Of a stretch of DNA of 32,185 nucleotides, positions 1-32,185 are shown one piece after another. The number at the start of each line of letters is the position of its first letter. Position 1 is the stretch's first letter. This stretch comes from an uncultured Clostridia bacterium (GTDB taxonomy: Bacteria; Bacillota; Clostridia; Christensenellales; UBA1750). Made by a program: the position numbers and the translations under genes. A model generated the notes under the pieces. The model was not told the origin of the DNA. It did not search any database and worked only from the letters and a program-made list of their open reading frames with translations. The stretch is taken from NCBI GenBank assembly GCA_944381265.1, contig CALWKN010000195.1:1-32185 (forward strand), read 5' to 3'.

Positions 1-1086
1 CGGACGGAGTTGGCGCTGCCGCAGGAGAGCTCGCCGGAAGCGGGGGACGGAATGTCCGCCCCGGCGCAGTCCCCCGCGCGCGCCCCCGCCCCCGCTCCGG
101 CGGGAACGCTTTTGACGCGCTGGGCGCAGGCGCTGCTGACAAGAGAACTCCGGCATGCGGACGCCCCGGGCGGCAGCGCCCCGGCCCGCGCGCTGCCGCC
201 CATTCCCACCGACGCGCCCGGCAGGCCCGCGGCGGCGCGCATCGCCCCGCCGCGCATCGCGGCAGTGCGGCAGGGGGACGTGTTCTGGCAGAGCATTTTT
301 CGCACGGAGCTGGCCCTGGCGCAGGAAAACGCGCCGCAGACCGGCTCGCGCGCTGCGCAGACGCGCCCCCTGCGGACGCTGGCGGCGGCACAGGCCAACA
401 CGGCTCCCGGCCTGGCGGCGGCGCTGCGGCGGGGGCTGGAGCGGACGGCGCAGCGGGCGGAAGCGCTGCATGCGCCCAGCCGCTACGCCCCCCTGCGCCC
501 GGCGCTGCGCGATATGCACAGCCGCGCCCGCCGCCTGCGCACGGCGGTGGAGGGCCAGGCGGCGATGACGCGCCTTGTCCACAGCCCGCAGGAGCGCGCC
601 CAGCACAGCGCCCTGGAGCTCATCGCCCAGGCGGGCGAGGGCGGCGGGGGCCTGCGCGCCTCGATCCTGACGCAGCCGGCGGAGATCGTCATGCTCGTGC
701 CGCCGACCTACATGAACGCCTACGGCGCGCCCGCGCCCCGGGTGGGCAACCTCAGCTGGGGGCAGGAGGCCGCCGGGCCGGACCGCAGCAGCGGCCGCGC
801 CGCGGTGGAGCTGCTGCGCCGGGCGCAGCAGAAGTTCGGCGCCCCGGCCCGCTACCGCCCGCCGGAGATGGTGCTCAAGGAGCGGGGCGAGGCGACGGGC
901 CGCCTGGCCAGCCAAAGCGCGCCCCAGGCGCCCAGCATCAATCAGGAAATGCGCGCCCGCCGCCGCGTGGAGGAAAAGGCGCGCGTCCAGGACCTGAGCC
1001 CGGCGGAGATCACGCGCATCGTGGACAAGGTCTACCGCAAACTCGAGAGCCGCATCGCCACGGAGTACCGCCGGCGCGGCCTGTAA
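1..1086 (+). CDS. Unrecognised CIS-locus protein, 5' end cut by window
   Basis: The reading frame is open from the first base, so the gene starts upstream; the TTG at 10 is probably not a real start. 361 residues are visible. The N-terminal half is rich in Ala, Pro and Arg and looks poorly structured. The first visible residues (RTELALPQESSPEAG) resemble a stretch 100 codons later (RTELALAQENAPQTG, 301-345), so the protein contains a diverged internal repeat, which also argues for coding sequence upstream. The last ~45 residues are charged and helical (LSPAEITRIVDKVYRKLESR, then a basic end). From memory, similar short helical C-termini occur in proteins encoded just before the LysM gene in other CIS loci; I cannot name a family. 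Location directly upstream of the baseplate block suggests a structural or assembly role. Function unknown. Confidence 0.7.
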   Translation, partial: RTELALPQESSPEAGDGMSAPAQSPARAPAPAPAGTLLTRWAQALLTRELRHADAPGGSAPARALPPIPTDAPGRPAAARIAPPRIAAVRQGDVFWQSIFRTELALAQENAPQTGSRAAQTRPLRTLAAAQANTAPGLAAALRRGLERTAQRAEALHAPSRYAPLRPALRDMHSRARRLRTAVEGQAAMTRLVHSPQERAQHSALELIAQAGEGGGGLRASILTQPAEIVMLVPPTYMNAYGAPAPRVGNLSWGQEAAGPDRSSGRAAVELLRRAQQKFGAPARYRPPEMVLKERGEATGRLASQSAPQAPSINQEMRARRRVEEKARVQDLSPAEITRIVDKVYRKLESRIATEYRRRGL

Positions 1087-1113
1087 GACGGAGAGGGAAA
1101 GGGGGAAGACGGC

Positions 1114-1827
1114 GTGCTCGCAACGTCGCTCGCGCTAAAAAAAGCCAAGCTCACGCCCGAAAAAGGCAAGAGCCTCACCGTGCTCTTCAACCCGGACGAG
1201 TACAGCATTTCGCGCTCGGTCACCTATGCCAGCCACACTGTGCCGGGGCTTGACATCCCCATCGCCCAGTTCATCAACGGCACGGCGGACACGCTGACGA
1301 TGAACCTGTTCTTTGACACCTACGCCGCGCCCGAGGGCGGCGATACCGCGACGCAGCTCTCGCTCCTGGCCGCCAGCGCCCTGCCGGAGGTCGGCAAGCC
1401 CGACGTGCGCAAGTACACCCAGCAGGTCTACGGCATGATGGCGGTCAACGGCGATCTGCACGCCCCGCCCCGCGTCACCTTCGAGTGGGGGAGCCTGAAG
1501 TTCGAGGGCGTGATCACGTCCGTCACGCAGCGCTTTACCAAGTTCACCTACGAGGGCGTGCCCGTGCGCGCCACGCTCGAGGTCACCTTCCAGTCCTGCA
1601 AGGCGCAGGACGCGCAGCTGCGCGAGATGCCGCGCAACTCCCCGGACCGCACCAAGTACAAGGCCCTGCAGGACGGCGAGCAGCTCAGCGCCATCGCCTA
1701 CGCCGAGTACGGCTCCTGCGGCGCCTGGCGGCTCATCGCGCAGGAGAACGGCATCGAGAACCCGCGCGCGCTGCGCTCCGGCCGCACCATACGCATACCG
1801 GCCATGCTGCCGGAGGAGAGCGACTGA
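1114..1827 (+). CDS. LysM-domain tube/baseplate adaptor (Afp7-like)
   Basis: The 237-aa product begins at a GTG preceded by a G-rich Shine-Dalgarno. The N-terminal ~170 residues have the pattern of the CIS/phage tube-baseplate adaptor family, for example LFNPDEYSISRS near residue 26 and FEWGSLKFEGVITSVTQRF near residue 125. A LysM-type module follows at about residues 180-231 (GEQLSAIAYAEYG, then NPRALRSGRTIRIP). In Afp, PVC and phages such as P2 or PBSX, proteins of this layout join the inner tube to the spike/hub. The LysM here probably serves assembly rather than cell-wall binding, because the protein sits inside the baseplate. The next gene is the gpD-like hub, matching the usual Afp7-Afp8 order. 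Length is normal for the family. Confidence 0.88.
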   Translation: MLATSLALKKAKLTPEKGKSLTVLFNPDEYSISRSVTYASHTVPGLDIPIAQFINGTADTLTMNLFFDTYAAPEGGDTATQLSLLAASALPEVGKPDVRKYTQQVYGMMAVNGDLHAPPRVTFEWGSLKFEGVITSVTQRFTKFTYEGVPVRATLEVTFQSCKAQDAQLREMPRNSPDRTKYKALQDGEQLSAIAYAEYGSCGAWRLIAQENGIENPRALRSGRTIRIPAMLPEESD

Positions 1828-1854
1828 CGCGCCATAGGGAGAGGAGGGAGCGCC

Positions 1855-2955
1855 GTGGCGTCGTATGAAGACCTGCAAAAGAAGTACCAGGAGTTCCGCG
1901 TGCCGCAGATCGCGGTGTATGTCGCGGGCAAAAAGCTCGATCTGACCCGGTACCACCTCGTCAGCGCCACCGTGGACGCCACGGCGGAAAACGAGGCCGC
2001 CGGCGTGTGCGAGCTCAGCTTTTCCGGTATATTCGATGCAAAAAACTCCGAGATAGACGCAAGCCTCCTTGGTATTCTGGAGGTCAACAAGAGCCTGGAG
2101 ATCCGCATGGGCTATTCTGCGCCCGTCTGCGTCTTCTATGGCAAGATCGACACGGTGAACGTGGACTTCTCCTTCGGCGAGGAGGACGGGCCCTCCCTGC
2201 GCGTCGGCGGCATCGACGCCAAGGGCCTGCTGATGAAGGCGCGCCAGGACGAGAGCAAGAACCTGGAGTCCACCAAGGAGGTCGTGCAGGCGATACTGGA
2301 CGGCTGCAAGAAGGACGACGCGGCAAAATCCGTCAAGGTCGGCGCGCTGCTCCAGTTTGAGACGCCGCTGCGCCAGGAAAAGACCTCGGACTTCAACTTC
2401 CTGTGCGAGGTGGCGCGGCTGACGAACAGCCGGTTCTTCGTCTCCAACGGCGAGATCGTGTTTGACAATGTGCTAAAGAGCGACAGCGACCGCTGCGTGG
2501 ACCTCGCCTGGGGAAAGAGCCTGATGCGCTTTACCCGCACCGTCGATTTTTCCCACCAGGTCTACAAGGTGATCGTCACCGGCACAAAGAAGGAGGACAG
2601 CGCCGCGCTCAAGGGCGAGGCGACAAAGGCCGGCGTCGCGGGATCCGGGAAGCTCGCCTCCGCCTTCTTCAGCAAGGAAAAGCCGGAGACGGAGATCGAA
2701 AACGCGCTGGCCACGAGCGAAAAGATCGCCGCGGCCATCGCCCAGGCGGAGCTGGACCGCATCGCGCTGGACTTTGTCACCTGCACCGGCGCCTGCATCG
2801 GCCTGCCCGACATCGAGGTCGGCAAGTGGATGAAGATCTCCGGCATGGGAAAGTACGTCGACTCCACGTATTTCGTCTACACGGTCAGGCACATATTCGA
2901 CAGCAACGGCTACATCACCGAGTTTACGCTCAAGAGCGCGAAAATGCCGGGCTAG
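1855..2955 (+). CDS. Baseplate hub protein, phage late control gene D-like (first half of a split VgrG)
   Basis: A GTG start sits behind GGAGGG. The 366-aa product has the layout of Phage_GPD/gp27-like hub proteins: an N-terminal beta-rich region (LEIRMGYSAPVCVFYGKID near residue 81) and a central segment (LRQEKTSDFNFLCEVARLTN, about residues 170-190) typical of the second barrel. The C-terminus (GKYVDSTYFVYTVRHIFDSN) matches the usual family ending. As a trimer this protein would form the hub joining tube and spike. In Afp8 and T6SS VgrG this domain is fused to the gp5-like OB fold; here that part is the next gene, 24 bases downstream. No effector extension is seen. Confidence 0.88.
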   Translation: MASYEDLQKKYQEFRVPQIAVYVAGKKLDLTRYHLVSATVDATAENEAAGVCELSFSGIFDAKNSEIDASLLGILEVNKSLEIRMGYSAPVCVFYGKIDTVNVDFSFGEEDGPSLRVGGIDAKGLLMKARQDESKNLESTKEVVQAILDGCKKDDAAKSVKVGALLQFETPLRQEKTSDFNFLCEVARLTNSRFFVSNGEIVFDNVLKSDSDRCVDLAWGKSLMRFTRTVDFSHQVYKVIVTGTKKEDSAALKGEATKAGVAGSGKLASAFFSKEKPETEIENALATSEKIAAAIAQAELDRIALDFVTCTGACIGLPDIEVGKWMKISGMGKYVDSTYFVYTVRHIFDSNGYITEFTLKSAKMPG

Positions 2956-2979
2956 GCGCGGAAAGGAGGAGCAAAATCT

Positions 2980-3747
2980 ATGAGTCTTAACGGCATCTTT
3001 TCCGGCCGCGGCGCGGGGGGCGAGGGCGGCGGCAACGGCCGCCGCTACGGCGTGGACCTGGCCAAGGTCACCAACATCGACGACCCGGACAAGCTCAACC
3101 GCGTCAAGTGCAAGCGCGTCACCACCGACCCGGACGTGGGCGAGACGGACTGGATGTACGTCTGCTCCCCCATCGCCGGGACGAACTACGGCCTGTACAT
3201 GATGCCCAAGGTGGGGGACCTGGTGCTGCTCTCCTACCTTGGCGGCGACGTGCACCGGCCCTTTGTCATAGGCTCGGTCTGGACAAAGGACGTGGCCGCG
3301 CCCTACAAGATCGAGGGCGGCAAGAACGAGACCTTCGCCTTTAAACTGCCCAGCGGCACGGAAGTCGTCTTTTCCGAGACAAAGGGCAAGGAGAGCGTCG
3401 CCGTCACCACCGCCTCCGGCGCCCGGATGGCCCTGGACGGCGACGGAAAGAAGATCGAGGTGCGCGACAAGGACGGCAAGAACGCCCTCACTATGGATTT
3501 AAACTCCGGCGCGGTGACGGTGAGCGCGGACAAGAAGCTCACGCTTTCGGCCGGGACGCAGGCCAGCATCACGCTCGACGGCTCCTCCGGCAAGGTCGCC
3601 ATAGAGGGCAAGACGGGCGTGGAGATCAAGACCGCGCAGTTCAAGGCCGAGGCCAGCGGCGCCTGCCAGATCAAGGCCAACGGCCAGATGAGCGTGGAAT
3701 CGGGCGGCGTCACCCAGATCAAGGGCACGATGCTCAAACTCAACTAG
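2980..3747 (+). CDS. Baseplate spike protein, gpV/gp5-like OB fold with beta-helix (second half of a split VgrG)
   Basis: The 255-aa product starts at an ATG after AAAGGAGG. A short Gly-rich leader (residues ~7-20) is followed by an OB-fold region at about residues 22-105 (GVDLAKVTNIDDPDKLNRVK, then KVGDLVLLSYLGGDVHRPFV and IGSVW), the signature of phage baseplate assembly protein V and VgrG cores. From ~residue 110 to the end are short alternating beta strands rich in Gly, Lys and Thr (SGAVTVSADKKLTLSAG, SGKVAIEGKTGVEIKTA), expected to form the trimeric beta-helical spike. Its tip should receive the PAAR-like protein, which is encoded about 16 kb downstream. No C-terminal toxin domain is attached. 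Confidence 0.88.
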   Translation: MSLNGIFSGRGAGGEGGGNGRRYGVDLAKVTNIDDPDKLNRVKCKRVTTDPDVGETDWMYVCSPIAGTNYGLYMMPKVGDLVLLSYLGGDVHRPFVIGSVWTKDVAAPYKIEGGKNETFAFKLPSGTEVVFSETKGKESVAVTTASGARMALDGDGKKIEVRDKDGKNALTMDLNSGAVTVSADKKLTLSAGTQASITLDGSSGKVAIEGKTGVEIKTAQFKAEASGACQIKANGQMSVESGGVTQIKGTMLKLN

Positions 3748-3766
3748 CAGACGGAGGAGGGCGAAC

Positions 3767-4186
3767 ATGGACAGCAAGTCGTTTCTGGGGCGGGGATTCG
3801 CCTTCCCCTTCCGCGTGGAGGCGGGCACGGGCAAGGTCGCCATGGTCTCCCACGAGGAGGATATCCGGCAGAGCGTGGAGCTGATACTGCACACCTACCG
3901 GGGCGAGCGCGTGATGCGCCCGGACTTCGGCGCGCGCGTGCAGGACTATCTCTTTGCCGAAAACACCAAGGAGACGGGCTTTGCCCTGGAAAACGAGATC
4001 CGCCAGGCCCTGATCGACTGGGAGCCGCGCATCGACAACATCGAGGTCGAGGCCCATGCCGACGGCACGCGCGCGTCCCTCACGGTGTCCATCTCCTACC
4101 GCGTGCGCTCCACGAACAATATGTTCAACGTGGTCTATCCCTTCTACACGCTGGAGGGGACGGGAATGGAGGGATTTGACGCATGA
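3767..4186 (+). CDS. gp25-like baseplate wedge protein (Afp9-like)
   Basis: The 139-aa protein is the usual size for the GPW/gp25 family. It carries the family core at about residues 27-95: EEDIRQSVELILHTYRGERV, the acidic-aromatic MRPDFGARVQDYLF, and an amphipathic stretch ending in WEPRIDNIEVEA. The conserved EPR of gp25 (here W-E-P-R-I) is intact; in T4 and T6SS TssE this region contacts the first sheath ring and starts sheath polymerisation. The start follows GGAGGAGGGCGAAC. The stop overlaps the next ATG by four bases (ATGA), consistent with translational coupling to the wedge partner downstream. Confidence 0.92.
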   Translation: MDSKSFLGRGFAFPFRVEAGTGKVAMVSHEEDIRQSVELILHTYRGERVMRPDFGARVQDYLFAENTKETGFALENEIRQALIDWEPRIDNIEVEAHADGTRASLTVSISYRVRSTNNMFNVVYPFYTLEGTGMEGFDA

Positions 4187-7137
4187 GGAAGAAGACCCCC
4201 CTGCTCGACGGCCGCGACGAGCGGGCCCTGCTGGAGGAGATCCGCCGCCGCGCCCGCAGCTATGTGCCGGAGTGGAAGAACGACCCCGAGGACATGGACG
4301 GCGGCGGCGCGCTCGCCGCGATCTTCGCCCACCTCTTTTCCCAGACCGTGGACCGCTACGACCGCGTGCTGCACAAGGACTACATCGAGTTCCTGAACCT
4401 CCTGTCCGTGCGCCAGCAGCCCGTCACACCGGCCGAGGGCTATGTGGCCGTGGAGATCGCCCCCGGCACCGAGGAGCCGGTGGAGATCCGGCGCGACACC
4501 GCCCTGTTCCACGACGGCGAGGACGGCGAGCGCATCAGCTATCTTACGGATGAGACGATCTTTGCCACGCCCGCGCGCCTAAGCGGCATGGTCACGGTCG
4601 ATCCCGCCGGGGACGCCATCGCCCTGCGCGGGGAAGGGGAGGAGAGCTTCGACCTCTTTGCCGTGCCGGAGGGCAGGAATCTGCAGCGCCACGCCTGCGT
4701 CCTTCGGCAGGACGAGGTCTTCCGCCTCTCCCGCCCCGCGCGCCTGCGCGTGCAGGTGGGGGACAGCGCCGCCTACCTCGCCCGCCAGAGCGCCGAGCGC
4801 CTGGCCGACCCGGACTTTGCCCTCTGGGAGATCTACGCCGGCGACGCCTGGCGCCCCTTAAACAAGGTGCGCGCCGAAGGCGACGCCGTGGTGCTGGAAA
4901 AGAGCGACGGCCTGCCCGTCTCCCCCTGCCCGGCGCAGGAGGGGGAGGAGATGGACGGCGGCGCCTGCCTGCGCTGCACCATGCGCCGTGCCGGGGCCGA
5001 CGCCCGCCTCAGCGTGCGCTTCCTTCGCGTCTCCAGCGAGTACGCGCAAGGGGAGAGCCTGCCCGCCAGCGAGATCTACGCCAACGATTTGCCCCTGGAC
5101 CAGGAGCGCGGCGGCTACTGCTTTGCGGAGAACATGCTGCCCTACGACGCCTTCTACGTGGCGGCGGACGAGGTGCTGGCAAAGCGCGGCGCGGACGTGA
5201 CGCTGGAATTGGATATGCACATACTTGCGCGCAAGGCGGACCAGGAGGAGGCGCGCTACGACTTCCGCGACAAGATGGTCATCGAGAAGGAGGAGAGCCC
5301 GCCCGAGCCGCCGCGCCGCTACGTCTCCCAGGTGGTCTGGGAGTACTGGAACGGCGCGGGCTGGGCGCACCTGCCGGTGCGCGGGGATGAGAACCCCTTC
5401 GGCGAGGGGGACGATGGCACAAAGCGTCTCACCTTCCGTCTGCCGGAAGACATGGAGCCGACCACCGTCGGCGCGGTGGAGCGCTGCTGGATCCGCGCCC
5501 GCGCAACGCGAGTGGAAAACGCCTTCCACCTCTACGCCACGCGCCTTCTGCCCTTTGTCACGGGCGTCCGCCTCTCCTTCCGCTACAGCGCGCCGCGGCC
5601 GCTCCAGGCGCTTTCGGCGGAGAACAACCTGACGCGCACGGTCTTCCCCGTGGGCGAGGGCGAGGCCGGCGCCACGCTCTATGAGCCGATGGAGGACGCC
5701 CGCCCGGCGCTCTACCTCTGCTTCGACGCCCCGCCGCAGGGGTACCCGGTGACGCTGTACCTGGAGATGGAGGGGCGCAGCCGCAGCGCCCGCCGCCTCG
5801 GGCTGGAGGCCTTCTTCGGCCGCGGCTTTGAGGAAGTCACATTCCGCGACGGCACGCAGGAGGGCACGCACAGCGGCGTGCTGAAGTGCTACCTGCCGCA
5901 GCTGCTCCGTCCGACGGAGCGCTTCGGCCTGTCCGGCTATTTTGTGCGCCTGGTGGACCGGACCGGCCGCGCCCTGCCCGACCACCCGCGCCTGCGCCGC
6001 GCCCTGCCCAACTGCGTCCACGTGACGGAGCGCCAGCAGGCGCCGGAGGCCGTCTTTTCCACTGAGATCCACGAGGCGGGAAAGCGGCTGCGCCTGGACG
6101 AGGGGCCGGTGCTCTTCGCCGAGGTCTGGGTGGACGAGCTGCCGGTTTTGAGCGAGGCGGAGGCGGCAGCCCTGCGCCGCGAGTCCCCGGAGCGCGTGCG
6201 CGCCGAGAACGCGCCGGACGGGCGGCTCTCCCGCCTGTTCGTGCGCTGGGAGCGGGTGCAGAGCCTGGCGCTGTGCGGCCCGCGCGCTCGCGCCTACGAA
6301 CTGGACGCCGAGGACATGCGCATCGACTTTGGCGACGGCGTGCACGGCGCCATTCCCCCCGCCGGAGAGGACAACATCCGCGTCTCCTACGCCTTTGGCG
6401 GCGGCGCGCGCGGCAACATCGGCGTGGACGAGATCAGCGGCATCACCACCGCCGCCGCGGGGATCACGCGCGTCTACAATTTCCTGCCCCTGTCCGGCGG
6501 CAACGACCTGCAGAGCGTGGAACTGGTGGAGCGCCTCGGCCCCAAGCGCCTGCGCCACCGCGGCCGCGCCGTCACCAAGGCGGACTTTGAGTCCCTGGTG
6601 CTGGAGAACTTCTCCGAGGTGCGCGCCGTGCGCTGCTTCCCCAACACCGACGAGGACGGCGCGCGCCGCCCCGGGCACGTGACGGTGGTGCTGCTCAGCG
6701 CCGCCTACGACAACGAGGCGCACGTGCTGGCCATGTGCGAGCGGGTGGAGAAGTACCTGAAAGGGGTGTGCGACAGCCGCCTTGCGCGCGAGGGCCTGCA
6801 CGTGCTGCCGGCGCAGGTGATGACGGTCAGCGTCACCGCCGCGGTGGAGGTGGACAGCCCGGACAACGCCGCCGAGGCCGAGCGCGGAGCGCAGTCCTGC
6901 CTGGACGCGCTGCTCGACCCCGTTTCCCGCCGGGAGGAGAACCCCATCGGCGCGCTGCCGTCGCTGACCGACCTCTACGCCGCGCTGCGGCGCGTGCCGC
7001 ATGTGCAGGCCGTGCGCGACGTGCTGATGGAGGGCAGCTATTTCGACTACAACCGCCGCCGCGTCGTGGCCCTGGACGTGGGCAGCGCCTATCCCTTCGC
7101 CGTGCCCCGCAGCGGCCGCCACGTGCTGCGCATCTAG
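4183..7137 (+). CDS. Baseplate J-like wedge protein (Afp11-like)
   Basis: The 984-aa length fits the large Afp11/gp6-like baseplate protein. The N-terminus (LLEEIRRRARSYVPEW, then FAHLFSQTVDRYDRVLHKDY) is the usual opening of this CIS family. A baseplate-J core lies at about residues 720-830: IDFGDGVHGAIPP, the Gly-rich VSYAFGGGARGNIGVDEIS, and RGRAVTKADFESLVLENFSE followed by VRAVRC. A gp6-like domain completes the C-terminus. It should heterodimerise with the next gene product to form the wedge around the hub. The ATG overlaps the gp25 stop. A large insertion (roughly residues 150-650) is beta-rich and typical of the Afp11 class rather than of short phage J proteins. Confidence 0.9.
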   Translation: MRKKTPLLDGRDERALLEEIRRRARSYVPEWKNDPEDMDGGGALAAIFAHLFSQTVDRYDRVLHKDYIEFLNLLSVRQQPVTPAEGYVAVEIAPGTEEPVEIRRDTALFHDGEDGERISYLTDETIFATPARLSGMVTVDPAGDAIALRGEGEESFDLFAVPEGRNLQRHACVLRQDEVFRLSRPARLRVQVGDSAAYLARQSAERLADPDFALWEIYAGDAWRPLNKVRAEGDAVVLEKSDGLPVSPCPAQEGEEMDGGACLRCTMRRAGADARLSVRFLRVSSEYAQGESLPASEIYANDLPLDQERGGYCFAENMLPYDAFYVAADEVLAKRGADVTLELDMHILARKADQEEARYDFRDKMVIEKEESPPEPPRRYVSQVVWEYWNGAGWAHLPVRGDENPFGEGDDGTKRLTFRLPEDMEPTTVGAVERCWIRARATRVENAFHLYATRLLPFVTGVRLSFRYSAPRPLQALSAENNLTRTVFPVGEGEAGATLYEPMEDARPALYLCFDAPPQGYPVTLYLEMEGRSRSARRLGLEAFFGRGFEEVTFRDGTQEGTHSGVLKCYLPQLLRPTERFGLSGYFVRLVDRTGRALPDHPRLRRALPNCVHVTERQQAPEAVFSTEIHEAGKRLRLDEGPVLFAEVWVDELPVLSEAEAAALRRESPERVRAENAPDGRLSRLFVRWERVQSLALCGPRARAYELDAEDMRIDFGDGVHGAIPPAGEDNIRVSYAFGGGARGNIGVDEISGITTAAAGITRVYNFLPLSGGNDLQSVELVERLGPKRLRHRGRAVTKADFESLVLENFSEVRAVRCFPNTDEDGARRPGHVTVVLLSAAYDNEAHVLAMCERVEKYLKGVCDSRLAREGLHVLPAQVMTVSVTAAVEVDSPDNAAEAERGAQSCLDALLDPVSRREENPIGALPSLTDLYAALRRVPHVQAVRDVLMEGSYFDYNRRRVVALDVGSAYPFAVPRSGRHVLRI

Positions 7138-7164
7138 CCATTACGGAAAAAGCGAGGTGAGCCC

Positions 7165-9216
7165 ATGCTCCGCACCGAAAACCTGGACGACCAGACCTTT
7201 GCCGAGATTGTCGAGGAGGCGGTCAAGTCCATACCCACCGTCTTCCCCGCCTGGACGGACCACAACGCCCACGACCCCGGCATCACGATCCTGGAGCTCT
7301 TCAGCTGGTACAAGGAGATGCAGCAGTACCACCTGAACTGTCCCACGGAGCGGACGCTGAACATGTACCTGAAGCTCCTTGGCATGGAGCGCGGGGACAT
7401 CGAGCCGGCACAGGCCACGATCTGCTTTTCCGATCTGGACGGGGAGATCGAGCTGCGGGCGGGCGACGAGATCGCCGCGCCCGGCGGCGCGACGTTCACA
7501 TTCACCGAGGATAAGCGCCTTGGCGGCGACCGCGTGCGCAGCGTGCTGCTGGAGGCGGGCGGAGCGGTCACCGACATCACCGAGCTCGTGCTGCGCGACG
7601 GCATGAAGATCCGCGCCTTTTCCGGCGGGGCCGCGCTGTGGTTTGGGCTGGAGCGCGCGCGGGCGGGCGAGGCGCTCTCCCTGTTCCTGACGCTATCCGA
7701 CGACTACCCGGTAAAGCGCAACCCCTTTTTGCCGGACGAAGCGCCCGGGCGGCGCATCCGCGTCTTTGGCGGCTCCGGCAGGGAATTCCCGATCCTGCGG
7801 GACGAGACGCGCGCCTTTTCCTGCACCGGCGCGCTCGTGCTGGACGCAAGGGGCGAGGGCGCGACCGACCCCTTGCAGCGCGGGGAGGCGACCTGGGTGC
7901 GCGTTGTGCTGGAGGAGCCCGGCTGCGAGGAGGAGCCGCAGCTCTGCGGCGTCTGCGCCGCCTTTGCCCGCGCCGCGCAGAGGAAGACGCTGGTGCGCAG
8001 CGCGGACTTCACCGTCTCCGGCCGCCGCGCCCGCGTGCTGCGCGAGGGCCTGCTGGAGAAGCGGGGCCGCTGCTTCCTGCTTGCGCGGGACGAGTACGGC
8101 TGGCGCGCCGTGGAGCAGCTCGTCTACACGCCCGAGGCCGTGCAGGCGGACCTGCCCTTTGACCCCGTGCAGGATGGACAGCCGAATCTGCGCGCCATCT
8201 TCTACGAGGAGTGGATGGCGCCGCACCTGAGCGCCGACGGCGGCGGGCGCAGCGGCTTTGCCTGGCCCCTGCCCCTGGACGGCGCGCTGCCGGACGTCGG
8301 CACCGCCCGCATACTGGGCAGGACGCGCACCAAGGGGGGCGAGCGCTATGTGGAGTGGAACTACGCCCCGGACCTCAACGCCCTTACGCCCTTTGACCGC
8401 TGCTTTGCCCTGGACGCGGAGGCGGGCGCGTTCGTCTTTGGCGACAACGAGCGCGGCGAGGTCGCCCCGGCGGGCCCGGACGCGCTGCTGCTGCGCGACT
8501 TCTCCCTGACGCTGGGGGCGCAGGGGCGCTTTCCCGCGGCGCAGACGCTCAAGATCGGCGCGCGCAAGGCGCGGGTGCAGGCCGGGCAGTTTTGGGAGGG
8601 CCGGGACCGCGAAAGCGTGCAAGCTGTGCGCGCCCGGCTGATGCGCCGCCTAAAGGAGACGGCCCGCGCCGTGACGGAGGCGGACTACGCCGCCTTTGCT
8701 CGGGCAACGCCCGGCCTTCGCGTGATGCAGGCCGGGGCCATCGCCGGCTTTGACCCGGACCGGCCCATGCGCGCGCCCCGCTGCGTGACCGTGGCGGTGC
8801 TGCCCTACAGCGCCGGGCCGCGCCCCATGCCGGACGCGGACTTCCTGCAAAAGGTGCAGGCGCAGCTGGAGCGCGTGCGCCCGGTCTGCACCTATGTCAA
8901 GGCCGTGGCCCCGCTCTACATCCGCATCGACATCAGCGTCACGCTCCTTGTCCGCGCCGGCGCCGGGAACGTGGAGGAGGGCGTCCGGCGCGCGCTGGAG
9001 GCCTGCTTCCGCAGCGACGAAAAGGGCTGGAGGCTGGGCAGCCGCATCACCGAGGGCGAGATCGCCGGGGCCATCGGCCAGGCGGAGGGCGTGCTCGGCG
9101 TAAAGAATCTGCAGATGAACGCCGAGAGCGCCCGCGCCGGACGCAGCGCCGCCGGGGACATACTCCTGCCGCCGCACGCCCTGCCGGAGCTGGGCGCGCT
9201 GGAGGTCTACCGCTAG
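7165..9216 (+). CDS. Second baseplate J-like wedge protein (Afp12-like)
   Basis: The 683-aa product opens with a family hallmark: FPAWTDHNAHDPGITILELF, followed by an aromatic helix (residues ~28-60), which is the 'DPGI-x-LLELFAW' type start of putative baseplate proteins in CIS and phage loci. The C-terminal region has a J/gp6-like signature near residues 500-520 (ETARAVTEADYAAFARATPG), followed by VTVAVLPYSAGPRPMPDADF and an EITEGEIAGAIGQ-like end. It is the expected partner of the upstream Afp11-like protein in the wedge heterodimer. The ATG at 7165 is preceded by GCGAGGTGAG. Confidence 0.88.
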   Translation: MLRTENLDDQTFAEIVEEAVKSIPTVFPAWTDHNAHDPGITILELFSWYKEMQQYHLNCPTERTLNMYLKLLGMERGDIEPAQATICFSDLDGEIELRAGDEIAAPGGATFTFTEDKRLGGDRVRSVLLEAGGAVTDITELVLRDGMKIRAFSGGAALWFGLERARAGEALSLFLTLSDDYPVKRNPFLPDEAPGRRIRVFGGSGREFPILRDETRAFSCTGALVLDARGEGATDPLQRGEATWVRVVLEEPGCEEEPQLCGVCAAFARAAQRKTLVRSADFTVSGRRARVLREGLLEKRGRCFLLARDEYGWRAVEQLVYTPEAVQADLPFDPVQDGQPNLRAIFYEEWMAPHLSADGGGRSGFAWPLPLDGALPDVGTARILGRTRTKGGERYVEWNYAPDLNALTPFDRCFALDAEAGAFVFGDNERGEVAPAGPDALLLRDFSLTLGAQGRFPAAQTLKIGARKARVQAGQFWEGRDRESVQAVRARLMRRLKETARAVTEADYAAFARATPGLRVMQAGAIAGFDPDRPMRAPRCVTVAVLPYSAGPRPMPDADFLQKVQAQLERVRPVCTYVKAVAPLYIRIDISVTLLVRAGAGNVEEGVRRALEACFRSDEKGWRLGSRITEGEIAGAIGQAEGVLGVKNLQMNAESARAGRSAAGDILLPPHALPELGALEVYR

Positions 9217-9231
9217 AGGGGAGGGGGAGAC

Positions 9232-10350
9232 ATGGACAACTATCTTGTCGTCAACCGGCGCAGCGACTTTGCTGCCGGGCTGCTGGTCAACCTCCGCCCC
9301 GAGGGCGAGGGGCTGACGCTGAAGGAGACGGGCGGCATTGCCCGCGGCTGCGTCTACCTGCCGCGCCTGGACGGGGGCAAGCGCGACTTTGCCTGGACGC
9401 GCCTTACGCTGGACATCGACGAGTTCGAGGGCATGGCGCGCGTCTCCGCCTTCGCCGCGGACAACGACGTGCTGCCGGAGGAGGGCGTGAGCCTGCAGGA
9501 CTACCTGCGCGACCCGTACGTGCCGCCGTCCGTCAAGACGGGCGTGGCGGACCCGCTCTACCGCACCGGGTTTGTCGACGGGCGGGACGTGCTGCTGAAC
9601 CTGCGCGGCCGCTACCTCTACGTCAAGGTGGAGATCGTGTGTACCGGCGGGCCGCCGCCGGTGCTGCGGGCCGTGCGCGCCCGCGTGGGCGGCGACCACA
9701 TGCTGGACTACCTGCCGGCCGTCTACGCCCGCAGCGACAGGGATGGCTTCCTGTTCCGCTTCCTGTCGGTGTTTGACGCCATGGTAAAGGACCTGGAGGC
9801 GCGCATCGACCACTTTGAGCAGAACCTCGACTTTGACAAACAGACCGGGGAGAACCTGCGCTATCTCGCCTCCTGGGTGGGGGTGAATGAGCCGCACCTT
9901 AATGACGAGGAGCTGCGCGAGGTGGTGCGCGGCGCGGTGGCGGGCTATGAGCGCGCCCAGACGCCGGAGGGCATCAAGCGCCGCGTGCAGCGCCTGACGG
10001 GCGCGCGGCCCTATCTTGTGGAGCACTTCCGCGTCGAGCCCATGCAGCTGAGCGGCAAGGACGCCGCGCTCTACATCCGGCTCTTCGGCACGCAGGAGAA
10101 CGTCTTCCACATCCTGCTGCTGGCGCGCTGCCTTCCTACGCAGGAGGCGGTCAAGGACTTCCGGGAAGCCATTGACAACGTCATACCGGCCGACACCCAG
10201 GCGGAGCTCGTGCTGCTCAAGGACAGCGTCTACCTCGACGCCCACACCTACCTGGGCGTAAATTCCGTCATATCCGGCCACACCGGCGCCGCCATCGACC
10301 GCAGGGCCGCCATACAGTACGACACCGTGATTGGAGGGGAACCCAAATGA
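9232..10350 (+). CDS. Phage tail protein I-like baseplate protein
   Basis: The 372-aa protein has two parts. Residues 1-~150 are beta-rich and unrecognised (RSDFAAGLLVNLRPEGEGL at the start). Residues ~155-330 resemble the phage tail protein I/TIGR02242-type domain: DHMLDYLPAVYARSDRDGFL, then FRFLSVFDAMVKDLEARIDH and YLASWVGV, followed by an RRVQRLTGARPYLVEH element. Proteins of this type sit at the outer baseplate between wedge and fibre. The gene starts 15 bases after the previous stop with a strong AGGGGAGGGGG site and overlaps the next gene by four bases. No tail-fibre gene follows, so its N-terminal part may itself provide peripheral structure; this is inference. Confidence 0.78.
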   Translation: MDNYLVVNRRSDFAAGLLVNLRPEGEGLTLKETGGIARGCVYLPRLDGGKRDFAWTRLTLDIDEFEGMARVSAFAADNDVLPEEGVSLQDYLRDPYVPPSVKTGVADPLYRTGFVDGRDVLLNLRGRYLYVKVEIVCTGGPPPVLRAVRARVGGDHMLDYLPAVYARSDRDGFLFRFLSVFDAMVKDLEARIDHFEQNLDFDKQTGENLRYLASWVGVNEPHLNDEELREVVRGAVAGYERAQTPEGIKRRVQRLTGARPYLVEHFRVEPMQLSGKDAALYIRLFGTQENVFHILLLARCLPTQEAVKDFREAIDNVIPADTQAELVLLKDSVYLDAHTYLGVNSVISGHTGAAIDRRAAIQYDTVIGGEPK

Positions 10351-12122
10351 AGAACGCAAGCATCTTCCCGCTGGAGCGCAACCGCTATTTCTACGGCAAG
10401 CTCCTCACCGTGCGCGACTTTGAGCTGGAACAGACCTATATGAACAACAAGCGCCGCCTGATCAACCGCGCGGTGCTGGGCGCGGGCGTCGTGTGCGGTC
10501 TGGGCGTGACCCAGGCGGACGATTACACGCTCCTATTGGAGAGCGGCCTTGCGCTGGACTACCTCGGCCGCGAGGTCGTGGTCGATTCCCCGGTGGTGCG
10601 CCGCCTGCAGATGCTGGAGGGGTACGACAAGCTCGGCAGCGCCCCCCAGTGCTACCTCTGTTTGCAGTACGCCGAAAAGGACGCGGAGCCCGTGGGCGTC
10701 GTCGCCGCCGAGGGCCAGGAGAACCAGTGCAACAAGACGGAGGAGGGCTACCGCCTGTATCTCGATGTCGAGGAGCCGGACATTCCCCGCCTGCTCACCG
10801 CCGCAGGGTACGAGAACGTCAGCCTGCTCTACCAGAGCCGCGACGTCACGGTGGCCTTTGCCATGCCGCAGGCCGTGCGCAGCGAGGAGGACTTTACCGC
10901 CACGCTCCTGCTGCTAAAGTCCGATTTGAAGACGCCGGTCTCCCTGGACCTTACGCTGGAGAGCGAGTTCTTCACCGGCGAGGACGGCAGCGCGCACATC
11001 CACTACAGCTTTAAGGAAAATCCGTTGGAGCAGCGCCACATACGCACGCTGCACCTGCCGCTGCACGCGCCGAACCTGGCCGGTACCGCGGCGGAGCTCG
11101 CCCCGGGCGGCGGCCTTCTCTCTGTGCGCTTTGGCGACGCGGGGGAGGAAGTGGCGCTCCAGCTCTCCGCCAAGGCCCAGATCTGCGGCAGCGAGGAGGA
11201 GAGAAGCGCCTATCTTGCCGTAAAGGACAATCTGCGCGCCCGCCTGCAGGCCGGGGACCTGCCCATCTATCTTGCCAAGCTCCAGCTCCTGCCCGCCGGT
11301 GCCATGACCATGATCGGCTCGGTCGCCGCCCTGCCCTTTGACCAGCGCCTGCGCAAGAGCGCCGAGGGCCAGGCGGGCGAGGGCCTGGCGCCGCTGGAAG
11401 TGAGCAGCGAGGTCGAGACGCTCAAGAGCTGGCAGGAGCCGCAGGCCCAGGCCCGCTACAGCCACGCCACGCGCTCCCTGCACTTTCACTTCGGCATCCC
11501 CCGCGCCCAGGAGTACGACTACGCCACCTCCTCGGGCGTTGTGGAGATCCCCATGTCTAGTGGCCTGCGAGTCAACGCCCGCTATGTTTCGGAGGAAATT
11601 CCCCACAACCTTGGCATAGGCAACGTGGACATCCGCCTTGCCGTGGAGTTTGAGGAGAACGGCGAAAAGGCGCAGTTCTTCGGCAACCGCGAGGTGTTCA
11701 AGTCCCGCGCTACCGCCGCGCCCCAGGTGCAGACCGCGGCCATCGTCTACCCGGAGAAGGGGACGTTCAAGGTCGGCGTTTGGCTGCTGGACAACGTCGA
11801 GGGCTCGGTGCTGCGCGTGCGCTACTACGCCTCCAAGGTGACGCGCGACCTGTCCGCCGTGCGCAAGGAGGAGGCCGTCTCCGTGCGCGTGGTGCCGGAG
11901 GTGCAGCGCGTGCCCGCCCGCGGCCGCCTGCACTTAAAGGCCGCGGTCTACGGCTGCGAGGACCGCGAGGTGATCTGGTCCGTCAAGGACAAGAACGGCG
12001 GCTCCATCGACAAGAACGGCCTCTACCAGGCGCCGGACGAGCGCGGCACCTACGAGATCGTCGCCGCCAGCCGCTACGACCCGGAGGTCAAGGTCAGCGC
12101 CTTTGTGATCGTGGAGGAGTGA
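10347..12122 (+). CDS. CIS baseplate-periphery protein with FYGKLLTV N-terminus and C-terminal Ig-like domain
   Basis: The 591-aa product begins with FYGKLLTVRDFELEQ (from residue 15), then VVCGLGV (48-54). This N-terminal pattern is, in my recollection, common in an uncharacterised protein encoded directly after the baseplate genes in many extracellular-CIS clusters. The middle is beta-rich with no motif I can name. The last ~80 residues (from about 511) look like a bacterial Ig-like (Big_2-type) domain: VRVVPEVQRVPARGRLHLKA, then VIWSVKDKNGGSIDKNGLYQ and a GTYEIVAASRYDPE end. Ig-like domains on phage and CIS surface proteins often serve weak adhesion, so this is a candidate outward-facing protein. 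The start codon overlaps the preceding stop. Confidence 0.72.
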   Translation: MKNASIFPLERNRYFYGKLLTVRDFELEQTYMNNKRRLINRAVLGAGVVCGLGVTQADDYTLLLESGLALDYLGREVVVDSPVVRRLQMLEGYDKLGSAPQCYLCLQYAEKDAEPVGVVAAEGQENQCNKTEEGYRLYLDVEEPDIPRLLTAAGYENVSLLYQSRDVTVAFAMPQAVRSEEDFTATLLLLKSDLKTPVSLDLTLESEFFTGEDGSAHIHYSFKENPLEQRHIRTLHLPLHAPNLAGTAAELAPGGGLLSVRFGDAGEEVALQLSAKAQICGSEEERSAYLAVKDNLRARLQAGDLPIYLAKLQLLPAGAMTMIGSVAALPFDQRLRKSAEGQAGEGLAPLEVSSEVETLKSWQEPQAQARYSHATRSLHFHFGIPRAQEYDYATSSGVVEIPMSSGLRVNARYVSEEIPHNLGIGNVDIRLAVEFEENGEKAQFFGNREVFKSRATAAPQVQTAAIVYPEKGTFKVGVWLLDNVEGSVLRVRYYASKVTRDLSAVRKEEAVSVRVVPEVQRVPARGRLHLKAAVYGCEDREVIWSVKDKNGGSIDKNGLYQAPDERGTYEIVAASRYDPEVKVSAFVIVEE

Positions 12123-12151
12123 AACGCCGATTGTAGAAGGAGGAACAGGGC

Positions 12152-12925
12152 ATGACGCGCGTCAACATGGCCGGCTTTGGCCGCTATAAGCGGATCCGGC
12201 GCCTGCAGGAGGCGGAGGGCTACGAGGCCTTTTCCGCCCTGGACATCGAGGTCTCCACCCGCCCGCTGCTGCTGCTCAACGTCTACGCGGGCGGGGCGGC
12301 CCCGCGGCGCATGGTCCCCCTGTTCTACGGCATGGACAAGGCCGTCTGCCCGGACTATGTGCGCTCCTTCACCGAGGACGGGCGCTTTACCGCCGTCTTT
12401 GTCCTGCACGAGGGCGAGGAGTTTGACGCCTGCTTCCCCCTTCGCGGCGGCGACATGGAGGCGGAGGAGCGGGAGGACTGCGCCGAGAGCCTGCTCCACG
12501 CCGCCCTGGAGTGCGCCGCCATGCCAAAGGACCTGCTGTGCGAGCTCTTTGCGTCGCAGAACCTCGTCGTGGACCGCAAGGCCCGCAGCGTCTTTGTCAA
12601 CTGCCTGCTGCCGCCCGCGGACGCCTCACAAAGCGCCACCTGCGCCCTGGGGCAGCGGCTCAGCCGCATCCTTCGCCGCCCCTGGAGCGCCACGGACGCG
12701 CAGATCGACTTCCTCGACGCGGCGGAGGCGGGGGCGTACGCCAGCATCGCCGCGCTCTACTCCGCCTGGCGGGAGCTGCTGCCCGTCATGCGGGAGGACC
12801 GCCGCGGCAAGGGCCGGCTGCTGGAAAAGGCGTTCCGCTTCCTCAAGCGCAGCTGGAAGCGCTGGCGCAAAAGACGAAAAGACGCGCGCGAGCGCCGCAG
12901 GCGTTTGCGCGATGAGGCGATCTGA
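12152..12925 (+). CDS. Hypothetical protein, possibly a degenerate kinase-like fold
   Basis: The 257-aa product starts at ATG after AGAAGGAGGAACAGGGC. I do not recognise a family. The spacing faintly recalls a protein-kinase fold: FGRYKRIRRLQEAEGYEAF and LLLLNVY (39-45) in place of the beta-3 lysine strand, a hinge-like FVLHEGEEFDACF, then DLLCELFASQNLVVD and VFVNCLL (127-153) where PENILVD and DFG motifs would fall. The catalytic Lys, HRD and DFG are absent, so if this reading is right it is a pseudokinase. The C-terminal ~35 residues are strongly basic (KRSWKRWRKRRKDARERRRR). No signal peptide or membrane helix is seen. It lies between the baseplate block and the membrane pseudocyclase, which hints at an adaptor role. 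Confidence 0.6.
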   Translation: MTRVNMAGFGRYKRIRRLQEAEGYEAFSALDIEVSTRPLLLLNVYAGGAAPRRMVPLFYGMDKAVCPDYVRSFTEDGRFTAVFVLHEGEEFDACFPLRGGDMEAEEREDCAESLLHAALECAAMPKDLLCELFASQNLVVDRKARSVFVNCLLPPADASQSATCALGQRLSRILRRPWSATDAQIDFLDAAEAGAYASIAALYSAWRELLPVMREDRRGKGRLLEKAFRFLKRSWKRWRKRRKDARERRRRLRDEAI

Positions 12926-12973
12926 GCCTTACACACCTGCGCGCCGGCGCAGACAGGGAGGAGAGTTTCGGCC

Positions 12974-15640
12974 GTGAAAAAAGTTGGCGCATTCCTTTTG
13001 ATCCTTCTTTGCGTGCTGACCTGCGTCGTCACAACGCTGGGGGACTACCTCTACGGCGCGGTGTTCGGGCGCGGCGGCGCGGCGGAAGCGGGCACGCAGT
13101 ACGCCCTGGCCATGGACGAAAACGGCCTGGTCTACTACGTCGAGAACGTGGACGGGGCCAACCGCATCGTAAAGACCGACGACCAGGGCAACCTCATCGT
13201 GGACGCGGAGCTGCCGGTCATGACGGACGCGGACCGCTTCGTGGTGCAGAGCATCTTCGTCACCAGCGACAACTACATCTACGTCGCCGGGTTTGAGGCG
13301 GACCTGGTGCATCGCACCGCCTCCCGCGCCATACTCGTGGCGCTGGACGAAAACGGCTCCCTCTACGACACGCCCTATGACGAACCCATCGAGACGGAGA
13401 CGCTGCGCGCCCCGCGCGGCGGCGCGATGTTCGCCGCCATGAGCGAGGACGACGACCGCGTCTACTTTGCCTACCTCAACGCCGGTCAGGCCGCCATACT
13501 GGCGCACGAAAAGAGCGGCGGCGCGGTCACGGCGCTGGCCTATGTCGAGGCGGGAGAGGACGTCACCGCCCTGTACGTCACCTCCGAAGGGCGCCTTGCC
13601 GCTTCTTACGCCGACGGCTCGCTGCGCCTTTCCTCCGCCGACGGCGCGCGCATGGAGCCCCTTGGCGCGGGGAATGTGCGCACCTTCCGCATGTATCACG
13701 GCAGCGGCAACACGTTCTACTATCTGGACGCGGAAAGCGGCGGCGTGGGCCAGGTGAACCTTGCGCAGGGGAGCGTCTCCGCCATCGTGCCGGGGAACCT
13801 GGACATCGGGGCGGGGCGCCGCTTCTCGGACTTTGCCGAGGTGGCCGTGGGCGCGCGCGGCCAGCTCTCCGGCCTGCTCTACGACGAGGGCTGGCGCGTG
13901 TTCACCGGCAGCGAGTCCCGCCTGAGCGAGAGCCCGCAGGCCCGCCGCACCGGCTTTGACACCGGCAAGCTCGTCGCCGCGGCCATACTCCTTGGCGCGC
14001 TGCTGGTGACGGTGCTGCTCTGGGACATCTACTGCAACGTGCTCAAGATGCGCGTCTCCGTCCTGGTGCGCCAGGCGGTGCTCATCGGCATCTCCCTGAT
14101 CATACTGGTCTATGTGCTCCTGCAGTTCATACTGCTGCCGCAGATGGAGAGCGCCATGACCGTGCAGTACGAGCACCAGGTCAGCACCGCGGCGCGCGTG
14201 CTGGCGGCGGAGGTGCGGGACCTGGACGAGGCGGACCGCGCCCGCGCCGTGCGCAGCGCCGGCGTGAAGCTCATCGGCTCCGACGGCGCGCAGATCCCCG
14301 CCTACTTCAGCCTCGTTGCGCAGGACGGCGGCGCGCGCCTGCTCGAGGCCACCAGCGAAAGCGCCGTAAGCGGCGTCATCTACAGCGCCGTGCCCCTGAG
14401 CGCGGACCTTGGCAGGGCCATAGACAGCGCGCTTGCCGGCGGCGAGCAGCTGCTGCGCCTGCGGGATCCCTTGGGCGAGACGATGTACGCCCTGGTCCCG
14501 GCCGGGGAGGATCGCGTCGTCATCGCCGCCATGAGCGCGGCGAGCGTGGGCGCGTCGCTCACCGAGCTCTTCCGCCGCGTGCAGATCTTCCTCGTGGCGG
14601 CCTGCGCGGTGCTGTTCGCGGCGCTGCTGCTGGTGGAGAGCCTCACCGTGCGCTCGCTGCGCCGCCTGCGCCGCGGCGTGGACGCCGTGAGCTCCGGCAA
14701 CTACGACGTGGAGATCCACGTAAGCTCCGGCGATGAGGTGGAGAACCTGGCCCACGCCTTCACCGCCATGGCCCACAAGATCCGCGACAACACCCGCCGC
14801 CTGGAGGACGTCTCCCGCTCCTACTACCGCTTCGTGCCGGAGAACCTGGTGCAGCTGCTGGGCGAGAGCACGATCGAGGGCGTGGGCAAGAACTCCAGCG
14901 TGGAAAAGCGCATGACGCTGCTGCGGCTGCACTTCTCCTTTGCCGACAGGCGCGTGGCCGACTCCACCAAGGCGCTGTTCCAGAACATCAACGACGTCAT
15001 CGAGCACCTCTCCCCCCTGGTGACGGAAAACGGTGGCACGGTCTACGACTTTAACGCCGACAACTTCATCGCCGTGTTCTCCCGCAGCGACGACGCCCTG
15101 CGCGCCGCCCTGCGCCTGCGCGAAGCCGCCCAGGCTTTAAGCGAGGACAGAAAGTCGCGCGGCCTGTGCGATGTGGACGTGCGCCTGACGCTGTGCGGCG
15201 GCGACGTCATGCTCGGCATCATAGGCGACGAAAAGCGCATGTCCCCGGCCGTGGTCTCCGACATCGTGGCCCAGGCCGAGCGCCTCTGCGCGCTGCAGGC
15301 GCCAAGCTCGGTCTACATACTCTGCACGCGCGAGGTCGTGGGGGACGCGGAGCCCTACCGCCTGCGCGCCATCGGCACCTACTACGACAACGGGCGTCCG
15401 CTGCAGCTCTTTGACGTCTACGACGGCGACCCCTACGCGCTGCTCAAGACCAAGGAGACCATACAGCCGCAGTTCGAAAAGGCCCTTGCCGCCTACGAGA
15501 GCGGCGACATGGCCCGCGCCCGCCTGCTGTTTTTGCAGATCGTCAAGTCCGCCTTTGACGACGGCGTCTCCCGCAACTACCTCTATTGCGCGGACGCGCG
15601 CCTGCACGGCGGCGGCAGCCCCGGCTACCGCACCATGTAA
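12974..15640 (+). CDS. Membrane sensor: beta-propeller ectodomain, HAMP, degenerate class III cyclase domain
   Basis: The 888-aa product starts at GTG. Likely order: TM1 (~4-24); a beta-rich propeller-like ectodomain (~40-320, repeated strands such as ENGLVYYVENVDG and SDNYIYVAGFEAD); TM2 (~333-355) and TM3 (~362-386); a second extracytoplasmic segment (~390-534); TM4 (~536-558); HAMP (~558-612, ending DEVENLAHAFTAMAHKI); a cyclase-like domain (~640-810); and a short helical tail. The cyclase domain keeps Asp696 and Arg770. His653 replaces the first metal-binding Asp, Asp692 sits where the purine-selecting Lys is usual, and Ala766 replaces the Asn of the VN-x-AAR motif. Catalysis is therefore unlikely, and a binding or dimerisation role is more plausible. 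It precedes the MORN protein in the same direction. Confidence 0.8.
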   Translation: MKKVGAFLLILLCVLTCVVTTLGDYLYGAVFGRGGAAEAGTQYALAMDENGLVYYVENVDGANRIVKTDDQGNLIVDAELPVMTDADRFVVQSIFVTSDNYIYVAGFEADLVHRTASRAILVALDENGSLYDTPYDEPIETETLRAPRGGAMFAAMSEDDDRVYFAYLNAGQAAILAHEKSGGAVTALAYVEAGEDVTALYVTSEGRLAASYADGSLRLSSADGARMEPLGAGNVRTFRMYHGSGNTFYYLDAESGGVGQVNLAQGSVSAIVPGNLDIGAGRRFSDFAEVAVGARGQLSGLLYDEGWRVFTGSESRLSESPQARRTGFDTGKLVAAAILLGALLVTVLLWDIYCNVLKMRVSVLVRQAVLIGISLIILVYVLLQFILLPQMESAMTVQYEHQVSTAARVLAAEVRDLDEADRARAVRSAGVKLIGSDGAQIPAYFSLVAQDGGARLLEATSESAVSGVIYSAVPLSADLGRAIDSALAGGEQLLRLRDPLGETMYALVPAGEDRVVIAAMSAASVGASLTELFRRVQIFLVAACAVLFAALLLVESLTVRSLRRLRRGVDAVSSGNYDVEIHVSSGDEVENLAHAFTAMAHKIRDNTRRLEDVSRSYYRFVPENLVQLLGESTIEGVGKNSSVEKRMTLLRLHFSFADRRVADSTKALFQNINDVIEHLSPLVTENGGTVYDFNADNFIAVFSRSDDALRAALRLREAAQALSEDRKSRGLCDVDVRLTLCGGDVMLGIIGDEKRMSPAVVSDIVAQAERLCALQAPSSVYILCTREVVGDAEPYRLRAIGTYYDNGRPLQLFDVYDGDPYALLKTKETIQPQFEKALAAYESGDMARARLLFLQIVKSAFDDGVSRNYLYCADARLHGGGSPGYRTM

Positions 15641-15663
15641 AACGCGCCCGGGGATCCCAAAGC

Positions 15664-15668
15664 GGAGG
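15664..15668 (+). promoter_or_regulatory. RBS (GGAGG) fixing a TTG start
   Basis: GGAGG lies eight bases before the TTG at 15677. No ATG or GTG in this frame occurs near it, and the N-terminal sequence read from the TTG is a plausible cytoplasmic segment before the membrane helix. This supports TTG as the initiation codon of the MORN-repeat gene. Confidence 0.6.
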
Positions 15669-15676
15669 AAAAGACA

Positions 15677-17749
15677 TTGTTTAACGCACTCTATCGCTCC
15701 ATCGTCATGGTCTTTCGCATGCTCAAGAACGCCCTGCTGCGGCCCTTCCGCTCGCTCTACGCGCGGGCCCGCAGTGCGGCGAGTCTGACGCGCCAGGCCT
15801 CCAAGGTCGTGCCCAAGGTGGTCAAGACCGTCACCACCGTCAAGGTCAAGCCCAAGTCCCGCGCCGACTACATCGACGCCGGGCCCGTCTATGTGGCAAA
15901 GTCCCTGATCTTCGTGGTGATCGGCGTGCTGGTGGCGCTCTTTCTGGCCGGGCGTTTCTTCGTCTGGCCCTGGATGGAGAGCCGCTGGTTCACCGCCCGC
16001 ATCTACGCGCTGGACGACAGGGCCGAGACGCACACCGGCCGGGTGGAGCTCTATTACGACGAGGCCCTGAGCGAGATCGCCTTCTCCGGCCGCCTGCGCG
16101 AGGGCGTAAAGACCGGGCGCGGCACGGAGTACTACGAGAACGGCGTCGCCGCCTTCGAGGGCAGCTTCGACGAAAACGGCCTGTACAGCGGCCACGGCAT
16201 CCGGCGCGGCGAGGACGGCAGCGTGGTCTACGAGGGCGGCTTTGCCGCCGGGCTCTACGAGGGCGAGGGCCAGCTCTACGAGGACGGGCAGCTCCTCTAC
16301 GAGGGCGAGTTCTCCGCCGGGGCCTATCAGGGCGAGGGCAGGCTCTATGCGGGCGGGCTCCTTGCTTACGAGGGCGACTTTGTCTCCGGCGCGCAGAGCG
16401 GCCAGGGCAAGGCCTACGAGGACGGCGCTCTGGCCTACGAGGGCGGCTTCCAGGACGGCCTGTACAGCGGCGCGGGCAAGACCTATTACCCCGACGGCAC
16501 GGTGCGCGCCGAGTGCGCCACGTTCAGTGCCGGGCAAATCGACGGCGCCTGCGTGCTCTACTACGAGAGCGGGGCAAAGAAGTTCGAGGGCACCTTCTCC
16601 CAGGGCCAGGCCTCCGGCCAGGGCACGCTCTACGACGAGAGCGGCGCGCGCACCTACTACGGCGGCTTTGAACAGGGCCTAAAGTCCGGCACGGGCACGG
16701 AGTACTACGCCGACGGCAAAAAGGAGTACGAGGGCGGCTTTGCCCAGGGACAGCGCGAGGGCGAGGGCACGCTCTACCGGGCGGACGGCACGGTGCTCTA
16801 CAGCGGCGGCTTCTCTCAGGGGCTTTACGAGGGCACGGGCACGCTGCATAGGGAGGACGGCGCGCGCGTGGAGGGCGCGTTTGTCCAGGGAGAGATCCTG
16901 GGCGCGGCCAGCTTCTACGACGCCGCGGGCGCGCTCCTTTACGCGGGCGGCTTTGCCGACGGCAGCGCCCAGGGCGCGGGCACGCTCTACGTTGGCGGCG
17001 CGGCGGTCTTTACCGGGAACTTCGCCTCCGGCTTCCCGGACGGCGCTTCCGTGCTGGACCTGCCGGTGGGCGACCTGCGCGAGACGGTCTTTGCCGGGGC
17101 GGAGCTGAGCGAGTCCCGCGCCGAGCAGGGCTTTGTCATCGACAACCCCGGCGCGGACATGGCGGTCTTCTGCAACTACGGCTACAACGACGCCGAGATC
17201 GTCGTGCACCGCCTCTACCTCTACGGCGAGAGCCTGCTCTCCCGCTTCTCCGGCGCGGCCTTCGTCCCGCCGGAGGGCTACACGGACGTGCGGGAGGGGC
17301 GCGAAACGCCGCTGCTGCTGCCGGGCGTCGCGGCCACGGCCCAGGTGCCGCACGACGTCACCCGCTATGACTACGGCGCCTACACGCTGCGCCTCTGGCG
17401 CGACGAGGCGGGCAACATCGACCTCATCGAGTGGCGCTCCTACACCGACCTTGCCATAGAGGGCGGCGCGGCGGAAACGCCCGCCGACGCTGAGGAGAGC
17501 CTGATCGACGGCCTGCTCTCCGACCTTGGACTGACCGCGCCCGCCGACGGCACAGCCGCGAACGGCACGGATGCGGACGGCACAGCCGCGAACGGGGAGA
17601 CGACCGGCGGCGGGACGGCCGACGGCACAGCCGCAGACGGCACAGAGGAGAACGGCACAGAGGAGAGCGACGGGCAGGCGGCGGAGGAACCCGCCGGGCC
17701 GACGCCCGCGCCGGTGTACGACGGCCTGTCCGGAGGAGGGAGATCGTAA
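15677..17749 (+). CDS. Membrane-anchored MORN-repeat protein
   Basis: The 690-aa product starts at TTG. A basic N-terminal segment of ~70 residues precedes one membrane helix at about 74-96 (SLIFVVIGVLVALFLAGRFF), so by the positive-inside rule the rest is probably outside the cytoplasm. Roughly residues 115-450 are about fourteen MORN-type repeats of ~23 residues (YEGGFAAGLYEGEG, YEGEFSAGAYQGEG, YEGGFAQGQREGEG). A non-repeat domain follows (~470-600), then a low-complexity Gly/Thr/Ala/Asp/Glu tail and a Pro-rich end. MORN arrays form extended beta sheets used in scaffolding or lipid contact. In this locus it could be an envelope scaffold or docking platform for the CIS, which is inference. 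The next gene begins directly after its stop codon. Confidence 0.85.
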   Translation: MFNALYRSIVMVFRMLKNALLRPFRSLYARARSAASLTRQASKVVPKVVKTVTTVKVKPKSRADYIDAGPVYVAKSLIFVVIGVLVALFLAGRFFVWPWMESRWFTARIYALDDRAETHTGRVELYYDEALSEIAFSGRLREGVKTGRGTEYYENGVAAFEGSFDENGLYSGHGIRRGEDGSVVYEGGFAAGLYEGEGQLYEDGQLLYEGEFSAGAYQGEGRLYAGGLLAYEGDFVSGAQSGQGKAYEDGALAYEGGFQDGLYSGAGKTYYPDGTVRAECATFSAGQIDGACVLYYESGAKKFEGTFSQGQASGQGTLYDESGARTYYGGFEQGLKSGTGTEYYADGKKEYEGGFAQGQREGEGTLYRADGTVLYSGGFSQGLYEGTGTLHREDGARVEGAFVQGEILGAASFYDAAGALLYAGGFADGSAQGAGTLYVGGAAVFTGNFASGFPDGASVLDLPVGDLRETVFAGAELSESRAEQGFVIDNPGADMAVFCNYGYNDAEIVVHRLYLYGESLLSRFSGAAFVPPEGYTDVREGRETPLLLPGVAATAQVPHDVTRYDYGAYTLRLWRDEAGNIDLIEWRSYTDLAIEGGAAETPADAEESLIDGLLSDLGLTAPADGTAANGTDADGTAANGETTGGGTADGTAADGTEENGTEESDGQAAEEPAGPTPAPVYDGLSGGGRS
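17546..17670 (+). repeat. Short tandem repeats encoding a Gly/Thr/Ala/Asp-rich linker
   Basis: The unit gacggcacagccgcgaacgg occurs exactly at 17546 and 17576. Close variants begin at 17631 and 17646, and shorter forms lie between and after. They encode DGTAANG-, DGTAADG- and NGTEE-type repeats in the C-terminal tail of the MORN protein. Such arrays are prone to length change between strains and suggest a flexible extracytoplasmic spacer. Confidence 0.8.
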
Positions 17750-18643
17750 GTGAAGACGCGAGGAATGGCGCTGCTTCTGGCGCTGCTGCTGCTCCTGCCC
17801 CTGCCGGTCCTGGCCAACGGCGACACGCCCGCCACGTCGGCCGCACCGAGTGCGTCGGCTGCACCGAGCACGTCGGCAGGGGATCCGGCGCAGACGGCGG
17901 AAACGGTGGAATACGCGGACGTCGAGGCATTGTTTGCCGCCTGTACGGACCACCAGCTCTCCAGCCGCACGGCCCTGGCCGAGGCGCTGCACGACGTGGT
18001 CCTGTCGCAGATGGACGTTTCCATCAAGCAGGACGCGCTGGCGCAGGCGCAGGCGGGGCTTGCGCAGGCAGAGGAGGCGCAGCTGATGGCGCTGGCGGCG
18101 CCGGAGGACGTGACGGCGGCGCAGGAGGCGGTGGACGAGGCGCAGACGGCGCTGCAGACGGCCCAGCTCGAGCAGCTGAAACACATCTCCTCCGTGCGCG
18201 CCATGACGGGCGTGGACATCAGCGGCAGCACCTACAACGCGCGCGACTTCTTCTTTACCTTGCAGCCGGAGGAGATCGCGCTCTCCTTCCTGCAGGACAG
18301 CATCGTCGCCTACGGCCTGATGGAGGACAAGCAGAAGGCGGTGCAGGAGATCGAGCAGGACTACATCGACATCGCCCTGCAGTACGCCGCGCTGCAGGAG
18401 GCGGCAAAGGCCTATGGCGAGGCGCAGGAGGCGCGCGAGGAAGTCGCCCTCTCGCTCATCATGGGCAACGCCAGCGACGCGGACTTTGCCGCCGCGACGG
18501 GGGACATGCGGCAATCGCGCCTGGAGCTCTTCACTGCCATGGCGGACTACAGCCGCCTGCTCTACCGCGTCAACGAGACTTGCGGCGGCGCGTTGAGCGA
18601 TGAGGCGGGCCTGCTCGCGGAATACCTTGGCACAAACAGCTAG
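17750..18643 (+). CDS. Exported helical coiled-coil protein (weakly TolC-like)
   Basis: The GTG immediately follows the previous TAA, with GGAGGGAG inside the end of the upstream gene. The 297-aa product has a clear signal peptide (MKTRG, then a Leu-rich core, with probable cleavage near VLA-NG at residue ~22), a Ser/Ala/Pro/Thr-rich spacer (~24-45), and long Ala/Gln/Glu helices (~60-150 and ~185-280) with coiled-coil character. The last helix (SRLELFTAMADYSRLLYRVN, then ETCGG) recalls the end of TolC-family helices, but no beta-barrel strands are seen and the protein is much shorter than TolC. A cell-wall-side helical partner of the adjacent MORN protein is plausible. Function unknown. Confidence 0.7.
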   Translation: MKTRGMALLLALLLLLPLPVLANGDTPATSAAPSASAAPSTSAGDPAQTAETVEYADVEALFAACTDHQLSSRTALAEALHDVVLSQMDVSIKQDALAQAQAGLAQAEEAQLMALAAPEDVTAAQEAVDEAQTALQTAQLEQLKHISSVRAMTGVDISGSTYNARDFFFTLQPEEIALSFLQDSIVAYGLMEDKQKAVQEIEQDYIDIALQYAALQEAAKAYGEAQEAREEVALSLIMGNASDADFAAATGDMRQSRLELFTAMADYSRLLYRVNETCGGALSDEAGLLAEYLGTNS

Positions 18644-18658
18644 AGGGAGGATGGGACG

Positions 18659-19246
18659 ATGGCCGAATACACGGCGATCTTTGAGGCGGCGGAGGCCGTG
18701 GCGGAGCTGCTGCGGCGGGAGATGACGCCGGAGCCGATCTCCAAGCCCGAGCTCATCGGGCTGTGCACGCCCTTTGAGCCGGAGGACTTCCAGCTCACGG
18801 TCTACCTCTACGCGCTGGAGGAGGAGGCGCACAGGCGCCAGTCGCCCTACGCCTTCCAGACGGAGGGGCGGGACGCCCAGCGCATGCCGCCCCTGGCGCT
18901 GAACCTGCACCTGGCGCTGACGGCTCACTCCAAGGCCCCGGTGCAGACGCGCGCCGCGGACGAGTACCGGATACTCGGGCGGGCCATGCAGGTGGTGCGC
19001 GACCACCCGGACCTTGCGCCCTACTGCGGCGGCTCGCTCGCCGCCTCCGGCCAGCCCGTGCGCCTGAGCCTGGAGAACGACCGCGAGCGGCAGGAGGCGC
19101 TGCAGCGGGCCTGGAGCGGCAGCAACAAGCCCTACAAGCTCTCCTTCTCCTGCCGGGTGGAGACGGTGCTGCTCGACTCCGAGCGCGTGCGCTCCGTCGC
19201 GCGCGTGCGCCACATCCGCATCGAAACGGAGGAGAAGACGACATGA
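18659..19246 (+). CDS. DUF4255 tail terminator/cap protein (Afp16/Pvc16-like)
   Basis: The 195-aa product matches the DUF4255 pattern: FEAAEAVAELLRREMTP at the N-terminus, LTVYLYALEEEAHRRQSPY in the middle, then PPLALNLHLALTAHSKAP and a YRILGRAMQVVRDHPDL helix. In Afp and PVC this protein caps the end of tube and sheath and fixes particle length. Its presence, with no capsid-joining genes, is a main reason for calling the locus a CIS rather than a prophage. The start lies after AGGGAGGATGGGACG. The stop overlaps the next ATG by four bases. Confidence 0.88.
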   Translation: MAEYTAIFEAAEAVAELLRREMTPEPISKPELIGLCTPFEPEDFQLTVYLYALEEEAHRRQSPYAFQTEGRDAQRMPPLALNLHLALTAHSKAPVQTRAADEYRILGRAMQVVRDHPDLAPYCGGSLAASGQPVRLSLENDRERQEALQRAWSGSNKPYKLSFSCRVETVLLDSERVRSVARVRHIRIETEEKTT

Positions 19247-19998
19247 TCGCACTGGACGTGGCCCTGGCACTGGAGATATTGGACGACTTCACCGGCCGCC
19301 CGCTAAAGCCCGCCGCGCTGCGCTTTTCCCTGGACGGGCAGGAAGCGCGGCCCATCCAGAAGGACGGCGGCTGGTTCGTGTTCCTGTCCCCCGGGCCGGG
19401 CATGCACGAGCTCACGGTCCGCGCGCCCGGCTACCAGGGGGAGAGGCTGACCTTCCCCGGCGTTGGAGAGGGGGAGGAGCCGCGCCTGGAGACGCTGCGC
19501 CTGCTGCCCGCGCCGGACTACCGCTTCGGCCGCCGGGTGACGACGCTGACGCTGCGCTTCCTGGACAAGTCGGGCAGGCCGCCGCGGGAGCTGGAGGTCT
19601 ACCGCCTGGGCAGCGACAGGCAGAGCCTGCGCCTGGCGCAGGACGACGCGGCGGCCGGGGCGCGCGCCCTGCGCCTGTTCGCCCCGGAAAAGCCTGCCCG
19701 CCTGCCCCTGCCCGGGCTGTTCTACCTGGAGGACGGCGAAGCGGGGGAGCTGTTGCGCCTCTCCCTGCCGGAGGGCGCGATCTACGCGCTGGAGACGCCG
19801 CTGCGCCTTGCGCACAAGCGCGGGCGGCTGCTGCGCCCCTGCCGCGCCCTGCGCCCGGACGCCGAAGGGCGCGCCTTTCTCGCCCTGGGCGAGGAGACGG
19901 AGGCGCGCCTGCTCATCAAGTATGCGCGGGGCTTTGCCGTAAAGACCGCCGAAGCGGCGCCGTATGCGGACGCTCGGGCGGACATCGTTTTGGACTAA
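19243..19998 (+). CDS. CIS-associated beta-rich protein, carboxypeptidase regulatory-like N-terminus
   Basis: The 251-aa product is translationally coupled to the DUF4255 cap gene through an ATGA overlap. The first ~85 residues resemble a carboxypeptidase-regulatory or prealbumin-like Ig fold: LEILDDFTGRPLKPAALRFS, then WFVFLSPGPGMHELTVRAPG and YQGERLTFP. Residues ~90-160 may be a second similar module (TTLTLRFLDKSGRPPRELEV, then YRLG). The remainder is beta-rich without recognisable motifs. There is no signal peptide. Its place between the cap and the PAAR-like spike tip suggests a structural accessory, but I do not recognise an Afp counterpart. Confidence refers to it being a real gene with this general description. 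Confidence 0.7.
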   Translation: MIALDVALALEILDDFTGRPLKPAALRFSLDGQEARPIQKDGGWFVFLSPGPGMHELTVRAPGYQGERLTFPGVGEGEEPRLETLRLLPAPDYRFGRRVTTLTLRFLDKSGRPPRELEVYRLGSDRQSLRLAQDDAAAGARALRLFAPEKPARLPLPGLFYLEDGEAGELLRLSLPEGAIYALETPLRLAHKRGRLLRPCRALRPDAEGRAFLALGEETEARLLIKYARGFAVKTAEAAPYADARADIVLD

Positions 19999-20002
19999 GG
20001 AG

Positions 20003-20009
20003 AAGGAGG
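20003..20009 (+). promoter_or_regulatory. RBS (AAGGAGG) fixing a GTG start for the PAAR-like gene
   Basis: AAGGAGG lies eight bases before the GTG at 20018. The alternative upstream ATG at 19964 lies inside the preceding gene, has no such site, and would add residues unlike the family. The short start gives the usual DUF4280 opening. Confidence 0.7.
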
Positions 20010-20017
20010 GATCGGCT

Positions 20018-20392
20018 GTGGCCCAGCCCGTCGCCATGGGGGCGATGTGCCAGTGCGCCTTTGGCGTCGCGCCCTGCCCCATCACGGTATCCTCGCAGCA
20101 GACCTGCGTCTCCGGCGCCATGCCGCTGGCCACGATCAAGGACACCGCGGGGCTGATGTTCGGCATGTGCTCCTCGCTGCTCAACCCCGCGGTCGCCGCC
20201 ACCATCACGCCCGTGGGCACGTTTACGCCCATGCCCTGCGCGCCGGTGTTCGTCGGCGTCTGGGCGCCGGGCAGCCCCACGGTGCTCGTCGGCGGCACGC
20301 CGGCGCTGAATGCCAACTCCATGCTCACCTGCGCCTACGGCGGCGTGATCAAGATCTCCTTAAGCACGATTTTTACCGTACAGGTTCCCTAA
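20018..20392 (+). CDS. PAAR-like spike tip protein, DUF4280 type
   Basis: Read from GTG, the product is 124 aa. It has the Cys- and Gly-rich signature of the PAAR-like DUF4280 family: MGAMCQCAFGVAPCPI at the N-terminus, ATIKD, PMPCAPVF and GVWAPGSPTVLVGGTPALNA, and the closing LTCAYGGVIKIS. Such proteins form a small cone, usually metal-stabilised, that sharpens the VgrG-type spike and can carry effectors. Here there is no C-terminal extension, so any cargo would be non-covalent or encoded elsewhere. In Afp the PAAR gene sits next to gp25; here it is ~16 kb away, after the cap gene. Confidence 0.9.
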   Translation: MAQPVAMGAMCQCAFGVAPCPITVSSQQTCVSGAMPLATIKDTAGLMFGMCSSLLNPAVAATITPVGTFTPMPCAPVFVGVWAPGSPTVLVGGTPALNANSMLTCAYGGVIKISLSTIFTVQVP

Positions 20393-20418
20393 ACGACGAC
20401 AGAAAGGCGGAGAGGCGG

Positions 20419-21477
20419 ATGAAGACCTGGATGCGAAACGCGCTCACCTATGTGCTGGCGCTGGCCTGCCTGTTCGCGGGCCTGTGCTGGACGGTGCGGA
20501 CCAAGGAGCGGACCGTGGGCGACGCCTACCGCGCCGCGCAGGAGTCCCTGCGCGCCACGGAGCTGACGCAGTACATCACCAGCCTGGAGTTCGGCATCCG
20601 CTACGGCAAGAACCTGGAGAATTATTTCAACATGGACGAGGTGCTGGAGTCGATCCTGCGCACCTCCCCTTACGTCGAAGGCGCCTACATACTCAGCAAC
20701 GACAACGCGCTGCTCTACGCCGCGGGCGAGGCGCTGCCGGAGCCGGAAGCCCTGCGCGTGCTGCACAGCGGCGACGCGCTCTACGCCTCCAGCGAGCAGT
20801 TCGGCTACGCGCTGATGTTCATGGACATCGACGGGGCGGACGGCGCGCGCGCCGGCACGCTGATGGTGCTGCTCAACGACGACATCATGACCCGCGTCAT
20901 CGAGAGCTACCAGGCGCAGGGGCGGGTGCAGAGCCTGGTGATCCTGTCGGAGGTGTTCCTGCTCTTCCTATTGGTGCACACGCGCCTGACCCGCGCCGGG
21001 CGCCGCCGCCTCTCCGCCCTGGCCCTTGCGGTATTGCTCTCGCTCACCGTGCTCTTTGCCCAGGGCCTGGACATCGGCATCGAGACGGCCAAGCTCAGCG
21101 TGGAAATGCGCACCATCACCTCCCAGTCCGTGCAGAAGATCGCCCAGGTGCTGCAGCAGCAGGTGGAGAGCGTGATGGACAAGGGCGTGGGCGTGGACGA
21201 CCTCTACGACATCTACGGCTGGCTGGACGACATCGACGAGACGCTGGACATGGTCGCCCGCCTGGACTTCAGCGAAGAAGGCCGCATCCGCGCGGTGATG
21301 GACGAGGACTACCTCGCCTCCCGCCTGCGCGGCGCCTTTGGCGAGATGGTCGGGCCCTATGCGCTGCTGGCGCTGTGCTGCGCGGCGGTCTGCTGCCTTT
21401 GCGCGCTGGCGCCAAGAGCGGCGCGCGCCGTGCGGCGCCGCCGCGCGCAGGGAGGAGAGACGTATGCGGCGGGCTGA
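20419..21477 (+). CDS. Four-helix membrane protein with two extracytoplasmic sensor-like domains
   Basis: I place the start at ATG 20419, just after the PAAR-like stop and a GGCGGAGAGG site, giving 352 aa; the frame stays open upstream but there overlaps the PAAR-like gene. Layout: TM1 (~8-26); a Cache/CHASE-like extracytoplasmic domain (~30-165, with YGKNLENYFNMDEV at 62-75); TM2 (~170-190) and TM3 (~196-216); a second extracytoplasmic domain (~220-308, with KGVGVDDLY from residue 255); TM4 (~311-331); and a short basic cytoplasmic tail. No kinase, HAMP or other output domain is present. The same layout and motifs recur in the N-terminal half of the MFS fusion at 27334. The end overlaps the AAA+ gene by 14 bases, suggesting coupled expression and perhaps interaction with that ATPase. 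Confidence 0.78.
   Translation: MKTWMRNALTYVLALACLFAGLCWTVRTKERTVGDAYRAAQESLRATELTQYITSLEFGIRYGKNLENYFNMDEVLESILRTSPYVEGAYILSNDNALLYAAGEALPEPEALRVLHSGDALYASSEQFGYALMFMDIDGADGARAGTLMVLLNDDIMTRVIESYQAQGRVQSLVILSEVFLLFLLVHTRLTRAGRRRLSALALAVLLSLTVLFAQGLDIGIETAKLSVEMRTITSQSVQKIAQVLQQQVESVMDKGVGVDDLYDIYGWLDDIDETLDMVARLDFSEEGRIRAVMDEDYLASRLRGAFGEMVGPYALLALCCAAVCCLCALAPRAARAVRRRRAQGGETYAAG
21451..21457 (+). promoter_or_regulatory. RBS (GGAGGAG) fixing the AAA+ gene start
   Basis: GGAGGAG inside the end of the upstream sensor gene lies six bases before ATG 21464. This start fits better than in-frame codons from 21338 on, which would overlap the sensor gene by over 100 bases and lack a comparable site. 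Confidence 0.65.
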
Positions 21478-23485
21478 AGCGCTGGCCCTGCGCGCCGACG
21501 CGCCCTTTGCCGACGTTTCGGAGCTTGCGCAGGGCCTGACGCTCTGGCTGGACGCGGCATTGTCCCACGCCTACGCGCACGGCCCGGCGGCGGGCCGCGA
21601 TGCGGAGATGCGCGATTTTGCGGGTCTGTTGGTGCTGCGCGAGCAGTTTGAGCGGGACGTTGCCCGCGCCGGGGACGAGCGCGCGCTGGGCCAGGGCGAG
21701 GAGGCCGCGGATATCGACGAGGCGCTGCGCCTGCGCCTGCAAAAGACGCCCGACCTGCCCTATGCCCGCGCCGTGCGCACGCTCGAGCTGAACGCGGAGG
21801 AGGAGCGCGCGCTGCGCTTTGCCCTGGCCGCGGACCTGGACGAAAAGTACAAAAAGCTCTTCGCCTTTTTGCAGGACGACATTTCGCGCCTGCGGCCCTC
21901 CCTGCGCCTGGCCGCTTTCCTCTGCGCGCCCGCCGGAGCGCTCACCGCGCGCGCGGCCCTGCGTCTTGGGCAGAGCCCGCGCCTGGCCCCGCTGCTGGAG
22001 GCGTCGGCCCTGCGGAGGGGCGAGCTCGCCCCCGCGCCGGCGCTGGTGCAGGCGCTCTTTGGCGAGGAGGCGGCAAACGACGCGGAGGAGCCGTTCTGCC
22101 CCCTGCACGAGGAGCAGACCGCGGCCCTGCGCCGCCTTGTGCAGCAGCGGCGGCCCGTGGCGGCGCTGCTGTGCGGCCCGGAGGGCGTGGGGCGGCGCAC
22201 CGCCCTGCGCCGGGCCGGGGCGCGCCTTGCGCTGTGCAGGCCGGAGACGCTGGACGACGGCATCGCCCGCGCGGCGCTGCACGGCACGCGCCTTGCGGTG
22301 GACTGCGGCGCGGGGGAGATCCCCGACCTCTCGGCCCTGCCGCCGGGGCTTTTGCCCGTCTTCCTGCTGGCGCAGGCGGGGACGGCGCTGCCCCCGGCCG
22401 CGGCGCTGCCGCCGGGCGGCGGCGTGAAGCTGGACTTCGCCCCGCCGGGGGACGCAGAGCGCGCCGCGCTCTTTGCCCTGCAGGCCGGGGCGCGGGGCGT
22501 GCAGGGCCCGGCGGAGGAGCTGGCGGAGAAGTTCTTCTTCCTGCCGAGGCGCGTCAAAGAGGCCATGGCCGCGGCGCGGGCCCGCCAGGACAGCCTGGGC
22601 CGCGCCCTGACTGCGGCGGAGCTGCACAGCGCCTGCTACGACGTGCTGCGCGTCTCCGGGCAGATGGCAGAGCGCGCCTTCCCCACAGGGGGCCTGGACG
22701 ACCTCGTGCTGCCCCGGGCGCAGAAGGAACAGCTGCGCCAGGCGGTGGAGCAGGTGGAACTAAGGCGCAGGGTCTACGAGGAATGGGGCTTTGGCCGGGG
22801 GCTGTCCTACGGCCGCGGCGTGTCCATACTGCTCTCCGGCCCGCCGGGCACGGGCAAGACCATGGCCGCCTCGCGCCTTGCCTCGGCGCTGCACATGCGG
22901 CTGCACACCGTGCAGCTGAGCCAGGTGATCAGCAAGTACGTGGGCGAGACGGAGAAGAACCTGCGCCGCGCCTTTGCCGAGGCGGCGCAGGCCAGCGCCG
23001 TGCTCTTCTTCGACGAGTGCGACGCGCTCTTTGGCAAGCGCGCCGAGGTGCGTGACGCCCAGGACCGCCATGCCAACGCCGAGGTGGCCTTCCTCCTGAA
23101 GGAGCTGGAGGCGCACGAGGGCGTGACGATACTGGCCACGAACCTGAGCAAGAACCTCGATCCGGCCTTCCTGCGGCGGATGCGCTTTGTGGTGCACTTC
23201 CCCTTCCCGGACGCCGCGATGCGCCAGGCGCTCTTCCGCCGCCTGCTGCCGCCGGACGCGCCGCTGGAGGGCGAGATCGACTTTGCCTTCCTGGCCGAGA
23301 AGTTCGCCCTCTCCGGCGGCAACATACGCAACATCACGCTGCACGCCGCCTTCCTCGCCGCGGCGGCGGGGGAAAAGATCGGCATGAAGCACCTGCTGCG
23401 CGCCGCGGTCTATGAGCAGCGCAAGAACGAGATCGTCGTGGTGCGCGAGGACCTGCGCCAGTACGAAGACCTGCTGGACAGCTGA
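21464..23485 (+). CDS. AAA+ ATPase (Afp15-like), first of two paralogues
   Basis: The 673-aa protein has a degenerate N-terminal P-loop region around residues 238-246 (GPEGVGRRT: the Walker Lys is Arg and no Ser/Thr follows it). The C-terminal AAA+ domain is intact: Walker A GPPGTGKT (459-466), Walker B VLFFDE (513-518), an ILATNLSKNLD sensor-1 stretch and an AFLRRMRF arginine-finger region. The residue after Walker B is Cys (DECDALFG) where Ala is usual. ATPases of this kind (Afp15/Pvc15) are conserved in CIS loci and are thought to assist assembly or recycling. A helical N-terminus (~1-120) may bind the partner. The start overlaps the sensor gene by 14 bases. Confidence 0.87.
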   Translation: MRRAEALALRADAPFADVSELAQGLTLWLDAALSHAYAHGPAAGRDAEMRDFAGLLVLREQFERDVARAGDERALGQGEEAADIDEALRLRLQKTPDLPYARAVRTLELNAEEERALRFALAADLDEKYKKLFAFLQDDISRLRPSLRLAAFLCAPAGALTARAALRLGQSPRLAPLLEASALRRGELAPAPALVQALFGEEAANDAEEPFCPLHEEQTAALRRLVQQRRPVAALLCGPEGVGRRTALRRAGARLALCRPETLDDGIARAALHGTRLAVDCGAGEIPDLSALPPGLLPVFLLAQAGTALPPAAALPPGGGVKLDFAPPGDAERAALFALQAGARGVQGPAEELAEKFFFLPRRVKEAMAAARARQDSLGRALTAAELHSACYDVLRVSGQMAERAFPTGGLDDLVLPRAQKEQLRQAVEQVELRRRVYEEWGFGRGLSYGRGVSILLSGPPGTGKTMAASRLASALHMRLHTVQLSQVISKYVGETEKNLRRAFAEAAQASAVLFFDECDALFGKRAEVRDAQDRHANAEVAFLLKELEAHEGVTILATNLSKNLDPAFLRRMRFVVHFPFPDAAMRQALFRRLLPPDAPLEGEIDFAFLAEKFALSGGNIRNITLHAAFLAAAAGEKIGMKHLLRAAVYEQRKNEIVVVREDLRQYEDLLDS

Positions 23486-23554
23486 AACCGCGAAAGCGCA
23501 TAGGCTTTTATACAGAGAGTATGCCCCTTAACAAAGACGGAAAGGAAGAGGACC
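23486..23554 (+). other. Longest gap in the window; possible internal promoter region
   Basis: This 69-base gap is the longest non-coding stretch and is clearly more A+T-rich than its surroundings, including ggcttttatacagagagtat. It ends with a GGAAAGGAAGAGG ribosome binding region. No convincing -35/-10 pair and no terminator hairpin with a T-run is visible, so a new transcript starting here, separating the racemase module from the CIS genes, is only a possibility. Confidence 0.25.
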
Positions 23555-26092
23555 ATGATTGAGATCGACGTCCAGAGCGTGCTTGGCAATGTGCGGGAAC
23601 TGCGCCGGGCCCTGGGCCCCGCGGTCCGGCTCTGCTGCGTGGTCAAGGGCGACGCCTACGGCTGTGGCGACGTGCGCATGACCCGCGTGCTGGAGCAGTA
23701 TGCCGACGTGGACATGGTCGCCGTGGCGGTGCTGGACGAGGCGCGCCACCTGCGCGACAGCGGCGTCACGCTGCCCATACTGGTCCTGTGCGACATAGAC
23801 GACGGCGAGGCGCACGACGTACTGCGCTACGACGTCATCCCCTCGATCTACCGGATCGACTTTGCCCGCCGCCTCAACGCCCTGGCGGAGGGCATCCCGC
23901 AGAAGGACGGCCGCCGCGTGCCCGTGCACGTGCGTTTGGACGTCTGCGCCGGCAGCCCCGGCATGACGGGCGAGGACTTCCTGCGCCTGCTGCCGGAGCT
24001 GCAGACGATGCGCAACCTGCGCCTGGACGGGCTCTACACCCAGCTCTACGGCGCTTATGTGGACACGGACCGGGCCCTGCGGCAGCAGCTCTCGCGCTTT
24101 TACGCCGTGCTGGACGCCCTGCCTGCCGGCCTTCGGCAGACGCTCTGCGTCCACGCCGCCTCCACCGCCGCCGCCCTCTCCGCGCCGGAGACGCGCTTTG
24201 ACATGGTGCGCGTGGGCGCGGCGCTGTACGGGCTGCCCTTCCAGGGGGAGAAGCGGCCCTTCCGCCCGGTGATGTCCATACGCAGCCGCATCATCAGCCT
24301 GAAGACCGTCTGCGGCGAGGCCTTCACCGGCTACCACGAGACGGAGAGCCGCGCGGGCGCGCGCCGCCTTGCCACCGTGCAGGGCGGATACGAGGACGCG
24401 CTCTTCCTGATGTTCGTCAAAAACGGGCAGGCGCTGGTGCGGGGCAAGCGCGCGCCCATCGTGGGCGAGGCCTGCATGGACACCACCACCATCGACGTCA
24501 CCGACATCCCCGAGGCCGCGCTCAGCGACGAGGTCGTGCTGCTGGGCCGCCAGGGCGGGGAGGAGATCACGGTGGAGGAGATCATGCGCCAGGCGGGCTT
24601 CACATTCGCCAACTGCCAGCTGGCCTTTAAGACCGGACGCCGCACGCCCAAGCAGTATGTGAACTACCCGGAGAGCGCCGCCTGGCGCCCCCTGCTGCGC
24701 CAGGCCGCCGCGCACAGCCCGGCGCTGGCCCGGGCGCTGGAGTGGGGGCGCGGGCTGACGCTGCGGCAGTACGTGGAGAGGCTGGCGGACTTTCCGCCCC
24801 GCGCGCCCCTGCAGGACCCGGAGGACCTGCCAAAGGCCGCCGCCGCGGTGCTGGAGCCGGCCCTGGGCAGGACACAGGCCGCCGGGATCGCGGACAAGCT
24901 CAAGGACTGCGCCCTCACCGCCAACCACCACGGCGTGGACTGCTTCGCCCAGTCCGTGCAGGGCAACCTGCTCTTCCGCGAGCTCCTGCGCTGCCGCGGC
25001 GGGGGCGAGGGCGCGCTGCCGGTGCTGGCCTGTGGCTCCGTGCCGCTGGACAACTCCTCCTACGGCAAGGGTCTGCTGCTCTTTGACACATTGGACGGCA
25101 GGTACCCCTTGCGCGTGCCCGTGCTGCCCAACCGCTTCAACGACAGCATCGTCGGCCTCTTCCCCGCCATGACGCGCCAGCAGGTGGATAAGGCCCTGGA
25201 ATCCCTTGCCGGGGAGAAGTTCGCCGCGCGCCTTTCGCCAAAGATGCTTGAAACCGTGCGCCATGTCCTTGCCGACGTCTACGGCGCGCCGGAAACGCTG
25301 GCCCTGCCCTCGTATGTGGACCAGGCTTGCCGCATCAACCTGCTTTTGACGCAGGAGGCCCTTGGCGAGGGCTACGCCTATGTGGACCTGGAAAAGGTCG
25401 CCTCCCGCCTGCTGCAAAAGGACGCCGGCGACCCCGGCTCCCTCTTTGCCCTGCTGCTGCGCGATGCGACTTTCCGCCAGGCGCTGCTGTCCGACCTTGA
25501 CGGCGCCACCGGCTGCTGGAGCCGCGCCGCGCTGCAGAAGGGGAACTTTGCCGGCGGCGGCACCTGCTTCTTCTGGGCCGCAGGGGAAAAGTGGACCCGC
25601 ACGCCCCTTTTGGACGAGGGAGGGGGGCTGAAAAGTGTGCGCAGCGGCGAGACGATCCCCTACGACGCCGTGCCGGAGAAGCTGGCGGCCGGGGACATCT
25701 ACCCCGGGCTGTTTATGAGCTTCCTGCCGCTGCTCTTTGCCCGCGACCTGCGCTGCTTTGGCGGCTGCTTCCAGCCGGAGTACCTGCGCGCCATGCGCGA
25801 AGGCCTTGCGCGGGCGCTGCAGAGCGCCGGGCACGAAGCCTTGTCTCGGGCGGTCGACGGGCGCGACCCCTCCGGCTACCTCTCCGGCCCCATGTTCCTG
25901 GAGGGACGGGACGGCGCGCCGGTGGGCATTGTGGAGCTTCTTTGCCGCAAGCCGGCGAAGGAAGCGGAAAAAAGTTGGATGGACCTGAATTTTGAGCAGG
26001 CACATCGCGTGGCCTTGGCGAATTTATATCCTGACATTGTGCCGGCGGCGGAGCGCGCGCCGGATTATCTCGACCGCCTGCGGCGGCGCTGA
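23555..26092 (+). CDS. Alanine racemase-like protein with ~475-residue unknown C-terminal extension
   Basis: The 845-aa protein is more than twice the length of a normal alanine racemase (~370-390 aa). Residues 5-~235 form the PLP barrel with VVKGDAYG, where Lys31 is the expected PLP lysine. Residues ~245-370 are the C-terminal racemase domain, with the catalytic Tyr at 279 (GGYEDAL) and IVGEACMDTTTIDVTD intact. These residues suggest a working PLP racemase, probably for Ala or another small amino acid. Residues ~371-845 are a domain I do not recognise, with conspicuous NHHGVDCFAQSVQGNLLF (from residue 457), RFNDSIVGLFPAMTRQQVD and SYVDQACRINLLL. There is no signal peptide or membrane helix, so it should be cytoplasmic. 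It sits between the two AAA+ genes. Confidence is high for the racemase part only. Confidence 0.82.
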   Translation: MIEIDVQSVLGNVRELRRALGPAVRLCCVVKGDAYGCGDVRMTRVLEQYADVDMVAVAVLDEARHLRDSGVTLPILVLCDIDDGEAHDVLRYDVIPSIYRIDFARRLNALAEGIPQKDGRRVPVHVRLDVCAGSPGMTGEDFLRLLPELQTMRNLRLDGLYTQLYGAYVDTDRALRQQLSRFYAVLDALPAGLRQTLCVHAASTAAALSAPETRFDMVRVGAALYGLPFQGEKRPFRPVMSIRSRIISLKTVCGEAFTGYHETESRAGARRLATVQGGYEDALFLMFVKNGQALVRGKRAPIVGEACMDTTTIDVTDIPEAALSDEVVLLGRQGGEEITVEEIMRQAGFTFANCQLAFKTGRRTPKQYVNYPESAAWRPLLRQAAAHSPALARALEWGRGLTLRQYVERLADFPPRAPLQDPEDLPKAAAAVLEPALGRTQAAGIADKLKDCALTANHHGVDCFAQSVQGNLLFRELLRCRGGGEGALPVLACGSVPLDNSSYGKGLLLFDTLDGRYPLRVPVLPNRFNDSIVGLFPAMTRQQVDKALESLAGEKFAARLSPKMLETVRHVLADVYGAPETLALPSYVDQACRINLLLTQEALGEGYAYVDLEKVASRLLQKDAGDPGSLFALLLRDATFRQALLSDLDGATGCWSRAALQKGNFAGGGTCFFWAAGEKWTRTPLLDEGGGLKSVRSGETIPYDAVPEKLAAGDIYPGLFMSFLPLLFARDLRCFGGCFQPEYLRAMREGLARALQSAGHEALSRAVDGRDPSGYLSGPMFLEGRDGAPVGIVELLCRKPAKEAEKSWMDLNFEQAHRVALANLYPDIVPAAERAPDYLDRLRRR

Positions 26093-26119
26093 AGAACCAA
26101 GAAGGGGGAAATACGGGGA

Positions 26120-27337
26120 ATGAAACACAACGTTTGCAGGCTCCTGATGCTGCTGCTGTGCGCGGCGCTGCTGCTGCCGCTGTGCGCCTGCCAAAGCGGT
26201 GGCGCCGAGGGCGGGGAAGCGAGCGTCGGCGTCACCGTGGGGCAGACGGAGGGCGAGGGCGACATCCCCCCCGCGCTGCAGCCGGACGGCGGCAAGCTGC
26301 GCATAGGCCTTTTGGACATCAACGAGTACGAACCGGCCAGCATCTATCTGTACTACGTTTTGCAGGGTTTAAAAAACGAGGGCTGGATCGAGTTTGACAG
26401 CCTGCCCTTTACCGAGACGAGCATGGACGTCGTTGCCATGGTGCAGGCGCTGTCGGAGATGGACCTTGGGCCGTATGTGGAGTTCGTGGGCGACGCGGCC
26501 TACTACTCCGAGTACCAGAGCGAGGAGGAGATCGTGCAGAGCCTGCGGGCGCACATCGACTCCGAGGAGGGCCTGGACATCATCCTTGCCATGGGCACGG
26601 ACCCCGGCCTCTTCATGCAGCGCCACAGCGACCTGGACATAAACGTGCTGGTCTGCATGGCCACCGACCCCGTGGCCTCCGGCATCATCGACTCCACCGA
26701 GGACAGGGGCGATCCCCAGGTCTGGGCCCAGGTCGAGCCCCTGCCCTATTACCGGCAGATCAAGTTCTACCACAACATCATCGAGTTTGCGAATATCGGC
26801 ATGGTCTACACCGACCCCGTGGTCGTGGCCCTGTCCGACTACCAGCGCGGCGCGGAGGAACTGGGCGTAGAGCTCACCGGCGTGCTCGTGCCCGAGCAGG
26901 GCTCGATGAGCAACGAGGCCTACGCCGACCTTCTGCGCTCCACCTATGAGGACCTGATCGCGCGGGGCGTGGACGCCTATATGCTCAACGCCGACCTCGT
27001 CACAAGCGACATGGATCTCGCCTCCCTGATCGAGCCGTTCCTTGCGGCGGGCATCCCCGTCTTTGTGCAGGACGGCGAAAACTACGTGCGCGACGGCGCG
27101 CTGCTGCTGGTGGCCTCCACCGACAACCAGGGCGTGGGCCAGTTCGTGGCCGAGACCATCGCGCGCGTGGCCACCGGCACGCAGCCGGGCGACATCCCCT
27201 GCGAGTACGTCTCCTCCCCCTACATGAGCCTGAATCTGGACACGGCCAAGCGCATAGGCTTTCGGCCCGGGTTTGAGATCCTGCTCTCGTGCGAGACGAT
27301 CTATTCCTCCGCCGCAGAGGGAGGTGAGGCGGCATGA
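26120..27337 (+). CDS. ABC-type substrate-binding lipoprotein (ABC_sub_bind/TrpX-like)
   Basis: The 405-aa product has a lipoprotein signal peptide: Lys/Arg start, Leu-rich core and lipobox L21-C-A-C24, with Cys24 the likely lipidated residue. An acidic/Gly spacer (~25-55) leads to a periplasmic-binding fold: LRIGLLDINEYEPAS, YYVLQGLKNEGW, DIILAMGTDPGLFM, VLVCMATDPVASGI and a second lobe with NIGMVYTDP and GIPVFVQDGENYVRDGALLL. This resembles the ABC_sub_bind (PF04392) group, some members of which bind aromatic amino acids; the ligand here is unknown. No ABC permease or ATPase gene follows. Its stop overlaps the start of the sensor-MFS gene, so it probably delivers or reports a ligand to that protein. 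Confidence 0.83.
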   Translation: MKHNVCRLLMLLLCAALLLPLCACQSGGAEGGEASVGVTVGQTEGEGDIPPALQPDGGKLRIGLLDINEYEPASIYLYYVLQGLKNEGWIEFDSLPFTETSMDVVAMVQALSEMDLGPYVEFVGDAAYYSEYQSEEEIVQSLRAHIDSEEGLDIILAMGTDPGLFMQRHSDLDINVLVCMATDPVASGIIDSTEDRGDPQVWAQVEPLPYYRQIKFYHNIIEFANIGMVYTDPVVVALSDYQRGAEELGVELTGVLVPEQGSMSNEAYADLLRSTYEDLIARGVDAYMLNADLVTSDMDLASLIEPFLAAGIPVFVQDGENYVRDGALLLVASTDNQGVGQFVAETIARVATGTQPGDIPCEYVSSPYMSLNLDTAKRIGFRPGFEILLSCETIYSSAAEGGEAA

Positions 27338-29760
27338 CAGAGAGCGTCAGGACCGAGATCACCGGCAAGCGCTATAAGACCGTCATCGCCATATTCTGCG
27401 TCTTCCTCTTTGTGACGCTGGCGCTGGTGTCCGTGGTCTGCGTGCTGAGCTTTGACCAGAACTACCGCGAGGTCAAGCAGAGCTATTATTCCGCCATGTG
27501 CGAGCAGGTCATCTCCGACATGGAGACCTCGATCTCCTACGGCAAGCGCATCGACCGCTACTACGGCATCGAGGACGTCTTTGCCCGCACGCAGGCCCTC
27601 TTTGCCGACGAGGCCCGCTTTGAGGTGGCCACGCTCTCCCCGGACGGGCAGGCGCTCAACGCCACCTACGCCGCGGACTCCGTCAGCGCGCAGATCGCCG
27701 CCAGCGACGAGACGCGCCTTGCGATGGAGAGCCTCGCTTCGTCCGGCGGCTACGAGATCCTGAGCCGCGGCGGCTATGAGATGCTGCTCATGCCCGTGCG
27801 CGACGGCGAGAACCTGGCCGGGTTCTTCGCGCTGAGCTATCCTGCCGACGTCTACAGCGCGCAGCGCACCGCCATGCTGCGCGACGCCGCCATTTACCTT
27901 GCCATCGCCTTTGCCGTGGGCGCGGCGGCCATACTCCTCTACGCCGCGGTCATGCACAAGCGCTTCTGGCAGAAGGACGAGAGCACGCGCAAGTTCCTGC
28001 TCTTTGGCGTGCCCTCGGGCATTATCATCGCCTCCATACTCCTCATCGGCGTGATGAACTACCTGCTCTTCCAGGACCGCTACGAGGCCGCCATACGCGA
28101 GGACGCCGCCTCCATCGTCGAGTACGTGCGCGAGACCGCGGACGAACTGTACGAAAAGGGCGTGCCCTATGAGGAGATGTACGGCCTGGACGAGTACCTG
28201 GCCGAAAAGGTGGAGAGCGTGCCGGTGCTGTGGAACCTGCGCGTTTCCTCCGTCGTCTCCGACAGCGACAGCGTGCTCCACCGCCAGAACGACGCGCTGG
28301 TCTCCATCCCGCTGCAGGGCGCGGACGGCACGCTGCTGGTGGAGGCCTTCATCTCCCAGGACTACATCGACGGCAAGATGGGCGAGCTGTTCCTGATGTT
28401 CCTTGCCACGTTCATCTTCTGCATCGTCATCATCGTGGAGATGACCAAGCTCCCCGCCATGATCGACAACCGCAGCCGCAAGGAGTTCAACGAGCCCACG
28501 GAGCAGAACTACGAGCAGATCTCCTCCGGCGTGCGCATCGCCTCTTTCCTGCGGGTGCTGAGCAACTACATGTACTTGCCCTACAGCGCCATGCTCATCA
28601 AGCAGTGGAACCAGGCGGTGGGGGGACTGAGCGTCGGCGTCACCGCCGCCCTGCCCCTTACCATGGAGAGCGCCGGGCAGGTCATCGGCGCCATGCTCTA
28701 CCCGCTGTGGTTCAAGCGCCCGGACAAGCGCAGCCGCCTGTTCTTCACCGCCTGCCTGGGCGTGATGCTGGCGGTCAACGTCGCCTGCTTCCTCACGGGC
28801 TCGGCGCTGATGATCATCGTCATGCGCTTCATCGGCGGCCTGTCCTACTCGGGCTTTATGCACATGCTCAACCTCATCGTCGCCTCCGGCGACGAGAGCG
28901 AGGAGCGCCACCAGATCAACCTGGCCCAGTCCAACGCCGGCATCATCGGCGGCATCATGTGCGGCGCGGGCATCGGCGCCATCGTCGCGGCGCTGGCCGG
29001 GTATGCCTTCTCCTACATCATCTCCGCCGCCATGTTCCTGCTCTTTGGCGTCTTTGTGCTGCGCATGCTGCCCTGGCGCCTGCTGGAGCGCAACGCCGTG
29101 CTCAAGGAGCGCCAGATCGCCGGGGCCGAAGAGGAGCCGAAGTTCAGCCTCCTGGACTACGTCAAGGTCGTCTTCTCCCCGCGCGTGCTGCAGTACTTCC
29201 TGCTGGTCATGCTGCCCATCTGCTTTGGCGACATCTACATCGTGACGCTCATCCCCTCCATGGCCGACGCCCAGGGAAGCACCATCCTGCTCTCCTACTG
29301 CTACATCTTCAACGGCATCGCCGGGTTCTACTTCGGCCCCAAGCTCGTGGAGCTGCTGGGCAAGCGCCTGGGCAACAGCCTGTGCCTGGTGCTGGTCATG
29401 GCGCTTGCCGCCGTGGCGCTGGTGGTGCTGGGCATGCCGCCTTTCTCGGTGACGGTGTTGGTGGCATCGACTTTGCTTGGCATGTTCGACGGCTTTGGCA
29501 GCCCGATGTGCACGGACGGCTTCCTCGCCATTCCCACGCTCAAGAACCGCATGACCGAGGTCTCGGCCCTGGCCGTGTACTTTACGCTCAGCAACGTCAT
29601 CTCCGTCGTGGCCCCGGTCATCATCGAGGTCATCACCGAGGGCAACATCAGCGTCGCGCTCTTCGCGCTCTCGGGCGTGTACCTGGCCTGCGCCGCCGTC
29701 TTTGCCGCGCTCAGCGGCTTTGCCTCCATCGGCCGCCGGCGCCGCGGGGCCGCCGCCTGA
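27334..29760 (+). CDS. Two-sensor membrane module fused to an MFS transporter
   Basis: The 808-aa product starts within the previous stop (ATGA overlap). N-terminal half: TM1 (~15-39), a Cache/CHASE-like domain (~40-182, with YGKRIDRYYGIEDV at 69-82), TM2 (~184-207), TM3 (~220-245), a second extracytoplasmic domain (~247-348, with KGVPYEEMY from residue 275) and TM4 (~350-371). From ~400 onward are about twelve hydrophobic helices with MFS features: YLPYSAMLIKQWNQAVGG, MRFIGGLSYSGFMHML, QSNAGIIGGIMCGAGIGAIV and SYCYIFNGIAGFYFGPKL. The sensor half parallels the whole 352-aa protein at 20419. The fusion suggests ligand-gated transport or a transporter-shaped receptor. The substrate may be whatever the neighbouring lipoprotein binds. 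Confidence 0.83.
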   Translation: MTESVRTEITGKRYKTVIAIFCVFLFVTLALVSVVCVLSFDQNYREVKQSYYSAMCEQVISDMETSISYGKRIDRYYGIEDVFARTQALFADEARFEVATLSPDGQALNATYAADSVSAQIAASDETRLAMESLASSGGYEILSRGGYEMLLMPVRDGENLAGFFALSYPADVYSAQRTAMLRDAAIYLAIAFAVGAAAILLYAAVMHKRFWQKDESTRKFLLFGVPSGIIIASILLIGVMNYLLFQDRYEAAIREDAASIVEYVRETADELYEKGVPYEEMYGLDEYLAEKVESVPVLWNLRVSSVVSDSDSVLHRQNDALVSIPLQGADGTLLVEAFISQDYIDGKMGELFLMFLATFIFCIVIIVEMTKLPAMIDNRSRKEFNEPTEQNYEQISSGVRIASFLRVLSNYMYLPYSAMLIKQWNQAVGGLSVGVTAALPLTMESAGQVIGAMLYPLWFKRPDKRSRLFFTACLGVMLAVNVACFLTGSALMIIVMRFIGGLSYSGFMHMLNLIVASGDESEERHQINLAQSNAGIIGGIMCGAGIGAIVAALAGYAFSYIISAAMFLLFGVFVLRMLPWRLLERNAVLKERQIAGAEEEPKFSLLDYVKVVFSPRVLQYFLLVMLPICFGDIYIVTLIPSMADAQGSTILLSYCYIFNGIAGFYFGPKLVELLGKRLGNSLCLVLVMALAAVALVVLGMPPFSVTVLVASTLLGMFDGFGSPMCTDGFLAIPTLKNRMTEVSALAVYFTLSNVISVVAPVIIEVITEGNISVALFALSGVYLACAAVFAALSGFASIGRRRRGAAA

Positions 29761-29793
29761 TCGCGCACTTGACAGAAGAAAGGGGGGCCGCAT

Positions 29794-31839
29794 ATGCCGG
29801 GTTATGCCGATAACGCCGAGTTCCTCGCCGCCGCGCAGCGCTTTGTGGACGCGCTCCTGCGCGCGGCGCTGGCACGGCGGGCGTCCGCAGGCGCTTCCGG
29901 CGTGCTGGAAGAAGCCGCCGCGGCGCTGGCCCAGCCCCGCCCCCTGCCGGACGCCGCGCTGCGGCGCGCCTATTCCGAGCTCTTTGCCCGCGGCGCATCG
30001 GGGGAAACGCCGCCCTTCCATGCGCTCTGCGAGCTGTTGGAGCTGGGGCCCTTCGCCCGCTTCTGCGCCCTGCTTGCGCTCTGCTCTGCCCTGGACGGGC
30101 GGTACGAGGCCGCCTACGCCGCCCTGAGCTTTGGCGGCGCGCAGGCGGAGCCGACGCTGGGCGTCGCCCTGGAACTCTACGCCTTTTTGGAGAAACCGGA
30201 CCTGGCGGAAGCGGCGGAGCTCTTTGCCGACGAGCGCTCCGGCGCCGCCTACGCCTTTGCCCGCCCGGCACAGACCGGCCCGCGCGCCGTGCTGCGCCTG
30301 GGGGAAAAGGCCCGGCTCCTGGCGCTGGGCTCCGCCGCCCTGTCCCCCGCCGCCGCCCGCTATGCCGCGGCGCTGCCGCCCGACGGCGCGCCCCTGCCCT
30401 ACGGCCTGGCGGAAAAGCGCCTGCCGGAGCTGCTGCTGCGCCTGCTGGACGGCCCGCGCAACGCCGTGGTGCAGCTCGTCGGCCCGCGCGGCTCCGGCCG
30501 CACGCGGACGCTGCGCCACTTCTGCGCCGAGTCCGGGCTGGGGCTGCTGGCGGTGGACTGCCCGCGCGTGTTTTCCAGCGGCGAGGACCTGGCCACCCTT
30601 GCTGCCGCCCTTGCCGCCGAGGCGCTGCTGGGCGGCTCGCTGCTGCTGCTGTACGCCCTGGACGAGGGCGGCGACGAGGCGGGGCGCATACGGCTCTGCG
30701 AGGAGCTGAGCCGGCGATTGAAGGTGGTGCTCCTCGCCGCCGAAGACGTACAGAGACTGCCGCGCGCGCTGCAGACACTGCGTGTGGACTTCCCCGCGCC
30801 GAGCGCCCGCCTCGCCCGTTCGATCTGGGAGGACGAGCTGCGCGCCCGGCCGAGGGAGCCGCTCTCGCCCCGCGAACTGGCGGACAAATACCCGCTGCCC
30901 CCCGGCCAGGTGCGCGAGGTGCTGGACCGGGCGGAGCTGGAGGCCGCGCTGCACGGCGAGACGCGCCTGAGCCGCAGCCGCATCGTCGCCTCCGTGCGCG
31001 GCGGCGCGGCGCGCACGCTGGAAGGCCAGGCCCGCCGCATCAACGCCTTCTACACCTGGGAGGACCTGGTCGTGTCCTCCGACACGCTGCGCGAGCTGCG
31101 CCTCTTTGCCGACAGGGTGCGCCTGCGCGCCCGCGTCATGGAGGACTGGAACTTCCAGAGCCGCCTGGCCTACGGGCGGGCCGTCTCGGCGCTGTTCTAC
31201 GGCGTGCCGGGCACGGGCAAGACCATGGCAGCGCAGGTGCTGGCCCACGACCTGGATCTGGACCTCTACCGCGTGGACTTAAGCCAGATCCTGAACAAGT
31301 ACGTGGGCGAGACGGAGAAGAACCTCGGCCGCATATTCGACGCCGCGGCCGGCTGCGGCGGCATCCTCTTCTTTGACGAGGCGGACGCCCTCTTTGCCAA
31401 GCGCACGGAGATCGCCGACAGCAAGGACAAGTACGCCAACGCCGAGACCGCCTTCCTGCTGCAGAAGATCGAGGAGTTCGACGGCCTGGTGATACTGGCC
31501 ACGAACCTGGCCTATAACTTTGACGACGCCTTCAAGCGCCGCATCAACTACATGGTCCGCTTCTCCGTGCCGGACGAAGAGCAGCGGCGCGAGCTCTGGG
31601 AGAAGGTCTTCCCGCCGGAGACGCGCGCCGGGGAGCGGCTGGACCTGGATTTCCTGGCAGAGAATTTCGAGTTCACCGGTTCGACCATCAAGTCCATCGC
31701 CGTCTCCGCCGCCTACATGGCCGCGTCCGACGGCGGGGAGATCGAGATGCGGCACGTCATCCGCGCCCTGAAGCACGAGGTGCAAAAGAGCGGCGGTCTG
31801 CTCATCAAGTCCAAGCTCCGCGAGTACGACGTGGAGTAG
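29794..31839 (+). CDS. AAA+ ATPase (Afp15-like), second of two paralogues
   Basis: The 681-aa protein has the same design as the ATPase at 21464. An N-terminal helical region (~1-200) precedes a degenerate P-loop GPRGSGRT (230-237, with Arg236 in place of Lys). A complete AAA+ domain follows, with Walker A GVPGTGKT (470-477), Walker B ILFFDE (524-529), ILATNLAYNFDDAFKRRINY (sensor 1 and arginine-finger region) and a C-terminal helical lid. The shared block around SQILNKYVGETEKNLGRIFD is nearly identical in the two proteins, while the N-terminal parts differ. They may form a mixed ring or act on different partners. The ATG follows GAAAGGGGGGCCGCAT. Confidence 0.87.
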   Translation: MPGYADNAEFLAAAQRFVDALLRAALARRASAGASGVLEEAAAALAQPRPLPDAALRRAYSELFARGASGETPPFHALCELLELGPFARFCALLALCSALDGRYEAAYAALSFGGAQAEPTLGVALELYAFLEKPDLAEAAELFADERSGAAYAFARPAQTGPRAVLRLGEKARLLALGSAALSPAAARYAAALPPDGAPLPYGLAEKRLPELLLRLLDGPRNAVVQLVGPRGSGRTRTLRHFCAESGLGLLAVDCPRVFSSGEDLATLAAALAAEALLGGSLLLLYALDEGGDEAGRIRLCEELSRRLKVVLLAAEDVQRLPRALQTLRVDFPAPSARLARSIWEDELRARPREPLSPRELADKYPLPPGQVREVLDRAELEAALHGETRLSRSRIVASVRGGAARTLEGQARRINAFYTWEDLVVSSDTLRELRLFADRVRLRARVMEDWNFQSRLAYGRAVSALFYGVPGTGKTMAAQVLAHDLDLDLYRVDLSQILNKYVGETEKNLGRIFDAAAGCGGILFFDEADALFAKRTEIADSKDKYANAETAFLLQKIEEFDGLVILATNLAYNFDDAFKRRINYMVRFSVPDEEQRRELWEKVFPPETRAGERLDLDFLAENFEFTGSTIKSIAVSAAYMAASDGGEIEMRHVIRALKHEVQKSGGLLIKSKLREYDVE

Positions 31840-31848
31840 CCCACAGAC

Positions 31849-31854
31849 AGGAGG
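31849..31854 (+). promoter_or_regulatory. RBS (AGGAGG) fixing a TTG start of the last gene
   Basis: AGGAGG lies eight bases before TTG at 31863, which opens a frame that stays open to the window end. The next in-frame ATG (31968) has a much poorer upstream site. Confidence 0.6.
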
Positions 31855-31862
31855 GAGAAACC

Positions 31863-32185
31863 TTGACCCAGATAACGACAGCCCCGGTCCGCAGATACGA
31901 CCAGGAGCAGCAGAGGATCCCCAATTTTTTGCGGGTCAACGGTCAGGCGCCGCGGGAAGTGCAGACGCAGATGGCACAGGCGGAGCGGCAGAGGCGCTAT
32001 ACGGGCGGGCAGATCGGCGAGGAAGGCGCCGTGCCCAGCGCCTGGCGCGGACGGGCCGCAAGCCCCATGGCGCGCGCCAACAAAGTCCACGACGAGGAGA
32101 GCTTTACCCAGTTTTTCCAGCAGGCCATGCAGGACGCGCGCCGCGACGACATCGCCCGCGCCTATATGGCCTACAGCAAGACGGA
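31863..32185 (+). CDS. Unrecognised protein, 3' end cut by window
   Basis: A frame starting at TTG, 23 bases after the second AAA+ gene, is open to the end of the window (107 codons visible). The visible part is hydrophilic and rich in Gln, Arg and Ala: QITTAPVRRYDQEQQRIP at the start, EVQTQMAQAERQRRYTGG, and the helical ESFTQFFQQAMQDARRDDIA near the edge. No signal peptide, membrane helix or known domain is visible. The strong ribosome binding site and tight spacing argue that it is real and belongs to the same unit. A helical structural or scaffold protein is possible, but nothing in the sequence decides this. Confidence 0.6.
   Translation, partial: MTQITTAPVRRYDQEQQRIPNFLRVNGQAPREVQTQMAQAERQRRYTGGQIGEEGAVPSAWRGRAASPMARANKVHDEESFTQFFQQAMQDARRDDIARAYMAYSKT

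What the first reader, a model, noticed from the sequence alone, without database searches (positions are those of the whole stretch)
1..32185. CIS locus interleaved with an envelope-sensing module
Baseplate, cap, spike-tip and AAA+ genes of an Afp/PVC-type injection system are co-oriented and tightly packed with at least six membrane or exported accessory proteins (12974, 15677, 17750, 20419, 26120, 27334). Classic Afp/PVC loci encode free particles without such genes. The layout suggests a CIS anchored to, or triggered from, the cell membrane, with its own signal-perception machinery. The grouping is seen; the mechanism is inferred.
Basis: partly seen in the sequence, partly recalled or inferred. 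Interest (0 to 1): 0.8.

Follow-up and report, generated by a model that had tools for sequence, protein, structure and literature searches.

The report
Injection machine with built-in membrane receptor
A family of phage-tail-like injection machines in Clostridia travels with its own membrane receptor complex, built partly from enzymes that seem to have lost their catalytic residues, which suggests the machine is held at the cell's own membrane and fired from there instead of being released as a free particle.

Summary
The window, one whole 32 kb contig, is a tightly packed co-directional run of contractile injection system (CIS) genes and six membrane or exported proteins. The accessory set splits in two. 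The core, g10-g13 (12152-18643), follows the baseplate gene g09. Among loci with enough contig it was found in 72 of 76 (g10), 65 of 67 (g11) and 57 of 58 (g12); the genomes of the nine loci without g11 all have one elsewhere. The set at 20419, 26120 and 27334 is optional but CIS-enriched. g10 is predicted to be a protein-kinase fold without catalytic residues. g11 is predicted as extracellular beta-propeller, Cache-like sensor, HAMP and class III cyclase fold; 0 of 63 CIS-linked copies keep the first metal-binding Asp or the base-binding Lys, whereas three CIS-free homologues of like architecture keep all five residues checked. I infer a receptor-scaffold that docks the baseplate at the cytoplasmic membrane and passes on an envelope signal by conformation. 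This is a new variant of membrane-linked CIS (compare Streptomyces CisA, cyanobacterial tCIS, haloarchaeal T6SS). Docking and firing are inferred, not shown. Ten literature searches listed no description of it.

The parts
1..1086 (+). g01, C-terminal part of a large protein cut by the contig end (1051-1611 aa in six of seven longer loci, 178 aa in the seventh); function unknown
   Evidence: no Pfam hit
1114..1827 (+). g02, CIS tube-type protein with LysM-like end (Afp7-like, name recalled)
   Evidence: Pfam CIS_tube E 2e-33; weak LysM model match
1855..2955 (+). g03, VgrG N-terminal-like hub
   Evidence: NCBIfam VgrG_rel E 4e-13, below cut-off
2980..3747 (+). g04, spike (baseplate V / VgrG C-terminal part)
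   Evidence: Pfam Phage_base_V E 3e-21
3767..4186 (+). g05, gp25-like sheath initiator
   Evidence: Pfam GPW_gp25 E 9e-26
4183..7137 (+). g06, baseplate wedge (Afp11-like)
   Evidence: Pfam Baseplate_J E 6e-6; TIGR02243 E 3e-39, below cut-off
7165..9216 (+). g07, second baseplate wedge
   Evidence: Pfam Baseplate_J E 3e-17
9232..10350 (+). g08, Tail_P2_I / CIS12-like baseplate protein
   Evidence: Pfam Tail_P2_I E 1e-4; NCBIfam CIS12_fam E 7e-26, below cut-off
10347..12122 (+). g09, CIS13-like protein in the fibre position, with an Ig-like C-terminal region (Ig-like reading partly recalled); no predicted TM
   Evidence: NCBIfam CIS13_fam E 2e-25, below cut-off; profile 512-590 matches chain 7quz, E 7e-4
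12152..12925 (+). g10, pseudokinase-fold protein with strongly basic C-terminal helix (C-terminal TM helix in divergent relatives)
   Evidence: AF2 pLDDT 93; Foldseek and VIA to kinases; catalytic residues absent; C-terminal charge
12974..15640 (+). g11, receptor: extracellular beta-propeller-like domain, two TM, Cache-like domain, TM, HAMP, catalytically degenerate class III cyclase domain, helical C-terminus
15677..17749 (+). g12, bitopic protein, N-terminus in, extracellular MORN repeats and C-terminal domain
   Evidence: Pfam MORN E 9e-26; topology in relatives
17750..18643 (+). g13, exported helical protein; fused behind g12 in many Oscillospiraceae loci
   Evidence: signal peptide by sequence; weak OEP match below cut-off; fusions
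18659..19246 (+). g14, DUF4255/Pvc16 tail terminator (cap)
   Evidence: Pfam Pvc16_N E 3e-25
19243..19998 (+). g15, conserved protein with carboxypeptidase-regulatory-like N-terminus
   Evidence: weak Pfam match below cut-off; 56 of 80 loci
20018..20392 (+). g16, DUF4280 PAAR-like spike tip (GTG start)
   Evidence: Pfam DUF4280 E 1e-23; 51 of 53 loci with room
20419..21477 (+). g17, membrane sensor-like protein without output domain (optional module), homologous to the N-terminal part of g21
21464..23485 (+). g18, AAA+ ATPase (Afp15-like, name recalled)
   Evidence: Pfam AAA E 1e-29, WHD
23555..26092 (+). g19, alanine/serine racemase domain fused to about 470 aa of unknown kind (optional module)
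   Evidence: Pfam Ala_racemase N and C; no hit for the C-terminal part
26120..27337 (+). g20, substrate-binding lipoprotein (optional module)
   Evidence: Pfam ABC_sub_bind E 4e-10; lipobox by sequence
27334..29760 (+). g21, sensor-like N-terminus fused to an MFS transporter (optional module)
   Evidence: Pfam MFS_1 E 1e-16; g17 profile E 4e-15
29794..31839 (+). g22, second AAA+ ATPase of the g18 type
   Evidence: Pfam AAA E 4e-29, WHD
31863..32185 (+). g23, start of a protein cut by the contig end (a 1777 aa ORF of the nearest relative matches 64 residues at 39%)

Best explanation
The locus encodes a Clostridia-type CIS that acts from the producer's own cytoplasmic membrane. g10-g13 form a dedicated membrane receptor-scaffold. 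g11 senses an envelope or extracellular ligand with its propeller-like and Cache-like domains and passes a conformational change through HAMP to a cyclase-fold domain that no longer makes a nucleotide messenger. g10, a dead kinase, is the cytoplasmic adaptor; g12 and g13 extend into the wall. The dead-enzyme domains dock the baseplate, most likely at the CIS12/CIS13-like proteins g08 and g09, and release or trigger it when the signal arrives. g17, g20, g21 and g19 add a second, optional ligand-sensing input. Shown: gene content, order, conservation, predicted folds, loss of catalytic residues. Inferred: contact with the baseplate, location of particles, trigger and direction of firing.
For: Co-occurrence: g10 in 72 of 76, g11 in 65 of 67, g12 in 57 of 58 loci with room; 60 of the 64 loci that hold g09-g12 have them in this order on one strand. 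The nine of 80 loci without g11 lie in genomes that have a g11 elsewhere, E 5.1e-86 or lower. In an even sample of 391 Clostridia genomes, 8 have a true g09; a g11 match is on the same contig in 8 of 8 (weak, E 1e-18 to 1e-36, in G392, G332 and G262) and g10 next to g09 in 6 of 8. Of 31 near relatives, g10 and g11 occur only in G000, G008 and G016, all with CIS genes, and in none of four congeners. The module sits where eCIS loci usually hold tail fibres and where Streptomyces has cisA (PMC12237407, passages). Topology: 4 TM in 58 of 65 g11, one TM in 57 of 62 g12 with the positive side at the N-terminus in 55 of 62, C-terminal TM in 6 of 70 g10 and a basic C-terminus in 60 of 64 of the rest. 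CIS-linked g11: 0 of 63 keep D1 or K and none keeps more than 3 of 5 residues; CIS-free homologues G234, G260, G370 keep all five. g10 lacks HRD-Asp and DFG-Asp in 64 of 64. g08 and g09 resemble CIS12 and CIS13, the two tCIS proteins that touch or cross the membrane (PMC8894136, passages). Distance matrices of g10 and g11 correlate with CIS core genes (0.86-0.96) about as those do among themselves (0.91-0.98) over 46 loci.
Against: No interaction, localisation or phenotype was tested. Tree correlations can reflect shared organism history. g09 has an Ig-like C-terminus that could serve a free particle as a fibre. Three loci (L079, L080, L086) lack g10-g12 next to g09, L072 lacks g10, in L083-L085 g11 lies after g15, and in L081 g10 is on the other strand. 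The g11 copies found only were not checked for catalytic residues. Dead enzymes can also regulate expression or a partner enzyme. A HAMP-SpoIIE phosphatase near one Lachnospiraceae locus is compatible with ordinary regulation.
Confidence: 0.6

Rival explanations
1. The module controls expression or assembly of an otherwise free, released CIS: a membrane signalling complex that acts upstream of transcription or of effector loading, without touching the particle.
For: Sensor architecture; a HAMP-SpoIIE phosphatase near the locus in Lachnospiraceae MA2020; eCIS loci can carry regulators (PMC8213781 section 10).
Against: Pfam finds no DNA-binding or intact catalytic output domain in g10-g13 of the window; two relatives of g11 pass the cyclase cut-off (L078, L081) but lack the catalytic Asp. 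g09-g13 stay together with the cap gene g14 even where the locus is split.
Confidence: 0.2
2. Streptomyces-like self-directed use: particles are free in the cytoplasm and are recruited to the membrane by g10-g13 under envelope stress, firing through the producer's membrane and killing it (regulated cell death), not a docked weapon.
For: Same gene slot as cisA, which is needed for contraction and stress-induced death in S. coelicolor; its outer domain resembles solute-binding proteins (PMC12237407, passages). Here a substrate-binding lipoprotein g20 is found in 5 of 80 loci, a lower bound because flanks were 10 kb.
Against: No sequence comparison with CisA was made; the number and kinds of proteins differ. 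It is a variant of the best explanation, separated from it only by where particles sit at rest.
Confidence: 0.15
3. Chance or passive linkage: the membrane genes are ordinary envelope genes next to a mobile CIS island.
For: g17, g20 and g21 were found in only 5-8 of 80 loci and a g20-g21 pair occurs without CIS genes in the stretch of G494.
Against: g10-g12 stay next to g09 in nearly all loci with room, with changes of order only in the most distant ones; g10, g11 and g21 are absent from CIS-free near relatives.
Confidence: 0.05

Closest known systems
Streptomyces coelicolor CIS with membrane protein CisA (type IId eCIS; PMC12237407, passages seen)
   Same: Gram-positive producer; membrane protein encoded just downstream of baseplate genes; outer sensor-like domain proposed; needed for firing there
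   Different: CisA is one bitopic protein; here four conserved proteins with propeller-like, Cache-like, HAMP, dead cyclase and dead kinase folds; homology to CisA not tested
Haloarchaeal T6SS (Halogeometricum borinquense; PMC11566945, passages seen)
   Same: eCIS-type genes used in a membrane-docked, contact-dependent way; clade-specific conserved membrane protein; its Cis11 is closest to Bacillota homologues according to the paper
   Different: Putative anchor Hbor_38620 has six TM helices and a ~150-residue cytoplasmic domain; the passages I saw describe no receptor-like module
Thylakoid-anchored CIS of Anabaena (tCIS; PMC8894136, passages seen)
   Same: CIS12- and CIS13-like proteins (g08, g09)
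   Different: Cis13 carries its own TM helix and Cis12 an extension; g09 has no predicted TM, and separate membrane proteins are present instead
Afp/PVC extracellular CIS (compared from recall and Pfam names only)
   Same: Core parts: DUF4255 cap, AAA+, baseplate J, gp25, spike
   Different: Membrane receptor-scaffold genes in the same run; no clear Afp13 homologue among the window's Pfam/NCBIfam hits
T7SSb pseudokinase EssB/YukC (recalled; start of abstract of PMC9600267 seen in the listing)
   Same: Kinase fold without catalysis in a membrane secretion complex of Gram-positives; some g10 have a kinase-then-TM layout
   Different: EssB was not among the structure rows listed; a likeness of layout only

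Membership tests
eCIS (Afp/PVC-type gene set) | Core set: baseplate J proteins, gp25, spike, DUF4255 terminator, AAA+ ATPase | tested here: met
eCIS (Afp/PVC-type gene set) | Phage-type contractile sheath (PF04984) in the genome | tested here: met
   own genome C181, 651 aa frame, separate contig; 28 of 28 other CIS genomes have at least one match, some of which may be prophage sheaths
eCIS (Afp/PVC-type gene set) | Afp13-like tail fibre | tested here: inconclusive
   g09 matches CIS13_fam over 9-147 below the cut-off
eCIS (Afp/PVC-type gene set) | Release as a free particle | not testable with these tools
   needs microscopy
Canonical T6SS (i-iii) | TssJLM membrane complex | tested here: not met
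   no such Pfam family among the 24 ORFs of the window scanned; the window is a partial locus and the rest of the genome was not searched for it
tCIS | CIS13 with a TM helix | tested here: not met
   no hydropathy TM in g09
tCIS | CIS12 and CIS13 homologues | tested here: inconclusive
   E 7e-26 and 2e-25 but far below family cut-offs
Streptomyces CIS with CisA | CisA homologue | not tested
   no CisA sequence was compared
Streptomyces CIS with CisA | Membrane protein gene just downstream of the baseplate genes | tested here: met
   g10-g12 follow g09; the g10 reading frame opens a median 4 bp after the g09 frame ends
Haloarchaeal T6SS | Hbor_38620-type six-TM anchor | not tested
   sequence not compared; predicted topology of g11 (4 TM) differs
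Class III adenylyl/guanylyl cyclase | Fold | tested here: met
Class III adenylyl/guanylyl cyclase | Metal, base and transition-state residues | tested here: not met
   D1 0 of 63, K 0 of 63; none has all five
Protein kinase | Fold | tested here: met
Protein kinase | Catalytic Lys and two Asp | tested here: not met
   K near its place in 2 of 64, each Asp in 0 of 64; register set by hand from the model's strands

The most novel reading that the evidence does not exclude
A receptor adenylyl cyclase and a kinase were taken over, lost catalysis, and became a mechanical trigger: a transmembrane firing complex that lets a Gram-positive cell keep a CIS docked at its membrane and fire it on an envelope signal, in effect a T6SS-like system of monoderm bacteria built independently of TssJLM.
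Probability: 0.45. Interest if true: 0.88.

Novelty: new variant of a known kind. Interest (0 to 1): 0.7.

Why it matters
What triggers a CIS from the producer's side is open. This family gives a conserved candidate trigger, with a ligand-binding outside and dead-enzyme adaptors inside, in Clostridia from gut, rumen and other habitats (by record titles), including two strains with complete chromosomes (Anaerotruncus colihominis DSM 17241, Oscillibacter valericigenes Sjm18-20). It makes the question testable by single gene removals. If right, it extends membrane-operated CIS to a large Gram-positive group and offers a clean case of two signalling enzymes turned into scaffolds within one machine.

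Tried and rejected
Prophage origin: g09 and g11 have no tblastn match in 50,697 phage records and the g09 alignment found no relative in viral contigs, so I did not pursue it. Active second-messenger enzyme: rejected for the 63 CIS-linked g11 examined, by residue loss. Pfam on 64 g10 members gave only chance-level hits, so structure was used. EssB was not listed among the structure matches, which does not exclude it. g19 C-terminal part: no Pfam or PDB hit. PHROGs hits of g11 and g12 are unnamed families on the HAMP/cyclase and MORN regions. Literature: ten searches; I saw the listings only (20-25 rows where hundreds to thousands matched) and passages, sections or outlines of seven papers: none described a pseudokinase, MORN or HAMP-cyclase membrane module in a CIS locus. 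A DOI that I recalled for the 2019 eCIS database paper (Chen et al.) is not held, so prior mention there is not excluded.

An error of mine: the g16 model and protein 8 were read out of frame (start 20020); those g16 marks are void and were replaced. Results that limit my reading: the 80 loci are the best 80 of 224 relatives, and two of them (L065, L066) come from one MAG; the class sample overlaps the named loci (G432 has the contig length of L063's record, G372 that of L085's); in the g09 class search 27 of 35 matching genomes are weak matches (E 5e-11 or higher) that I dropped; one of the eight kept, G202, has an in-frame stop in g09; G485 lacks g09 but has other CIS-type genes, so 8 is a lower bound and the g17 test counts it as CIS-free; the g11 profile also hits many other HAMP proteins (187 of 391 at 1e-10), so only high-scoring or CIS-neighbouring matches were used; of seven shorter HAMP-cyclase homologues in genomes of the same order without g09, four keep D, K, D, N with Lys for Arg and three have lost one or more. 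Alignment of the divergent g11 of G262, G332 and G392 is weak. TM calls are simple hydropathy; gene calls outside the window come from my own script.


Full report
What is in the window. The window is contig C195 of an unnamed, 88% complete Clostridia assembly, whole (32,185 bases). I took 23 ORFs as genes, all on the + strand, with gaps of -14 to 69 bp. g02-g08 are CIS tube-type protein, hub, spike, gp25, two baseplate-J proteins and a Tail_P2_I protein. g08 and g09 match NCBIfam CIS12 and CIS13 with E 7e-26 and 2e-25, well below the families' cut-offs. g14 is the DUF4255 cap, g16 a DUF4280 PAAR-like tip (start corrected to 20018), g18 and g22 AAA+ ATPases. A sheath gene is on another contig of the same genome.

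The accessory proteins.

Do they co-occur with the CIS? A g09 alignment found 224 relatives in a collection of 84,980 genomes and the best 80 loci were kept. By record title they come from Oscillospiraceae, Lachnospiraceae, Christensenellaceae, Desulfosporosinus, Heliorestis, Syntrophomonadaceae and others. Profiles of each window gene give much the same order in most: g02-g09, g10, g11, g12, g13 (often fused to g12), g14, g15, then g16 and g18. Of the 64 loci that hold g09, g10, g11 and g12, 60 have them in this order on one strand; in L083-L085 g11 lies after g15 and in L081 g10 is inverted. Counting only loci with enough contig after g09: g10 72 of 76, g11 65 of 67, g12 57 of 58, g14 53 of 55. 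The nine loci without g11 lie in genomes that all carry a strong g11 elsewhere (two further genomes served as positive controls and were found). In Syntrophomonadaceae L080 and L086, g20 and g21 take the place right after g09. In Herbivorax (L078, G166) and a Hungateiclostridiaceae bacterium (L087, G171) the cluster is split in two convergent runs, g09-g15 in one and g02-g08 in the other.

Do they occur without the CIS? g07 is in 3 of 151 near relatives, the window's genome included. In the nearest 31, g10 and g11 occur only in the window's genome, G008 and G016, and g21 only in the first two. G016, a 51% complete assembly, gave no g07 match but its 5.7 kb contig reads g08-g09-g10-g11. Four congeners and the other genomes lack them; g12 was not tested in this set. 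In 391 Clostridia genomes, eight have a true g09 (E 4e-96 or lower). A g11 match lies on the same contig in all eight (in G501 some 32 kb away, in G202 on the opposite strand next to g09; weak in G262, G332 and G392), and g10 is beside g09 in six. G485, without a g09, has g12, g14 and g15 matches near a sensor-MFS-like protein on a short contig, so the CIS count is a lower bound. The g17 profile hits 4 of 391, three of them with g09 (Fisher p 2e-5, with G485 counted as CIS-free); the fourth, G494, has g20 and g21 with a 246-residue protein between them and no CIS match in the 20 kb read.

What the core proteins are. g10: the AF2 model from 64 sequences has pLDDT 93 and pTM 0.87. It is a protein-kinase fold by Foldseek and by VIA-align (Z 14.9, rmsd 3.2, 205 aligned to NEK7; Z 14.5, rmsd 3.9, 207 aligned to the intracellular domain of Rv3910). 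The places of the catalytic Lys (2 of 64 have K nearby), HRD-Asp (0 of 64) and DFG-Asp (0 of 64) are empty (register read by hand from the strands). Six divergent members carry a TM helix after the kinase part (6 of 70); 60 of 64 others end in a 35-residue stretch of net charge +5 or more. g11: pLDDT 86.5, pTM 0.61. The elements are a beta-rich outer domain (41-319), two TM helices, a mixed outer domain at 419-521, TM, HAMP and a class III cyclase fold. In the viral structure library the model matches NHL, WD40 and propeller proteins by name (aligned ranges not given). Two divergent relatives match sCache weakly, below cut-off, and the profile also matches a chemotaxis receptor over 427-586. 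The cyclase part matches 3r5g (target TM 0.76; Z 20.3, rmsd 2.1, 175 aligned). The first metal-binding Asp is kept in 0 of 63, the base Lys in 0, and no member keeps more than three of five residues (22 keep none, 30 one, 10 two, 1 three). Three homologues in genomes without g09 and with like length and TM pattern (G234, G260, G370) keep all five. In a tree of this domain these three branch with the CIS copy of G202, inside the span of the CIS copies (local support 0.81). This fits recruitment of an active receptor cyclase followed by loss of catalysis, possibly more than once. g12 has one TM near residue 70 with the positive side at the N-terminus in 55 of 62, which would put the MORN repeats outside.

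How it most likely works. A sensor whose output enzyme is degenerate in every CIS-linked copy examined, beside a dead kinase, is easier to read as a conformational coupler than as a second-messenger switch (inference). The module sits where eCIS loci usually hold tail fibres and where Streptomyces has cisA, the membrane protein required for contraction (PMC12237407, passages). CIS12/CIS13-type baseplate proteins contact or cross the membrane in the Anabaena tCIS (PMC8894136, passages) and are proposed to in the haloarchaeal T6SS, whose Cis11 is closest to Bacillota homologues (PMC11566945, passages). g09 has no predicted TM helix of its own, so a separate membrane partner is needed if docking occurs. 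I therefore favour a membrane-docked CIS fired through g11. The optional set g17/g20/g21 with g19 looks like a second ligand input: g17 and the g21 N-terminus are homologous, and in one genome (G171) a g11-type outer part is fused to the MFS part of g21; G485 carries a 998-residue protein of similar TM pattern with a g21 match. This supports a shared sensing role but not a mechanism.

What stays open. No localisation, interaction or phenotype was tested; direction of firing, target and ligand are unknown. Conserved linkage does not tell docking from regulation. Papers: of PMC12237407, PMC8894136, PMC11566945, PMC10598620, PMC12923769 and PMC13314943 I saw passages; of PMC8213781 the outline, section 10 and passages; of PMC7394362 the outline with abstract; others in listings only.

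Noticed in passing
window 23555-26092: Alanine/serine racemase domain fused to about 470 residues with no Pfam or PDB match; g19 matches of about racemase length sit near g20-g21 in Herbivorax (G166, 378 aa) and Syntrophomonadaceae (L080, cut by the contig end), so a racemase-type enzyme is CIS-linked there.
   Followed up: partly
G171 (about 49462-52479 of the stretch joined) and L157: Roughly 1000-residue proteins near CIS genes with an MFS domain; the one of G171 has a g11-like outer part.
   Followed up: partly
L125:9026-12247: G225, without a true g09, has a protein with a g10-like domain, TM and LysM next to a divergent gene for a g11-like outer domain alone: the g10-g11 pairing may be independent of the CIS.
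   Followed up: partly
L099:16881-18812: HAMP-SpoIIE phosphatase about 3.3 kb behind the CIS AAA+ gene in Lachnospiraceae MA2020.
   Followed up: no
L104:7066-8943: 626-residue protein with an eCIS_core (DUF4157) domain right after g20: a likely cargo protein.
   Followed up: no
L108:490-1245: GNAT acetyltransferase between g17 and g20; Desulfosporosinus has a protein of similar size (259 aa) in the same place, not itself scanned.
   Followed up: no
window 21464-23485 and 29794-31839: Two AAA+ ATPases of the same type in one locus; the seven longer loci show one each in the stretch held.
   Followed up: no
window 1-1086: g01 is the conserved C-terminus of long proteins (1051-1611 aa in six of seven longer loci) placed before g02; tape measure or cargo, undecided.
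   Followed up: no
L144:2912-3677: g10 appears split into two frames in G016 (81 and 178 aa), assembly error or decay.
   Followed up: no

What the first reader, a model, noticed from the sequence alone, without database searches (positions are those of the whole stretch)
12974..15640. Propeller-HAMP receptor ending in a catalytically degenerate class III cyclase domain
The cyclase-like domain carries His653 at the first metal-binding Asp position, Asp692 at the usual substrate-selecting Lys and Ala766 at the transition-state Asn, but retains Asp696 and Arg770. An intact receptor architecture with a dead cyclase points to a nucleotide-binding or protein-docking switch rather than cyclic nucleotide synthesis. 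It is embedded in a CIS operon.
Basis: partly seen in the sequence, partly recalled or inferred. Interest (0 to 1): 0.72.

Follow-up and report, generated by a model that had tools for sequence, protein, structure and literature searches.

The report
Dead cyclase receptor in injection operon
A membrane receptor whose inner half is a worn-out cyclic-nucleotide enzyme is a fixed part of a phage-tail-like injection machine in many gut Clostridia, and probably ties or triggers the machine at the cell membrane instead of making a second messenger.

Summary
Window 12974-15637 encodes an 888-aa receptor: signal anchor, extracellular propeller, two TM helices, second extracellular domain, TM4, HAMP, class III cyclase fold (640-826; Z 21.5 to Cya2) and helical tail. 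All named residues are as stated. Across 37 homologues linked to contractile injection systems (CIS), the first metal Asp and the Lys never occur; the second metal Asp remains in 17, the Asn in 2, the Arg in 9. 'Retained' Asp696 and Arg770 are therefore not conserved. Catalytic columns vary more than the domain's median, while the RFVP linker, ILCT, DGD and tail are invariant. The gene is a fixed CIS component: 34 of 36 loci in named genomes show CIS structural genes in the same order (two contigs are too short). It travels with a MORN-repeat membrane protein and a putative pseudokinase, and deeper Clostridial relatives are dead too. I propose a CisA-like job, a HAMP-controlled membrane dock or trigger for the CIS (inferred). 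Nucleotide sensing is less likely, since its pocket is lost as well. I found no description of this module in the papers searched.

The parts
12974..15637 (+). 888-aa propeller / sensor / HAMP / pseudo-cyclase receptor (REC)
12983..13039 (+). TM1 / signal anchor (residues 4-22)
   Evidence: hydropathy, helix 2-30 in model; present in the full-length homologues
13094..13930 (+). extracellular beta-propeller (residues about 41-319)
   Evidence: model pLDDT about 90, all beta; Foldseek matches to propeller proteins
13973..14134 (+). TM2 (334-352) and TM3 (369-387) with a short basic inside loop
14144..14575 (+). second extracellular sensor domain (about 391-534), cache-like by analogy with deep relatives
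   Evidence: model; weak sCache hits in L133 and L143
14579..14788 (+). TM4 (536-554) and HAMP (558-605)
   Evidence: Pfam HAMP E=3e-12
14822..14839 (+). RFVP-type linker (617-622), invariant or nearly so, between HAMP and cyclase fold
14891..15451 (+). class III cyclase fold without active site (640-826)
14930..14932 (+). H653, metal-Asp 1 position
15047..15061 (+). D692 (base-selecting Lys position) to D696 (metal-Asp 2 position)
15269..15283 (+). A766 and R770 (transition-state Asn and Arg positions)
15434..15604 (+). C-terminal three-helix TPR-like tail (821-877), strongly conserved
12152..12922 (+). h12152, putative pseudokinase; next to REC in the great majority of loci
15677..17746 (+). 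single-TM MORN-repeat membrane protein, conserved neighbour
17750..18640 (+). OEP/TolC-hairpin-like exported protein; equivalent region fused to the MORN protein in L036 and L065
   Evidence: (below Pfam cut-off)
1114..12119 (+). CIS structural genes: tube protein, gpD-like, spike (Phage_base_V), gp25, two baseplate J proteins, CIS12, CIS13
18659..20389 (+). Pvc16, CpD-like and PAAR-like CIS genes
21461..23482 (+). CIS AAA+ ATPase

Best explanation
The protein is a dedicated, catalytically dead HAMP receptor of a Clostridial contractile injection system. Outside the cell the propeller and the second sensor domain meet a ligand or a neighbouring surface (inferred). The change passes through TM4 and HAMP (inferred from family knowledge) to a dimer of cyclase folds that makes no cyclic nucleotide and serves only as a protein-docking platform, its working surfaces being the invariant RFVP linker, the ILCT/DGD region and the three-helix tail (conservation shown, use inferred). 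Its most likely partner is the CIS baseplate, with the adjacent pseudokinase-like and MORN membrane proteins. So it docks the particle at the membrane and/or lets it fire, the job that CisA does in Streptomyces, by a different protein. Shown: fold, loss of the active site in the family, fixed place in the CIS locus. Inferred: dimer, partner, docking and triggering.
For: Fold. Residues over 37 CIS-linked homologues: site 653 W17 S10 R6 H1 G1 T1 A1; 692 N26 H7 D3 S1; 696 D17 N17 and 3 others; 766 S22 T10 A2 N2 D1; 770 E13 H10 R9 and 5 others. Catalytic columns average 1.70 bits against a domain median of 1.28, and 82% of random five-column sets are at least as conserved. Synteny CIS12-CIS13-h12152-REC-MORN-Pvc16-CpD-PAAR-AAA over tens of named gut Clostridia. 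Class-wide: 8 of 15 Clostridial CIS genomes carry a REC relative with a MORN gene near CIS genes; six of the other seven, examined through the baseplate, lack it, and five of those six carry instead two long CIS13-like proteins of about 855-880 and 1,700-1,960 aa. Deep relatives are dead too. A quick tree puts all CIS-linked copies on one side of a branch (SH-aLRT 80, weak). REC lies downstream of the baseplate genes, the place reported for cisA (PMC12237407).
Against: No physical interaction, localisation or phenotype was tested. Conserved surfaces would look similar for a receptor that controls expression or assembly of the CIS. A soluble copy without TM or HAMP exists (L132, 325 aa), so membrane anchoring is not universal for this domain.
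Confidence: 0.55

Rival explanations
1. A nucleotide-binding but non-catalytic switch: the dead pocket still binds ATP, GTP or another nucleotide and this sets the dimer's state.
For: The fold is fully kept; the GVVGD motif is conserved and Thr at 759 is kept in 31 of 37.
Against: Metal, base-selecting and transition-state positions vary freely; the first metal position is a bulky Trp in 17 of 37.
Confidence: 0.15
2. A receptor that controls expression or assembly of the CIS operon through a regulator, not the particle itself.
For: HAMP receptors usually feed regulators; two-component regulators are reported beside some eCIS loci (PMC8213781).
Against: REC sits inside the run of structural genes in nearly every locus; no regulator gene was seen among the neighbours compared, although only neighbours with window homologues were scored.
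Confidence: 0.2
3. Still an enzyme, using other acidic residues or a partner cyclase in trans.
For: D696 and R770 remain in this copy; D692 is acidic as the Glu of guanylyl cyclases is.
Against: Neither the first metal position nor the Lys/Asn/Arg set is kept in the family; 20 of 37 lack both metal Asp; no other class III cyclase (PF00211) was found in this genome, which is 88% complete.
Confidence: 0.04
4. A decaying remnant with no function.
For: Catalytic residues lost; extreme drift in L130, L131 and L134.
Against: About 45 invariant or near-invariant columns in the cytoplasmic half, none of them catalytic, and an open frame in nearly all copies.
Confidence: 0.03

Closest known systems
CisA of the Streptomyces coelicolor CIS (PMC12237407)
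   Same: Membrane protein encoded just downstream of CIS baseplate genes; required for firing; predicted to contact Cis11
   Different: CisA is bitopic with a disordered cytosolic part and a substrate-binding-like outer domain; no propeller, HAMP or cyclase fold. No homology claimed
Putative anchor Hbor_38620 of the haloarchaeal T6SS (PMC11566945)
   Same: Conserved membrane protein tied to one branch of CIS loci; that paper places haloarchaeal Cis11 closest to Bacillota
   Different: Six TM helices and a cytoplasmic domain of about 150 residues, upstream of the core cluster; REC has four TM, two outer domains and a pseudo-cyclase
HAMP-coupled class III adenylyl/guanylyl cyclases (CyaC, Cya2, CyaB)
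   Same: Same fold and register; HAMP-linker-cyclase order
   Different: All five catalytic positions drift; output cannot be cyclic nucleotide by the known mechanism
Group B HAMP-cyclases of small-genome Clostridia (L009-L031)
   Same: Nearest non-CIS relatives found, sharing linker, fold and tail
   Different: Keep Asp at metal site 1 in 17 of 23 and Lys in 22 of 23; no match to any other window gene in the five neighbourhoods read

Membership tests
Class III nucleotidyl cyclase (enzyme) | cyclase-homology fold | tested here: met
   Z 21.5, 2.5 A over 182 residues to 2w01; profile E=7e-16
Class III nucleotidyl cyclase (enzyme) | two metal-binding Asp | tested here: not met
   first is His653; 0 of 37 have Asp there
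Class III nucleotidyl cyclase (enzyme) | base-selecting Lys (or Glu) | tested here: not met
   Asp692; 0 of 37 Lys, 0 of 37 Glu
Class III nucleotidyl cyclase (enzyme) | transition-state Asn and Arg | tested here: not met
   Ala766, Arg770; Asn in 2 and Arg in 9 of 37
Class III nucleotidyl cyclase (enzyme) | head-to-tail dimer | not testable with these tools
   only a monomer was modelled
HAMP transmembrane receptor | HAMP after a TM helix, extracellular sensor in front | tested here: met
Contractile injection system component | conserved place among CIS structural genes | tested here: met
Contractile injection system component | physical part of, or contact with, the particle | not tested
   needs biochemistry or cryo-ET
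CisA | bitopic protein with substrate-binding-like outer domain | tested here: not met
   four TM helices, propeller, HAMP
Protein kinase (neighbour h12152) | kinase fold | tested here: inconclusive
   hhalign E=3.8e-5, probability 71% with merged alignment, not significant with A3 or A5 alone; PDB profile hits are kinases at E 0.007-0.5

The most novel reading that the evidence does not exclude
A branch of Clostridial contractile injection systems is run by a membrane module made of dead signalling enzymes: a pseudo-cyclase receptor and a pseudokinase, with a MORN-repeat membrane protein, which together hold the loaded particle under the membrane and fire it on an outside signal. This would be a Gram-positive counterpart of the type VI membrane complex, built from receptor parts.
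Probability: 0.4. Interest if true: 0.85.

Novelty: new variant of a known kind. Interest (0 to 1): 0.68.

Why it matters
How intracellular CIS of Gram-positive bacteria find the membrane and know when to fire is open; CisA is the one case with genetics that I found. This locus type is in cultured gut commensals (Anaerotruncus colihominis, Agathobaculum massiliense, Flavonifractor, Faecalibacterium), so the question becomes testable. It is also a clean example of a cyclase fold kept for structure alone over a whole bacterial family.

Tried and rejected
First AlphaFold2 run with six sequences gave pLDDT 53 and was discarded; the 59-sequence run is used. Pfam gives no cyclase hit for the window protein itself, though CIS-linked relative L133 passes the Guanylate_cyc cut-off. 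The idea that Asp696 and Arg770 are held by selection was tested and dropped. A partner cyclase elsewhere in the genome was sought and not found. Literature searches for CIS with MORN repeats gave no paper, and none of those read describes this module; most subscription papers and all preprints are outside the library. Absence of REC in G586 cannot be judged because the contig ends.

Full report
What is there. The reading frame 12974-15640 (GTG, good Shine-Dalgarno) encodes 888 residues with four hydrophobic helices at 4-22, 334-352, 369-387 and 536-554. The full-length CIS-linked homologues show the same helix layout, so the topology is not a chance of one sequence. By the positive-inside rule (my reading) the beta-rich part 41-319 and the part 390-535 are outside, HAMP and everything after it inside. 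AlphaFold2 with 59 aligned sequences gives mean pLDDT 85.9. Foldseek and VIA-align place 640-826 on class III cyclases (2w01: Z 21.5, 2.5 A, 182 residues), and the search also finds propeller proteins, as expected for the all-beta N-terminal part.

Are the residues as claimed? Yes: H653, D692, D696, A766, R770. The register is secured by the family profile, which lines position 653 up with the Asp of 'SDLRGFT' in 2w01 and 'SDIRGFT' in CyaB 3r5g, and by the 2w01 alignment for the other sites.

Are the losses conserved? Thirty-seven CIS-linked proteins were compared with 23 of the nearest non-CIS relatives found. In the CIS set the first metal Asp and the Lys never occur; the second metal Asp occurs in 17, the Asn in 2, the Arg in 9. 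In the non-CIS set Asp (17 of 23), Lys (22 of 23) and Asn (15 of 23) mostly remain, with Lys for Arg. The catalytic columns of the CIS set are more variable than the domain's median (1.70 against 1.28 bits), whereas linker, ILCT, DGD and tail residues are invariant or nearly so. Selection therefore holds the fold and its flanks, not the active site. The 68% identical sister has already lost Asp696.

Is it part of the CIS? The 36 loci found by the family profile in named genomes carry the same neighbours in the same order; in 34 of them CIS structural genes are visible, in two the contig is too short (L046, L063). Five of the 36 are the same contigs as loci found by the genome search. Turning the question round, 15 of 391 Clostridia genomes have the CIS marker Pvc16_N. 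Eight carry a REC relative and a MORN gene by the CIS genes; seven show none, of which one (G586) is cut by its contig end. Five of those seven (G526, G588, G627, G744, G676) instead have two long CIS13-like proteins of about 855-880 and 1,700-1,960 aa; G419 shows neither in the stretch read. This suggests, without proving, two ways of organising target contact. The deeper REC relatives differ in sensor and even in membrane anchoring (L132 is soluble; L133 has a two-TM HAMP form) but all lack the catalytic set. In a quick tree all CIS-linked copies lie on one side of a branch (SH-aLRT 80, not strong; several long branches), so one loss of activity is the simplest reading.

Neighbours. Between CIS13 and REC lies h12152. 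A search of 61 genomes with its profile found convincing matches only at CIS loci. Merged with deep relatives it aligns colinearly with the first half of the protein kinase domain (hhalign E=3.8e-5, probability 71%), and the deep relatives' profile finds kinases first in the PDB (E=0.007). The invariant Asn43 falls near the kinase Lys and the HRD motif is missing, so a pseudokinase is likely but not established; the two alignments taken singly give no significant match. Some deep relatives add a hydrophobic C-terminal segment that reads as a TM helix. The MORN protein has one TM helix, a basic N-terminal tail inside and MORN repeats outside (and my reading of the sequence).

How it most likely works. 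The best-supported idea is a HAMP-controlled docking platform for the CIS at the membrane. The steps that are shown are fold, loss of the active site, topology by prediction and fixed gene place. Ligand, dimer, baseplate contact and firing are inferred. The closest working analogy is CisA, needed for firing in Streptomyces and encoded at the same place (PMC12237407), together with the putative haloarchaeal anchor (PMC11566945). REC is not a member of either family.

What would change my mind. Cyclase activity, nucleotide binding at physiological strength, or normal CIS behaviour without REC.

Noticed in passing
window 12152-12922: Small protein beside the receptor looks like a pseudokinase: colinear with kinases, no HRD, Asn where the ATP-binding Lys would be; deep relatives L130, L131, L133, L146 have a C-terminal hydrophobic segment that reads as a TM helix.
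   Followed up: partly
window 20419-21477 and 27334-29757: The receptor-like protein in front of the AAA ATPase and the N-terminal half of the MFS protein appear to share a membrane sensor module; in L044 one gene matches both.
   Followed up: no
window 23555-26089: Alanine racemase with a C-terminal extension of about 470 residues that has no Pfam match.
   Followed up: no
L122-L127, L136-L141: Clostridial CIS loci without REC; five of the six genomes carry two long CIS13-like proteins (about 855-880 and 1,700-1,960 aa), possibly fibres that replace the membrane module.
   Followed up: partly
L009-L031: Non-CIS HAMP-cyclases with a mostly kept catalytic set in Clostridia with genomes of about 1 Mb, some members losing it (L024, L029, L031).
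   Followed up: partly
window 17750-18640: OEP/TolC-hairpin-like coiled protein; in L036 and L065 this part is fused to the end of the MORN protein.
   Followed up: no
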